Source of the DNA: Sphaerolaimus hirsutus
Taxonomy: Eukaryota; Nematoda; Chromadorea; Monhysterida; Sphaerolaimidae
NCBI GenBank assembly: GCA_964036195.1
Contig: OZ038458.1
Coordinates: forward strand, 22,085,832-22,149,831
Reading direction: 5' to 3'
DNA length: 64,000 bases
In this document: piece by piece, positions 1 through 64,000 of the stretch
How positions within the stretch are numbered: position 1 is the stretch's first letter
Layout of the letters: every line of letters starts with the position of its first letter
Program-made: the position numbers and the translations under genes
Notes under the pieces: generated by a model
Database searches by the model: none
The model's input: the letters and a program-made list of their open reading frames with translations, nothing else
What the model was told of the DNA's origin: nothing

Positions 1-160
1 CTCACCAAAAAGTATAGAAAATGTAAAATACTTTTTTTTTACTCGTACTCATGCATAAATGTGAGTAAAATACTTTTTTTCCAAGGAAAATGTAAAAGTG
101 GGTACTTTTCTTCTGGAAAACGTAAAAGCTGCTACTTTCTACATGTGAGAGTGAGTTTCT

Positions 161-180
161 GAGTGAGTGAGTGAGTGAGA
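161..180. repeat. GAGT microsatellite
   Basis: A short run of GAGT/GTGA units lies within AT-rich sequence. The surrounding stretch (1-420) also holds GTAC- and ACGTAAA-like words that recur at 6720-7170 and 52480-52620. No gene is visible there. Confidence 0.7.
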
Positions 181-535
181 AATGATATGATTTCTTCAAA
201 ATTTTCTTATATTCGCAACAGAAAATTGTGATTTTACCAAACAAAAATACATTTTCTCTGTACGCGTGTACTTTAAAAAGTACGCGTAAAATTGAGTACA
301 TTACTTTTTTAGAAAGTATATGTAAATGTATTTACCGCGTACTCGCGTACGCGTATTTTTCGAGTAAATGTACGTACATTTTAACAAGTGTGCAGTAAGG
401 GTGAAAATTGAATGGTGATCGACACACTTGCACCGTGTAATTCGACAGGTAAAGTCACGACTGACAGGAACCTAATGCTCAAAGTGATAAGGAGATGCCA
501 AGTGACACGAAAGTTGTAAGTGATAAGCATTGTTC

Positions 536-821
536 AATGGCCCTACGCACACCAGTTGACAAAACACCAAATGTCAACTGGTTCCCATCCCAATTCACTC
601 ACCAGTAACACTACGCATTATTGTATACACATAAATATGCCGGCCTTGACAAACCGCAATATTTTTATCAACAGACTACAGCTTCATTTGCAACGCGATT
701 CAACACTTTTGCATTTGAACGTTGTTCGTCGGCTAGTGAGCAAGCTTTAAATTGGTATGGGAACCAGTTGACATTTGGTTTTCTTGTCAACTACATAGTG
801 TGTATAGGCCGTAGGGCCAGT
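536..821. repeat. Foldback element, CTACGCACACCAGTTGAC type
   Basis: The left end reads GGCCCTACGCACACCAGTTG. The right end is its imperfect reverse complement, ending in TAGTGTGTATAGGCCGTAGG. Just inside, a TTGACATTTGG word is inverted. The same terminal motif (CACACTAGTT followed by a variable word) recurs near 7.2, 10.7, 40.2-41.1, 54.6, 62.8 and 63.6 kb, so this is a dispersed non-autonomous family. No coding capacity is visible. Confidence 0.7.
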
Positions 822-1020
822 TGGTGAAAAGATGCATGTGAAAACATGAATACAATACAGCGACTTAGCGCCTTGACGACATATGGTATAAAAAGTGGAA
901 TAGGTAGGTATTTTTATAAGAAAAGCCAGGTGTTAAGTCAACTGGCAAGTGAACATGTATCAAGTTACAGTGATAAAAGAAGTCCAAAGAAACAGAAACA
1001 ATAAAACAACAGTATTGCTA

Positions 1021-1504
1021 CGATTACAGCTCGGGCGTAAAATTCCAGCGTAAAATTCCATCGCAAAATTGATTACATAAAAGTGGATGATGATACAGGT
1101 CTGCAATTTTTCATGGAGAATATGTTTATCAATACCTTCATTGTGTCCGAGAGTCATCATCCACAGTCACTGCAATTTGATTGTGGAAATTCAAAAATTT
1201 CTATTTTACGCTGGAATTTTACGCCCGCTGAAGAAAAGTCAATTCTACGCCAGGTGATTGCATGCAATGACATAGCGTAGAATTGATTTTTCTTCAGCTG
1301 GCGTAAAATTCCAGCGTAAAATAGAAATTTTTGAATTTCCACAATCAAATTGCAGTGACTGTGGATGATGACTCTCGGGCACAATGAAGGTATTGATAAA
1401 CATATTCTCCATGAAAAATTGCAGACCTGTATCATCATCCACTTTTATGTAATTAATTTTGCGATGGAATTTTACGCTGGAATTTTACGCCCGAGCTGTA
1501 ATCG
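1021..1504. repeat. Near-perfect 484-bp palindrome with CGTAAAATTCC word
   Basis: The two arms of about 235 bp are almost exact reverse complements about an ATTGCATGCAAT centre at 1257-1268. The ends carry CGATTACAGCTCGGGCG and repeated CGTAAAATTCCAG words. The arm cores resemble those of the palindrome at 19261-19788, which carries a different terminal word. The short ORFs that can be read here mirror each other between strands and are by-products of the palindrome. Confidence 0.85.
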
Positions 1505-3314
1505 CTCCATATATTTCAAAGTTCAAACGGTTTCTTGCCACTTGAAACTTTTTCTGACATAAATACAAAGTGCTGAATTCACAATGTATAATACTAAAAT
1601 TACAAATGAAACCTCACTTCCGTTTTCAAGACCACACAAGCGGCAAAATGCAAAAATTGAAAAAGTAATAAAAAGCGATGAAAACGCATAAAATTGGCAC
1701 CAAAAATGGGTGAAAATGATAATCAATTCCGCGCAGAATATCCAATTCAAACGAAGAGTATACATCAATGAAAAAGTATCCAATATGAGCACTCAAATAT
1801 GAACAGTCAAATAATACGTAAATGACATTTTGCAACGGAAAACTTATCGGTATGTGAGTATACATGAATACAGGAAATATCAGTACCTACGTTAAATCAG
1901 ATGAACAGAGAAATTGATCACTGATCATAGATTAGAACATCAGATATCAACCCGATGGTATTCTTAAGTTTTGGATAGTCTTGAGTTGTTAAAAAAGATT
2001 TTTGGTATTGACCGATATAAATAGATACTCTGGGTATTGCAGGTATTGAAGGTAATTATGGTTAGTACACAATTCTTTTGAAAATGACGTACCATTTAAA
2101 AAAATCAAATCGATGGAAATAAGTGGATACAGCCATACCATGTGAAATGTATAATTACATGTGCGAAGTGTGTACCGCAATGTAAATTTTATTGAAAAAT
2201 CAAGTTACAGTTTTGATTGAAGTTTTGACTATATAGTTTCGATTTAATACAATTGACAAATGGATAGCTTCTCACATGTAACTTTTAATTACCCTCAAAT
2301 GTTTTTTTTGACTTCCTGGGTAGGTATTTCAAAGTGTATTTTAAAATACCTATTCGCACGCATCCAAATTATACTCAGCACACAGACAAAAGTAAATATT
2401 TAAAAATACAATGTAACATTAACATTTTCCAAAAAGCATACTAAAATATAATGTAAAATCTTGCCAACTGTAGTTTCAATAGAGTGACCGGTGCGACACA
2501 AAAATGCATTTATCTGCCCAAGGTTATCACCTTGACCAAGATCGGTGAGCACTATCGCTCACTTTTATAATTATCTATTCTACAATATATCATTAGGTAT
2601 TATGCGTGAATACGTATCCACACACCGTAAATATAAAAAAAAACGACATAAAAACGCCAAAAAAGCAACATTGCACGTTGAAAATGGGCCAAAGTGCACT
2701 ACCTATAGCCTTTTGCCGTGCAACTGAATGAAAGAAGTATTCAATTACAAACATTTTGGCCCCTTCCGCGGTATCATCACAACCGTACTTTGGTGTTTCA
2801 TATCCGTCTCTCCTCCGCTGTTTCCAATATCTGTGTTGAGATATTTGCCCATTGATAATATAGGTCAGGGTCGCGCGGCCGTTACAAAACTAGACTAGAC
2901 TGCCCCCTCCCTTGAATGAAGTGCATACACGGTGGGTCAGTTTGGTTCGAATATGAGCCATGCGATCGAGGATACTATGCGCACTGAATGTTATACTTGT
3001 TTCCAAGTGAAACTTATTGAAAAACTTAGTGAAAAAAATTATTTCAAAAAGGAAAAAAAGTTTCAGGCACAAAGCATGTGTTACATGTAAGATGGCTGGA
3101 GTTTTTCAAAGGCCTTTAAAAAAACGACATTTAGGTATTTTACAATCTTTGTGTGTGCAAACATGCAATTCATTCACATACAATTTACAATCAGTGGTGG
3201 TTTCATTGGTTTTGTGGCATTTTTGTCTTTAATCTTTTCAGTGATAAACTTCACTTGTCATTTGGTAGATTACTAATCCAAACTTTTCACTTGTCTTACT
3301 CAAAAGTAATTAGG
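1505..3314. other. AT-rich stretch with no recognised feature
   Basis: I see no supported gene, clear inverted repeat or long tandem array. Only short spurious ORFs occur. Confidence 0.5.
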
Positions 3315-3630
3315 TATCGTATTTCCTCGAAATACCCCCCCCCTCAAAATGGACACTATGAACTTATAAACCCCCCCCCTCGAAATACCCCCCAAATTTA
3401 GTGTATAGAGAACACAAATGACAAAGGCCTTATAAGGTCTTATAAATGGAGTTTTTTGTTGCATTTTTCGACGTCTGCATACGTTTCAGACGACATTTTA
3501 GTACTGGGATTTCAAAACATTTCTGGCGAAATAATAACCCCCCCTCGAAATACCCCCCCTCGTTTAACCACCTCAAAATTCTCACTCTGAAACAATAAAC
3601 CCCCCGGGGGTATTTCGAGGAAATACGGTA
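3315..3630. mobile_element. MITE family A copy (TACCGTATT ends, oligo-C/G blocks)
   Basis: The ends read TATCGTATTTCCTCGAAATA and, inverted, TATTTCGAGGAAATACGGTA. Several runs of C follow CTCGAAATAC motifs inside. The TA at each outer edge fits a TA target duplication. No ORF is present. The same architecture recurs more than ten times in the window. Confidence 0.8.
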
Positions 3631-3938
3631 AGTTCAAAATTACAAATACTCAAAATATGATTTTCATTTTGGACCACCCGTCACCCGAAAATCTCGGTAC
3701 AGTTCTGAATACTTCAGACGGGAATATTTACCTGTGAAAACCAAGTGATAGAATGAATATTCAACACTTGCAAAGGCACTAGTAAAGTCCAAGTATTTCG
3801 GGTCGGAATGAAACGATGTATCGACCATCTTTTATCGAGAATTGAATATCGACATAGACAATTTTGTATCGATATGGAAAATTTGGCAAAAGCAAATGTA
3901 GATATCAAAATTTGAAATCGTTGCTACGTAATAGTCCA

Positions 3939-4124
3939 GGGGCCAGTTCCGCAAAATGAGAAGTGCGAAGTGAAACGGCAAGTGATTTGAGAAGGAAATT
4001 GGCAAAAGCGAAGGGAAATTACTTTTTATTTTTTTACTTCGCTTCTTGCTATTTCATATCGCCTTTGCGCTTTTACTTCGCTTTTGCCATTTCACTTTTC
4101 ACTTCTCATTTTGCGGAACTGGCA
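3939..4124. repeat. Foldback element with GGGGCCAGTTCCGCAA end
   Basis: The left end, GGGGCCAGTTCCGCAAAATG, is mirrored on the right by CATTTTGCGGAACTGGC. The subterminal words are GAAGTGAAA and CAAAAGCGAAG with their complements. An element at 29821-30299 has nearly the same ends but a different word (GTCAAGAGTCAAGT), so the two share termini and not interiors. Confidence 0.75.
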
Positions 4125-4277
4125 CAAGGTTACAATGAAATCTACCGTATTCATCTGAATAAAAACACAATAATTTATTTAATTTTTTTCTCATCACATT
4201 CCACAGCTCGCAATATGGATTAATTTGGTGCACAATTTTCCACGTGACTGCATTTCTCAAAATACAGTAGCACAAAT

Positions 4278-4607
4278 TACCGTATTTGCTTGAATAGTTC
4301 CCCCTTGAATAATTCCCCCCTCAAATAATCCCCCCCCCTGTAAGACGGGTGAGGAAATAATAATTCCTCCCCTCGAAAAATCCCCACCTTAAGAGATTTG
4401 CTCAATTTATTGTGCCCAATTTGCACAAAAATGGCACGTTTTTGTGTGAATAAAGCATATTTCATCAAATGAGTTGATAGAAACATGGCTGAAATTGTTG
4501 ACGAAATAATAATCCCCCCTCGAATAATTCCCCCCCTCGATTAGTTCCCCCCTCAAAGTCTGACGAAATAATCATCCCCCAGGGGGATTATTCAAGCAAA
4601 TACGGTA
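4278..4607. mobile_element. MITE family A copy, CTTGAATAATTCC subtype
   Basis: The ends are TACCGTATTTGCTTGAATAG and inverted TTCAAGCAAATACGGTA, with TA at both edges. Oligo-C blocks follow CTTGAATAATTC or CTCGAATAATTC motifs. This is a subtype of the same family with TTGAATAA in place of CGAAATA. Confidence 0.8.
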
Positions 4608-5166
4608 TACAGCATTGAGTTTACGTCCAGATCCCAAAGGAGATGTGTCATGTCAATTTCGTGCGCGTACATTTATCCATCATTATTGCTCCAAAGGGAT
4701 AATTACAGAAAACGGCGCATTCAATCAGTGGGTATTTATGTACAGGTAAATATAATATTTAAGAGTATTTTATGTATACTAGTTTACTGACGAAATTTTT
4801 AAAACTTGGTAAACTCATACATCAGCTTTGAACGCATTTCGGTTTACTGGAATTAGCTATTTTTACTCTCCGTGAACTGTAGTTGACGAACACTAATTCC
4901 AATCAACTTAAATGAATTTAAATGTAATTGGAGTTTACCAAATTTTTAGTTTACTGGCTATAAACTAATGTGCGCAGCGCCATTTACCTAAATACAAAGG
5001 TATTCTACCTTTGTACGCAATTTTTCCCGGTCGGAAATAGGTATATCAATTGACAACGAGTGATTTTGATGCGCCGCGAAAATTGCGCAAATGAAATTCA
5101 AACTGATATCCATTTTTAGGTGTGGGTGAGGAATTTTTGCATTTTGACACTGACGATTTTTGGGAA
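4608..5166. other. AT-rich stretch with no recognised feature
   Basis: No supported gene is seen. Some TAAACT/AGTTTAC words suggest an old foldback remnant, but I cannot delimit it. Confidence 0.4.
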
Positions 5167-5278
5167 TACCGTATTTCTAGGGGGTTTGTTTTTGTCAGAG
5201 TGGAAATTTTGAGGGGGAGGGGGGTTATTCGAAATTTTCGTGAAATTCTTAGTAAACAATACGCTATTACATATAGTG
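5167..5278. mobile_element. MITE family A, left part, interrupted
   Basis: It starts TACCGTATTTCTAGGGGGTT and continues with family A interior sequence up to 5278. There a TAGTGATGGAA end of a GGCGCC-rich element follows. The right half of this MITE copy was not located. Confidence 0.6.
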
Positions 5279-5890
5279 ATGGAATGGCGCCATGGCGCTG
5301 GCGCCCTTTTACTGTGGCGCCTGGCGCCCACTTTCTGAAAGGCGCCATGGCGCCCTTTCTCCGTGGCGCCCTTGGCGCCTGGCGCCCTGCCATAGAAGGC
5401 GCCAAAATGGCGCCAGCAGGCTTTCAACGTGAGTGCCTCGTAAATGAGAAAAAATACAAAAGCGTGTCGGTGGATAACAGAAATTCACCAGAAAAATGGA
5501 CAAAGTATTGAAATTTTCCGTCCAACGGTCCATCAGAAGCGTTTGACCATTCAGAAGTTAAGAATGATGAACCATCAAACTTGCAAACTCATAAATAAAC
5601 GGATTCAAATTGTCGTAATTCCATTTCCGTCAACTTCCATGTCGAATCCATGTGAAGTGAATGCATTGTTTTGTCTAATGGAAATTTTCATTATGTCAAG
5701 TGGAAGTACGATTTTATTCAAAAATTGATGCTAGTTGTTGATTTGTTGATTTTTTGTGGTTTACATCCTGGAGAACGTGAATACGGAAGTGAATTTGTGC
5801 AATACAGTGTTGGAAAAACACTTCTAGCACACACAGGGTATTGGACGCACTTATTTACCCTGGCGCCCTTGGCGCCTGGCGCCCTCACTT
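5279..5890. repeat. GGCGCC-word element (TAGTGATGG end)
   Basis: It begins TAGTGATGGAATGGCGCCAT. Dense GGCGCC and CCATGG words occupy 5283-5411 and return at about 5859-5884. The right terminus is not clear. The element at 51629-52924 has the same left end and the same words. No coding capacity is supported: the long reading frames here are products of the GC word array. Confidence 0.6.
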
Positions 5891-6272
5891 TCAACGCCCT
5901 GCTGAAAGTACAAAATGTGTTTTTGTAAAAGGAAATATTTATTAGGTACCACTTTTCTTGTCACTTCAAAAATTTCAAAATTACAACCATGGCACCCGAG
6001 CAACGTCATTTGCATATAAAAATGAATCGACATTCCCGAGAAAATGTCAGTGTAATTATATTGTGGCAGAACTTGATTGCCTGATTAATATTTTGCTTGA
6101 ATTAAATTGACACCCAATTTTGACGACTGACATTTTATTAAAAATATTTTTTCGATGTAGGTAACCATAGAATAACCGCCATAACCTAAAGCGAGTGCAA
6201 AAACAACAAATAGACCAGTAAAAAATTGAAAATTGCTGCCGTCAGCAAGTCGACAAATATAATACACATAAA

Positions 6273-6706
6273 TACCGTATTACCTCGAAATACCCCCAGG
6301 GGGTTTATTATTTCGCCAGCAAAATTTGAGGGGGGATAATTCGAGGGGGGGGGGGGTTTACGAGGGGGGGTCTATTATTTCGCAAGAAATTTTCGGAGAT
6401 ACCCCGTATGCAGACGTATAAAAATCGAACAATCACATAGATTTATATGTGTTTATAGGCATATATTACTGTATATACACAAAAACCCTTCCCTAACGTC
6501 ACTTAATCATCAGTTTTAACGTGTGTTCTGCATAGTACAGATCACAAACTGCGGTATTTGTCATGTACGTTCACGTTACACTCAATTTTAGGGGGGGTAT
6601 TTCGAGGGGGGGGGGTTTATTATTTCCTCAGCCGAAATTTAGGGGGGGTATTTCGAGGGGGGGGGGTTAATTCAAGGGGGGGGGGATAATTCGAGGTAAT
6701 ACGGTA
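6273..6706. mobile_element. MITE family A copy
   Basis: The ends are TACCGTATTACCTCGAAATA and inverted TTCGAGGTAATACGGTA, with a TA at each edge. The interior holds long G runs separated by TATTTCGAGG and TTAATTCAAGG. Confidence 0.85.
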
Positions 6707-6719
6707 ATCAGAGTTTCAG

Positions 6720-7170
6720 AAAGTACTGAAGTTCTTTTCAAAGTATATGTAAACGTAAAGTACAGAAAACGTTAAGTATATTTAATTTGTACGTAAAACG
6801 TAAAAAAATTTACTTTTACGCTACGTAAAGCGTGGGTTAACGTAAGTACCAGTATTTTTACTCAATGATAACGTAAATATAATTTTGTCGTTTTTTGTAT
6901 TATACCTAGGATGATGTGGAAATGAGTAAAAGTGAAGGCGAGCATCGCATCTTATATCATTTCCGATGCCATTTTTGCAGCCGTATGAATTCGTTTCAGT
7001 GGTTTCTGCTTTTTATGCACCACAACATTTTTCTCAAGTATGTTTTCTGTACTCGCGTACTTGCAAAAAGTACGCAAGTGAGTACCGGTATTGTTTTCGG
7101 AAGGAAACGTAAACGTATTTACGCAGTACTCGAGTATGTATACGTATTTATCGAGTAAACGTAAATAAGT
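6720..7170. repeat. Region of ACGTAAA and AAAGTAC words
   Basis: Frequent AACGTAAA, AAAGTAC and CGAGTAAACGTAAA words occur in both orientations, resembling 250-380 and 52480-52620. This is probably a decayed foldback element whose ends I could not fix. Confidence 0.4.
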
Positions 7171-7738
7171 TTCAACAACTGTAAATAATCACGAAGTTAA
7201 ATTACTCAAGCCGATAACAGCGCTACGCACACCTGATTTTAGTTGACGGGTCACAGACAGTGCACATGCGGCAATGTGGAAAAGGAGTAAAGTAATGTTG
7301 GTACGCGCATTTGAAAATGGTTCGGCAACCCACCAACTAAATGTGACTGCCAGTCGGCTCAGTTGACAGCCGAGTTGTAATTGTCAACTAGTGTGTGTAG
7401 GAACATGTGAAGGATGTGCTTCTAAAAGCACCGATCTACAAAAAATCGATTTTGAGATAATCACAATTCAATATTTGGAGTATACAATTCCCACACATGA
7501 GTATTGGGTATGGGTGTTTTGAGTATGGGTACTTGGGGTATACTGTATGGGTATGCAGATCGGTATCTTTAAAAGTACAATTTTGAAAAAGTGTGCAGAT
7601 CGGTACTTTTAAAGATACAAAAGCTGAAAAAGCTTGTACATAGGTACCTTTTAAATTACATTGACTGTATTTTGCTATTTTTTGTATTTTTCAACCCCCC
7701 ATATATCAAAATGTATTTTCGCACCCTATTTCGCATAT

Positions 7739-9540
7739 TACCCTAAATCCTCGAATAAGACCCCGGGGGAGTTATTTTTTCGTCAGATGTTTTTACGGGG
7801 GGGGGGGGGGGTTTCTCCTCAGAAAACTTAAACTCAAATCATTGCAGATGCAGTCTGTCAACTCATGTTATTCATGTATTTAACTGTTCACAACCTGCAT
7901 ACACATCATGTGTATATTTTCTGTCACTGCCGTTGGCTAACATTCTTATGTAAACACCTTCCCGGACAAGTTCACCACCCATTTTTTTATTTCACTTAAG
8001 ATGCAATATCTCTGGCTATGGGAGTCGTATAAACCTAATATTTGGTGGGTATATAGTCCTAACACCCTGCTACTCCGAATCAATGGGGGAAGGTGCGGCG
8101 ACTCACTACAGGGTGGGTCGCCCTATATGCAAACATTTTTTGTGGCTTTTTCGGTGTCCCAAACAAGTTCACCACTCACTTGATTAGCAACACTACGAGG
8201 GCCATATCTCCAGCTGTGAGGGCGATAGAAAGCTGTGATTTGGGGGTTGCTTTGCAAACAACCCCCTCTCACAATACACCAGTGGGTGACCGCAACGACC
8301 CGCTACTGCATGGGTCGCCGCTTATAAATTTGTTCATTTTTTTACAAACAACTCAAGTCTCCCAAACAAGTTCGCTGCCCAACTGCATTGTAAAAAAGTG
8401 TTGTGAAAACAAACCTGATATAAAATTGCATCAGATTTGAACCCTAGTTCTGCTCATAAAATTTTTTTCAGTAGGGCACCCACCCTGTCCCATAAACAGC
8501 AGACTGAAAATTTCACTTTAAACCAATTTTTTGTATCACACTTAAGAAGTTGGTTTACAAAGTTCACTAGGGGAGGGTCTAAGGTTCAAAGTTATGTAAA
8601 CAACATAACCTCTAAAATGCCTGCATAACGAAATTTATTTGGGGTGAATGAAAAAGTAAAAAATTTGTCAAATTTTGTTCCTGTAATGTTGTGATTATGA
8701 CATCATAATATTCACCCCAAATAAATTTCCTTATGGACGCATTTTAGAGGTCATGTTGTTTACATAACTTTGAACCTTGGACCCGTCCCTAGTGAACTTT
8801 GTAAACTGACTTTTTAAATGTGAAACAAAAAATTGGTTTAAAGTGAAATTTTCGCTCTGCTGTTTTTGGGACGGGGTGGGTGCCCTACTGAAAAAAATTT
8901 AATACTCAGAACTAGGGTTCGAATCTGACTCAATTTTATATTAGATATCTTCTCACAACTTTTTTTCTAATGGAGCTGGGTGGCCAATATCTTTGGGACA
9001 CTTGGGTTGTTTTGAAAAAAATGAACAACTGTACATACAGTAACGCATACCGTAGTGGATCGCTGGCAGGCACCCCCACTGGTGTATTGTAAGGGGGTTG
9101 TTGGCAAGACATCCCCAAATTTCAGCTATTTACCGGCCTCACAGCTGGAGATATGACTCTCGAAGTGTAGCTAATCAAGTGGGTGGTGAACTTGTTTGGG
9201 ACACCAAAAAAGCCAAAAAAATTGTTGCATATAGGGCAACCCACCCTGTAGTGAGTCGCCCCACCTCCCCCCATTGAAGCAAAGTAGGGGGGTGTTACAA
9301 CTTTATATATTCAAAGTTTCAGCTTTATAACACCCCCATACATGGAGATATTACAACCGAAGTGAAATAAAAAAATGGGTGGTGAACTTGTCCGGGAAGG
9401 TGTTTATTTTGTATTGTATTCATGTATTCATACACATGGGGAGTTATTCAGGGGGGAGTTATTTTTTCCTCACCTCGCCAACAGGGAGAGTTATTCAAGG
9501 GGGAGTTATTCGAGGGGGTCTTATACGAGGATTTGCGGTA
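7739..9540. mobile_element. MITE family A copy split by a giant palindrome
   Basis: The left edge is TACCCTAAATCCTCGAATAA and the right edge TTATACGAGGATTTGCGGTA, with TA at the outer edges. It sits in the family F element at the point where the compact copy reads CACATATTA. Its middle is replaced by the palindrome at 7951-9406. Confidence 0.75.
7951..9406. repeat. Giant foldback, about 1.46 kb
   Basis: The arms begin TAAACACCTTCCCGGACAAG and its inverse and run about 0.7 kb each to a centre near 8678. The arms include GGTGGTGAACTTGT, GGGTCGCC and CCATATCTCCAGCTGT motifs. The last motif also occurs in the giant foldback at 15912-18512. Arm divergence is modest. No protein-coding signal is seen. 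Confidence 0.8.
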
Positions 9541-10011
9541 TGTATATATTTTTGAAACGCGTTTTTATGGGGACCCCAAAAATGGTCCTAACTCAAATTT
9601 TAAAAAGTTGTATATCGGTACTTTTAGAAGCACACCCTTCATTCAGTGCTGCGTAGGCAAGTTAACAGCCGAAATGTTCCCATCTGACGAATCAGCTTTG
9701 AACATTTGAAGCTCTTTACCACGATGAGCAGTATATCTATAACTGTCGACGGAGACAACAAGTGATTCATTACGGCAGTGGTTCACATCTACTACACCCT
9801 GACATTTTCAGTAATTTCTGGACATTTGCCAATCATTCAATTATTTCGGTGCGAGGGAGTAAAAGCTACTCATATGCTAGAAAACATACAATTTTCCGCC
9901 AAAATTGTGTCAACAGTTCTACACCACAGAGATTGCAAAACTCTGTATCTCTCATATATCTCTGTATTCAATCGGGCCTCAAAAATTACGATTCCAGGTA
10001 CTTTTCCCCCC

Positions 10012-10160
10012 GTGGACAACTTGCCCCCGGAGTGTGTTGTATTAGCGTTTTGTCCGTGTTGCATTAGCGTTTTGTCGTGTTGCATTACCGTTTTGTCGTG
10101 TTCCATTAGCGTTATGTCCGCACGGACATAACGCTAATGCATCACACCACGGGGGGGGAG
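10012..10160. repeat. Word array: TTGCATTAGCGTTTTGTC
   Basis: About five near-copies of TTGCATTAGCGTTTTGTC lie in tandem and then invert (GACATAACGCTAATGCAT). Purine-rich edges CCCCCCGTGG and CCACGGGGGG flank them. This is a compact foldback made of a repeated word. Confidence 0.7.
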
Positions 10161-11023
10161 AAGTCCATGGGGGGAAACGTGAAGTTAACGAAAAATTACC
10201 GGCCATAAAAAGTCAACTCAATTCCTCGAAAAAGATATTTATATTCATCAAGTAAATAAATCACGCGCCTTCCAGAAAAGTTCGTACTCGTAATTACTGA
10301 GCTTGAGATTTGATATCAATTACTGTATCAATTTCTCTTCAGGTCGACAAAAATAAAAGAATGGAAAAAATGTGAGGAAAATTGAATGAATGGAGATACC
10401 GAGTAGATACAACTTTTTAGAGTAAAAGTATTGCGTAAATACACTCCGCCGACTGCATGTTATGCATTTTTCTGAAGGAAACACTCCATCATGACGTCAA
10501 TAACAATAATTGTTCAAAAATAAGATAAATACGCTTTAGGAACGAACGTATCGTGTACGCGACTCAGCGTTTTTATATTTTCAAATATTTTTTTGTGATA
10601 GGTAAGTATAAGTCTCCTGCTCGCTCGTAATCAACTGAGACATAAGTAATTTTGGGTGCATATTGTACAGACCGCAGAGTACAGTATCGTATAGTATACA
10701 AAGTAAAGCAGCACATAAATACAAATTTACATACGGCAATGTGCCTGCGCACACTAGTTGACAACCGAAAATTTCAAAAACAGATAAATCAGTTTTGAAC
10801 ACATTTGAGTTTACCGTAATGTATTACTTTTGATATCCACCAAAAGTAGTTGGAAGACTATTCATTCCGGTAAACGCAAATGTGTCACTGATAACTTGAC
10901 TTATCACTGATAAGGTTTCATGTCACTTGACTACCTACTTACCACCCAAAACCCCATCTCAAACCCTACAGTACCCAAAATTCACCACAAACAGATTGAT
11001 ATCACTCAAAACCAAAACCCGAT
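10161..11023. other. AT-rich stretch downstream of the GAA1 stop codon
   Basis: Part of a CACACTAGTTGAC-type foldback lies near 10742-10910. No AATAAA on the minus strand close to the GAA1 stop was obvious to me, so the 3' end of the transcript is not placed. Confidence 0.4.
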
Positions 11024-11217
11024 TCACAACGCATCCCCAGACATCAAAAACATCAAGTTCCAAATAGGAATCACTACCATACACAGCAGCGGGTACAGGA
11101 CACACTGGTACAGGATCGAATGTTCATACAGCAAAAACACTTGGCTCACTGCCCAGTTGGCAGCTTGCCAGAAATGAAACGAGTGTTTGTACAACCCAAA
11201 TGTCAAAGCCATGGCCA
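11024..11217 (-). CDS. GPAA1: GAA1 last exon (C-terminal helices, stop)
   Basis: The exon encodes 63 residues plus TGA (11024-11026). It includes WAVSQVFLLYEHSILYQCVL and VIPIWNLMFL, matching the human C-terminal pattern [20 protein letters not shown]. The acceptor is strong: a TACTAAT branch-point-like motif, a CTTTCTTCAC pyrimidine tract, then CAG at 11218-11220. The exon starts in phase 1 (TG completes a codon). The exon at 13356-13526 ends in phase 2, so these two cannot be joined directly. An unseen exon of about 30-40 codons must lie between 11.2 and 13.3 kb, or the gene is damaged there. Confidence 0.85.
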
Positions 11218-11309
11218 CTGGGTGAAGAAAGCACATTAGTATACGTTGTGCCAGCCGGGCCGGTCTGGGGGGGGGGGTAAAGAGTGTATTTTTATCTTTT
11301 TAACTGGAA

Positions 11310-11696
11310 TACCGTATTACCTCGAAATACCCTCATGGGGGTTTATTATATGAAAAATTTGAGGGGATCGGTTAATTCGAGGGGGGTTATTCCAGGGTTT
11401 TTTATTATATTGTCAGAAATTTTCGTAAGGATCGTAGTAAATAGTAGAGATTTGCGTACCCAAAACAGGTAATAAATGTGTCCAAACAGGATATATTTAA
11501 ACATAAAAACGTAGATAGCTACACAAACTAGTCTGTGTAGTTGCAATGCAAATTAGCAGTAATAAATACATCATGTACATTGCATACCTGATGTACATCG
11601 TTCCGGAGGGGGGGGGGGGTATTTCGAGGGGGTATTATTTTCCCAGACCATTTAGGGGGGTTAATTCAAGGGGGGATAATTCGAGGTAATACGGTA
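11310..11696. mobile_element. MITE family A copy, complete (387 bp)
   Basis: The ends are TACCGTATTACCTCGAAATA and inverted GGATAATTCGAGGTAATACG followed by GTA. TA flanks both sides. The middle carries an ATCATGTACAT palindrome and an AACAGGATATATTT motif also seen at 51600. This copy is a good length reference for interrupted copies. Confidence 0.9.
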
Positions 11697-11844
11697 ACTT
11701 GATGACATGCGCGCGCAGGTGCGGTTTTCGTTGGCAGCGTGCCAACGTTCAGTAACACGAGCAGTTGCGTTGCAGTAAAAATCGTTCTCGATAAAAGGCA
11801 TATTTAAGTAAAACGATTCAACAGCAATGAATTTTTCGCTGTTT

Positions 11845-13106
11845 TACACTAGCGTGCAGAATAGTTGGGACTGTGCATGCTGCAGGAAAACATTGCCATA
11901 ATTTCAAAATGTTGAATATGAACAATGTTTGGATACCATTGGTGGGTACCCTGGGGGGTTGGCTACATGTGTCCGGGATGACCACCTCTCAAGTTTGTAT
12001 GTGTGTATATTCTTAGTGTAGTAACAAAATGCACTCAGTTCATTTGTGTTTCAGAATAGTTGGGACTTTTCTTGTTTTGGTCACTAGCTGCCCAAATTTT
12101 TTTTTAAAGTCTGTATCCAATTCCTATGTTTATTTTCAAACAACATTTTCAAAATGGCAACTGCCCAAATGTGTCTCTGAGCTCTGTGCACAGCAAGGAA
12201 CATTCTAAGCATGAACACCAGATGGTTATGCATATGTGTCATTGTGGCATCTTTTGTTGTTTGGCCACAGTTTTGCATCAATTACCAGCCACTTGGAATT
12301 GGGGTTAGGCATACTAGTCATTGGGGCTATTTGGTCTGTGAATTTTAGATTTTGGCTTTGCTCTATTGAGGAGAAAAGTTGGTCTGACTGTGAACATTAA
12401 ACATCCAAGTATATTATTTTGGAAAGAAGATGGAAGTTTGAAGTGTTATAACTTTTGTTTGGTAAGATAAATCGGAAAATTGTTTGTGCCAGATGAATTC
12501 TCTCTGTCTAAAGTATTGTAAAGCATGTCAAAAACAAAATTTTCATGCTTAAAACACCAGTCAATTCCGCATGAAGAATTGAGATGCCACTGGTAAGTTT
12601 AAAGTGCCATAACTTTTGATTGGAATGAGATATTGAACTAATTATTTCAGTATATGAATTCTCGTTGTCTAAAGTATATGATAGCATGTTCAGAAAAATT
12701 GAATTTTCATGTTGAAAAACTGGGTCAAATAGGCATAACGAGTTTTGACATCACTAATCCAAGCATAGAAATGAAGTATTCAGGTTGTCCCGATCATTTT
12801 AAGTGTTGAACGATCTAAATCGGCCCAGAAATGATCAACTTTTTAAGCTTCAAATTAAATCATTCAGATCAGCCATTTTTTAATTTTTATCTAACACCTT
12901 TTTTAGACCTCCCTTATCTTGGGCCTGGGGGATTATTTGAGCAAACAATTTTTTTAGTATTAGCCCCAATCTCAAACCCAAACATACTCGAACGGCATCA
13001 AAATTGGGCAAGAGACAAGTCACTGGGAAGCAACAAAAGTGTGGTGGACCCCCAGCCCCATGTTTCTCTATGGTGAAAAGTCCCAACTATTCTGCACTGT
13101 AGTGTA
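11845..13106. mobile_element. Tc1/mariner-like non-autonomous element (family G)
   Basis: The ends read TACACTAGCGTGCAGAATAG and inverted CTATTCTGCACTGTAGTGTA, with TA at both edges. The interior of about 1.26 kb is shared with 31764-34421 and with a fragment ending near 24845. No transposase reading frame is seen. TA duplication and CACTA-starting ends suggest a Tc1/mariner-type mover, by inference only. Confidence 0.7.
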
Positions 13107-13355
13107 CTAGCAAGATTTGACACGCTGGGGTTCAGAAAAATGCTATGAGGCTTCGCGCCAAACCACAGGCTCTCTTTACAGAACTATCCACGGGAGTCTA
13201 TTTAAAAGTGGTCCCGGGCTTTCTGGCGCTGGCGTGCCCTTTACACTATTTTTCATTCAAATGACACATATATTCGCGCAATTATTCTGCCGAGTCAACT
13301 AAAGATGACATTCAAAATGAAAACTAGACCCCCCAAAGAACGGCAACAAACGAAC

Positions 13356-13526
13356 GCAGTGTGTCTGGGCTGGAGCGCGAGTGCAGGGGGGACGGCCCAG
13401 ACGGCGACCAATGCGAAGAGGCCCAAATTGAACGTGACCAACATGCCCAGCGCCGCGGCCAACACGAGCAGCGACAGCGACAGGCGCAGCTCGCCGCACA
13501 GCCCTTTCGAGCGCCCGCCGGGGTGC
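13356..13526 (-). CDS. GPAA1: GAA1 exon (membrane helices)
   Basis: The exon is 171 bp. It starts one base into a codon, completing Q from the previous CA, and ends in phase 2. It encodes LRLSLSLLVLAAALGMLVTF then NLGLFALVAVWAVPPALALQ, matching the human segment with ALTNFSLGF and VPTAAL. The acceptor is GACGCAG/GC and the donor GC/GTTCGT. GC at third codon positions is very high, as in the other exons. Oppositely oriented reading frames here are shadows. Confidence 0.9.
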
Positions 13527-13564
13527 CTGCGTCCATCATTTCACATACCCAATATTGTCGATTA

Positions 13565-13700
13565 TACCGTATTTCCTCGAATTACCCCCCCCCCCCGCAA
13601 GATACCCCCGGGTCTGAGAGAGATGGGAGAATAATAAGCCCCCGTTGAAATACCCCCACCAGAATTGAGTGTAACAAATGACAAAAACTTTATAATAGCA
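13565..13700. mobile_element. MITE family A fragment
   Basis: It starts TACCGTATTTCCTCGAATTA and contains oligo-C blocks. The right terminal repeat is not found. It lies 39 bp from the GAA1 exon ending at 13526. Confidence 0.6.
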
Positions 13701-14087
13701 CCGTGTTATATTGCAAATATTCACTAATATACATTTTCAAATTATTTCAGTGGGGGTTGAATGTCAAATAAAATTGTTCCTTTTGCTAGATATTCAGCTA
13801 CAAATATCAGAAAATTATGCCTCTTCCCACCACACGTAAGCAATGTGTCCCTTTCCCAGTTGTAACGTAGAAAATAGTGCAAAACGTGAATTTCTAGCAT
13901 GTGGTGGGATTGTAAAGAGTAGTCACATGTTTATCAACTTCAGGCAAAAGTACTATAGGAACAAAACTTGGCATTCTGAATTTTCAACTGTAAAAAAAAT
14001 ACCTTGTTTATTTTGTCGCCTAAAAATGAACCGAGAAAAAGGCATGAGACACGCATGGCGGATTGAAGCGCGTGTAGCGGAACGCAC

Positions 14088-14170
14088 TGAGACAAAATGG
14101 CGGGGGGCAGAGCGACTAGGAGCACGGCGGCGGCGCACTGCACGGGCCAGCGGCCAGCTGCCCCGCTCGC
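14088..14170 (-). CDS. GPAA1: GAA1 exon (hydrophobic helix)
   Basis: The exon is 83 bp: 27 codons plus two bases. It encodes RWPVQCAAAVLLVALPPAIL, corresponding to the human HFPVAEAEAVVLTLL region. The acceptor is preceded by a run of C (CCCCCCCCCTTGACACAGAT then GCAG). The donor is CA/GTGCGT. The next exon supplies G to complete Q, and the phase fits. Confidence 0.9.
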
Positions 14171-14223
14171 CTGCATCTGTGTCAAGGGGGGGGGGCAATT
14201 GGGATTTTTGCTCCTTTTTATAT

Positions 14224-14906
14224 GAAGGGTGTGCTTCTAAAAGCACCGATCTACAAAAAATCGATTTTGAGATAATCGCGATTGAAATTTTGGAGCATGC
14301 AATACCCATACATGGGTATTGGGTATGGGAATTTTGGGTAAGGGTATTTCGGCCATATTGTTGGGTATCCACATGCATGGGTATAATCATTGATTATACA
14401 CATAACACTAGCTATATAAAATTTAGGGAATTGTATTTTTGTAGTACAGTACATTTTTAAGGAACAAATTGGTAATAGAGTGTAGATCGGTATTTTTTAA
14501 AGCACAAAATCAGAAAGCTGTAGATCGGTACTTTTACCCATAATAAAAAAGCACAAAATGAGTTTTTGTTGAATCAGACGCCGATCTGACATCGGTACTT
14601 TCAGAAGCACAAAAAAATAATGTGCAGATCGGTACATTTAAAAGAACAATTTTGAAAAAAGTGTGTAGATCGGTACTTTAAAAGATACAAAAGGTGAAAA
14701 AGCTTGTAGATCGGTACTTTTAAAATTTCAAAAACTGTCTTTTGCGATTTTTTTGCTTTTTTCGACCCCCCATATCTCAAAATTGAATTTCGCACCCCCC
14801 ACATATTATATATATTTTTGAAGCGCATTTTTATGGGGACCCCAAAAATTGTCCTAACTCAAATTTGAAAAATTTGTAGATCGGTACTTTTAGAAGCACA
14901 CCCTTC
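14224..14906. mobile_element. Family F element, complete, 4-bp duplication ATAT
   Basis: The ends GAAGGGTGTGCTTCTAAAAG and inverted CTTTTAGAAGCACACCCTTC are flanked by ATAT at 14220-14223 and 14907-14910. The interior repeats GTAGATCGGTACTTTTAAA words and ACCCATACATGGGTATTGGG. It lies 53 bp from a GAA1 exon. Confidence 0.85.
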
Positions 14907-15223
14907 ATATAGATAGTTTGAAATAAACAAATTTATATCAACATTCAATGGATCGCTTAAAATGTCGGGTAATCTTTTTTACGTGTCGTGTATAGTAACG
15001 GCAGAAATTAGGACAAAAATTCACCGGAAACTCGACAGTTTACTCTATGCTTTACACATTTTCACGGTTAGTGCCCAGGACCCTGATTGGCATCAAAATG
15101 ACAAAATCAACGTTCGAGTTTTACGTATTGAATCGAGCAGCGTAAAGGAATGCAATTAAATGCATGGAGAAAGGACGATGGCGGCCAAAGGTTGACAAGA
15201 GCACGAAAATGTGCACGGCGCAC

Positions 15224-15340
15224 CTGCGCGGCTGCAAGATTGAGCTGCGGCAGCAAGTAGAGCAGCAGGCCGGGCAGCGCGGCGCCCACCAGGCAGGGCA
15301 GTTGCGACACGACGCCACAGTCCACTGCGGCCACGCTCGG
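15224..15340 (-). CDS. GPAA1: GAA1 exon (membrane helix)
   Basis: The exon is 117 bp, 39 codons, phase 0 at both ends. It encodes a helix with SQLPCLVGAALPGLLLYLLP, matching the human ISQAMGLALYVLPVL segment. The acceptor is GTTGCAG and the donor CAG/GTGCGC. The opposite-strand ORF across this exon is a shadow. Confidence 0.92.
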
Positions 15341-15724
15341 CTGCAACGTTCATGCGTGCCTTTCTCGTGTTTCATACTTGTGCATCAGTTTGGCAAATGT
15401 CATGTCAAAACACCCGCTAAGAAAGCAAGTGAACATTTTACAGGGCACTTTACATTTTACATGTCTTTTGACAAAATTGGCAGCCATTTTACACTTTACA
15501 TGACATCCGATAAATTTCCCTGAACTTTGACAAATTATCCAGGGTTCGGCACTTGAAAAAGTTGCCGATCGCATGTGTCAAGCGCTTTAAAAATTTACTT
15601 GGCACTTAAAACTTTATTGTCACTTTACCACTTACAAGTAACATCATCATACTTAATAGATTACTCGCCACTTGTCCACTTGATATTAAAAGGTGCTGAA
15701 ATGGTGACTCAAACCAAAACGCAC

Positions 15725-15862
15725 CTGACTATAGCCTGCACGAGTGCCAATGCGGTGCTGTGTAGCACACGGGAGCCAGAAGGCGTAGGCCTTGACTAGC
15801 AGCGCGGCGAGCAGGAGCCCCGCACAGGGCATGTACATGCCGATGCTGACGTACCTCCGCGC
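15725..15862 (-). CDS. GPAA1: GAA1 exon (YVSIGMYMP helix)
   Basis: The exon is 138 bp, 46 codons, phase 0 at both ends. It encodes RRYVSIGMYMPCAGLLLAAL and then LVKAYAFW, closely matching human [20 protein letters not shown] and LKALELW. The acceptor is GTGCGCAG/GC and the donor CAG/GTGCGT. The next repeat begins about 50 bp upstream of its acceptor. Confidence 0.95.
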
Positions 15863-15911
15863 CTGCGCACGCTTCCTTCAGTTCAGGCGCACCCACAGCT
15901 GCCAGGGCCAA

Positions 15912-18512
15912 ACTCTCAGCGCAAGTCAACTCTCACAGCAACTCATCTACTCTCACAGCTCCATATACATATCTATCTGAGCTAAACCGTCCCGAGGCAA
16001 CATTTTCGGGTAGTATATAAACATCGGACACGCCAGGTCCGGCACCTACTTTCTGAGTCGGTGCTGGGCGCCATATCTCCAGCTGTAGTGGGTATTTATT
16101 CGAAATTTTTAGGGTATATACTCGAAACCTCCCCCCCCCCCCACTACTATATACGGGCTAGGGAAGATCGGCGACCTACCTGAGTGTGGGTCGCCTATAG
16201 ATAAATATTTTTTATGAAAAAATCGTTGTTTAAGGGAGGTCCGGCACCCCGTATTTTTTCATATAACGGCTGCCAAACTAAAACTGTTGGGGGAAATTGA
16301 TCGTAATTTTGAGGGGGTGTTGTACACGACACTCCCCACTACTTTACACGGTAAATTAAACCCACTGGCGACCGCCCTGAAAGTGGGCCATTGCAAAATA
16401 AACTGATTTTTTTTGGAAAATTCACTGTCCAAGCCAGGATCGTCACTGGACAGTGAAAATAAAATTTTCCTTAGAAAAAGTCCCCTAGAGTATACCAGCA
16501 TAAAGGGTGTACATACAAAAAGTATTACAAAATCAAAATTTCATCTGGTACTTGTGTATTCTTTTTCAACATTACACAAGTTACAGATTAAATTTCGAAG
16601 TAAAGTCAAATTTTTTATATACTCAGTAGACATGATACTTTACAAATAGATATGATTTATGTCTTCAGCTGGCAGACAGCCAACCGAGGACTTATGAACC
16701 GACTCCCCACAAAAAGTTAAAATATGGGGAATCCATCGTTCAGTCAGCCGCAGTTCTCTGTGGACTGCGGCTATGTAGGGATGGCCAAAAAACGTTTTTT
16801 TAACGCCCCTGTTTTTGTTTTTTTTTTAAATGGGTTTTTTAAAAGCTCCCAGATATGGTCATGGGTCAACATATACAGGTATATCAAACAATTGCCAGTA
16901 CTTTGTGATGTCCACAGAATGGCTGTGGAGCCGTGGGATAGCATTATAAGTGGTGATTTCTGTCAAAAATATCCTTTTATTGACTTGTTACGTATATCAC
17001 CTTTTGTTGAATGTTCGTGACTTCAAGTCAAGTTTTGCATGGAATAGCACTTATATAAGGTAATAATCTAAGGCTCATCCATTGACAGTGATGGATCACA
17101 CTGTAGAAGTATGTGGGATTACACTGGCTGGATATTATATGCTACACTAACATATCACGGCTTATTATGACACAATAGCATGAACAAATGAAAGATTTAA
17201 CACTACAAATGCCTCGAAACCAATGACAACAATTACCAATGGTAAAGTGTATGTGAAATTGCGCGCTTGCGCACAAAAAAATTGCAAAATACCTAGTACA
17301 TAGTACAAAAACTTTTGGCTCATTTTTAATTTGAAAAAAACGGTTTCGATGCCTGTTTAAAAAACAACGTTTTTTTTAAAAACGGTTTAAAAAACAACGG
17401 CCATCCCTACGGCTATGATCTCAGAATGGAGTGGTTCCTCCGGAAAAATGTAGGGTGTAAATGTCGCCAGAGTATACACACTTTCAATGTTGGTTTACGA
17501 TGTCCTCTGCGAGACGATTTAAGGTAAAAATTGGCATAAACCACTTAGCTCCAAAAATGGACCACCGTGGCGGCGATTCAATGGGGGTCACTGTAATGAT
17601 GTCATCGATGACATCAATGCAGAAACAAAATTAGCTTGCGGGACATCATTACAGTAACCCCCATTGAAACTCCATGGTGGTTCATGTTTGCGCATTTTTA
17701 CCTTAAATCGTCTCACAGAGGACATTAAACCAGCAAACCAGCATCAAAAGTGTCCATTAAAAATTTGACAAAACATCGAAATTTAATCTGGAACTTGTGT
17801 AGGGGTGAAAAAGATATACAAGTACCAGATGAAATTTTGATTTTGAAATACTTTTTTTTATATGCACACTTTTTATGCTGGTATACATTGTTCTCTAGGG
17901 GACTTGATTTTGGCTTAGACAGCAAATTTTCCAACCAAAATCAGTTTTTTCTGCAGGGGCCCACTTTCAGCAGGGTCGCCAGTGAGGTTAATTTTCCGTG
18001 GCAAGTAGTGGGGGAGTGTCGTGTACACCCCCTCAAAATTTAGATCAATTTCCCACAACAGTTTTAGTTTGGCAGCCCATTATAAATATGAAAAAAAACA
18101 CGGGGTGCCGGACCTCGCTTGAACAGCGATTTTGTCAAAAAAATATTCATGTATACGGCGACCCACACTCAGGTAGGTCGCCAACCTTCCCCAGCCCGAA
18201 TATAGTAGTGGTGAGTTTCGAGTATGCCCTCATAATTTCGAACAAAACCCCCACTACAGCTGGAGGTAGGGCGTCCGGCACCGACTCAGAAAGTGGGTGC
18301 CGGACCTGGCGTGCCCGCTGTTTATAACCCTACACAATCGACCAGCTATCGATCTATCTGGACTGATTTTTGAGGAATTGTACCCGCTCCAAATCGCTAA
18401 TTTTCATACCTGTGTATAGTTTTTGCCTATTTGTAACTATTATGACCGGAGTTTTCACGAAACCCCTGATTACTTGCGCTGAGAGTTAATTTGCGCTGAA
18501 ACACATGCCCGT
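15912..18512. repeat. Giant foldback with ACTCTCAGCGCAAGT terminal words
   Basis: Outer words (ACTCTCAGCGCAAGT on the left; GCGCTGAGAGT on the right) flank long inverted arms. Arm landmarks are CGCCAGGTCCGGCACC near 16025 and its inverse near 18305, a GGGGGAGTGTCGTGTACA segment and CATATCTCCAGCTGTAGTGG. The centre lies near 17630. The left arm is split by the hAT-like element at 16776-17409. Several arm motifs are shared with 7951-9406. Confidence 0.75.
16776..17409. mobile_element. hAT-like element, TAGGGATGGCC ends, 8-bp duplication CGGCTATG
   Basis: The ends are TAGGGATGGCCAAAAAACG and inverted GGCCATCCCTA. CGGCTATG flanks both sides (16768-16775 and 17410-17417), a perfect 8-bp duplication typical of hAT transposons. 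The subterminal word is AAAAAACGTTTTTT. The core is shared with the elements at 61944-62620 (reverse orientation) and 51629-52924. It has no transposase ORF, so it is non-autonomous. Confidence 0.92.
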
Positions 18513-18711
18513 TGACATTGAGGTGGGATGTCAACTGGACCGACTGGCTTGCATCCAGACTTTAGTTGATGGGTCGCCAAACCATGTTCAAACGTAAATA
18601 CATACCAATACTAATTCATTTTGCACATTGCCGCAGGTGCAGTTACAAATTGTGCTGCGAGTGGCAGGCTTGGACCTGTCAACTAGAATCTGAGTTGACA
18701 TGTGAGCAGTT

Positions 18712-19020
18712 GAAAGGTGTACTTCTAAAAGTACCGCTTCTAAAGTGCTTCTAAAAATCTACAAATTTTTCAAATTTGAGTTAGGACCATTTTTGGGGTC
18801 CCCATAAACATGCGCTTCAACAAATATATAATATGTGGGGGGTGCGAAATTGATTGATTATACCCATGCATGTGGATACCCAACAATACGGCCGAAATGT
18901 CCATACCCAAAATTCCCATACCCAATACCCATGTATGGGTATTGCATACTCCAAACTTTCAATTGCGATTATCTTGAAATCGATTTTTTGTAGATCGGTA
19001 CTTTTAGAAGCACACCCTTC
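18712..19020. mobile_element. Family F element, short copy, 4-bp duplication AGTT
   Basis: The ends GAAAGGTGTACTTCTAAAAG and inverted CTTTTAGAAGCACACCCTTC are flanked by AGTT at 18708-18711 and 19021-19024. It lies within a GTTGACA-type foldback. It is shorter than 14224-14906 and partly inverted inside. Confidence 0.85.
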
Positions 19021-19054
19021 AGTTGCCCCGAGTGTGGCAGTGCCATCGGGCCAG

Positions 19055-19170
19055 GCTCATTATGCACAGAAACCCGTTACGCACACGCGCCCGTAACGCA
19101 CATAATCAAAACCCGCCACGCACAGACGCCCGTTACGCACACAACTGGGCCCTGTGCGTGGCGGGCTTCT
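19055..19170. repeat. Word array: CCCGTTACGCACA
   Basis: Repeated ACGCACAGAAACCCGTTACG-like words invert around GGGCCC (TGTGCGTGGCGGGCTTCTGT). A related array with ACTCGG in place of CCCGTT lies at 19938-20081. Confidence 0.7.
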
Positions 19171-19260
19171 GTGCGGTGGGTCCCCAGTCGGCCATCTGAG
19201 TTCAGGATTTTCATGTGTGTTGAAGTAGTTGACACCTGATATTTCATCAACTGTTTAGCC

Positions 19261-19788
19261 GGAATTAGAGCTCAGCGTCAGTTCGACGTGAAATGACGAC
19301 GTGAAATGATGTCGTGAAATTAACTACACGAGTGTGGATCATGCTACGGGTCTACAATTTTCTAAGGATAATATATGAATCAATACCTTAATCATGTCCA
19401 ATACTGAGTGTTATCACCCACAACTAGAGCGAATTGAAAAATTCAATTTTTATCATTTCACGTCATCATCATTTCACGTCACAGTGTCAGGGAACAACTT
19501 GACATTTCACGTCAGACTATTGCAAGCAGCAGTCTGACGTGAAATGTCAAGTTGTTCCCTGACACTGTGACGTGAAATGATGATGACGTGAAATGATAAA
19601 AATTGAATTTTTCAATTCGCTCTAGTTGTGGCTGATAACACTCAGTATTGGACACGATTAAGGTATTGATTCATATATTATCCTTAGAAAATTGTAGACC
19701 CGTAGCATGATCCACACTCGTGTAATTAATTTCACAACGTCATTTCACGTCATCATTTCACGTCGAATCGACGCTGAGCTCTAATTCC
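19261..19788. repeat. Near-perfect 528-bp palindrome with ACGTGAAATGA word
   Basis: The arms of about 260 bp are inverted copies, ending GGAATTAGAGCTCAGCGTC and its inverse. Repeated ACGTGAAATGATG words lie at the ends and centre. The arm core (GGTCTACAATTTTCTAAGGA, then ATCAATACCTTAATCATGTC) resembles the palindrome at 1021-1504, whose word is CGTAAAATTCC. Confidence 0.88.
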
Positions 19789-19937
19789 CGCTTTACAGCT
19801 GTTTTCTACATATTTTACATTCGCAATCACGAAAGTCAAATATGTAGAAAACAGATATAACGGGTGGCAAAATTTCGGGTGTCAACTACTGCTACATAGG
19901 GAATAGAATAGAAGAGAATGTGAAAAATCACACAAAC

Positions 19938-20081
19938 TTTGTACGCACAGAAACTCGGTACGCACAGAAACTCTGCACGCACATGGCATCAGCTATGTGC
20001 GGGCCGAGTTTCTGTGCGCACCGAGTTAACTTCTGTGCGTAACGGGCTTCTGTGCGTGCCGAGTTTCTGTGCGTACAGCTA
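19938..20081. repeat. Word array: TACGCACAGAAACTCGG
   Basis: Tandem TACGCACAGAAACTCGG words invert to CCGAGTTTCTGTGCGTA. The array ends about 70 bp from the donor site of the GAA1 exon at 20152. Confidence 0.75.
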
Positions 20082-20151
20082 CAGGCTCGTGCCATCGCCT
20101 GTGTTCATGCGGCGCGGGCCACTGGCGCTCGCGGATCAACTCGCTGCGCAC

Positions 20152-20231
20152 CTGGGGCACGTAGTAGAAGAAGAAGGACTGGTGCAGGCGCTCCAGCAGG
20201 TTGTTCAGGGATCGGCTGCACGACTCCACGC
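20152..20231 (-). CDS. GPAA1: GAA1 exon ([10 protein letters not shown])
   Basis: The exon is 80 bp: two bases completing G, then 26 codons. It encodes [20 protein letters not shown], almost identical in pattern to human [20 protein letters not shown] at the start of the membrane region. The donor is CAG/GTGCGC. The acceptor is GAG/GC at 20232-20233; using the upstream CAG instead would start the exon at 20233 and need a different phase. Confidence 0.95.
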
Positions 20232-20239
20232 CTCTGAGT

Positions 20240-21080
20240 CGTGTTTTTTAAACAATTTTTTGTATTTAGGCTGTTCGTTCAAGCTTCCACTAGGCATGAT
20301 CGGGGCTCTTAAATATTTATAAAAAAAATAAAAAACGCAAGAATCGAAACCGTTTTTTAAACCGCGGCCCAAATTTTTGTTGAATGACGTCATGACAGAG
20401 TGTTTCATTCAGAAAACCGCATAGCACACGACCGTCCGCGGAGTTAAAATTAAAAAAACCTTCTAGACAAATATTTATTTCCACCAAAACTCTTCAATCG
20501 CGATCTACCAAAAATGTCAAAAACTTTCTTTGTCAAAAGCAATAAAAGTGGCCACCTAGCGACATCTATCCATCCATGGGCTTTATCCATTTGAAACTTG
20601 ACTCCCAAACTCGCTGAGGTGGTACGGGTGTCTTGCTGCAGCCGGGGGCCAATTTTAAGAGCGAACCAGTGACAACAAAACTGGTAAGTGACAGAAATGT
20701 TATAAGTAAACTTGTAAGTGACGGGTGCTTCATTTAAAATTAAAGTGTTTAAAAATTACCATTCATTAGTTCATTTGGATCGATTTTGAAATTGAACTAA
20801 TATAAAAGAGACGCCTGCTTGCCGATGCGTTAATTACTGGGCACAATACCGCCAGTGGAGAAAAAGACACGTTTTTAATGAGAAGTAAAAAGTTGAAATA
20901 AAAGCAAATTTATAAATGAAAAAATCAAAGTTTACTTCACTTTTAAGTTTTTATTGTGACTTCAAATTTCAAATACGGAATAGGCACCCTGAGATGGATT
21001 TCATCTGAAAATGCACGTATTTTCGACTCAATTTGAGCCTGCACGCGAGTTGGCGGCCAGCTACACATAGCAGTGAATTG
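20240..21080. other. Intron sequence with unassigned repeats
   Basis: Poly-A/T-rich stretches and remnants with GTGACA and AAGTGA words occur at 20650-20740. No gene or clean element is seen. Confidence 0.4.
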
Positions 21081-21084
21081 TCAC

Positions 21085-21163
21085 CGGTCCACTCTGGAAT
21101 TGGCGACCAGTGGGGCTGCACGCCGACCGCCTCAATCCCGTAACGACCGAACACACAGTGCAG
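21085..21163 (-). CDS. GPAA1: GAA1 exon (luminal domain end)
   Basis: The exon begins in phase 0 after GCTCGCAG. It encodes LHCVFGRYGIEAVGVQPHWS then PIPEWT. FGRYGIEA matches human FLRYRVEA. The chosen donor is ACCG/GTGACA, leaving one base that joins GC of the next exon as G. The human protein has about seven more residues here, so the donor could lie elsewhere (for example TGT/GTAGCT). Exon identity is firm; the 3' boundary is less so. Confidence 0.8.
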
Positions 21164-21689
21164 CTGCGAGCAACTTTAATCATGTAAAATGTGAGATAAT
21201 TTTTTTCCTCGACTATCAGGTATAATATTAAAATTACCGGTATACCGAAAACACATTTTTCCGGTTACTTCACCGGGATATCTAGGGTCCAAACGGGATC
21301 ACGATTAGCAATTTAAAAAATCACCGATTTTTTGGAAAATATATATAGATATATCACTCCAAATTTAAAATAAATATAAATCACTCTAAGTCTCCAGAAA
21401 ATATATATAAATCACTCTAAGTCTCCAGAAAATATAATTAAATTACTGAACAAATTACTCTAAGCTCAAAAAAATTACAAAAAATCACTTGCCCTTTATT
21501 TCTTTTTCAAGCGATATTCTGGGCTTGTTTACCATTTGCAAGCAAAAAATGTACTTTAATATCCCACAGTCATTTATTATCATTCCACAATATTTATACA
21601 ATATTTTACAAGTGAAACCATCAAGCAAATATCAGAATGAAAAAATTCAACCAACAACCTCAATGACAACTTAAAAAAACATTTTGTGC

Positions 21690-21789
21690 TGCAAATGTTT
21701 GCACTCAACCTTGTGTGCCTGGTTGCCGCAATGGACATTTGGCTAAATAGGTGCTCAGCACTTGCAGCAGTGCCAGGTATGCTGATCAA
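21690..21789 (-). pseudogene. hAT transposase C-terminal (dimerisation) fragment
   Basis: The frame reads IPGTAASAEHLFSQMSIAAT followed by RHTRLSANI. This matches the usual hAT dimerisation pattern: P-T-S-S-E-R-x-F-S, then an arginine-rich stretch and L-S-x-x-N. Only about 33 residues are recognisable and no upstream catalytic region was found. It is a fossil that supports assigning the TAGGG-ended elements to hAT. Confidence 0.65.
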
Positions 21790-22277
21790 GTTTTAGTCAA
21801 TGCAACCAAAATATTTCATCCAATTCAATTTAATATGCTTTTAATTTTCTATTTCAAACAGGAAAACTGAAAACAGGCACACAGCCTTCAGGAGTCTTCA
21901 GCCACTCCAGAATTTGTTCTCTCACAGTCCAGACATCAAGTGAACCTTGTCAAGCACTTATTTCAGGCTTTCAAAAATTTTACAATAAACTTTACTGTTG
22001 GTCATATTCATAGCAAAAAGTGATTGCCATACTGTCACACAGGTTTTGTGTATCAGGTGCAACAGTTTCGGCAAAAAATTGCACAATCAATACTTAAAAA
22101 ATGAACTGAATAAATTTTTCTTGTCTTTTTCACATGTTGTGTGGCCAACCATTAAATAAAGCATAAAATTCATAGGATGACATAAATAGAAAATTACTAA
22201 AACAATTTACATCTTTTTCACACACAAAATGAAAACTAAGTGATGAGGATATCACCATTTGTCATCATTTGAGTTTT

Positions 22278-22655
22278 CACAGCAAAAAATGGATCTGTGA
22301 GGCGTGTGGAAGCAGGCTGGATGTGTGTGAAGCGGCACGCTTCCATACAATTTCAACTGCTTCCACCAACATCATGAAAATCTCAGTGAAGTGTCTTCAT
22401 GTAGCTTCACCACATGACATGCTCCATGCGCATCCAAACATGTGGAAGACACTTCATGACGCTAGCACTTCCACACGCTTCCCCTATGTATACATTTGTC
22501 TCAGAGTGCCATATTAAGATGTGTGAAGTGTCTTCATGCAGATTTTTGTGATGTGTGTGGAAGCTCCAGCATTCTTAGTGAATCGTTATGAAGTGTTGGC
22601 AGGAAGACACTTCATGATGCTTCACTGTGCATCCAAACAACCATTTTTGCTGTGT
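22278..22655. repeat. Foldback with GTGTGGAAGC and GAAGTGTCTTCA words
   Basis: CAGCAAAAAATGG on the left is mirrored by CCATTTTTGCTG on the right. Inside, GTGTGGAAGC and TGAAGTGTCTTCATG words repeat in both orientations. It is nested within the hAT-like region. Confidence 0.6.
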
Positions 22656-23385
22656 TTCACATTAGGTAAACACAAGGCCAAACTAGTGACTTGCCAACAC
22701 CACCTGACAAAAATTCATGCCATTTGAAAACTGACCATATACAGCATTCAATAATGGAAAACTGGATAATCTCATCATTTTTGGCCATTTCAGTTTTAAA
22801 AAAGTCATGGTGAAAGTGTAGGCACAATATCTTAACTCAAAAATGCTCTACATGAACATAAAATGATTTTCTGGAGAAAATCACTCACAAAATTCTCTTG
22901 TACAGATTACATGTTTTAGTCATAAAGTGCAATCATTGAACCACAATCCACAATGTATAAAATATGAGTATTTTCTCAGTGATTTTTTTTCAAATCTTAA
23001 ATATATATAAACATATCACTCAGAATTTGACAAAAATATAAATATATATAAATCACGGGTTATTTATATTTATTGTGATTTTGAAAATATAAATCACAGA
23101 TTATTTTTCGAATGCTAATCACGATCCTGATCCCGCATCCCGAAAAATTCCGGGACTCAGCGGTCCCGATCCCGAAACACTAATCCCGATCCCGAAAGTT
23201 CAATCACGTTTGAACCCTGTGTAACTGATAACAACTGGAATATTTGTCTGACATTTGATTTAATAATACATTTTAAAGATACGGGGTGGCCGCAGTATTC
23301 TGTTAAGCCACAAAAAATGCAGAAAAACAAATCGGGTCGCCCGCAAAACTGTCGGGCAACCAGACAACACAACGCGGCCCCCAAC

Positions 23386-23499
23386 CTGATTGCTGTCATA
23401 ATGCACATGGAGCGGCAGCGCCTGGGACAGAAGAGCGTGCATTGTACCCCGCAGCGAAGACATGAAGCCGGGCAACGTGTAGTCGTCTTGTACTGGCGC
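23386..23499 (-). CDS. GPAA1: GAA1 exon (luminal domain)
   Basis: The exon is 114 bp, 38 codons, phase 0 at both ends. It encodes QDDYTLPGFMSSLRGTMHAL and a C-terminal VHYDSNQ, corresponding to human [20 protein letters not shown]. The donor is CAG/GTTGGG. The acceptor reads CTCGAATAACCCCCCCAG: its pyrimidine tract is the oligo-C and CGAATAA motif of a MITE family A fragment touching the exon. Confidence 0.93.
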
Positions 23500-23530
23500 C
23501 TGGGGGGGTTATTCGAGGGAAAGGGTTAAA

Positions 23531-23888
23531 TACCGTATTATCTCGAAATACCCCCCCCCCCCTCAAATTTAGTGTATAGATAACGTAAATGACAATAGCT
23601 GTGGTTTGTGGTCCGCACAGTGCAAAACAAACGTAAAAAACAATGATTATTTATGTTAGAACAGGGTTTATACCATCTACATGCTATGCTTATAAATATA
23701 AGTCTATCGAGTCATTGTTTTGGCAGTTACTGTTGTACTTTTCTACGTCTGCGTACGTTACAGACGACAATTTTGTGCTAGAATTTCAAAAAAATTCTGG
23801 CGAAACAAAAAAAAACCCCTCGTATAACCGCCCTCAAAATTTCCACTCTGACAAAAAAAACCAGTGGGTAATTCGAGAAAATACGGTA
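23531..23888. mobile_element. MITE family A copy
   Basis: The ends TACCGTATTATCTCGAAATA and inverted CGAGAAAATACGGTA have TA at the edges. A further family A fragment (23502-23530) lies between it and the GAA1 exon. Confidence 0.8.
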
Positions 23889-24099
23889 GGCTTGGGAAAA
23901 TGGTGCCGCTGCGAGCAGAAATACATAAGCGGTCAGAACAGACACTCTCCACCGTCATCTCATAAAGGGAAATTTGTTCAGGTGAGGTCCGACTGTCTTC
24001 GCGTGCACGTCACTCCTCAACCGCTGAGCGAAAATTGTTGATGTTTGAATAAATGTAATTTCATGTAGGGGCTAATGTGAAAATCGATGGCATCTTTCT

Positions 24100-24845
24100 A
24101 CGACCTCCCTGACCCAAGATATGGTGGGTCTGAAAAAATGTACATTTTTCTAAAAAAATGTGGGTGTCGCCCAGAAAAAAACAAAATTTGCACGTCAATA
24201 ACTCGTTCATTTTTGTCAATCAACATTTAGAATGATCACAAATGATTGGAGAGTTCATTTTTGAGGTCAAATCGGTGATGTAGAATTGTGCATATATCGA
24301 TTTGGGCCTGCGGTTATTGATATGGATGAAAGGCAGAAGTTTGAAGTGCCACAACTTGTGATCTGTATCGATCTGATTCTTTCGCTACTGTGTTTCTCTC
24401 ACTCAAAAGTATACAATAGCATGTTCAGAAAAATATATTTTTCGTGATGAAAAACAGGGTCAAATCGGCATACGGAATTTATACATCACTAAACTGCTGT
24501 AAAAATGGAATCTTCAGGTTGTCCCGATCATTGTATGAGTTGAATGATCCAAATCGGCCCAGAAATGGCCAAGTTATTAAGCTTCAAAATCAATCACCCA
24601 GATTGGCCAGATGTTTTTTATTTTATTGACCACCTTTTTATAGACCCCCTTATCTAGTGACTGGGGGATTATTCAAGCAAACTAATTTTTTTAGTCATAG
24701 TCGCGACCTGAAAACGCAACATACTCGAACAACATCAAAACTGGGCCTGGGATAAGTAACTGGGAAGCAAGAAAATTGTGGTGGACCCCTGCCTCCCATT
24801 TCTCTATGGTGAAAAGTCTCAACTATTCTGACCGCTGATGTATTT
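24100..24845. mobile_element. Family G fragment
   Basis: The right part aligns with the interior and end of 11845-13106, including GGGGGATTATT and the terminal TCTCAACTATTCTG. The left end is missing or diverged. Confidence 0.55.
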
Positions 24846-25144
24846 AAGCGGCTCGCGCCTTTTTTGGTGATGTGGTGTGTAACACTTATTTATGTAAGAC
24901 GAAAAATTATATATTTTTTATGAAAACAATGGTTTTGCTACATGCACTGGGTACTTTCGACCGACTGAGGCCTTCTGTGCATGTAAACCCGGTGTGCATG
25001 TAGACCCTAATTTTCACTCAAAATTGTTAATTTTCATACATTTTTATAAATTTTCACCTTCAAAATCACTAGTACATGTGTTTTATTAAATCACTAGTAC
25101 ATGTGTTTTATTGTCTATTTTCAGCTATTTTTTGTAGGGCGGGT

Positions 25145-25325
25145 GTGCCTCAGAGCAAGTAAACTCCCAGCACAAGTTAGCTCCCAGCACAAGTATGCTA
25201 CTCCCAACGCAAGCAAACTCCCAGCGCAGGTAAACTCCCAGCGCAAGTAAACTCACGGCACAAGTCGACTCCCAGTGCAAGTCGATTCCCAGCGCAAGCG
25301 TGCACCGTCAACGCTCCTGTAGGGC
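25145..25325. repeat. Word array: AAACTCCCAGCGCAAGT (left arm)
   Basis: At least eight near-copies of AACTCCCAGCGCAAGT lie in tandem. An inverted set of the same word lies at about 27195-27300, and flanking CGACATGGCCGCAACTTTCC is mirrored by GGAAAGTTGCAGCCGTGTCG. The pair therefore forms the termini of a roughly 2.15-kb foldback. Confidence 0.8.
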
Positions 25326-25575
25326 GCGACATGGCCGCAACTTTCCTACGCCCCGTACAATTTCAATTTTTTTTGTTGTAAATACTTTCGTTATAATAAA
25401 TAATATTAAATCGTAATTTTCGATTTGCTTGTGTACATATTTTTAGTTAAGACAAATTTTATTCAAAAAATAAATATTTTCAAAATATTTCTTTAAAAAA
25501 AATTTAAAATAAGAATATTTTTAAACAACAACAACAATAAAAGACTTCTGAGCAATTTTATTTCAAATAAATAAA

Positions 25576-26166
25576 TACCGTATTTCCTCGAAATACCCCG
25601 GGGGGTTTATTTTTCAGAGGGGCGTATTTCGAGGGGGGCTTATTCGAGGGGGGTATTATTTCGTCAGAAATTTTCTTGAAATTCATAGTAAAAACGCGCT
25701 TTTACATATTTACCTAAAACCGGTAATAAACGTGACTAAATAGTATGTATTGGGTATGTGTGTCTGCGATGCAAACTGGCAGCAATAAATACATCATGTA
25801 TACTCCGGTTACTTTACACCTTGCACGCGTGGTTCCCGCTGGATGTGTGCCAACGATGGTTAAAGCATGCGAGTTTCATCAAAAGATGACAAAATTGATT
25901 GTTGTTATAATGTTATTCAGTAGCGTATTCACATCGATGAATTTTTTTATCTTTCTACGGAAATTGCATGATATAATAATCATTGGCATGCTTCCAACAC
26001 GAGACATAAATCAGTGAGAGGGCAGAGTATCATGTCCGCCGAGTATACATCATTCAAGATGGGGGTATTGCGAGGGGGGTTTATTTTTTCCCCAGCTCAA
26101 AAACACCTGGGGTATTTTGAGAGGGGGGTTAATTCAATGGAGGGGGTATTTCGAGGAAATACGGTA
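25576..26166. mobile_element. MITE family A copy, long form (591 bp)
   Basis: The ends TACCGTATTTCCTCGAAATA and inverted TTTCGAGGAAATACGGTA are present. The middle is longer than in the 387-bp copy and includes TGTGCCAACGATGGTTAAAG and GTCCGCCGAGTATAC, also found near 31.7 and 36.7-36.9 kb. Confidence 0.8.
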
Positions 26167-26951
26167 TTTAAAAATATTTACACAAGCAAATCGATAATTC
26201 CAATTTGCATGTAAATACAGAAATATTTACAAACACCAGTTGTAATTTACAACTAGTGTTGGAAAAAATACTGTCAAAAAACTATTGACAAAAAGATTGA
26301 AATTTAGATTTTTGTAAATAAAGTCGGCAGACGTATCGCCCTACAAACATTTGCGTCAGTCTCTCCAGTGGAGAGTGCATGTCGTCATTATTGTGACGCT
26401 ATATTTTAATGATTGGAATGGATCGGGTCACGTATGAAAACTTGGCTATTATCCCAGTTTCAAGTTGTGTATTATACAAATGCGAGTGAAAAGTCAAAGT
26501 TAGCTAAAAATCGTTAAAATTTGCTCCATTTTGCCAATTTCCACCTTTATAATCGCTATTTTTGTTTATATACATGGTTATATAGTTAGTGTTAGCCTTT
26601 TTTATTCACATTTATAGCGGATTTGGCAATTTTGGCTGGCTGCCAAGTTCTCATATGGGGACTCTACCATTGGAACGTAGCCAACGAATGAAAAATTAAC
26701 AAAAACGGTAAAAGGGTCATTTAAACAGTCAAATTTTTTCGCTTTCAACGGACAACGTTGAAACGAAACGTTGAAACTGGCGGCGTGCACGCACGGACAC
26801 GGCGAAGCGTCCATTTCTCTTTTAATATTTTTTTCTTTTTCAATTCCGAGCGTCCGGGTGGGACCCAAGTTTTGTGTTCGCTCTATTCGCGAACGAATTC
26901 TAACTCTCCGATTTTGTAGGGTGAAATGTCCGCCGACTTTACTCCTGTATT

Positions 26952-27151
26952 TATACGCGGCCTACAGCACACTTAAATAGTATGAACACCTACCATAACC
27001 CATCTGAATAATGAACCAAAAATTATACAGTTTTTTTCATCATTATATTTCGTTTTTACTATGGAATAATTAATTACGAAATTTATCAAAGTTTTTATTC
27101 ATAAAATTATGGTAGGTTTTCATACTAAGTGTGCTGTCCGTCGAGTATATA
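26952..27151. mobile_element. Family H element (ATACTCGGCGGAC ends)
   Basis: The interior CCTACCATAACCCATCTGAA and the inverted terminal TGTGCTGTCCGTCGAGTATA match copies at 35609-35806 and 53489-53680. It is short, without an ORF, and probably a Tc1/mariner-like MITE. Confidence 0.65.
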
Positions 27152-27194
27152 TGCAACTCCTAATTGGGGGGGGGGCGTGGGAAAGTTGCAGCCG

Positions 27195-27300
27195 TGTCGC
27201 GCTGTACAGCTTGACGGTGCACGCTTACGCTAGGAGTTTACTTGCGCTGGGAGTTTACTTGCGCTGGGAGTTTACTTGCGCGTGGAGTAGCTCGGTCTGT
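27195..27300. repeat. Word array: ACTTGCGCTGGGAGTTT (right arm)
   Basis: Four copies of ACTTGCGCTGGGAGTTT lie inverted relative to 25145-25325. This is the right terminus of the foldback. Confidence 0.8.
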
Positions 27301-27748
27301 GCCATCCGACATCCTGGCCAAGAACTTGGATGCCTGTCATATTTGATGTGTATTCCTTGCATTTTTGGTATGTGGATAATGGATGGAAAAAATGTTGATG
27401 ATGAAAAAGTGCTACATTAAGAGCCACTTTCGATGACTCGGTGATTTCGCAGGTCAAAGTTGTACTCCATAACACTGACTGCACTCAATAGTTGTCAACT
27501 GTCATGTTTTAACACATGTGGTGTTAAATTTCCTTCAAACATTCTAACATTTTACCTATATTAGATTGATTACCTTGTTTATCATGACTTTTTTGAAATT
27601 CCCTAAATCAAATACAGTCTATTAGAGAGACAAAGTAGATTTAGATGTGGGATGGGTTTAGATGTGGGATGAGCCCACGTAGAGTAGCTTATTTGAGCTG
27701 GGAGTTTTCGCCCAGTTGACGTCACACAAACTTGACCAGCACACAAAC

Positions 27749-27916
27749 CTGCCGATTCACAACGGGCACCACAGCTTCCCTGGCAAACATGCGAACTGCC
27801 AAGTTGACCAGATCCAAATTTGGCAACTTGCCATTGACCATGGAGTGGTGCACGTGCGCCGCGTTCACGTCCCACGAAGACGGCGTTTCCGGGTCCCAGG
27901 AGATTGTCAGCGCTGC
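27749..27916 (-). CDS. GPAA1: GAA1 exon ([12 protein letters not shown])
   Basis: The exon is 168 bp, 56 codons, phase 0 at both ends. It encodes [20 protein letters not shown], the best-conserved GAA1 landmark (human EGLNGQLPNLDLLNLF). The acceptor is ACTCGCAG and the donor CAG/GTTTGT. The exon is GC3-rich, and the frames open on the other strand are shadows. Confidence 0.96.
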
Positions 27917-28401
27917 CTGCGAGTTTGGGGGTTGTATTTACGGGTTGCAAGATAATTGTTGTTATTGTATTTTCTTCACTAAGACCATTTTGATTCTTTA
28001 AAAAGACAAGACGGTTTTCAAAAATTGGTAAAAATGGAATGTGTTTTTTTTTCAAAATTATCTAATACCTGATTGAGTTTGTAAGAGAAAACACCTAAAC
28101 CACGTGAATAATCACAGAAGAAATCATGACTGCCGTTTTTTCATACCCAACATTTTGAACACTTGCGCTTATCCCCCAATCGTTTTTCTCATACCCAAAT
28201 CTACCTAATCTCTAACTGTCAGGGCAGAAGAAATCCGGACAAGTGCCAAATTAAAAAAAAATTAAGAAAGAGAAGTTCCACATTTCCGGCTTCAACTTCA
28301 GACATTGGCATCATAATCCGAAACGTGTAACATAAAAACAACTCTGAACACTCGGAGCAACCCCCCCAAGCCTCGAAACTCGGCCCGGCCAACGGGCCAA
28401 C

Positions 28402-28915
28402 CAGGGGTCTCCAAGATTTTGGCCCTCGCGGGGGCTGCATCGGTTGCAAATCGCTCCTCCGGAGGGATACATAGCTGACAATTTCTCTGGGGGGGAGCTT
28501 GGGGGCTGGGAGGGGCTGACGGGGGTAAAATATATAGGCTTTTTCAATCCACAGAATGCAGAAAGTGGTAAAAAATCGCTAAAAACAGGTTATAAGTAGC
28601 CAAAATAGGCTAAAATAGGTATATAAACGTGTGTAATTACAAGGGTTAATTGGAAAAATTGAATTGGGCGAAATTGAAGGTGAAAAACTATAAAATGGTA
28701 TGAAAATTAATGTTTCGAGCGAAAATTGGGGCAAATTTTTTCAAAAATCGCTCCAGGTAGCTGTGCGATTTGGGGGGGGGGGGGCGGCTCAGGGGGTAGT
28801 ACCCCAAATTTTTGCCTCCGGGACGGGATACATAGATAGCTGAGCGGCATCTGGGCTAGATAGATGAATAGCTGGCGGATTTGGGGGGGGGGCAACCCCC
28901 CCTAGGAGACCCCTG
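28402..28915. mobile_element. hAT-like element, CAGGGGTCTCC ends
   Basis: The ends CAGGGGTCTCCAAGATTTTG and inverted CCCCTAGGAGACCCCTG are flanked by GGGCCAAC and GGGGCAAG (six of eight identical). The interior has GATACATAGATAGCTGAGCG words and G runs. It ends 15 bp from the donor-side edge of a GAA1 exon. Confidence 0.75.
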
Positions 28916-28930
28916 GGGGCAAGCTCGAAC

Positions 28931-29073
28931 CTGTATAGCGCCGGCGCGGGCGCGCAGCCCCCGCTGCGTCAGGGCGGGCACGCAGTTGTCGTGGTAAGCG
29001 CACAGCCACGCGTCCATGCCCGACGTGCCCGACGCGAACACGAATATCAAGTGTTTCGACCAATAGACACCGC
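28931..29073 (-). CDS. GPAA1: GAA1 exon (AYHDN, RAGAIQ)
   Basis: The exon is 143 bp: GC completes R, then 47 codons, ending in phase 0. It encodes GVYWSKHLIFVFASGTSGMD then AWLCAYHDN and RARAGAIQ, matching human QIYWAKDIVF, AWLEAYHD and RAGAIQ of the M28-peptidase-like luminal domain. The acceptor is CCTCCAAACAG, preceded by a long C run. The donor is CAG/GTTCGA. Confidence 0.95.
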
Positions 29074-29407
29074 CTGTTTGGAGGGGGGGGGGGGTCGAGG
29101 GCGGGGGTTCGAGGGGCGGGGGGTTCGAGGGGGGGGGGGGGTCGAGGGGGTGTGAAACTAAGTTGAATTTCGGGTCAAATGAACGGTATAAAAGTATTAA
29201 AAATTGGCATTTTAGTGGGACACCTGACATATTACAGGGCAGTATTTTCCATGACTTTTGACAATTTGCATGACATTTAACATTTTCATAGCATTTTACA
29301 GTGTCTGGGAGCAGCTGCAGCGGCAGGCTGCAGCCATACTTGGACGCTGGGACTGGACTCCGCGCACGAAAGTGTAAAAGCGTGCAGGAAAGAGAGCGGA
29401 AACGAAC

Positions 29408-29518
29408 GCGCGGCGGCGTGAGCGAGCGCCAAGGCGGCGGCCAGGCTGGGCACGTGCAGGGGGCAGTCCTCTCTCCAGGGCACGGCCACCACCAGCGACT
29501 CCAGCGGCGCCGCCCGCC
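29408..29518 (-). CDS. GPAA1: GAA1 exon ([13 protein letters not shown])
   Basis: The exon encodes [20 protein letters not shown] and ALALAHAAA, matching human RAASTESLVLTVP and the following helix. The donor is GCGC/GTTCGT, and the phase fits the next exon. The 5' boundary is set by homology: joining at 29518 restores [13 protein letters not shown]. The base pair before it is TG rather than AG, because a transposable element was inserted exactly here (29523-31059). Alternatives are an AG inside the exon (GGAG/TCGCTG) or an in-frame AG at about 29600, which would add residues from the element. Confidence 0.85.
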
Positions 29519-29820
29519 CAGCGCCAATTCCCACAGTGCCAAGCGACCGCAAGTGCCCAGTGGTGCCAAGTGGCAAGTTGAAACTAGTCACTGGTCGATT
29601 TGTAGGTAGGTAGCTAGTAGATTTTACACTCGTCACTTGACAATGCTCACCGGAGTGCAAGCTATGCAAACAGGGCTATATAACACATTTGGCAGCACCA
29701 AATTGACCAATAGTGAGAGCAATGTAGTGTGATGAGTTGACACCACTTTGCCTTTTTTTCACATGGGGTATGGTAGATATCATTCTAACTTCAGTAGGCC
29801 TATGAAATGACAAGTAAACC

Positions 29821-30299
29821 TGGGGCCAGTCCCGCAAGTTGACAAGTTACGAGTCAAGAGTCTAGTAAAATGACAAAATATACGTTAAGAGTAAAGTAAA
29901 AAGACAAGAGTGACAAGTCAAGAGTCAAATCAAGCGGAGTCAAGTCAAATCAAATTCCTTGGATGCCGTTGAAAACTATGCTCTTTAGACCTGAATTCAT
30001 TTTCCCATCATTTTCCATTTGTCTCTTAACTCTTAATTGGCATTTTACTTGACTCCTGACATTTCACTGGTCACTTGTCATTTAACTTGACTCATGACTT
30101 TCCACTTGTTATTTAACTTGACTTTTCACTTGTAACTTGTCATTTAACGTGACTCTTGACTTTTCACTTGTCATTTAACCTGACTCCTGACTTTTCACTT
30201 GTCATTGAAATTGACTCCTGACTTTCAACTTGTCCCTTGTCATTTTACTTTTCTCATGACTTTTAACTCTTAACTTGTCAACTTGTGGGACTGGCCCCA
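29821..30299. repeat. Foldback with GGGGCCAGTCCCGCAA end and GTCAAGAGTCAAGT word
   Basis: The ends TGGGGCCAGTCCCGCAAGTT and inverted AACTTGTGGGACTGGCCCCA are present. The arms are made of AAGTCAAGAGTCAAGT and ACTTGTCATTTAACTTGACT words. The termini nearly equal those of 3939-4124, but the word differs. Confidence 0.8.
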
Positions 30300-30324
30300 G
30301 AAAGTAACAAACACAAGTCACACC

Positions 30325-30975
30325 TAGGGTTGGCAAGCAATTTTTAAGCGATTTAAAAAAAAATCTGATGTTTTTTTTAAATTGCAGCCAGATTTTAAAA
30401 AAAATCGCTGGGGTAAAAATTTGGTACTCATGCACTAGGTAAAATCCACCTTTTGCATGCACGCAGTTTCATGCAAGCAATCCACCAGTTGCTTTTTTCA
30501 TGGCTTTTACAAGCAATTTGGTGGTGTAGCACCCATTTCTGTGTGCTTTTAAGCATGTAAGGAAGGCTGTGAATCATGGGGGGGGGGGGTAGTATACATT
30601 GTTTTGCTATGTGTTTTCATATCAAACATGAATGGAATTGCATCCACATTCACTTCAAAAATGATTTTTATTGTGTTCTCAGCAAAAACATGCAATTTCT
30701 GCAAACAAAATTGCATATGGTCGATGGAATTTTATTCATGCAGCAAAAACGACAATTTTATTACTTTTAAACTTCAAAATAACTGATTTCAAAGCTCTTC
30801 CACAGCTCTACAGTACTTATATTACCGTAGAAAGAATAACTGTGCACTGCCTATCAATTTACATGTCTTGTATTACCCTCAGAGGCGATTTTCGAGATAA
30901 ATGGGACTAATTTTGACCCCAGCGATTTTTATAAAAAAAGAGTCTTTAAAATAATCGATTTTTACCAACCCGAGT
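30325..30975. mobile_element. hAT-like element, TAGGGTTGG end, 8-bp duplication GTCACACC
   Basis: The left end is TAGGGTTGGCAAGCAATTTT; the right end is CCAACCCGA, one base from a perfect inverse. GTCACACC flanks both sides (30317-30324 and 30976-30983). The subterminal words are AAAAATCG and CGATTTTT. Next to them is a core with ACTCATGCACTAGGTAAAAT shared in diverged form with 61944-62620 and 16776-17409. Confidence 0.9.
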
Positions 30976-31060
30976 CACACCACAAAAATAATCTTGACTA
31001 ACCACTTAAGCAGAGCACTTAGCACTTTACCCATACGTGAGGCACTTTAGGAATTGGCAC

Positions 31061-31182
31061 CAGCTCCAATCACGCCATACACATTGACGCCAGGCCGCCC
31101 TGCCGCCGTGAAGTTTTGCATGTACGCATCAGCGCCCAATTCAGTCAGGGTTTGCATCAGCCACGAGTTTCGTTCCCATGGA
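31061..31182 (-). CDS. GPAA1: GAA1 exon (WLMQTLTELG, NVYG)
   Basis: The exon is 122 bp: one base, 40 codons, one base. It encodes PWERNSWLMQTLTELGADAY and GRPGVNVYGVIGA, matching human AWLERTMRSVGLEVYTQSF and GTNVYGILRA. The acceptor is a run of C followed by AG/TCC. The donor is GCTG/GTGCCA, which lies in the left duplication and first bases of the inserted element. The upstream exon, which must end in phase 2, was not found. Confidence 0.92.
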
Positions 31183-31771
31183 CTGGGGGGGGGGGGGTAT
31201 TTGGGCAATTATTTGTGTGTGTAGAAGTGATTTGCGGGATTGTATTTGTCACGGTTTTGTTTGTGTTTTACTGTTCTTTTTGTGTTTGTAAATATTTGTG
31301 GTATTAATTGTAGAGAACCACAAAACCTGACCGAAGGTCAGAGAGAATCCCGCTAGTTCTTTATAAAGTGCGTGCGGCCATGTGTGTTATCGACTGAGAC
31401 ATAAATAGTTTTGGCATACTGGCAGTCCAACGAGTATACTATCCCCTGAACTCCGCCCCCTCCCCCGCCCCACTCGCTCAGCTATTTATCTATACGCATC
31501 AAATTTTGAGGGATGTTACCCTTTCCTTCAAAGTCACTAATTTTCCAACTTTTTTTGCCCATTTTCGCCTTGAAAATGGCTAGTTCATGTAAGATTACCT
31601 TATTGCTTATTTTGTCCTATTTTTGGTATCTGTATATGTATGTATCTAAATATACATACTATAGAGCGACAAACACGCCAATTAGTGTATTTTTATGGTG
31701 AAGTGAGTGTACGAGGACATCATATACATTCAAGACGGGGTGTATTACGAGGGGGGGGTATTACACTACCG

Positions 31772-32352
31772 CAGGGGTCTCCTAGGGGGGGGGGGCTGCC
31801 CCCCCCCCAAATCGGCCAGCTATCTATCTATCCCGGAGGCCGCTCAGCTATCTATCTATCCCGAGGCAAAATGTTTGGCTACTACCCCCAAAGACCCCCC
31901 CCCCAAAATCGGCCAGCTATCTATCTATCCCGGAGGCCGCTCAGCTATCTATCTATCCCGAGGCAAAATTTTTGGCTACTACCCCCAAAGACACCCCCCA
32001 AATCGCTCAGCTATCTATCTATCTGGAGTGGTTTTTGAGAAATTTTGCCCTAATTTTCGCTCAAAATCACCAATTTTCGCACCTTTTTATAGTTTTTCAC
32101 CTTCAAAATCGTGCTTTCCGGCTATATACATGGTTATATACCTATTTTTAGCCATTCTATACCTACTTTTGGCTACTTTTAACTGATTCTTAGCGATTTT
32201 TTCCTCTTTCTGCCTTCTTAACCTTGAAAAAGCCTTTATATTGTGCCCCCGCCAGCCCCCCCCCAGAAATTTTTTTCAGCTATCTATCCCTCCGAAGGAG
32301 CGATTTGCTATCTATCCAGCCCCCGCGAGGGCTAAAATCCTGGAGACCCCTG
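31772..32352. mobile_element. hAT-like element, CAGGGGTCTCC ends, 8-bp duplication CACTACCG
   Basis: The ends CAGGGGTCTCCTAGGGG and inverted TCCTGGAGACCCCTG are flanked by CACTACCG at 31764-31771 and 32353-32360. The interior is made of CAGCTATCTATCTATCCC words with C runs. It landed in the extreme end of the family G element. Confidence 0.93.
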
Positions 32353-33061
32353 CACTACCGTGCAGAATAGATGAGACTTTTTGCGCTGCATGATTAATGT
32401 TGCCAGAATTTCAAAATGGTCTATATGCAAAACATTTGGATACCATACATGGGTACCCTTGGGGGGTTGACTACACATGCCCGGGATGACTGCCCCTCGA
32501 GTTCAAATCTGTGTATATTCCTAGTGTACAAACATTAACTCAGTTTGTTCAGGTTTCAGAATAGTTGAGACTTTTCTTGTTTTGGGCAGCAGCCACCCAG
32601 TATCTCACTTTAAAGTCTATATCCAATTCCGATGTTCATTTTTTAACAAAATTTTTACCATGGCAACTGCTTGCCTGCATTGCTGAGCTCTGTGTGCAGC
32701 AAGAAACATTCTAAGCATGAACTGCATATGGCAATGCATATATGGAAATGTGGCATATATTTATTTTTGCTGCAGTTTTGCATCCATTGCCAGCAACTCA
32801 GAAATGGGGGTAGGCATACTACTGAGTGGGGCTATTTGGTGTGTAAATTTGAGGTTTTGGCTTTGCTCTATTAGGGAGAAAAGTTGGCCCAGCTGTGAAT
32901 GAGTAATGTGCAATTATTTTGGATGGAATTATGATGGAAGTTTGTAAGTGCTATAACTTTTGATTGGGAAGAGATATTGAAAAATTGTTTCTGTCATATT
33001 AATTCTCTGTGTCTTAAGTATGTTATAGACTGTTCAATAACAATATTTTCATGCTGCCAAC

Positions 33062-33864
33062 TAGGGTGGCAGAATTTACCGTACCGTACCGTACCGTACC
33101 GCATTTTTGGAAAAATTACCATACCGTACCGTACCGTTTACCGCACTTTTAGAAATTTACCGTACCGTACCGCGTACCGCATTTTCCAAAATTTACCGTA
33201 CCGTACCGCGTACCGCACTCATTTACCGCGGAAAATGCGGTAAATTTTACTCAGATTGACTTTAAAAATGCACCTTAAAATTTACTTTAAAATGTGGTGT
33301 TCTGCAAATTTTTTGCGCGCAAGCACGCAAATTTGACAACATTGTTTTGACTGATTTGAAGCTCTTCCATTTCCACATGCAATATGGCTGCAACTCTTCA
33401 TTTACATGGCTTTACATGGAATTCATGGCTCATTGCCATGTGCACTTATATACTTTTTTACCATTTTCACCCACTTTTGGCAATTTTTCACCCACTTTTA
33501 GCAATTTTTCTCCATTTCTTTCTTCTAAACCTTGAAAAAGCCTATATATTGAACCACTGCATTGTGGTTAATGTAATTCTATGTTATCACACTGTTATTG
33601 TGTTCTAAAGTCCATTAACACTTTGCATAATTCAATTTAGTGTCAATTCATGAAGTAAAAGTTGTCTGTAGTCCGGCATTGGTACATTTCTGGCGAGCGA
33701 AAAGTTACCATACCGTACCGTACCGTGAACCGCACTTTTCAGATTTACCGTACCGTACCGTTTACCGCAAAATTGAAGATTTACCGTACCGTACCGTTTA
33801 CCGCAAAAGAGAAAATTTACCGTACCGTACGGTTTACCGCAAGCCCGTACCGTCTGCCACCCTA
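33062..33864. mobile_element. hAT-like element, TACCG word, 8-bp duplication CTGCCAAC
   Basis: The ends TAGGGTGGCAGAATTTACCG and inverted GTCTGCCACCCTA are flanked by CTGCCAAC at 33054-33061 and 33865-33872. Subterminal blocks are runs of TACCG separated by TTTACCGCA and short spacers. The core holds TTTTTTGCGCGCAAGCACGC, as in related elements. The peptides readable here are products of the TACCG array. Confidence 0.93.
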
Positions 33865-34444
33865 CTGCCAACCCCAGTAAAATAAGCATAAAATATTTAG
33901 ACACCATTGAAAACTTTGAAGTGACATAACTTTTGATTGGAAAGAGATATTGAACTCACTTTTGTTTCAAATGAATCCTCGTTGTCTAAAGGATATGATA
34001 GCATGTTCAAAAACATTTTTCAAGTTCAAAAACTGGGTCAAATCGACATACAGAATTTAGATATCAGTAAACTGACCACAAAAATAGAATCTGCAGGTTC
34101 TCCCGCTCATTTTAAGTGTTGAGTGATTCAAATCAGCCAAGAAATGGCTGAGTTATTAAGCTTCAAAGACACTCATCCACATTGCCCATTTTTTGTATAC
34201 TTATTGACTATATTTTTATAGACCCCCCTTATCTCAGGCCTGGGGGATTATTTGAGCAAACAAAAATTGTTAGTAGTAGCCCCAGCATCAAACCCCAACA
34301 TACTCAAACGACATCAAAATTGGACAAGGGACATGAAATTGGGAAGCAAAAAAAGTGCGGTGGACCCCCAGCCTACTGTTTCTCTATGTGTGAAAAGTCT
34401 CAACTATTCTGCACGGTAGTGTATTTCCCCAGGTCCCTCAAACC

Positions 34445-34762
34445 TAGGGTTCAAACGGGATCCCGATCCCGAATCCCGAGAAATTTCGGGATTTTGTGGT
34501 CTCGATCCCGATCCCCGAGAAATTTCGGGATTTTGTGGTCTCGATCCCGATCCCGTAAACTCAATCCCGATCTCATCCCGAAATTTGAAAAAGCCAATCC
34601 CGATCCCGAGATTTTGAAAATCCCAATCCCGATCCCGAAAAAAATGCCCCAATCGCGATCCCGGAAAAATTCACAGACACAAAAGGTGCCAGAAATGGTG
34701 CCAGAAACGAAATCTCAAAAATTCAAGCCCGATCCCGAAAAGTCAATCCCGTTTGAACCCTA
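34445..34762. mobile_element. hAT-like element, GGGATC word, 8-bp duplication CTCAAACC
   Basis: The ends TAGGGTTCAAACGGGATC and inverted ATCCCGTTTGAACCCTA are flanked by CTCAAACC at 34437-34444 and 34763-34770. The whole interior is ATCCCGATCCCGA-type words. Confidence 0.95.
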
Positions 34763-34944
34763 CTCAAACCTGGGGATATTTCGTGAGGTGGGTCAATTTG
34801 AGGGGGTCTAATACGCGGAAATACGGTATCTGTATATTGAAGTCCAAAAAAGCCCTCTTCCACCGTAAAACAAAACAAAAATCTGTCTATCTATCGGTGG
34901 GGAAGGGCGATTTGCTATCTATCCAACCCTCAAAAGGTTCAAAC

Positions 34945-35335
34945 GGGGCAGGCCTGATACGCACATCTGCCCAATACGCACATTTGCCCGTTTTTTTCAC
35001 TTGACACTTTTTAAGTGATTTTCAGATATGAGTGAAGTGAAAAACGCTGCGCAATGACATCAGTGAACTTTTTTCACTTCACTCATATCTGAAAATCACT
35101 TGAAAATGTGTCAAGTGAAAAACAGTGAAAAATGGCTATTTTTCACTGTTTTTTTCACTTGACACTTTTTCAAGTGATTTTCAGATACGAGTGAAGTGAA
35201 AAAAGTCCACTAATGTCATTGCACAACTTTTTTTCACTTTACTCATATCTGAAAATCACTTGAAAATGTGTCAAGTGAAAAAAGGGCAAATGTGCGTATC
35301 GGGCAGATGTGCGTATCAGTGTACCCCCGTTCAAA
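34945..35335. repeat. Compound palindrome with ATACGCACATCTGCCC and TTTTTTCACTTGACAC words
   Basis: The outer ends TGATACGCACATCTGCCC and the inverse GGGCAGATGTGCGTATCA enclose four alternating blocks. In each block TTTTTTCACTTGACAC pairs with GTGTCAAGTGAAAA and TCAGATATGAGTGAAGTG inverts. The element folds at more than one scale. Confidence 0.8.
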
Positions 35336-35608
35336 CCCACGGATCCCTGAGTATTCTCCGTATGAATGATTTGGTTTTGTCAACTGGAAAACATCTGTGC
35401 AAATATTTGCAGAAATTTTTAAGTAGTGACAAAAACTTTACTCTCCACTTCCCCGTCTGGATTCAATATAATGGCTTCACATTGATCAAACTGAAAAAAA
35501 TAATTCGACAAAGAAATGGCTGATAAAAGTTATCGGCTTGAGATTATATTGCAACTAAAGGTTTAGTTTTCAGACAAATTTTCTAGCAATTTCTATTTTT
35601 ATAGTGGT

Positions 35609-35806
35609 TATACTCGGCGGACATCACACTCAGTATGGAAGGCTACCATAACCCATCTGAATAATGAACAAAAATTATACAGTTTTTCATCATAATATTT
35701 AGAGGGTTTTTTACAATCGAATCAGTAATTACGAAATTTATCACACGATATTATTCATTAAATTATGGTAGGATTCTGCACATACTTTGCGGTCGGCCGA
35801 GTATAC
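35609..35806. mobile_element. Family H element
   Basis: The left end TATACTCGGCGGACATCACA is mirrored by TGCGGTCGGCCGAGTATA. The interior is CTACCATAACCCATCTGAAT. It is a short MITE without an ORF. Confidence 0.7.
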
Positions 35807-35809
35807 CCA

Positions 35810-36810
35810 AATGCGATTTTTTGGGCATGCCTCTGCGCTGTGTTGAGAGCAGAGGCGGCTAATTTTACACACTTATATTTAATATTTATGAGGTTTGTCG
35901 CTGGCAAGAAGTAAAAACGTTCACTTCCCTTACTGGATATTTTCCTAATGCTTTTTTGTTCCAGTGCAAATGTATTTATTTTGTGTAAAGGCCACTGATC
36001 TCATATTTATGTTAAGAGCGGGGGCGGAATTTTGAAGCTTCGTTGTCAACATTTTGAACTATACTATACAGCGAGTAAGTCCATTCGGGTCAATCCACTT
36101 TGACATGTTGTGTACTTTAACATGTTGTGGAATATAACATTAAAGTACACAACATGTCATAATGACCACACTCAGTCCATTATACCGCATTGCTGAACGA
36201 TAATTAGAAATGAAACTATACAATTCTCTCGAAATCGACTTGGACTTATCGACTTTCAGAAGTAAATACATCCCATAATCAACATGTTGCTGAAGTGAAA
36301 AAAAAGAACACTCGCAGATGTTTTCATACATGTGTTCTTTTCTATTTCTGCTGGTGGTGGTAACCAACACAATACAGTACTGGATGTATGTGCCTGGATA
36401 CAACACAGCCGGTTCGGTAAGTTTTTCGGTATTTTCAGTTTTTCGGTAACAAAAGACAACAGCACTTACCTAACTACTTTTTATCCTTGTTGGTGGATAA
36501 TTTGGCTAATTTAATAATGTTGGTTAATTTAAATCGCTAAAAGTAGGTGAAAAATAGCTTAAACCACCGCAAATATTTATGCTCCTTCAATACCAAAACC
36601 AAATATCTATGCAAAGCTGAAAACTTTAAGGACCGACCTTGCATAAAAAAGAGAGAAGAATTGCCTGTATGCCAGCCGACCTACTATTTTCAAGTATACT
36701 CGGCGAACATGATACTCTGCCCCCGCACTGATTTATGTCTCACGCTGGAAGCGTGCCAATGATGATGAAGCATGCGATTTGTGTATAAAAGATTTTAAAA
36801 AATCATTGTT
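35810..36810. other. AT-rich stretch with no recognised gene
   Basis: A short inverted repeat occurs at about 36100-36155 (GACATGTTGTGTACTTTAAC and its inverse). A GTCCGCCGAGTAT motif near 36690-36710 points to more family A or H remnants. Nothing else is supported. Confidence 0.4.
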
Positions 36811-36815
36811 GTGGA

Positions 36816-36873
36816 TAGGGATGGAAAAAAGCGCTTTTTTCAACGGCCCCGCTTTTTTTTTAAAAAAGCGCTC
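36816..36873. mobile_element. Truncated hAT-like end (TAGGGATGGAAAAAAGCGC)
   Basis: The left end matches the 61944-62620 type, with the word AAAAAAGCGCTTTTTT. No right end or duplication is found within reach, so it is a fragment. Confidence 0.6.
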
Positions 36874-38130
36874 ATGTGGTATAGTATCATGTCCGCCGAG
36901 TATATCAACATTTCTCAGGTAAAATGTATGGTTATAGTTGCTTTGCATTCTACAGAGCATTTGAAATGGAGCTGTATAGATTGTAAGCGACATTTTACAC
37001 TTCACATGACCTTTTACTGGGTGCGGGCTGAAAACTACATTTTAAATATAAATGAATATAAATATACAGAACGAGCTGGCTGTGCACTGGCTGGAACTTA
37101 ACCAAAAGTGATCAAATTGTGATGTCATCCAGCGAATTGAGAACGATCTGAATGAAATTGTGATAAAAATGAATTTATATACGTATATCCTCGAAATACG
37201 CCCTCCCCTTGAATTAACCCCCCCTCGAAATACCCCAGGCCCCAGATTTAATTGGGCAGACACGCCCGAAAAGGGGGACATGACGGGTGTGTCTGGCAAA
37301 TCGAGATTTGATTGGGCAGGCACGCCCGCTCCCGCCCGCCCGCCACTTTTTTGCCCAAAATAGCTCAAATTTGCTCCATTTTGAAAACTGTGACCTTCAT
37401 AATCACTATTCTCATCTTTATACATGGTTATATACCTATATTTGACCTATCGTTATAATTTATGGTGATTTCGAAATTTTTGGCCGGCTGCCAAGTTTTC
37501 ATAAGGAGTATCACCGATTTCTATTTTTATTTTCGGGAGTAAAATCCCTCCCAACCCGCCCGTCGCGCCAGGCACCTGACAGCTGCCGCCCGGCAAGCAT
37601 ATGAATCTCGATCTGCATCGATATGAAGGTCACAGTTTTCACAATGGAGCAAAGTTGAGCATAAAATGGGGAAAAATCGCTCATAATTTGCTACATGTAA
37701 ATAAATAGATTGTTGCAGAGCGACTTGGGGGGGGGGGGGTCAGGAGATAGTAGGGTTGACTTTCGGGATTGACTTCTCGGGATCGGGATCGGGATTGAGT
37801 TTGTTGAGATTTCGTGATCGGGATTGGCTTTTCGCGATCGGGATTGGCCTTTCGCGATCGGGATTGGCTTTTTGAGATTTCGGGATCGGGGTTGGCTTTT
37901 TGAGATTTCAGGATCGGGATTGACCTTTCGGGATCGGTATCGGGATATGCGTTTTTTCGGGATCGGGATTTAGGCCTAAACAATTTGTTTTCAGATTTTT
38001 TTCCCTGATATTTCACAAAATGACCCAAAACACCAAAAACAATGGATGCCAGAAACATTGGATTAAATTGGCATACAAAACAATCTATAGATTCATTTAG
38101 GCACTGCGCAATGGGCTGCCTGGCATTGTC

Positions 38131-38330
38131 NNNNNNNNNNNNNNNNNNNNNNNNNNNNNNNNNNNNNNNNNNNNNNNNNNNNNNNNNNNNNNNNNNNNNN
38201 NNNNNNNNNNNNNNNNNNNNNNNNNNNNNNNNNNNNNNNNNNNNNNNNNNNNNNNNNNNNNNNNNNNNNNNNNNNNNNNNNNNNNNNNNNNNNNNNNNNN
38301 NNNNNNNNNNNNNNNNNNNNNNNNNNNNNN
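38131..38330. other. Assembly gap (200 N)
   Basis: There are exactly 200 undetermined bases. Reading frames that cross it carry no information. The unseen GAA1 exon between 31.2 and 54.9 kb could lie here. Confidence 1.
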
Positions 38331-38385
38331 GTAAGTAAAGTTGGTGGTAAGCAAATGGTACTTCAGTGGAGCCAGACTCGCTGTG

Positions 38386-38562
38386 CATTTTTACCCGCTG
38401 TGCATTTTTACCCGCTGTGCATTTTTCGCTGCCCGGTGTGCATTGTTGCCCGGTGTGCATGGCGGCCGCCCCTCCATGCACACCGGGCCGCCATGCACAC
38501 CGGGCAGCACCATGCGCGCCGGGTAACCATGCACAGCGGGTAAAAATGCACATAGGGTAACG
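38386..38562. repeat. Word array: TGCATTTTTACCCGCTG (inverted pair with 39083-39247)
   Basis: TGCATTTTTACCCGCTG and TGCATGGCGGCC words run in, then invert around GGCGGCCGCC. The whole block is the near reverse complement of 39083-39247. The long frames here are array products. Confidence 0.8.
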
Positions 38563-39082
38563 TAAGTGGAGCAAATACATCATGTGACCAGGGCGGCAAA
38601 CACAAAAGACATCGTAAACAATCCTATTGTTTGCCTTTGTGTTCGCCGCCGGCCCGCGTTCGAGTTCATGGGCGCGAAGTTCAATTAATGCCAGCGCGGT
38701 GTAATTATAATATAAGTGTGCCGCAGTTTGCGGCACACGTAATTGTAGGCTAATTGTAGGCACTGATATTTTGGGGTGGATATTTTTAATTATCCAATTA
38801 CATGACCAGCAAACAAAGTGGTCAAATGAACAAAACTGTAATGTACAAATTAATCAATATTAATTGTCATTTCTTCTAATAGAACGGCACCTCCAATAGA
38901 AAGGCAGGTAAAAAGTTTATTGAAAAATAGAACAGCGATCTTCTATTAGAAGAAATGCAGTACATCTGATTAGAACAATACTTTAACAACAATAACAAGA
39001 AAACAATAGATACTATAATAAATGACTATTGGCTGCGGTGGGTAACAATAAGCCATGTGGCAGCGCGGGGGTGGGCGCACGC

Positions 39083-39247
39083 CCGGCGTGCATTTTTACC
39101 CGCTGTGCATGGTTACCCGGCGCGCATGGTGCTGCCCGGTGTGCATGGCGGCCCGGTGTGCATGGAGGGGCGGCCGCCATGCACACCGGGCAACAATGCA
39201 CACCGGGCAGCTAAAAATGCACAGCGGGTAAAAATGCACAGCGGCAC
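39083..39247. repeat. Word array, reverse partner of 38386-38562
   Basis: The same words occur in reverse order and orientation. The two blocks bracket about 520 bp of AT-rich sequence and lie close to the assembly gap. Confidence 0.8.
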
Positions 39248-39399
39248 AGGCTCAGGCAGCCCCCCCCCCTAGGAGACCCCTGAGACATGTAGACCCGGTG
39301 CTCGGGGGCAAGGGACATATCCAGGATTTTTTAGGGGGGGGAGGCTGTTTTTTTACTGAGCCCAGTTAATGGGGTGACCCCTCTAATGCAATAAAGATG

Positions 39400-40090
39400 C
39401 AAAATATAAATAACAAATAAAAATGTATTTCACATGAAATAATGTTTAAAATAAGATTTACTGAACATTTAGCTAAAAATTTTGCACACATTACAGCATA
39501 TATTTTTTAGAATGCAATGGTAAACAATTGGGAATAATTAACATAAGCAGGAATGAGTAAATAATTTGTTTGATAATGAAAAATGAATAAAAAATCAGCC
39601 TCTGCATGCCACATCTGAGTTCAATTGAAAGACAAAAATTTGTAGAATCACATGAAATTGACTGTATTGAGGTCACAGTCTCAATTGTTTTTAAAAAGAA
39701 GGTGGCATTGTTTTCACTTCATGCAAGCAAAATATGAAAACAGCATTCAATTTTCATATTTAAGCTGACACAGGTGAAAACTCAACAAAAAGCAAAGCTA
39801 AAAACAGGCAAACAGCTCTTAGGAGACTTCATCCACTCCAGGATTTGTTCTCTCTTTGTAATGCATCAAGTAAATCTTGTGTAAGCCATGCTGATTTCAA
39901 GTTTTCAAAAATATTACAAAAAAAATTACTGTGGGTCATATTTATTGCAAAAAAAGTTTACTATGCAGTCACCCAGATTTTATGCATCAGGCGCAACAGT
40001 TTCATAGAAAAAATGGTACATGAAAACTAAAAATTTTCTCTTAATTTGAGTAATTTTTTTTGCCGATTTCACATGTCATGTGACCCACCA
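39400..40090. repeat. Diverged repeat related to 21850-22140
   Basis: The segment 39780-40090 shares AACAGGCAAACAGC, CCACTCCAGGATTTGTTCTC and CATCAGGCGCAACAGTTTCA with 21850-22080 in the same order. It is probably an old, longer hAT-derived element. No intact reading frame is present. Confidence 0.55.
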
Positions 40091-40236
40091 TTAAGTAGAG
40101 CATAAAATTCTGTATAAAACCTGCAAATATGAACTTTCTCTGACCATCCAGTGTACTTTAAAGCTACTTTTTCAAAGTTGGCAAAGCTGTGAAAACTCGG
40201 GGCACATGGCTACATTTTTGGCAACATTTGGCGACA

Positions 40237-40483
40237 TTGGCCCTACACACACTAGTTTTCACTGTGACTGATGTGAAAACTGAAATGGCGACATGGCAAC
40301 ATCCAGCCTACTCATTTTGTATGCTTTGTGTTTTAGTTTTCAAATTTTCAAAGTTTAACTATCATTTATTTAAACTCAAATTTAAATCAAATCAAATCAT
40401 TCAACTGTGATTTTTAATTTGCATTTGAAAAAATTTCAGTTTTCACAAAGTCACGGTGAAAACTAGTGTGTGTAGGCACATTG
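40237..40483. repeat. Foldback, CTACACACACTAGTTTTCAC type
   Basis: The ends GGCCCTACACACACTAGTTT and inverted AACTAGTGTGTGTAGGCAC carry the word TTTTCACNGTGACT. It is the same terminal class as 536-821 but has TTTTCAC where that copy has TTGACA. Confidence 0.75.
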
Positions 40484-40572
40484 TGGCAACACTACTGGCA
40501 CTGGTGTCACCATGGTGACAGTTTTCCACAGTTGATGCCCGAATGTGAAAACTGTCACCATGTTGCCATGGG

Positions 40573-40874
40573 TATTGTGTCAAATTTGCGTTTTTTGTTT
40601 CCGCTTTCCGCAGGCAATTTTTTTCCATTTTCCGTTCTGTTTTCAGGCAAGTGCAAAAATTTTTCTGTTTCCATTTCCGTTTTCCGGCAAGTGCAAAAAA
40701 TTTTCCGTTTCCGCTTTTCAGTAGGCAAAATTCTTTCCGTTTTCCACATTCCGCAGGCAAATTTTCTTCCGTTCCATTTTCTGGCGAGTGCAAATATTTT
40801 TCCATTTCCGTTTTCCGGCAAGTGCAAAAAATTTCCGTTTCCATTTTCTGTAAAAAAAATTTGTTGAGACCCTA
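40573..40874. mobile_element. hAT-like element, TTTCCG word, 8-bp duplication GCCATGGG
   Basis: The right end reads inverted TAGGGTCTCAACAAATTT; the left is the diverged TATTGTGTCAAATTTG. GCCATGGG flanks both (40565-40572 and 40875-40882). The interior repeats TTTCCGTTTTCCGGCAAGTG. It is nested in a CACACTAGTTTTCAC foldback whose right end is near 41105. The reading frames here come from the word array. Confidence 0.9.
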
Positions 40875-41120
40875 GCCATGGGGTATGGAGACATGTCGCC
40901 ATTCAGTTTTAACATTATGAATAAATGTTGCAATTCAGTTAGCACATTATGAATGCATGACAAGAAACTTGCCAAACGCATGTCATTTGTGAAAAGTACA
41001 AAACACATTGCATAGCATATGTGTAAACTGTATGGCGACATGTGGCCATTTCTTGCCATTTCAGTTTTCACACGAGTCACGGTGAAAACTAGTGTGTGTA
41101 GGCACATTGGCACTGCGGAA

Positions 41121-41362
41121 AAGTGAATCCCGTTGGAAGCCTCGGTGGCATAGACGTGTACGGTGCAGGCACGCTGCTGGAGCGGCTGTGCGGCGAGGAG
41201 AGCGGCGAGGGGCGGCCGGGCGCGTCGGCCAGCATCGAGTCGCTCATCCACGCCATGTGCATCTGCCACGCGGCCAGGCAGTCCGCCCTCGTGCACAGGG
41301 GCGCCTTCGTGCCCGTGCACAGCGTCCGGTGCAACCAGGACGTGCTCGGCAGCGACGTGTGA
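41121..41362 (+). CDS. Candidate exon of an unidentified gene (plus strand)
   Basis: This is a GC-rich island in AT-rich repeats. The plus frame has a coding signature by my hand count: about 90% G/C at third positions, about half at second positions, and mostly purine first positions. It reads GGIDVYGAGTLLERLCGEES, then SIESLIHAMCICHAARQSAL, and ends at TGA (41360-41362). I do not recognise the family. No good acceptor precedes it; a CACACTAGTT foldback ends about 15 bp upstream. The minus strand shares the same third positions, and a good acceptor (ATTCTGCAG) borders the island at 41399, so a minus-strand exon is possible, though its peptide does not match GAA1. Confidence 0.4.
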
Positions 41363-42434
41363 AGCCGCTGCACCAGTGGCGTGCCCGTCACTCCCTGCAG
41401 AATGGCGCGTGTCTTGTAAAAGACCCTGTAAGATGCCGTGTAAGACAGCGTCATTTTACGGGCTCTTTTACATGACACGGCATTTTACAGGGTCTGTGAC
41501 TGCCCCTGGGTACGCCTGCGTTGTACCTAGTGCAGCCGTAGGATAGTTTTCGCCGGCGATTTTATCGATGATGCCATTTTGAAGCACGAAATTGTAGAAA
41601 ATCGCTCGTGAACAACAGAATGTTCTACACAATGTTTCGCCCAAAATCTATGTGGCTATATTATTATACTTTACAGTGCTTTATTTTTGCGGGTGTGCAG
41701 CGCCCTCTACTTTCCATTTCTTCTACTGATCTATTTCTGCTTATCAGATCATTGCACTCGTTTTCTGTGATTCCTTCACTCCCACAATTTGGCTTTACCT
41801 TGTAAGAAGCTTTCATTTTATGTCACTTAATCGAGTTTGTGCGTAATAAATATCATAATTCAATATCGACTCGAAATTTGCAACGAAACAATTGGTGTAA
41901 AATTGCAGAAGCGACGCAAAAATGTTCGAATAATATTTCTGTGATACTCTGATACCCTTGTTAATCTTGTGCTTATGCCTCGCATCGAAAGCGATTGCAT
42001 TCACAACAACTTCTTTCATTCCCTCGATTCTAGGGTTCGAATCTTGTAATTGGAATTTCTTTAAATGCCTTTATTTAAAAAAATTAAAATCAGATTGTTT
42101 TTTTTTAAATAGAGCAAAAATATGCGTATGTTAGTGTCACAATGTATTTTTGTCTAAACCCTGCTTCGAAAGTTTTACCCTGTTTTACCCGATTTTACTG
42201 CAACGTTTTTTTGTCGTATCTTTACTGCCATTATACCATAGTTTTTTATACTTGTCGATTAGCTTTTTACTCACAAAGCTTTTACTCTAGCGTTCCAAAA
42301 ACTTTTTTTGTTTACGATTGTTTTTCACACAATATTTTCAAATACAATGCCGGAAGATTTATCAAAAATATGATATACCTAGTAAATAAATTGAATAAAA
42401 TCTCTCTCAAGAAGGCAGGGAAGATGCATAAAAA

Positions 42435-42514
42435 TACCTTATTATTACCAGGGGGTTTATTATTTCAGAGTGGAAACTTTGACGCTGTATTTCGAGGGGG
42501 GGCTTATTCAAGGG
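42435..42514. mobile_element. MITE family A copy, left part (split by the LINE)
   Basis: It starts TACCTTATTATTACC and runs through GGGGGTTTATTATTTCAGAG to TTCAAGGG, where the LINE begins. With 51513-51628 and 52925-53116 it adds up to about 390 bp, the length of the complete copy at 11310-11696. Confidence 0.85.
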
Positions 42515-43644
42515 TAGTAGTAGTAAGTTTATTGCACGGGATTCGCTGTACCACATGAAGTATAACAAACTATCACATAACCACGCAGATGCACGGACAC
42601 GCGACACGTCTGTATACCCCAATGTTGCGGGCACATCCAAATATCAGGAGGGTTCAAATAACATCAGAAAATCATGATAAATATCAATATGTGATTGTGA
42701 TTATTCGTATCACTGGGTAGAGCATTTCTGCGTATAGCCAGCGGACTGTCGTGTCTGAGTGAAAGTTTCAATTTTACGATTTGTAAACATTTTCGATATT
42801 TATGTCTCTGTCATTTAACCAACTCCAATTTTGTGTAAACGACGCACAGTAAATAAAGAAACCATCCAATTAAACCAAATTATCTATGCCAATTCCGTAC
42901 TAGAGAGATTTCCAAAAACAGCAAAAAAATTTCCAACAAATGGACTTTTCACAACTTCAAAAACGCCCCAATTGCACTGTGAAACACTTTTAAGCAGAGA
43001 TAAGCAACCGTGAAAATTATTTATCAACCAATTTTCAAATATAAATTTCCCTCTTTCCACCCAAATTTCCTGGCAAATAGATGAAATTCGACAGAGGGCC
43101 ATCAAGAATGTTAAACGCCCCAAACTATCCTGTAATAAATCGCCATTTCCACTCATTTCAATTTTGACGTCTCTCGATGTCCGTCAGGATGACGATTCTC
43201 GACGTCCGCACTAATCGTCCGCAGTATGCAGAGGGGGGGGGACGTATAGGTATGCGTTATGCCGGTGAAAAACAGCGAAATCTATCAAAATTTGACTTTC
43301 TAAGTACATAAAACAAACGGCGAAAACTTTCAAATTTCCATTTTCTAAATTCTTCAATCCACCTCGGAAATGAGGAAAATCGCAATAATCGACCTCAGTA
43401 TGCAGAGGGGGGGGGGGCGTGTAAATATGCGATTTTTTGGTACAAAAAAAAACGGCGTAATCTATCAAATTTCGATTTTCTAACTACTTCAATACACTTC
43501 AAAAATAAGGAAAATCGAAAACGTCTGTCTAAATCTATCCAATCTCAACTTTCGCCATTCATCTAATATCTATCATCCAAAGAGAAGAATCAAGCAATAA
43601 AAACTTTAATAACTATCCTGAGACTGGTGATCATTCATAACATA
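42515..43644 (-). other. LINE 3' region with direct repeat
   Basis: This is the non-coding tail of the retrotransposon. Two direct repeats start GCAGTATGCAGAGGGGGG (about 43217) and CTCAGTATGCAGAGGGGGG (about 43395), each followed by AATCTATCAAA-containing sequence, roughly 180 bp apart. The terminal TAC repeat lies at 42515-42524. A 90-codon frame at 42884-43156 has no recognisable similarity. Confidence 0.75.
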
Positions 43645-46600
43645 TTACCATTTTTTGAACCAGTCCACGTTTCCTTGTAATTGCTTTTCCAGAAATTTGC
43701 CAATTTTCACCCTGTGCGGACCGCAGCGTTCATTCGATAAGAACCATGACAATGGTGGTCCGGCGTCGATGAGGGGTGGGGCTGGGGCTGCGGGGGGTTC
43801 ACAAAGGCAATTTTTGCAATTTGTTAGTTTTTCGCGCGCAATTTTCAACGCCGATTTCTGACAAGACACCAAAATGTGTCGCACCGTGATCGTTGACGTC
43901 TTACCGAGACACATGCAAATTGGCAGTTTGCCACTATTTACGTTAAAATGTAGCGCCCGCCAGCGCGCCTGTACCCACAATTTGTGGCCTCTCAGTACTG
44001 ACCCAGCGTTCAAAGTATCCGAAACCAGCGATTTTGAATTTTCCAGTTCACATTTTCGGTGATTTCTTATGAAAAAGAGTTTTCGGATGTTTATTTTTGT
44101 CATCCCCAGCAAATGTGCGGTACTCAATCCCATTTTCGAGGAAATGTCAGAAACGATACTATGTAACGCAAATTTCATTTGGGGTTTATTTGCGCTACTT
44201 TCCGATTGCAGAATTTCCGCCCGGTAAATCAATCTATCCTTATTTACACTATTCACATATTTCAGAAATTTTACCCTTAAACAATCCAACCGCTCTTCCA
44301 TTTTGACCAATGAGTAACAATCTGCCCTTAAAGCTGCCTCACTCGTGGAGCGAGGCATTCCAAGTGCATCCCTAATTGATCTATACTGAATTTTTGCCAA
44401 CTTTTTCACGCAACTCTCAATGTTTCCCGATACATCTAAGCCAAATATTACCACCGGTTCCACATAAATATTCCAAATTTTGATCGCAAAGTCAACCGGT
44501 TTACTAGTTTTTCGAGCACCTAATTTAACAAGTGAGGATAACCTGGACGCTTTTTCAATTGCATTCATTTTGTGCATTTGATACGCGTCCGGTTTACTAC
44601 ACAATGTAACACCTAAGTATCGCACGTGATCAACTTCCCTGATTGTCAGGTTTTTCCTGTTCTCATCATAGCCAAGTCGCCAAAATCTGGGCGTCGATTT
44701 CGCGCCAAATCGCAGTATTGCACTTTTATTTTCGTTCACGCCAATGTTCCAATTCCAACTCCATTGACTGAAAATGTCCATCTGGTCCTGCAAATTTGAC
44801 TCGTTATTGGACAAAATACAAATATCATCAGCAAAAAGGAGGCAGGGAACTCTAAAATTTTCCGAAAGTCGCGCACCACAATTTAACGAGTTTAGAAGGA
44901 GCGGTAAATCTAGGATGTAAATTAAAAAGAGGGTTGGACTGAGAGTGTCACCCTGTTTTACACCCATTGGGTAGTTCATCAATTTTGATTTTGATTCGTT
45001 GAAGTGCATTTCACATTTCATTCCATTATAAGCATTTTCCAAAATTCTAATGAATTTGGTTGGGAAGCCAAAATGAGACATTTTCCACCATAATTTTTCT
45101 CGAATTACTCGGTCAAAAGCTTTCGTAGCATCAACAAAACATCCAATTAACCGACCTTTATTCATCTTGGCAAATCTTAAACACCCGTTTATTACCAACA
45201 AATTGTCCAATGTCCGCCGATTTTTACGAAAGCCCCCTTGAAACTCACCAAGGGCCCCCGATAATTCCAAAACTGCTAAAATGCGAGTGTTCAAAATCGT
45301 GTGAAATAGTTTGATTATGTTGCAGCCCAACCCAAGTGTCCTATAGTTTAAAATGTCAGAAGTATCCCCCTTTTTGTGGAGAAAAATCATTTTCGCAATT
45401 TTTGAGGATTCTGGGTAGCTACCACCTTCTAGTAGACTGTTGAAAAACTTCATCAACTTAGTCAAGTACACATCCGGAGCCAATTTTAGATATTCGTGCA
45501 GAATGTCTGTAGTTCCGGCCGATTTTCCCGATTTCAACTTTTTTAAAGCCCTTTTTATTTCCCCAGTATCAATTTTTCTCAAAAGCGACGTAATATCGGT
45601 CCCATTTTCATGCAAAATGTCCTTACCGACCGCATAATTTTCCGGAACCGACGTGGCGCCGGGATTTGGGGTCATAATTGTCTCCCATGCGCGGGAAAAT
45701 TCAGTATCATAATCTCTATCAGATGAAACAATTTCACCCACAACATTTTTCAGCAAAAAAGTCTTTATCGGTGCACTTTTAATTGTTGACATCCGTTTAT
45801 ACAGCCTGTTGATAGCATATTGCGGATCGGCTGTTGACTTTGAAATGAAATTTTCGTCATTTTTAATACACAATTTTACGCGATGACTTTTCAGAAGCGC
45901 CCTCTGAAGGCGCAGTTCTCCCAGTAAATTTTTCTCGAGTCGTTCAGAGTTACACCGTCTCAATTTTCGGCGCAATTTTCCTATTTTTCTACATAATTTC
46001 CGAGTTTTCAAATCGCCATGAATTTTCCCGTCGCATCGGTCACCATTCAAATTTACCGAAGCACTTTCGACCAAAATTTCCACCAAGTCAGAATGACTTT
46101 TGCCCTTAGATTCACATAGTTCAACCACTTTATCTTCAAATTTTTCATTTTTTTCTGTGTCAGAAAAATTCCATTTTGGGATTATTTTTCCCGATTTTTT
46201 TGGCTGAAAAACACTTTCTGACATCTCAAAATCAATTACCAGTGCCATGTGGTCACTATTGAAATAGCTTTTTTCAGCGTTAATGTCAATGGCACCGCTT
46301 GCATTTTTAGAAATCAAATCCGTGCACAGGCAAAAGTCGATTGCTGAGCGACAAATGCCACGTGTATAAGTCCAGGGACCGTTTTTCAATGCTTTATTTA
46401 CCAAAACCAACCCTGTTTCTTCAATCCAATTTCTAATCAATCGACCATTGTCGTTGATATCGGCATTGTTGTTTGGTATCCCCAAATCATCACAGCCAAT
46501 GTGTCCATTCAAATCGCCAACCACAATAACCTCTTCACATCTATGCGTGTGGAAATTTATTAACGAAGTCATACAATTTAAAATGTGCGCATTCAAATCT

Positions 46601-49089
46601 TTTATTTGACTACTTTTCCTCACTTTGCTATTATTTTCCAAATAGACCACTAAAACGAAAATGTTTTTTTTTTCTGAAATCTTTACACAAATTCTCATTA
46701 AATGGGATTTAATCGATGCACTCACATTTCCAAAATCCGCATAAGCACAATTCAATCTATTCTTACAAAAAATCGAAATCCCACCTGCATTGTTACCCGT
46801 TTTAAATCGACTGAAGACATTATACCCCTTAGTGGGGGGTATGTCAGCGTTGGATTTGCATTGGGTCTCAACTAGCGCCAAAATATCCGGCGAATTATCA
46901 ATCAGTGTATCCAAAAGTTTTTCCGTGTTTGTATACATCGAATGAATGTTTTGATAAATGATTGATAAGCATATTGATGCAGTAATTGAGGGGGGCACGG
47001 TTTTTCCAATGTCAATAACATCCGAAGCTGATGCGGAATGCAAAAATGCCATGAAAGTTATGCCAAATAGCCAGCATCGAACCATTTTCGATGATTTATT
47101 CAGACAACAAATCAATCTCAAAACTGATTTTTTTGCACCAAATAGTTGCAATAAAAATGATAATGATAAATGCAGCGCCGATTGCTGCGTAAAACTGCAA
47201 AATGGAAAAGACGTTATTATCAAAATTTCCATCAGTGTACTTGCTCCAAACGCGTTTAAACATTTAAAACCCGCCACCAACATTTTGATTCCCAAATCAC
47301 AAATCAAATTTCGCGATTTCAAACCACATAAATGTGCCAAATTTCTCTCAATCGCTATCAACGCTTGGATCCACTTTGAGTTTGCGCTTGATTGAGGAAC
47401 GCGCCTAGTGAAGTGGGTATTCAATTTCGCCAACAAATTTTTAATTGGAAAATTTTGTTTTTCGATACATCTCATTACATCAAAAATGTAGTTCAAATCA
47501 TTTCTCCAAATCGTAAAGTGTCCCATCTCATAAAAAATCAACATACCGAGCGCTCCGGCCATAATATTCTGCCAGACGGATGGGTCAATCTGCGGCATAT
47601 TGGCCGCAGGCGGGACGGAGTTGGTGGCAGTGCGCATAGCATGCCCAGATGACTCCGCCCCTTGCGAAGCTGAGAAATGCACAGTTTCGGCCACATTTCC
47701 AGTGCGTTTTTTCGATTTCGCCCGTTTTTCAGCGCCATTTCGATTGAATAATGTCTGTAAATTATGCATTTTCACCATAAATTCACAAGTTAAATTTTCC
47801 AAGAATGAGATAAAATCATATGCAAACCTATCAATGACTAAATCGCACATCATTCTCGATATAATTTTATCAAAATTTTGAGAATTATGCAGGCCATCAG
47901 GCTTGCAACAGTGAAGGTATAAATTCGCCGAATTTTTCATTGCGGAGCCATCATGTGAAAAATATTCGAAATAGCTATTCACAAAAGTTATGGCCGGTAA
48001 AATTTTGACGTTAGAAAGATCGGCCAAGTAGTCTGTTAGAAAAGTTTCAACTGTCTGCCCAAATTCGATCAGTTCAATTAGTAAACCAGTGCTAGTAATG
48101 TTTTTCATATGGGCCGGTAAATACGGCCCCACAACACTCAAAATAATCTCGCTTTTCATATTTCCATTTCCGGCTAGCCAATTTTGAACTCTGGCCATGC
48201 CCCTTCTCAATGGGTCGCCAAAACGTGACTTCAAATAGGCGTTTAAATCGAGTGGCTTAATGTGCGATTCGTCGAGCTCTAAAGCCGCATAGTCCAAAAT
48301 CCCTCTGATTATGACAAAGTCAAAGCCACCATGCGACTGAATCATGTCAAAAACAGCCAGCATTATGTCCAGACGTTTTCCATAGTAGAGTTTGCCAGTG
48401 TGATGGATAGTAACAGAAATACCGCATTTGTCAAACCAGCTGAAAGAATTTTTGGTAATTTTTGAGGTTTTTTTCGAGTCAGTAAAAAGACTAAAAAGTT
48501 TTGTATGAATATCGAACCATTTCAATTCAAACGGCAGTCGAAAAATTGTGCTGTCACCAACAATTAGTATTTTCACATAAATACCATTGCCTTTTTGCTG
48601 TGATAAATTATCCATCAGAGCTGGCTCATTGCCAAAAATTTGAGAACGTCTGGGCAGGCTGGGACACCAATTATCTCCCAGCCCCATTTGCCGCAATAAA
48701 TCATAGCATGTTTGATCGCGACCATGTATTTTAGCAACTGTGCGCCCCTCCAAGCAGTGCCAGGAGCCGCACACAAAACCAGAGAGTATCGAGCTGCATA
48801 AGCTTCTCACACTAGCCGGCAGGTCATTTACAGTCAACAAAGTCTGGTCAGCCCCCCAAACCGGCTGCTGCCTGTCCTGGTGCCGCGCAACATGCTCAGT
48901 GTGGGCCATACGGGAACCATCTTTCTCGCCCACCACTAAAATAGAAGTGTCTAGCGCTTTGGGCGTGGACTGCATGGGCGCCGGGGGTGTTGTGACAGTG
49001 GAAACAGTTGAATTGTGTGTCAACGGCAAGTGTGTGACACCCTCGGACTCCAAACTCTGCGCGAATTTCGTCTGAGTGGAGCATAACAT
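43645..49089 (-). CDS. LINE ORF2: SGNH-like domain + endonuclease + reverse transcriptase (1814 aa)
   Basis: Domains in order. Residues 170-430 are SGNH-hydrolase-like, with ILIVGDST at 175-181 (nucleophile S180) and PDGLHNSQ at 397-404 (D398, H401). A basic stretch KRAKSKKR lies near 455-462. A hydrophobic segment occupies 670-685. Residues about 708-955 are an APE-type endonuclease with QNIHS (N714), VETQ (E741), VVGDLNGH (857-863) and SDH (945-947). Residues about 1180-1500 are reverse transcriptase with FVDATKAFD (1318), GVKQGDTLSP (1376) and FADD (1419-1422). A C-terminal zinc-knuckle-like CMC-x10-H-x4-C lies at 1725-1743. The frame is fully open. The clade is not resolved; C-terminal knuckles of this kind occur in several EN-bearing LINE clades. 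In CR1-type elements the esterase is usually in ORF1, so its position here is unusual. Confidence 0.93.
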   Translation of the reverse strand: MLCSTQTKFAQSLESEGVTHLPLTHNSTVSTVTTPPAPMQSTPKALDTSILVVGEKDGSRMAHTEHVARHQDRQQPVWGADQTLLTVNDLPASVRSLCSSILSGFVCGSWHCLEGRTVAKIHGRDQTCYDLLRQMGLGDNWCPSLPRRSQIFGNEPALMDNLSQQKGNGIYVKILIVGDSTIFRLPFELKWFDIHTKLFSLFTDSKKTSKITKNSFSWFDKCGISVTIHHTGKLYYGKRLDIMLAVFDMIQSHGGFDFVIIRGILDYAALELDESHIKPLDLNAYLKSRFGDPLRRGMARVQNWLAGNGNMKSEIILSVVGPYLPAHMKNITSTGLLIELIEFGQTVETFLTDYLADLSNVKILPAITFVNSYFEYFSHDGSAMKNSANLYLHCCKPDGLHNSQNFDKIISRMMCDLVIDRFAYDFISFLENLTCEFMVKMHNLQTLFNRNGAEKRAKSKKRTGNVAETVHFSASQGAESSGHAMRTATNSVPPAANMPQIDPSVWQNIMAGALGMLIFYEMGHFTIWRNDLNYIFDVMRCIEKQNFPIKNLLAKLNTHFTRRVPQSSANSKWIQALIAIERNLAHLCGLKSRNLICDLGIKMLVAGFKCLNAFGASTLMEILIITSFPFCSFTQQSALHLSLSFLLQLFGAKKSVLRLICCLNKSSKMVRCWLFGITFMAFLHSASASDVIDIGKTVPPSITASICLSIIYQNIHSMYTNTEKLLDTLIDNSPDILALVETQCKSNADIPPTKGYNVFSRFKTGNNAGGISIFCKNRLNCAYADFGNVSASIKSHLMRICVKISEKKNIFVLVVYLENNSKVRKSSQIKDLNAHILNCMTSLINFHTHRCEEVIVVGDLNGHIGCDDLGIPNNNADINDNGRLIRNWIEETGLVLVNKALKNGPWTYTRGICRSAIDFCLCTDLISKNASGAIDINAEKSYFNSDHMALVIDFEMSESVFQPKKSGKIIPKWNFSDTEKNEKFEDKVVELCESKGKSHSDLVEILVESASVNLNGDRCDGKIHGDLKTRKLCRKIGKLRRKLRRCNSERLEKNLLGELRLQRALLKSHRVKLCIKNDENFISKSTADPQYAINRLYKRMSTIKSAPIKTFLLKNVVGEIVSSDRDYDTEFSRAWETIMTPNPGATSVPENYAVGKDILHENGTDITSLLRKIDTGEIKRALKKLKSGKSAGTTDILHEYLKLAPDVYLTKLMKFFNSLLEGGSYPESSKIAKMIFLHKKGDTSDILNYRTLGLGCNIIKLFHTILNTRILAVLELSGALGEFQGGFRKNRRTLDNLLVINGCLRFAKMNKGRLIGCFVDATKAFDRVIREKLWWKMSHFGFPTKFIRILENAYNGMKCEMHFNESKSKLMNYPMGVKQGDTLSPTLFLIYILDLPLLLNSLNCGARLSENFRVPCLLFADDICILSNNESNLQDQMDIFSQWSWNWNIGVNENKSAILRFGAKSTPRFWRLGYDENRKNLTIREVDHVRYLGVTLCSKPDAYQMHKMNAIEKASRLSSLVKLGARKTSKPVDFAIKIWNIYVEPVVIFGLDVSGNIESCVKKLAKIQYRSIRDALGMPRSTSEAALRADCYSLVKMEERLDCLRVKFLKYVNSVNKDRLIYRAEILQSESSANKPQMKFALHSIVSDISSKMGLSTAHLLGMTKINIRKLFFIRNHRKCELENSKSLVSDTLNAGSVLRGHKLWVQARWRALHFNVNSGKLPICMCLGKTSTITVRHILVSCQKSALKIAREKLTNCKNCLCEPPAAPAPPLIDAGPPLSWFLSNERCGPHRVKIGKFLEKQLQGNVDWFKKW

Positions 49090-49134
49090 TTTTATTGTGG
49101 AAAAATGGCAAAAAAGTTCAAATTCAATTTTATT

Positions 49135-51480
49135 TTATGCAAAATCTACCTTTCCCCCATACTGCCTAGGGCGAAGCCACCGTAAATGCAAAATGTGGAT
49201 AGGAAGTTTCGGATCGGATGTCCAAATACCGGATTTTCTGTGGGCCGAGTAGTTCAAATCAAAGGCTTTTTTCATGGCGTCTGATTCCGAACTGATCCCG
49301 CCTTCAGAAATCAATTTGTCGCGCAACATTGTCAAGCAAATCCCATACAAATTTAGGAATGGGCGGCCATACTGGTTCAAGCCCCTATCCGGCATTGACA
49401 CCTGAATCGATACACAGCAGTATGCATCAAGTAGGTTAAATGTAAAACAGAATTTTTGTGAAAAAGTCATGAAATCGCCATCAAAATCCGTATTTTTCAG
49501 TAAAATGTCCAGAAAACATGAACTTTTCACATAGCTCAAACCAATTTTTCGTGAAAAAATCATGAAATCACCATCAAAATGCATATTTTTCAGTAAAATG
49601 TCCAGAAAACATGAATTTTTCATATATCTCACCGAAGCGTCGATTTTTTCCAGCCCAATTGACAAGGCGCCCCGGAAACCGTTCCGGGGCAAGTTCGACA
49701 TGCCACGAATGTTGTAGCTGAAAATCTCTCCGTCATCAGTGGTTTCCGAACCAGAGCGAACCAAAAAAGCTTTGAAGCTCGGGTTGTACATCGAACAATT
49801 CTCCATGCAGTCACAAAGCGATTTGAAAGCCACAGATTTTTTTGCGATCTGCGTGAAAAACGGTAAAGACTGCAGAGTTGTTTTCGATGTACTCAGATAA
49901 TTTTCTAACACAAATTTAGTAGCGAGAATAGGTGTAGATGTATTTACCCCGATTTCATGATATCTAAAGTCATCGGTACATCTTTCTGAATTGGGAGATT
50001 TTGATTTTAAAGTGTTGAAAAAATCGTTCAAAGTTTGAAAAGAAATTTGAAATGAGTCAACCTCCAAGGGAATGGGATTAATCGGCCCTGCACTGGCAGG
50101 GTACCAAAAATCGGTTTCCGATGCACTTTTCCAGAGGTTCAACAGTCCGCCAAACCAAAACCGGTAACGCCCATCAGGGCCATTTGGCGAATGCGATGAG
50201 TAGGTTTGATTTAAGCGCGACAATTCCGCCTTCTCCTTTTCACTTGCGCCACAAGTTGCGAATTGTGCCTTCGAGAAAATACAGAACATTAAGGGGTCAA
50301 CTTTTCCGATTAAAATATCAGATATTGCGATTTTAACTACCAATTTTTGATTTTGAATGTAATTTTGGCTCGTTTCCAACATCAAAACATCATGCGTTTT
50401 ACTTGAAAATCGTCTGGATAACATCATTAAGTAATAGTCATCAAAAAACAGATTGCAAGCACAAACATCTAAAAGTGCCAGCGCGGGACAATTCCATGTA
50501 ATGCCGCCCAGCATTATTCTGTTCCCATGAACCAACGACAGGGGATCAAGTGGGTTCCAAATTTGAACTAGCATGTCCCTCGCCGGGTCACGGGTCGCAC
50601 TTTCCGAGTCAAAATTGTCATTACGCTGAACATTATCCATTTTACCAAACAAGTGCAAAATCGCAGTGGTAATGACATAGGCCTCAGAATTTGTAATCGC
50701 AGTGTTACCGAGGCCCTCTTCGATGTTTGCACATAACTTTTCATCGAGTGCTTTCACGGCAGGCAAATTTCCAGTGTCATCATCACTCGAATCCTGCATG
50801 CCGCGAAGTAATGAATTTTCATTCGACCAAATCAAAAAGCAAATTTTGTTGAAATTCAATGTACCAGAACCAGTATCGAAAGCTTGTCTAATTGGGGGAA
50901 CCCCAACCTTTCGAAGAAACAAGCAGCGAGGCATATGGATGGCCATTGCGTTAACTTGGTTGTCAGGTAGTTCCCAACTAGACCAGCTAACGATACACCA
51001 GTAATAGCCTTTTGCTTGATAAATTTTCACACGCGACTGGGCAGAAAGATCCATATTCATATTTTCAACTTCATTTTCAGATTCACTAACATCAGTGCGA
51101 GCGCGTTTTGCGTTGTGTTGATCATCCAAAATTTGTTCAGCATCTCCAGTGTCCATGTTCAGGGCGCCGGGGTGAATATTAGATGGTTCTTCGTATAAAT
51201 CGTCACTGTTGATAGATAAATCGTTCTGATTGTTAGTCAAATCGATTCCGCGAAGTGCCGAAAGTCGTTTTTCACGTTTTGACGATTGTTGGCTCAGTGC
51301 CAAATCCGACATACCACCACCAAAAAACTCTGCGATGGGCAAAGGTGTGTCAATTTTGAGGACAGCTGCATTTTCGGTCGTCGGGGCATCCTTAAAGAGA
51401 CAGAACGCCACCACCAGACCCAAAAAAGTGCCGTCTAATGTCCATTTACGTCCTTTGACGTTCAAGAGAATTTTGAACAT
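49135..51480 (-). CDS. LINE ORF1 (781 aa, no recognised domain)
   Basis: It is open from ATG at 51478-51480 to a stop just before ORF2. The first 35 residues include the hydrophobic TFLGLVVAFCLF. Residues about 90-150 are acidic and disordered-looking, with a KRAR basic patch near 125. No CCHC knuckles or RRM are obvious. Residues about 613-673 hold a tandem duplication (SCFLDILLKN...DFDGDFM twice) from a 93-bp repeat at about 49458-49640. By position it should be the RNA-binding or chaperone protein of the element, but this is inference. Confidence 0.8.
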   Translation of the reverse strand: MFKILLNVKGRKWTLDGTFLGLVVAFCLFKDAPTTENAAVLKIDTPLPIAEFFGGGMSDLALSQQSSKREKRLSALRGIDLTNNQNDLSINSDDLYEEPSNIHPGALNMDTGDAEQILDDQHNAKRARTDVSESENEVENMNMDLSAQSRVKIYQAKGYYWCIVSWSSWELPDNQVNAMAIHMPRCLFLRKVGVPPIRQAFDTGSGTLNFNKICFLIWSNENSLLRGMQDSSDDDTGNLPAVKALDEKLCANIEEGLGNTAITNSEAYVITTAILHLFGKMDNVQRNDNFDSESATRDPARDMLVQIWNPLDPLSLVHGNRIMLGGITWNCPALALLDVCACNLFFDDYYLMMLSRRFSSKTHDVLMLETSQNYIQNQKLVVKIAISDILIGKVDPLMFCIFSKAQFATCGASEKEKAELSRLNQTYSSHSPNGPDGRYRFWFGGLLNLWKSASETDFWYPASAGPINPIPLEVDSFQISFQTLNDFFNTLKSKSPNSERCTDDFRYHEIGVNTSTPILATKFVLENYLSTSKTTLQSLPFFTQIAKKSVAFKSLCDCMENCSMYNPSFKAFLVRSGSETTDDGEIFSYNIRGMSNLPRNGFRGALSIGLEKIDASVRYMKNSCFLDILLKNMHFDGDFMIFSRKIGLSYVKSSCFLDILLKNTDFDGDFMTFSQKFCFTFNLLDAYCCVSIQVSMPDRGLNQYGRPFLNLYGICLTMLRDKLISEGGISSESDAMKKAFDLNYSAHRKSGIWTSDPKLPIHILHLRWLRPRQYGGKVDFA
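49458..49640 (-). repeat. 93-bp tandem duplication within LINE ORF1
   Basis: Two adjacent units begin GTGAAAAAGTCATGAAATCG and GTGAAAAAATCATGAAATCA, at 49458 and 49551. The period of 93 is a multiple of three, so the frame is kept. Confidence 0.85.
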
Positions 51481-51512
51481 TTTTTCTTTTTCTTTTTTCG
51501 CTTTTTCAAGGG

Positions 51513-51628
51513 GGTGGGGTCATTATTTCGCCAGAAATGTTTGTGAAGTACCGTAGTAAATAACACGCATTTACATACAAAAAACTGGTAATAAATGCAA
51601 CCAAACAGGATATATTTGCAGACATGAC
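51513..51628. mobile_element. MITE family A copy, middle part
   Basis: It continues the copy begun at 42435 after the LINE: GTCATTATTTCGCCAGAAAT through AACAGGATATATTTG. It is cut at 51629 by a TAGTGATGG-ended element. Confidence 0.85.
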
Positions 51629-52924
51629 TAGTGATGGAAAAGCGCCATGGCGCTAGCGCCAAAGCAAAAAGCGCCATGGCGCTTTTGGCGCTTGGCGCCA
51701 TTTTGCTGTGGCGCTATTGGCGCTTGGCGCTGTGGTCCTGAAAAGCGCCCTGGCGCATTTGGCGCTTGGCGCTATTTATCGGTGGCGCCTGGCGCTGGCA
51801 TTTAAAAAGCGCCACCAACAGAGGCAGTGAAAAAAGCACAGCGTTCACATATAAAAAAGTATATCACACAAGTGATTACATGAAGTTACTACGTTAATAG
51901 TGAAGATGAGTACTTTGTGATGTTACACAAATAGTATTTGAATGGGTGTGGACTGTGGAGCATTATAAGTGGTAATTTCAGCCAAAAATCTGTTGTAAAT
52001 TGACTCGTTATGTATTATACCATCTTATTGAACCTTTGCATCTTTCTTTAAAAAAGTCATCCTTAAAAAAATGTTGAATGATGATGAAATTGAAAATTGT
52101 ACTAGAGATGTTTCTAGGAAATGGATGTTTGCATTTGAATTCTGGGAGCACCCTAAACCACAGAAGTGTTGCCTAGGTTGTACAAAATTGCTCCACATTT
52201 ACTCACAATTCCAGCTAGTACTGGGGGGGGGGGGGGGTTATTGCAGGTGTTCAGCATGTCTAAAGATGTATTTGGTATGAAACATAGTTGTAAAAGATTT
52301 TACGTTTATTCAAAAAATATGTATACTCAAGTATGTAAATATGTTTACATTTCCTCTAGCATCAGGAACAAAGAAAAATAACTAGTGAATTTGATGGTGA
52401 AAATGGTCAAAAAGGGATGTAAATTAGTCATTTTGGGCAAAAATGGGGTAAAATTTCTCAAAATATACCCACTTTTACATTTTAAAGAAAATAAGTACTT
52501 TTAAACACATTTACTCATGAGTAAAAGTAAAAAATTGTTTACATTTTCTGTACTTAGAGGGTGAGTACTTTTTTACCATTATTTTTACTTTGAAAAAGTC
52601 CAGTACTTTTAACAGCTCTGGTGTGAAAAGGGATTGGTTCTGTGCTGATGCATTGGAATTCTGTACAATTATCAAATACATCATCAACTATTTGTAAGAT
52701 GTTTACTAGGAATGCTTTTTTGGCTATACATAATTTGCATAGTGCTAGTGTGTTTTACGAAGTGATATAGTTCACACAAAGTGATAAAAATGAATATACG
52801 GAACTGAGAACTGCGTCCGCATTATAACAAGCAAAATCATTTTGGCGCTGGCGCTATTGGCGCTTGGCGCCGTGGTCTAGAAAAGCGCCATGGCGCCGAA
52901 AGTCTGGCGCTTTTTCTATCACTA
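51629..52924. mobile_element. hAT-like element with GGCGCC word (TAGTGATGG ends)
   Basis: The ends TAGTGATGGAAAAGCGCCAT and inverted TGGCGCTTTTTCTATCACTA are present, with arrays of TTGGCGC and GGCGCC inside both. The core segment GAGCATTATAAGTGGTAATT and following sequence resemble the core of 16776-17409. The flanking 8-bp strings (GACATGAC, GGTACAAT) do not match, so assignment rests on the ends and core. It interrupts the same MITE A copy as the LINE. Confidence 0.75.
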
Positions 52925-53116
52925 GGTACAATGACGTATCTTACATATGTACATTGCTACACAGGCTATTTTAGTTTTGATGCAAATCGGCCCCAATAAG
53001 TACATCATGTACATAGCACACATGATGTACATCATTCTAGATGGGGGTATTTCGAGGGGGGGGGGGTTATTTTTTCGCCAGCTCTAAAACCTGGGGGTAT
53101 TTCGAGGAAATACGGT
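52925..53116. mobile_element. MITE family A copy, right part
   Basis: It carries the ATCATGTACAT palindrome, the G-run block and the terminal TTTCGAGGAAATACGGT. It completes the copy begun at 42435. Confidence 0.85.
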
Positions 53117-53488
53117 CAACATAAATGAGAAGTTTTATACCTATTTTCTTCTCATAAAACAAATGAATCGTGAATGAAAATAAACAAACAATTAAATCTA
53201 TCCGGAAAAACCTGATAAATCATAAATAATTGATTATAATGATATAAATATGTATAAATATTTTTGACAAAATTATTTTTGGTACGCTATGTAATCACGG
53301 TCGAAAATCATGTTTCAACACATCGCGATGCCAGATCTCTCGAGACGGTGTCTCGGCTGAATGTTCTGGCACGTTTCCATGGATTTCTACGCAGCGGCAC
53401 CGGTGCAGTGACATTTCGTGCCCCACGGTTGGACACCTTGGGGGGTTTCGCATGGGTGCTGCATTTGGGGGTAGTTAAAGTTTAGGGG
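53117..53488. other. Segment with a short open plus-strand frame
   Basis: A 73-codon plus frame (53264-53485) covers a slightly GC-rich patch but has no recognisable motif and no convincing splice sites. Its nature is unknown. Confidence 0.3.
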
Positions 53489-53680
53489 TATACTCGGCGG
53501 ACAGCACACCTAGTATGAAAACCTGCCGTAATTTCGTGAATAAAATCTTAGATAAAATCTTAAAATCTTGATAAATTTCTTGATTATTCCATGGTAAAAA
53601 CGACATTATGATGAAAATTTCGTTCATTATTCAGATGGGTTATGGTATGGTTACTAGGTGTGATGTCTGTCGCGTATACT
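53489..53680. mobile_element. Family H element
   Basis: The ends TATACTCGGCGGACAGCACA and inverted TGTGATGTCTGTCGCGTATA are present, with TGGGTTATGG interior sequence. It is the third copy in the window. Confidence 0.7.
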
Positions 53681-54177
53681 ACAGTGCGCGCAGAAATTTG
53701 TTTTTTTATTATTTTTCGGCCATCTAAACAACAAGACGAAGAGACCCCGTACGAGAACTCTGCAGCCAGCGAAAAACAGCCGGCAGAAACTTGTTTCGAA
53801 ATCGATTAAATAAAATAGGCTAAAAATGGGTATATAACCATCTATATAGACGAAAATAGCGAAAATACCTCTCTGCACCTCAAAATATGTGCGTTCCCTG
53901 CGAAATGTAAGATATATAGCAATTTAACTTCATTGTTGAGTCACACACAAAAGTGACACGCCTGACCGAAAATGCGTGCTTAGCGCTCGCGGGCAATCAC
54001 GCCAAAGTGGGCGGAGCTTATGCGGACCGGCCCATGCAAAGCAAAATATCTGCATGCACTGTATGGGGGCGTTTTGGAGTTATTTTCTGCTGTCTTGATA
54101 TTCAGAGTGGGCTTCTGTCGGAGATTCTGCATAAACATTTTTTTGGCCCATCTACATATAAAGCTTGACGGGTTTGG

Positions 54178-54832
54178 CGCTGCACACATTAGTTTACTAA
54201 TGGTGAACTGTGAATTTGGTAAACTCATTTTTCAGCTACCGAGCACGTCTGAGTTTACCGGAATGACCTGTTCGTCAACTGCAGTTGACAGAGGTTAAAA
54301 ATTATGCCGGTAAACTCAGACGCCCTCAGAAGCTAAAAAATGCAAACCAGCTTTGAATGCATTTGAGTTTACTGGAATGAGCTGACTGTCAACTAGTTGA
54401 CAGAAGTGAAAAACATACCCGATTGGGTTTCCAATTTCCGTGTCAACTACTCAATTTCCCAAATTGCGGCTAAGACGTTTACATTGGGGCCCTGGACGAA
54501 ATTCTCTTACCAAGGGCCTAACCGCGATATATTAAAATATTTATGCAGAATATAACTCGGTGGAATCACTATGGGTGCCAATTTTTCAATTGTGCAATTG
54601 ATGGCTGTACACACTAGTTTACTACCAGAATTTTCTAATTTTTTCTTCAATAACTAAAAAAAGTGTCGGTTTTTAGAGCATTTGAGTTTACTGGAATGAG
54701 ATGGTCAGTCGTTTACAGTTTATAGAAGAAAAAAATTATTCAAATGCATTCCAGCTTCTCTGAAATGCGTCCAAAGCTAAATAATGAGTTTTTGAATTGT
54801 TCGTTGTCCACTAGTGTATTTAGGCGTCATTG
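54178..54832. repeat. CACACTAGTTTAC-type foldback remnants
   Basis: GCTGCACACATTAGTTTACT at 54178 and TGTACACACTAGTTTACTAC at 54606, the latter mirrored by TGTCCACTAGTGTATTTAGG near 54810. GTTTAC and GTTGACAG words lie between. Boundaries of the first unit are unclear. Confidence 0.55.
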
Positions 54833-54893
54833 ATATTTATTTACTTTAAACCAACCTTATAAATAAACAAAAACGATCAATTCAAGGACTCAC

Positions 54894-54984
54894 GAGTGCA
54901 GATGGCTATCCATCGCGCTTCGATGCACACCATGCCTAACACGCACAGGGCCGCCGAGATGGACACATTTAACAATTTCACCAT
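54894..54984 (-). CDS. Candidate first exon (N-terminal hydrophobic segment), possibly GAA1
   Basis: ATG at 54982-54984 opens a frame reading MVKLLNVSISAALCVLGMVC, then IEARWIAICT, followed by a strong donor (ACTC/GTGAGT). This looks like a signal anchor. GAA1 proteins begin with such a helix; the human one contains LCVLSYVAGIAWF, and LCVL is shared here. The other two frames are closed. The spacing to the next known exon (23.7 kb) and the unfound second exon make the link uncertain. A foldback MITE begins 4 bp upstream of the ATG. Confidence 0.4.
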
Positions 54985-54987
54985 CTT

Positions 54988-55405
54988 TAGGCCGCGTTTA
55001 CACGGATTTTTTGTGACAACTCGACAACATTAAAAAGTTCAATAAGTTGAGTAAAAAAATTTCATTTTCATGAGAAAAAGTGGTCAACTATACATTCCCT
55101 AGGCGAAATGCATGTCAAATTGCGGAATCGTGCTTGCAGCTCAAGCGTTAAAGACGTTTGAAAACATTTTGCTGTTGTCGGAAGCTGTCGGACAGTCTCC
55201 CGACAGCTTCCGACAACAGCAATATGTTTTCATACGTCTATAACTCCTGTACTTCAAGCACAATTCTGCAATTTGAATGCATATTCGCCAGAGAGAATGT
55301 ATAGTTGACCACTTTTTCTCATGATAATGGAACCTTTTTACTCAACTTATCGAACTTTTTAGCATTGTCGAGTCGTCACAAAAAATCCGTGTAAACGCGG
55401 CCTAA
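54988..55405. mobile_element. Foldback MITE, TAGGCCGCGTTTACACGG ends, TA duplication
   Basis: This is a 418-bp near-perfect palindrome from TAGGCCGCGTTTACACGGAT to its inverse, centred on CTGTCGGACAGTCTCCCGACAG at about 55197. TA at each end fits a Tc1/mariner-type duplication. Confidence 0.88.
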
Positions 55406-55753
55406 TACTTTTTATTTTTGTACTGCTTCGTTTGGGAGATGTGTTTTGTGATTAGATTTCGTGGAAAATTCCGGCTTAAATACGCCCTATTAACGATGGA
55501 AAATCGCCATAAAAGTTGTGTTAACTGCATGACTGCACCATTTAGAAAATGTAGATTATTGGCGCAAATCATTGTTTTGTAGTAAGTTAGTGTGATAGTG
55601 ATGTTAAAAAGCTATACGTCAAAGGTCAGGCGCAATTTTGACATTTTTTGCCAGTTTATCACTTGTCATCTGCTTATCTCTTTTTATCACTTGTTTTCCA
55701 TATACCATGACGCCATTCCATCGCTAGGTAAATAGGAACATTGTTTTCGTATA

Positions 55754-56144
55754 TACCGTATTTCCTCGAAATACCCCCCCCCCCTCGAAATACCCCCCCC
55801 CCAGATTGAGTGTAAAGAGAACGTACATGACAGATACTGCGTACATTTGTGTTCTGCGTAGTACAGAACACACGTTAAAACAATGTCGGAATCACGTTAG
55901 AACAGTGTTTATACCATCTACGTACTAATATTAGTCTACAGGAGTCTTTACATGTCAGTTATTGATGCATTTTTCTACCCCAGCGCACATCACAAACAAC
56001 GATTTTGTACTAGGATTTCAAAAAAGTTCTTGTGAAATAATAACCCCCCCTCGAAATACCCCCCCCCCTCGTTTAACCCCCCCCCCCTCTCGGGACCACT
56101 AAGAAACAATCACCCCCCGGGGGGTATTTCGAGGAAATACGGTA
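55754..56144. mobile_element. MITE family A copy, complete (391 bp)
   Basis: The ends TACCGTATTTCCTCGAAATA and inverted TATTTCGAGGAAATACGGTA have TA at both edges. Long C runs punctuate CTCGAAATAC motifs. Confidence 0.9.
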
Positions 56145-56639
56145 GCTTACCTAATGCGTGTTTTCAAACGTAAACCTAAATATTTGTGTTCAAGTAAATA
56201 CTTGGCCGATTTCGGCATAGTTGCGTTGTTTACGCGACTATATTTTCCTGAAAACTTTTCAATCTATTTTTAATGTCAGGCAGGCAGGCAGGGGGGAATT
56301 CAAATATTCATGTGTAGAGAATTTGAACTTGTTTCCTGTTAGCTAAATAGGTTTTTTTTTTGCATTTTACAAAATTGCATTTGCATAAGTCTGGATAAGT
56401 GCCGTGTTGTATCAATTTGATTTCTTGTTTTGCATAGCAAATCTGTAGTTCATTTAGCATATAAATATTTACACTGACACGCTGCCTGCCCCGCACCCTG
56501 TAAAATCATGTGTCAAATGTAAAGTTCCCAGTTAAATTTTGTTAGCTGATTACCGAAAAATAACTCATCCACTTGATTACTTGAATAATCTCCTCATATA
56601 ACCCCCAGTCAAAAAATTCTGACGAAAAATAACTCCCCA

Positions 56640-56820
56640 GGGGCCAGATTCAATTCTCGAGTAATGTGCCCTACCCGAAAGTAATGCGCCCGAAATCGGG
56701 CAGCTGGCCTACAAATTGTCCTACCCTACACGTCAGTCTCCTGACACGACAAAACGCAATTCAATTGCGTGTCGGGAAACACGTGTCGGGTGTAGGGCAT
56801 ATGTCCCCGGTTTCGGACGG
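56640..56820. repeat. Word region: CTACCCGAAAGTAATGCGCCC
   Basis: AGTAATGTGCCCTACCCG and CGGGTGTAGGGCATATGTCC lie inverted about GACACGACAAAACGCAATTC and its partial inverse. It is a small, decayed word-type foldback. Confidence 0.5.
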
Positions 56821-57044
56821 AATTTATTAAAAAAAGTAAAAAAAACAAAAAAGAAATATAGAGAATAAGAAATGAAACAGAAAAATCAATTAACAAGGAA
56901 AATGAATTTAAGATAGCGACGTTGACATGATTCCTATTGATTTGTTTGTGCAATCGATATCTTCAGGATAGCTTAATTTAGGGAATGTTACCTTAATTTG
57001 ATGAATAATACAAAGTGATAAATATGGTCCAAATGTTGCACGGC

Positions 57045-57795
57045 ACACTCAAATTTTCAGTTGCAGTTCGAACACGTTTTCAAGGGCGGAATTCAAAAGG
57101 GCGGAATTAAAAACGGGGGCGGAATCCAAAAACGTTCGAACTGCCCTCGATTTCAATTCCGCATATGAAACGTTCGAACACTTTGACGATGGCGGAATTG
57201 CCCCGGATTGTGCATGGGTGGAATTATTTCAGACAGGTAGGGAAGTGTAAAATGTCTGAACCGCCCTTGGAATTCCACCTTGTCGGAACGCAAAAACGTC
57301 CAAACCGCCCTTGACAATTTTGAGTGTGCAGTGCGCTATCTAGGCAAGAAAACATAGGACACTTTCTAGTGGGTGGAATTCAATTTCGGTTTACACAAAT
57401 ATGCCACACGGTAAACTTTAATATCTTTTAAACATATGGATATTACTAAAAAATTTCTCTATTCATTTTTGAAGACAAAGCCTGCAACTACCTATAAAAT
57501 TTTTTTCACAAATATATTTGGTAAGATAAATAAGATGTGCTTCTCATAACAACCTTCTCTAAAGGGCGTATCTATTAAGTCAAGGGCGGAATTGAAAGTG
57601 TCCCAATGTTTTTGAAACATTTTGTTATGATATGCAAATGTGTGAATTCATCCGGATTCGTGTGAATTTCATCCGAATGCCCTAAAATAGACACATTTTT
57701 CCTAAATAAAAATATTTGAACCGCCCTTGGAGTTCTGCCTTGGCGGAACTCAAAAACGTTCGAACCACACTTGAAAATTTTGAGTGTGCGGTGCG
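57045..57795. repeat. Word arrays: AAGGGCGGAATTC, GCACACTCAAAATTTT ends
   Basis: GGCACACTCAAATTTTCAG on the left is mirrored by AATTTTGAGTGTGCAGTGCG (57315-57334) and AATTTTGAGTGTGCGGTGCG (57776-57795). Inside are AAGGGCGGAATTC, GAACGTTTTTG and complementary words. It is probably two related foldbacks side by side. Confidence 0.65.
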
Positions 57796-58995
57796 CCATT
57801 AAATGACAGTGAAAACAATGTAAACTCGGGTTACTTTATGCCAGTCAATTCTGCTGACCGTAACCCATGCATGACGTCATTTTTGGAATTCGGCCAAAAA
57901 TAAAAAATCGGTAAAATAAAATGCGCAATGCAAACGCGAATTCGGTTGTTATAACGTCGATCAAAGTTTCAGTATACAATTATACAATTATTTTAACGTT
58001 TGGAACGTTGGCAGAACAAAATGGAGGGTTTAATATTGTAAAAAGGTAAAACGCACAATAAAATGATGAAATCATCGCATGTCTCAAAGTCGATGAACTT
58101 TTTGCTATAAATTTTGTATACAAGTTAGGTACGATTATTTCAGGTACAGTTAGGTTAGGTTAGTTTAGGTACAGTTAGGTACGATTTTCTTTATTTCGAA
58201 TTTGAATGGACTGTTTTCATTTGGTTCTTTGTTTCTTTTATTCGGTCTGACCTTTTACTGTGAGAGAAACCAATGTACTTCTTTTTGGAACAGTGCCAAA
58301 GTGATTGTGGCATATGTTTAGGAAGACTTTTGTCGCGTTTTGTGGACTGTTTCATTCCACAAAATTGTCTAGTGAAAAGTCAATCACATTTGAACCCTAC
58401 CAAGGATCAAAATAGTACAGAAATGAGAACATCTGATAAAACGGTGAAAATTTTGGTTCTGAATTTAAAAAAAATTTGTTCTGGAAGTGCGGATATGGGT
58501 TTAAAAATGTCAACAAGAGCTTGGAAAGAAGGTCATGTTGGGTATATCAGAGGAAGTGGTAGTAAATACTTATAATGTAAATGCAATTTTCATCCTTCAA
58601 ATGCATTGTGTTGATAAGATATTACGTACTACACACTGAAATTTTGAGTTATGCATTCACACGTTCTTTTGATGCAGAACTACAAATTATGAGATGTGAA
58701 ATCTAGATAATGGAAACCAGTATAAGAAAAAAATGTTAGGCTTACATGCAAATTGATTTTAGACCCAGGAATTCTTTCCTTCAAACGTTTTTAGTGGGCT
58801 GTTTTTAATCTAAAAATGAGAGGTTCAGATAGATATGTATTGTGCTTCTGTGGTGTCCAAAAAACGTTCCAATGCACAACTCAAAACTGCTGTGTGTGGT
58901 GTGACAAACGGTGACAAAAACACACATTCAACACAGAAACTTGATGATTTTCAAAAACTTGAATGAATGGTAACAGGTGGGAGAGACGTGCCAGT

Positions 58996-59489
58996 CAGGG
59001 GTTTCGAATGGGGGTGGGGGGGGGGGGGGTTGGAGGGGGGATAACCCCCCCCAAACCACCCAGCTATTCATCTATCCTGGAGGCAGAATTTTTGGCTACT
59101 ATGTCCTGAACACCCCTTCCCCCCAAATCGCCCAGCTATCTACCTATCCAGAGTGATTTTTGAGAAATTTTACCCAAATATTTGCTCAAATCGCTTCTTT
59201 TCATGACTTTTAATAGATTTTCACCTCAAAAATCGCTAGTACATGTTCATTATTGCCTATTTTCAGCTATTTTGGCTATATATGTGCCTATATACCTATT
59301 TTAAGCCATTTTTCACATGTTTTTTGGCGATTTTTCTCCCTTTTCTTCCTTCTACACCCTAAAAGCCTATATATTGAACCCCGCGAACCAACTCCCCTTC
59401 CCCAACCCCCCCAGACAAATTTTTAGCATCTATCCCTCCGGAGGAGCGATTTGCTATCCATCCAACCCCCCTGAGGGTCGATGCCCCTG
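58996..59489. mobile_element. hAT-like element, CAGGGGTTTCG ends
   Basis: The ends CAGGGGTTTCGAATGGGG and inverted GGTCGATGCCCCTG are flanked by GTGCCAGT and GTGCCAGC (seven of eight identical). The interior is CAGCTATTCATCTATCC-type sequence shared with 28402-28915 and 31772-32352. Confidence 0.82.
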
Positions 59490-59689
59490 GTGCCAGCAAA
59501 TATTTATTACTTTTTTGAAAACTAATTTTCTGGTAAATACATGTTTAGAAATTCAACCTCCGCTACGTATTTAGACAATTTTGACAAGAGGAAATATTTA
59601 TAATGCAATTTTAGAATTTTTTATTATTATTGAACAGCATGCAATGCAAAAACTGATCTTTTTGGGGTTTTATCATTGAATTTAAGTAG

Positions 59690-60376
59690 GGTTCGGAATC
59701 ATTCCTCCAGACGGACAGATAACTGAAAAAATTGATGTTTTAGGCGGGTTGCAGGGGTTATATGTTAGCCTTTTTCAAGTTTAGAAGACAGAAAATGGTG
59801 AAGTATTGCTGAAAATAGTTATACAAGCAGATAAGCCAAAAATAACTGAAAATATGCAATAGGACACATGAACTAGTTAATTTCAGCAATTTTTGATACT
59901 ATATGTCCTTATAAACCCATTTTTAGCCATTTTTCATCTACTTTTAGCGATTTTTTTCCCTCTTCGCCCTTACACACTTAGAAAAAGCCTATGTATTGAA
60001 CCCTTGCGAACACCCTCTCCCCCCCCCGATAAATTTTCAGTTATCTATCCCTGGGGAGAAGCGAATTGCTATCCATCCTAGGGTTCAAACGATATCACTT
60101 TTCGATATCGATATTTGATATTTTTTCAAAATTTTCGATATCGATATTCGATATTCGTTATTTTGTTCTGAAACTAGATATTCGATATCGATACAATATG
60201 GAACCTCGATATCGATATTCGATATTAAGAAATGGTCGATATTCGATATTTGATCTTTTTTCAAAATTTTCGATATCGATATTCAATATCAAAAAATGGT
60301 TGATATCCGTAATTCAATACGATATATCGTTTGAACCCTAATCCATCCATGCTAAATCTAGGAGACTAGTGGTTTC
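59690..60376. mobile_element. Diverged CTATCTATCC-type element carrying a nested hAT-like element
   Basis: The interior (ATTTTTAGCCATTTTTCATC, TATTGAACCC, TTATCTATCCCTGGGGAGAA) matches 58996-59489. The right end ATCTAGGAGACT is a decayed terminus. The 60079-60340 element sits inside it. Confidence 0.6.
60079..60340. mobile_element. hAT-like element, GATATC word, 8-bp duplication ATCCATCC
   Basis: The ends TAGGGTTCAAACGATATC and inverted GATATATCGTTTGAACCCTA are flanked by ATCCATCC at 60071-60078 and 60341-60348. The interior is TCGATATCGATATTCGATAT words. The terminal 13 bases equal those of 34445-34762, whose word is GGGATC. Confidence 0.95.
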
Positions 60377-60385
60377 TACATTTTG

Positions 60386-61573
60386 TCTTCTTTGCCAAAT
60401 ACCTGCCCTGCCAAGAATGCTCCCTCTAGCGCTGTCCCCGAATTTGAGGTTTTCATTAGGGATTTCCAAATATTTCCCACGTGAAAAAAATGTATGTTCT
60501 TTTCCCATGCTGCAAACGCATTTTCAAACATCCGGACTGTTTCGGTTAAGCAGTGTAATTCAGCTAGTGTCTAAAAAGTATTCACTAAATTCAGAACTTT
60601 CTGTTTCCGTGTACCTGGCAGCATATGGAATATAACTTAGTCCATGCATATTTCAGGATTTTGGCATGATGCCAAAACGTTTTTTCTATAAATTGAGTCA
60701 CACACAGTGGAACATATATCCACCGGACTGCTAACCACTAAGATCCAATTCGTGTGGTGTGACATCAAAATTTCGCTCAAAATTTTGTGCTGTACATTTC
60801 AATCAGTAAAAGTATATCGGCCAAGAAAATCAAAACAAAAATGATTACTCACCCATCATTTTTCTTGTTACATTCCGTCGGAATAAGCGCATATTTGGCA
60901 TAAATGAGTTTGTTTTTCATTGTAATTAATGGGTAATGGTACTCCTAAAAAAGCAGAAATGGGACATTAACTTGCTTAGTTGTCTCATTTGAGCGTTTTT
61001 AGGATTTAAAACACATTCAACCCAATATAAATAATGCTGTTCAATAAATGTTAGCAATGTTAAGTGAATTAGTTATTTGCAATGAAGTTAGCGCGATTAA
61101 ATACCCCCCTCGATGCTGAATAGATGTCCGAGCTTGCAGTAATGCCCAGCAAGACAACGGGCTAGGGAAAAAATTTTCTTTTTTATTTCTATTTTTATTT
61201 TTATCGGCAGTCGGAACTTATGTTTCGCCTCAGTCGACGCTCAGCGAAGGGAAACATAAGTCAAACAACACTGATTCGTTTCATGTAAGTCGAGTTTAAT
61301 GTTGTGAAAAAATAGTTGATTTTGTGCCACTTATTCAGATGGGACATGGTACACAGATGGGACAGATTCCACAGTGGCACACATATTATAAGCGATCGAT
61401 CTGTAGCGGTGTGGTCTCTGTCCAACAGAAACATGTAAACTAGTTGTGAGAGGTTTGTGAACGAGTGTATTTCAGTGCACACACATGCCTGTTGAAAACA
61501 GTGTGTGCCTATACCCACAACATACTCATTTCACACTGCCTGTCTGCCCCTGCTTTGGTTCACTTGTCTCAAT
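60386..61573. other. Unassigned sequence
   Basis: No gene or clear element is seen. A short inverted repeat at about 61209-61260 (GGAACTTATGTTTCGCCT against GGGAAACATAAG) is noted. Confidence 0.4.
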
Positions 61574-61896
61574 TAGCGTTCCAAAAACGGGTGTTTTTCA
61601 GAAAATATACTTAAATATAATCTAATTATATATAAATATAAAATAAAATAAAATCGCTCTAGGAAAATGCAGATAAAATATAAATGAATTTGGAAAAATA
61701 TAAATGATAGTTTTTTTATATTCTCTTATCATAAAATAAATATAATTAAGCAATTTTCAACATCAAAAAATATATGAAGTCTCTCTGAAAAACAAGGATA
61801 AAATCATATTAGGAGAAATAATAGGGGAATATTAGATTTGTTAAAAAAATTTTATATTGAATAAAATATAAATCTCCCAGGATATTTGGAACGCTA
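61574..61896. mobile_element. hAT-like element, TAGCGTTCCAAA ends, TATAAATA word
   Basis: The ends TAGCGTTCCAAAAACG and inverted TTTGGAACGCTA are flanked by GTCTCAAT and GTATGAAT (six of eight identical). The interior is almost entirely AAATATAAATAAAAT words, similar to those inside 21283-23218. Confidence 0.8.
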
Positions 61897-61943
61897 GTAT
61901 GAATACAAATCGTGTGTGTGCAGTGCGCCTGTGTAGGTGCAGT

Positions 61944-62620
61944 TAGGGATGGCCAGCGCTTTTTTTCAAGGGTTTTTTTTTATAAAAACGCCGCTTTTTT
62001 TAAAAAAAAAGCGCTGGCAAAAATTTTTGTACTTGTGCACTAGGTATTTTGCAATTTTTCGCGCGTGAGCACGCAATTTCACATGCAAATTGCCATTGGT
62101 GGTTGTTTTCATTGGTTTTGTGGCATTTTTGTGCCATTGCTTCTTTTCCTGCATGGTATCATGTTATAATAAGTTGTGATATGTCAGTCTAGTATATAAT
62201 ATCCAGCCAATGTGCTCCCACATACTTCTACAGAGTGTAACATCACTGTCATGCATTAGCCTTCTCTTACAACGTTATTTAAGCACTTTTCCATGCCTAA
62301 CTTCACTAGAAGTCATGAAACATACACAAACAGCGATATACATAACGAGTCAACATAAAATTGGATTTTTGTGGCAGAAATTAGGACTTATAATGCTATC
62401 TCATGATTACACAGCAATTCTATGGCTATATATCATCACAAGTACTACCACTTGTCTGATATACCTGTATATATTGACTCAGAACACTATTTGGGAACTT
62501 TTTAGGTACCGTCTTGACATTTTTTGAAAAAAAGCGAAAAAAGCGCGTTTTTTAAAAAAAAAGCGCTTTTTTTTAAAAAAAGCGGGGTCGTTAAAAAAAA
62601 GCGCTTTTTTTCCATCCCTA
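61944..62620. mobile_element. hAT-like element, AAAGCGCTTT word, 8-bp duplication GGTGCAGT
   Basis: The ends TAGGGATGGCCAGCGCTTTT and inverted AAAAGCGCTTTTTTTCCATC then CCTA are flanked by GGTGCAGT (61936-61943 and 62621-62628). The core (ACAGAGTGTAACATCACTGT, AATATCCAGCCAATGTGC) is the reverse complement of the core of 16776-17409, although the subterminal words differ. Confidence 0.95.
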
Positions 62621-63497
62621 GGTGCAGTGCATGCTGGCAGTGGGTTCCTCTGGCTATCAGTCTTTGCAGGGTGGTTCAAAATAAATTTATACGTGTTTAC
62701 TTATGACTTTTGAATATTGATAACAAGTAAAATTTGAAAAAATTTGATATTTGATAGAATTATTTGATGCAATGCACCTACACACACTAGTTTGCACCCT
62801 GACTTTGTGCAAACTGTAAACTGTGCTCACTGTAAACATTCATGATTTTTTGTATTTTGAGTTTTATATGAATGGAATAGTTTGATCAAATGGATCACAT
62901 TCAAAAAATTTTTGCAGCATATAATTATTTTCCAATTTGGTATGATTTGACATGATACAGTACAAGAAACTTTGACCAAATAATCACATTGGGATGACTT
63001 AAATATCATTTGAATCAATTTGAACCACCATGTGATTCTAAGGTGTTCTACAGCCACAAATAAGTGACATGTTTATGCAACAGGACCCCACCCATTTGCA
63101 GTACATGGTGGTCCAACATATTAAAAAGCATTGTGAAAAATATCATCTTAAATAAAATTCCAAAAAATTGGAATTGATTGAATCTTCTAAAGAGAAATCT
63201 TGTTCACTGAGATTAGTGTCCCAAAAATCTCTGGGAGATTTATATTTAAAAATTATAATTAAATATAATATGTCTTATTTAATTATATTTTCAGGTTTTT
63301 TTTCAGAGAGATTTAATCATATTTTATTTATGAGAAAAAATATAATTCAATCTCCCAATTATATTTATTTCGATGTATTTTCTCATTGTTTTTTTTCAGA
63401 GAAATTGAAAATTGAAAAATTGATTGTGAGCCACCCTCCATCTGTTCTGGCAGTCTGAGGTGTAAAATGTCAAAGCAGTGACCCAAGCAGTGACATG

Positions 63498-63944
63498 TTT
63501 TGAAATGGCCATTCCGATACATGGTGGCTCAGATTTTTGTATTCAGATAAAATATTGTTGATTCTTTTCATTTTGAAAATTTCTATCAGTATTATAAAAA
63601 GAATGTTTCACAATGGGCCCACACACAATAGTTGACATCAAAATTCGAGTCAACTAAATCCAAATTTTTTTTGATAAATAATGTGATTTTGACATATATG
63701 TGATAGACCATAATTAAATTTATATTGCAACGCTTTATTTTCATTGTTCCTGTTAAGTGTGATGCTTTGAAAAAAAATTTATAATTGAGTGGACATTCAG
63801 GTGACAAATTTTGATGTCAACTTGTGTGTGGGCCTATTGTGAAACATCTTTTTATTCTCCTCATATAATTTTCATACTGACAATTTGAAAATATTTTTCC
63901 AGATAAAAAAATCTGGGCCACCATGTATCGGAATGGCCATTTCA
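63498..63944. repeat. Two nested inverted repeats
   Basis: The outer arms GAAATGGCCATTCCGATACA and inverse (63924-63943) enclose an inner foldback (63605-63845). The inner element has ends GTTTCACAATGGGCCCACAC and inverse and a GTTGACATCAAAATT word. The inner one belongs to the CACACTAGTTGAC terminal class. Confidence 0.75.
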
Positions 63945-64000
63945 CCCAAACCACAGGCAGAGGAGTGAAACATGGAAACCCAACCAAACCGTGAATTTAA

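Follow-up and report, generated by a model that had tools for sequence, protein, structure and literature searches.

Short words repeated inside both ends of hAT MITEs differ in register between sister lineages in the genome of Sphaerolaimus hirsutus, and this rewriting probably reflects co-evolution of the words with the DNA-binding domain of the transposase. Two sets of observations are direct. hAT domains lie beside two of the word classes found in the window (the 64,000-nucleotide stretch of DNA that was analysed), and the words are family-specific. The words change in register at the outer slots that can be aligned, with agreement between slots and between ends among the matches listed.

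Elements, ends and target site duplications

The elements compared were collected by hand from a scan for termini and duplications, with 40573 and 51629 added, and are named by their first position in the window (TSD, target site duplication):

16776..17409, minus strand: hAT-type MITE, AACGTT word class, TAGGGATGGCC ends; TSD CGGCTATG, perfect 8 bp
30325..30973, plus strand: hAT-type element, ATCGAT/AGCGAT words, TAGGGTTGG left end, TCGGG right end; TSD GTCACACC, perfect 8 bp
33062..33864, plus strand: hAT-type MITE, TACCG arrays at both ends, TAGGGTGGCAG ends; TSD CTGCCAAC, perfect 8 bp
34445..34762, minus strand: hAT-type MITE, CGGGAT (=GGGATC) word, ends TAGGGTTCAAACG; TSD CTCAAACC, perfect 8 bp
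40573..40874, plus strand: hAT-type MITE, TTTCCG word, changed left end TATTG; TSD GCCATGGG, perfect 8 bp
51629..52060 (end approximate), plus strand: partial element, TAGTGATGG left end, GGCGC array (about 51640-51810), 16776-like core segment
60079..60340, plus strand: hAT-type MITE, CGATAT (=GATATC) word, ends TAGGGTTCAAACG; TSD ATCCATCC, perfect 8 bp
61944..62620, plus strand: hAT-type MITE, AGCGCT word class, TAGGGATGG ends; TSD GGTGCAGT, perfect 8 bp
17259..17277, minus strand: internal near-palindrome TTTGTGCGCAAGCGCGCAA, common to several word classes (in the 16776 element)
33312..33330, plus strand: TTTGTGCGCAAGCGCGCAA near-palindrome in the TACCG element, 1 mismatch
62058..62076, plus strand: TTTGTGCGCAAGCGCGCAA near-palindrome in the AGCGCT element, 4 mismatches

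All six copies for which the earlier note had reported perfect 8-bp duplications (16776, 30325, 33062, 34445, 60079 and 61944) were recovered by the scan. Its description of 40573 as a copy with a perfect duplication and a diverged left terminus was also correct; the left end reads TATTG and fails the end rule of the stricter scan, so that 40573 lies outside the rows of that scan. Applied to the window and to 200 kb sampled elsewhere, the stricter scan for ends and duplications gave 29 rows (6 + 23), as compared to 1, 0, 3 and 1 rows when the duplication was compared at a shifted place, and 1, 0, 1, 0 and 1 rows with five other end motifs. A chance or microsatellite artefact was rejected on the basis of these controls together with the word shuffles described below. 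The first scan also returned 30716-33264, with a mismatched duplication that looks like chance.

The features of the hAT superfamily are present. Seven window elements have the 8-bp target site duplication, which is also found in Herves, Hermes, Tol2/Tgf2 and Ac-type hAT elements, and the tips are short inverted TAGGG/CAGGG sequences, with the right end of 30325 and the left end of 40573 as exceptions. The seven elements with a duplication measure 262-803 bp and the element ends occur in thousands genome-wide (pattern matches), which makes them short, high-copy and MITE-like. For 16776 there are 39 other scored genome copies, 83-90% identical; scored copies of the 34445 family are 91-97% identical to the copy at locus L022, and another set of scored MITE copies shows 95-97% identity. 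In the core comparison, 40573 resembles other TTTCCG elements. For the TACCG element 33062, the pattern TAGGGTGKCANNN{0,3}TTTNCCG has 623 genome matches (control, 0), and 99 of the 100 matches listed (contigs C1 and C2) terminate in TTTACCG. The combination of TAGGGTTGG with ATCNAT, as in 30325, recurs in 10 of the 100 matches listed of 5,162. A right end and a duplication were looked for at 51629, and none was found.

In-register word changes between sister families

The earlier observation that 34445 and 60079 share terminal bases and differ in their words is confirmed, both having TAGGGTTCAAACG ends, with CGGGAT in the former and CGATAT in the latter. In the majority ends of these two families, 9 of 44 columns differ on the left, 8 of which fall on the variable positions within four words; on the right 13 of 40 columns differ, less cleanly confined to the word bases. 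Such majority-end numbers are limited to the CGGGAT/CGATAT pair, the AACGTT/TAGGGTTGG majority end having lost a base in alignment, and alignment of the arrays is unreliable past about 45 bp from the end. The end alignments show that the spacers between outer words stay in register between sister families. The pattern of one tip with different words was found genome-wide in two groups (pattern matches and end alignments). These comparisons support the view that words were rewritten by descent at matching positions between sister families.

The AACGTT and AGCGCT families have both core and ends in common; 61944 is a homologue of 16776 in the opposite orientation, with 77% identity over 518 bp. 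The core that had been ascribed to 16776, 61944 and 51629 is thus clear for the first two and weaker for 51629, where the match to 16776 covers 111 bp at 74%. The core of 33062 is separate from that of 16776 apart from a motif stretch (a 49-bp match of the 33062 family to 16776), and of the internal region described earlier for 16776, 30325, 33062 and 61944, the common motif is represented in the 33062 element by its GCGCGCAAGCACGC half alone. No common core was detectable between the CGGGAT and CGATAT families in the core comparison, and persistence of the core is therefore shown only for AACGTT/AGCGCT and weakly for GGCGCC. The core alignment excluded the B1-type copies L004_1502, L010, L015, L017 and L018 and further copies from L022, L025, L035, L038, L040 and L042.

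Possible exchange of word modules between elements

The earlier note had proposed that the word is replaced while ends and cores persist. Persistence holds for the ends and for the cores of 16776 and 61944 (51629 being weaker), but ongoing swapping is not supported. Swapping would require gene conversion or recombination to exchange word modules between elements, so that any core may carry any word. We consider this unlikely, even though one tip occurs with two words (TAGGGTTCAAACG with CGGGAT or CGATAT) and one word with two tips (CGATAT with TTCAAAC or TTGGGAC; AACGTT with TAGGGATGG or TAGGGTTGG), as module exchange would produce.

Comparison of cores with words, in a tree of 26 elements, separated the families and spoke against swapping across cores, with AGCGCT represented by only two rows. 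Each of three families falls to one side of a branch, with 2 changes, the least possible; none of 200 shuffles was as low, and for AGCGCT alone the figure was 12 of 500. The rows comprise 16 AACGTT elements with TAGGGATGG ends, 8 AACGTT elements with TAGGGTTGG ends and the 2 AGCGCT elements, so that two of the three families bear one word, AACGTT. The AAGGTT copy L038_5909, 30325 and the short L031_1493 were omitted from the tree.

Hybrids of the kind expected from module exchange were not observed in the samples. Among the 100 two-slot matches listed of 5,684, 63 were GG/GG, 27 AT/AT and none GG/AT, and the 31 pairs of facing ends among the matches listed were GG/GG (16), AT/AT (14) and AT/AC (1), again with no GG/AT hybrid. 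All 15 AGCGC first slots among the matches listed are followed by CGCTT in the second slot (read by eye). These slot and end counts refer to the first 100 matches listed of thousands, on contig C1. The sequence TAGGGTTGGGACGGGAT has no exact match anywhere in the genome, and the in-register spacers between outer words also argue against exchange. Free word swapping was rejected on the combined evidence of the 26-element core tree, the hybrid counts among the matches listed and the absence of exact TAGGGTTGGGACGGGAT matches.

The half-site form AACGCT, which is possibly a mixed word and as such favours module exchange, was found in 1 of 100 matches listed and also at L038:3590-4212, where no duplication was seen at the element. 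Among the matches listed, 16 of 100 slots were classified as other, and AAGGTT and AACGTT occur within one copy from L040:8890 on.

Word arrays

Dense arrays of a short word inside both ends, with a word that differs by copy, were described in the earlier note and are borne out by the counts. In all eight classes tested, end-region word counts were higher than in any of 200 dinucleotide shuffles, for example 110 for CGGGAT (shuffle mean 9.2, maximum 19), 165 for TTTCCG (13.0, 23), 86 for TACCG (9.4, 18) and 42 for AACGTT (6.7, 15). Each word is nearly exclusive to its own family in these counts, and on this ground the idea of one family whose word drifts at random was rejected. The motif is repeated at both ends, the counts being pooled and the alignments showing both ends; Ac likewise has subterminal motif repeats. 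Four classes have about 20-30 exact words per element, at a density of about 6-8 per 100 bp of end, and AACGTT and AGCGCT elements have 3-5 each. For 51629, the TAGTG end, the core similarity and the lack of a duplication agree with the earlier description, but the word is seen as a GGCGC array, with 19 copies over 190 bp (mean 3.8 and maximum 9 in 500 shuffles). The earlier description is also corrected for 30325, whose words are a mixture of ATCGAT and AGCGAT forms.

Copies differ strongly in the lengths of their arrays and A/T tracts; in L007_438 the AACGTT unit is expanded over a long internal stretch. Slippage or tandem duplication also alters array length. Such variation would suit selfish simple-sequence expansions, seeded by slippage in each family and without a role in transposition. 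This is quite improbable, since every class tested shows enrichment of its word in the end regions, since words adjoin transposase domains, and since matching slots across a spacer bear the same word.

Transposase domains

The hAT dimerisation domain had 28 matches in the genome, of which 12, at 11 loci, were inspected; all are partial sequences, and Pfam confirms the domain in three loci. TTTCCG occurs beside the domain at L042 (35 words), L043 (17), L044 (17), L047 (9) and L048 (4), and CGATAT at L049 (15), L050 (43, two domain copies) and L051 (15). In the latter three loci, TAGGGTTCAAACG ends combined with CGATAT, as in 60079, adjoin the domain. The C-terminal dimerisation domain of a hAT transposase is thus present, in partial form, for TTTCCG and CGATAT. 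TTCGAA occurs beside the domain at L041 (17 words; right-hand duplication read by eye), and TACGTTT at L046 (6) and L045 (only 2). Among the TTTCCG and CGATAT proteins identity is 48-57%, and the TTCGAA and TACGTTT groups are 23-37% identical to these. No transposase was linked to AACGTT, AGCGCT, ATCGAT, CGGGAT, TACCG or GGCGCC among the 12 of 28 matches inspected. An N-terminal DNA-binding domain did not come to light at these loci: zf-BED had 8 genome matches, none near the fetched transposase domains, and zf-BED domains form a tandem cluster in the genome. L039 holds a BEL/Pao-type polyprotein, a type of element not known outside animals and thus a pointer to an animal genome.

Least probable is a role of the words as targets for a host factor, such as a transcription factor or silencer, in which rewriting would be escape or recruitment and not a change in transposase specificity: CpG appears in nearly every word class (exceptions are AAGGTT and ATCAAT-type slots), the separate near-palindrome is common to several classes and the zf-BED cluster exists, but the words track transposase lineages, CpG observed/expected is 0.92 in a 200-kb sample and so gives no sign of heavy methylation, and the known role of hAT subterminal repeats is transposase binding (PMC3143072, PMC10368747).

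Proposed explanation and known systems

We propose that most of the elements are hAT transposons of a non-autonomous kind, from several sister lineages, each with many copies of one short word inside both ends. The words are most likely binding sites of the N-terminal DNA-binding domain of the lineage's transposase, as suggested by hAT precedent for subterminal motif binding (PMC3143072, PMC10368747, PMC8097297), and would thereby determine which elements a given transposase can move. After a shift of the transposase's preference by one or more bases, the word would be rewritten at the sites: one half-site base would change in AA[A/G/T]CG (AACGTT, AGCGCT, ATCGAT) and two bases in CG[GG/AT]AT. 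The cleaved tip, the spacers and, where comparable, the core would stay homologous through the rewriting, and a progenitor with the new word would presumably then amplify to thousands of copies.

Motif repeats suffice for transposase binding in Herves (PMC3143072), and in Hermes the BED domain binds subterminal repeats (PMC10368747). For domains derived from hAT, the bound word may be CGG, GCGC or AT-rich, and in four hAT proteins the motif finds a match in the subterminal regions of the corresponding element (PMC8097297). In Herves, Hermes, Tol2/Tgf2 and Ac-type elements the N-terminal domain binds subterminal repeats. Herves, Hermes and Tol2/Tgf2 resemble the elements described here in their short tips and a repeated family-specific motif inside both ends (PMC3143072, PMC10368747), as do Ac-type elements, but here sister families in one genome have the word changed in register at outer slots. 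The domesticated CGG-binding proteins are alike in diverse word preferences that match subterminal regions; that work (PMC8097297) concerns proteins, whereas the present system was observed from the DNA side and yielded no DNA-binding domain. Coral CMITEs are also MITE families with a common interior and a different end module (PMC2872659), but they are piggyBac-type with a TTAA target and their tips differ, whereas the elements described here retain their tips and differ in the subterminal word. The statement in the earlier note that no described family shows this behaviour was too strong, since family-specific hAT subterminal sites are known (PMC3143072, PMC10368747, PMC8097297). In-register word rewriting is the element for which we found no description, in titles and opening lines of abstracts on co-evolution or concerted evolution of hAT subterminal sites.

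The matched ends make up a natural series: they differ by a few bases per presumed binding site, they recur by the thousand within a single genome, and two of the words come with transposase remnants. This makes the joint change of protein and site a question that can be asked, and the series bears on whether transposons become separate 'species' through a change of address. It is conceivable, though doubtful, that word rewriting splits hAT lineages into mutually deaf systems, in which a changed transposase escapes the old-word MITEs, parasites that number in the thousands, and new MITEs with the new word then arise. If so, several rounds of this process would lie side by side here, in AACGTT/AGCGCT/ATCGAT and in CGGGAT/CGATAT.

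Element ends and abundance

The window (C14:22085832-22149831) contains seven elements with TAGGG-type inverted tips and a perfect 8-bp target duplication; scans confirmed the duplications that the earlier note had claimed for all seven. Element 51629 (window elements are named by their left coordinate) is an additional, partial element rather than a complete one. The scan for duplication plus tip returned 29 rows, 6 in the window and 23 in 20 sampled 10-kb stretches (round-number positions on nine large contigs of the 348-Mb host genome). Controls with the duplication compared at a shifted position gave 1, 0, 3 and 1 rows, and five other end motifs gave 1, 0, 1, 0 and 1. Thus, the TAGGG-tip element class is common, at a very rough density of one per 9 kb. 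Other features were:

Window 43648-49134 (-), LINE-like retrotransposon whose long open reading frame encodes endonuclease and reverse transcriptase domains
Window 17480-17740, inverted repeat pair adjoining element 16776, GGGGGTCACTGTAATGATGTC and near complement (by eye)
Window 17259, 33312 and 62058, L032 6201, L043 338 and L037 9099 (L numbers denote fetched genomic loci), near-palindrome TTTGCGCGCAAGCGCGCAA, shared internally by elements from several word classes and also present in sequence that lies outside TAGGG elements

Subterminal words of the families

The density of each family's own word, measured in at most 180 bp at each element end, was 7.3 per 100 bp for CGGGAT, 7.4–8.4 for the CGATAT families, 6.3 for TTTCCG, 8.0 for TACCG, 0.7–1.0 for the AACGTT families and 1.3 for AGCGCT, and the words of other families were almost missing from each family's end regions. 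Word counts exceeded the maximum of 200 dinucleotide shuffles in all eight classes tested. All named word classes except AAGGTT contain CpG; the CpG value of a 200-kb sample was 0.92, close to expected.

L021 3955-4776 represents a further word class: this element has an 8-bp duplication, one end reads TAGGGTTGGGACCCCGAACCGACC, and its word is CCGAACC. GGCGCC words were also present in long-G-run stretches at L051 ~282-715, with CAGGGACGTAGCCAGG-like ends, and L043 ~950-1330 (ends by eye), so at least two types of element carry this word.

Words replaced within conserved ends

The CGGGAT and CGATAT families share TAGGGTTCAAACG, followed by a word, GACTTTTCG and two more words. Compared as majority sequences of four copies per family, the left ends differ in 9 of 44 aligned columns, and eight of these nine hold the two bases that vary in each of four words. 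Right ends, with differences in 13 of 40 columns, are less clean. The two-slot pattern had 2,899 + 2,785 matches genome-wide (reversed control 0). Among 100 listed, 63 were GG/GG, 27 AT/AT, one GA/GA and nine other, with no GG/AT hybrid. The one-slot pattern had 7,288 + 7,277 matches (control 37 + 31), and the listed matches included 31 facing end pairs, 16 GG/GG, 14 AT/AT and one AT/AC. The CGATAT word carried a TTGGGAC tip in 11 of 100 listed one-slot matches, and TAGGGTTGGGACGGGAT had no exact match anywhere in the genome. The core comparison gave no match between the cores of the two families. The best 40 scored copies were 91–97% identical to the query for CGGGAT and 95–97% for TTGGGAC/CGATAT, indicating that both families had recent copies. 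CGGAAT fills both slots at C1:5015400-5015430 (TAGGGTTAAAACGGAATTTACTTTTCGGAAT) and may be a third member of a CGNNAT series of words.

Elements 16776 (AACGTT) and 61944 (AGCGCT) both have the tip TAGGGATGG. Their cores and that of the TAGGGTTGG/AACGTT family are homologous (approximately 71–81% between classes), their ends align slot by slot, and spacers such as TTAACGACC are preserved between the first and third slots. The frame TAGGGNTGGNNAAAAANNNNTTTTT had 2,609 + 2,553 matches genome-wide (controls 0). Among 100 listed, the TAGGGTTGG tip was followed by AACGTT in 65 and ATCNAT in 10, and the TAGGGATGG tip by AGCGCT in 7 and AACGTT in 2; 16 were other. At the opposite end, all 15 listed AGCGC first slots were followed by a CGCTT second slot (by eye). 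AACGCT, with unlike half-sites, accounted for one of the 100 listed frame matches, and was also found at L038:3590-4212, where no duplication was seen. AAGGTT, a word without CpG, occupies L040:8890 onward and L038 5909-6257, with occasional AACGTT mixed in. These AACGCT and AAGGTT copies, which belong to the AACGTT/AGCGCT group, could represent intermediate forms, decayed elements or additional classes.

A tree built from the cores of 26 elements had, for each of the three families, a branch dividing it from all other rows (supports 100/99, 100/100 and 99/97), with two family changes, the minimum. Two of these families share one word and AGCGCT comprises only two rows; for AGCGCT alone, 12 of 500 shuffles were as low. 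The earlier note's suggestion of a core shared across word classes is supported in this group; the three families were not intermixed on the tree.

Link to hAT transposases

The TAGGG-tip elements are hAT elements. A domain search placed the hAT dimerisation domain at 28 sites in the genome; 11 loci covering 12 of these were read, and words beside the domains were counted:

L042, 35 TTTCCG words, TAGGGTGTCAAC tip, duplication GTTCTAAC on both sides
L043, 17 TTTCCG words, TAGGGTGTCAAC tip
L044, 17 TTTCCG words, TAGGGTGTCAAC tip
L047, 9 TTTCCG words, tip a TAGGGCGTCAAA variant
L048, 4 TTTCCG words, sequence read stops short of the terminus
L049, 15 CGATAT words, tip as in window element 60079
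L050, 43 CGATAT words, tip as in 60079
L051, 15 CGATAT words, tip of 60079 with one base changed
L041, 17 TTCGAA words, TAACGATGGC tip, duplication ATCATGCT on the left (right copy by eye)
L046, 6 TACGTTT words
L045, TACGTTT, a weak case because there are only 2 words

Pfam confirmed the domain in L043, L049 and L041. The domains of the two TAGGG lineages (TTTCCG and CGATAT) are 48–57% identical, as compared to 23–37% with the other two groups. The non-autonomous element at L023 5255 aligns in pieces, at 77–90%, to sequence surrounding the C-terminus of the CGATAT transposase in L049-L051, and is therefore probably a deletion derivative.

A repeated fragment matches the CGATAT transposase C-terminus in 38-aa frames with one TAA (e.g. 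C13:14279437 and C4:23783501, each 57% identical to that C-terminus), perhaps a remnant of another transposase lineage. No N-terminal DNA-binding domain was recovered for these transposases among eight zf-BED matches genome-wide. Six of the eight lie within 23 kb (C1:7466186-7488779) and a seventh 0.2 Mb away (C1:7679975); these hAT-type DNA-binding domains form a tandem cluster and may have been domesticated.

Words as putative transposase addresses

hAT transposases bind repeated subterminal motifs, such as CG/AATTCAT in Herves (PMC3143072) and AAG(T/C), bound via the BED domain, in Hermes (PMC10368747). hAT-derived domains prefer CGG, GCGC or AT-rich words, mostly unique per protein, and for four hAT proteins the motif corresponds to subterminal sequence in the protein's elements (PMC8097297). 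Family-specific subterminal repeats are already known, which narrows the suggestion that no described family behaves in this way; for sister families whose arrays have been rewritten in register, we found no description among the papers listed by searches of open-access literature.

Hybrids are rare among the matches listed, which suggests that the word changed in few progenitor copies ahead of each burst, or else that elements with mixed arrays transpose poorly. Most simply, each word would serve as the address recognised by a single transposase lineage, with the address and the protein that reads it having changed together; the binding and the protein change are inferred.
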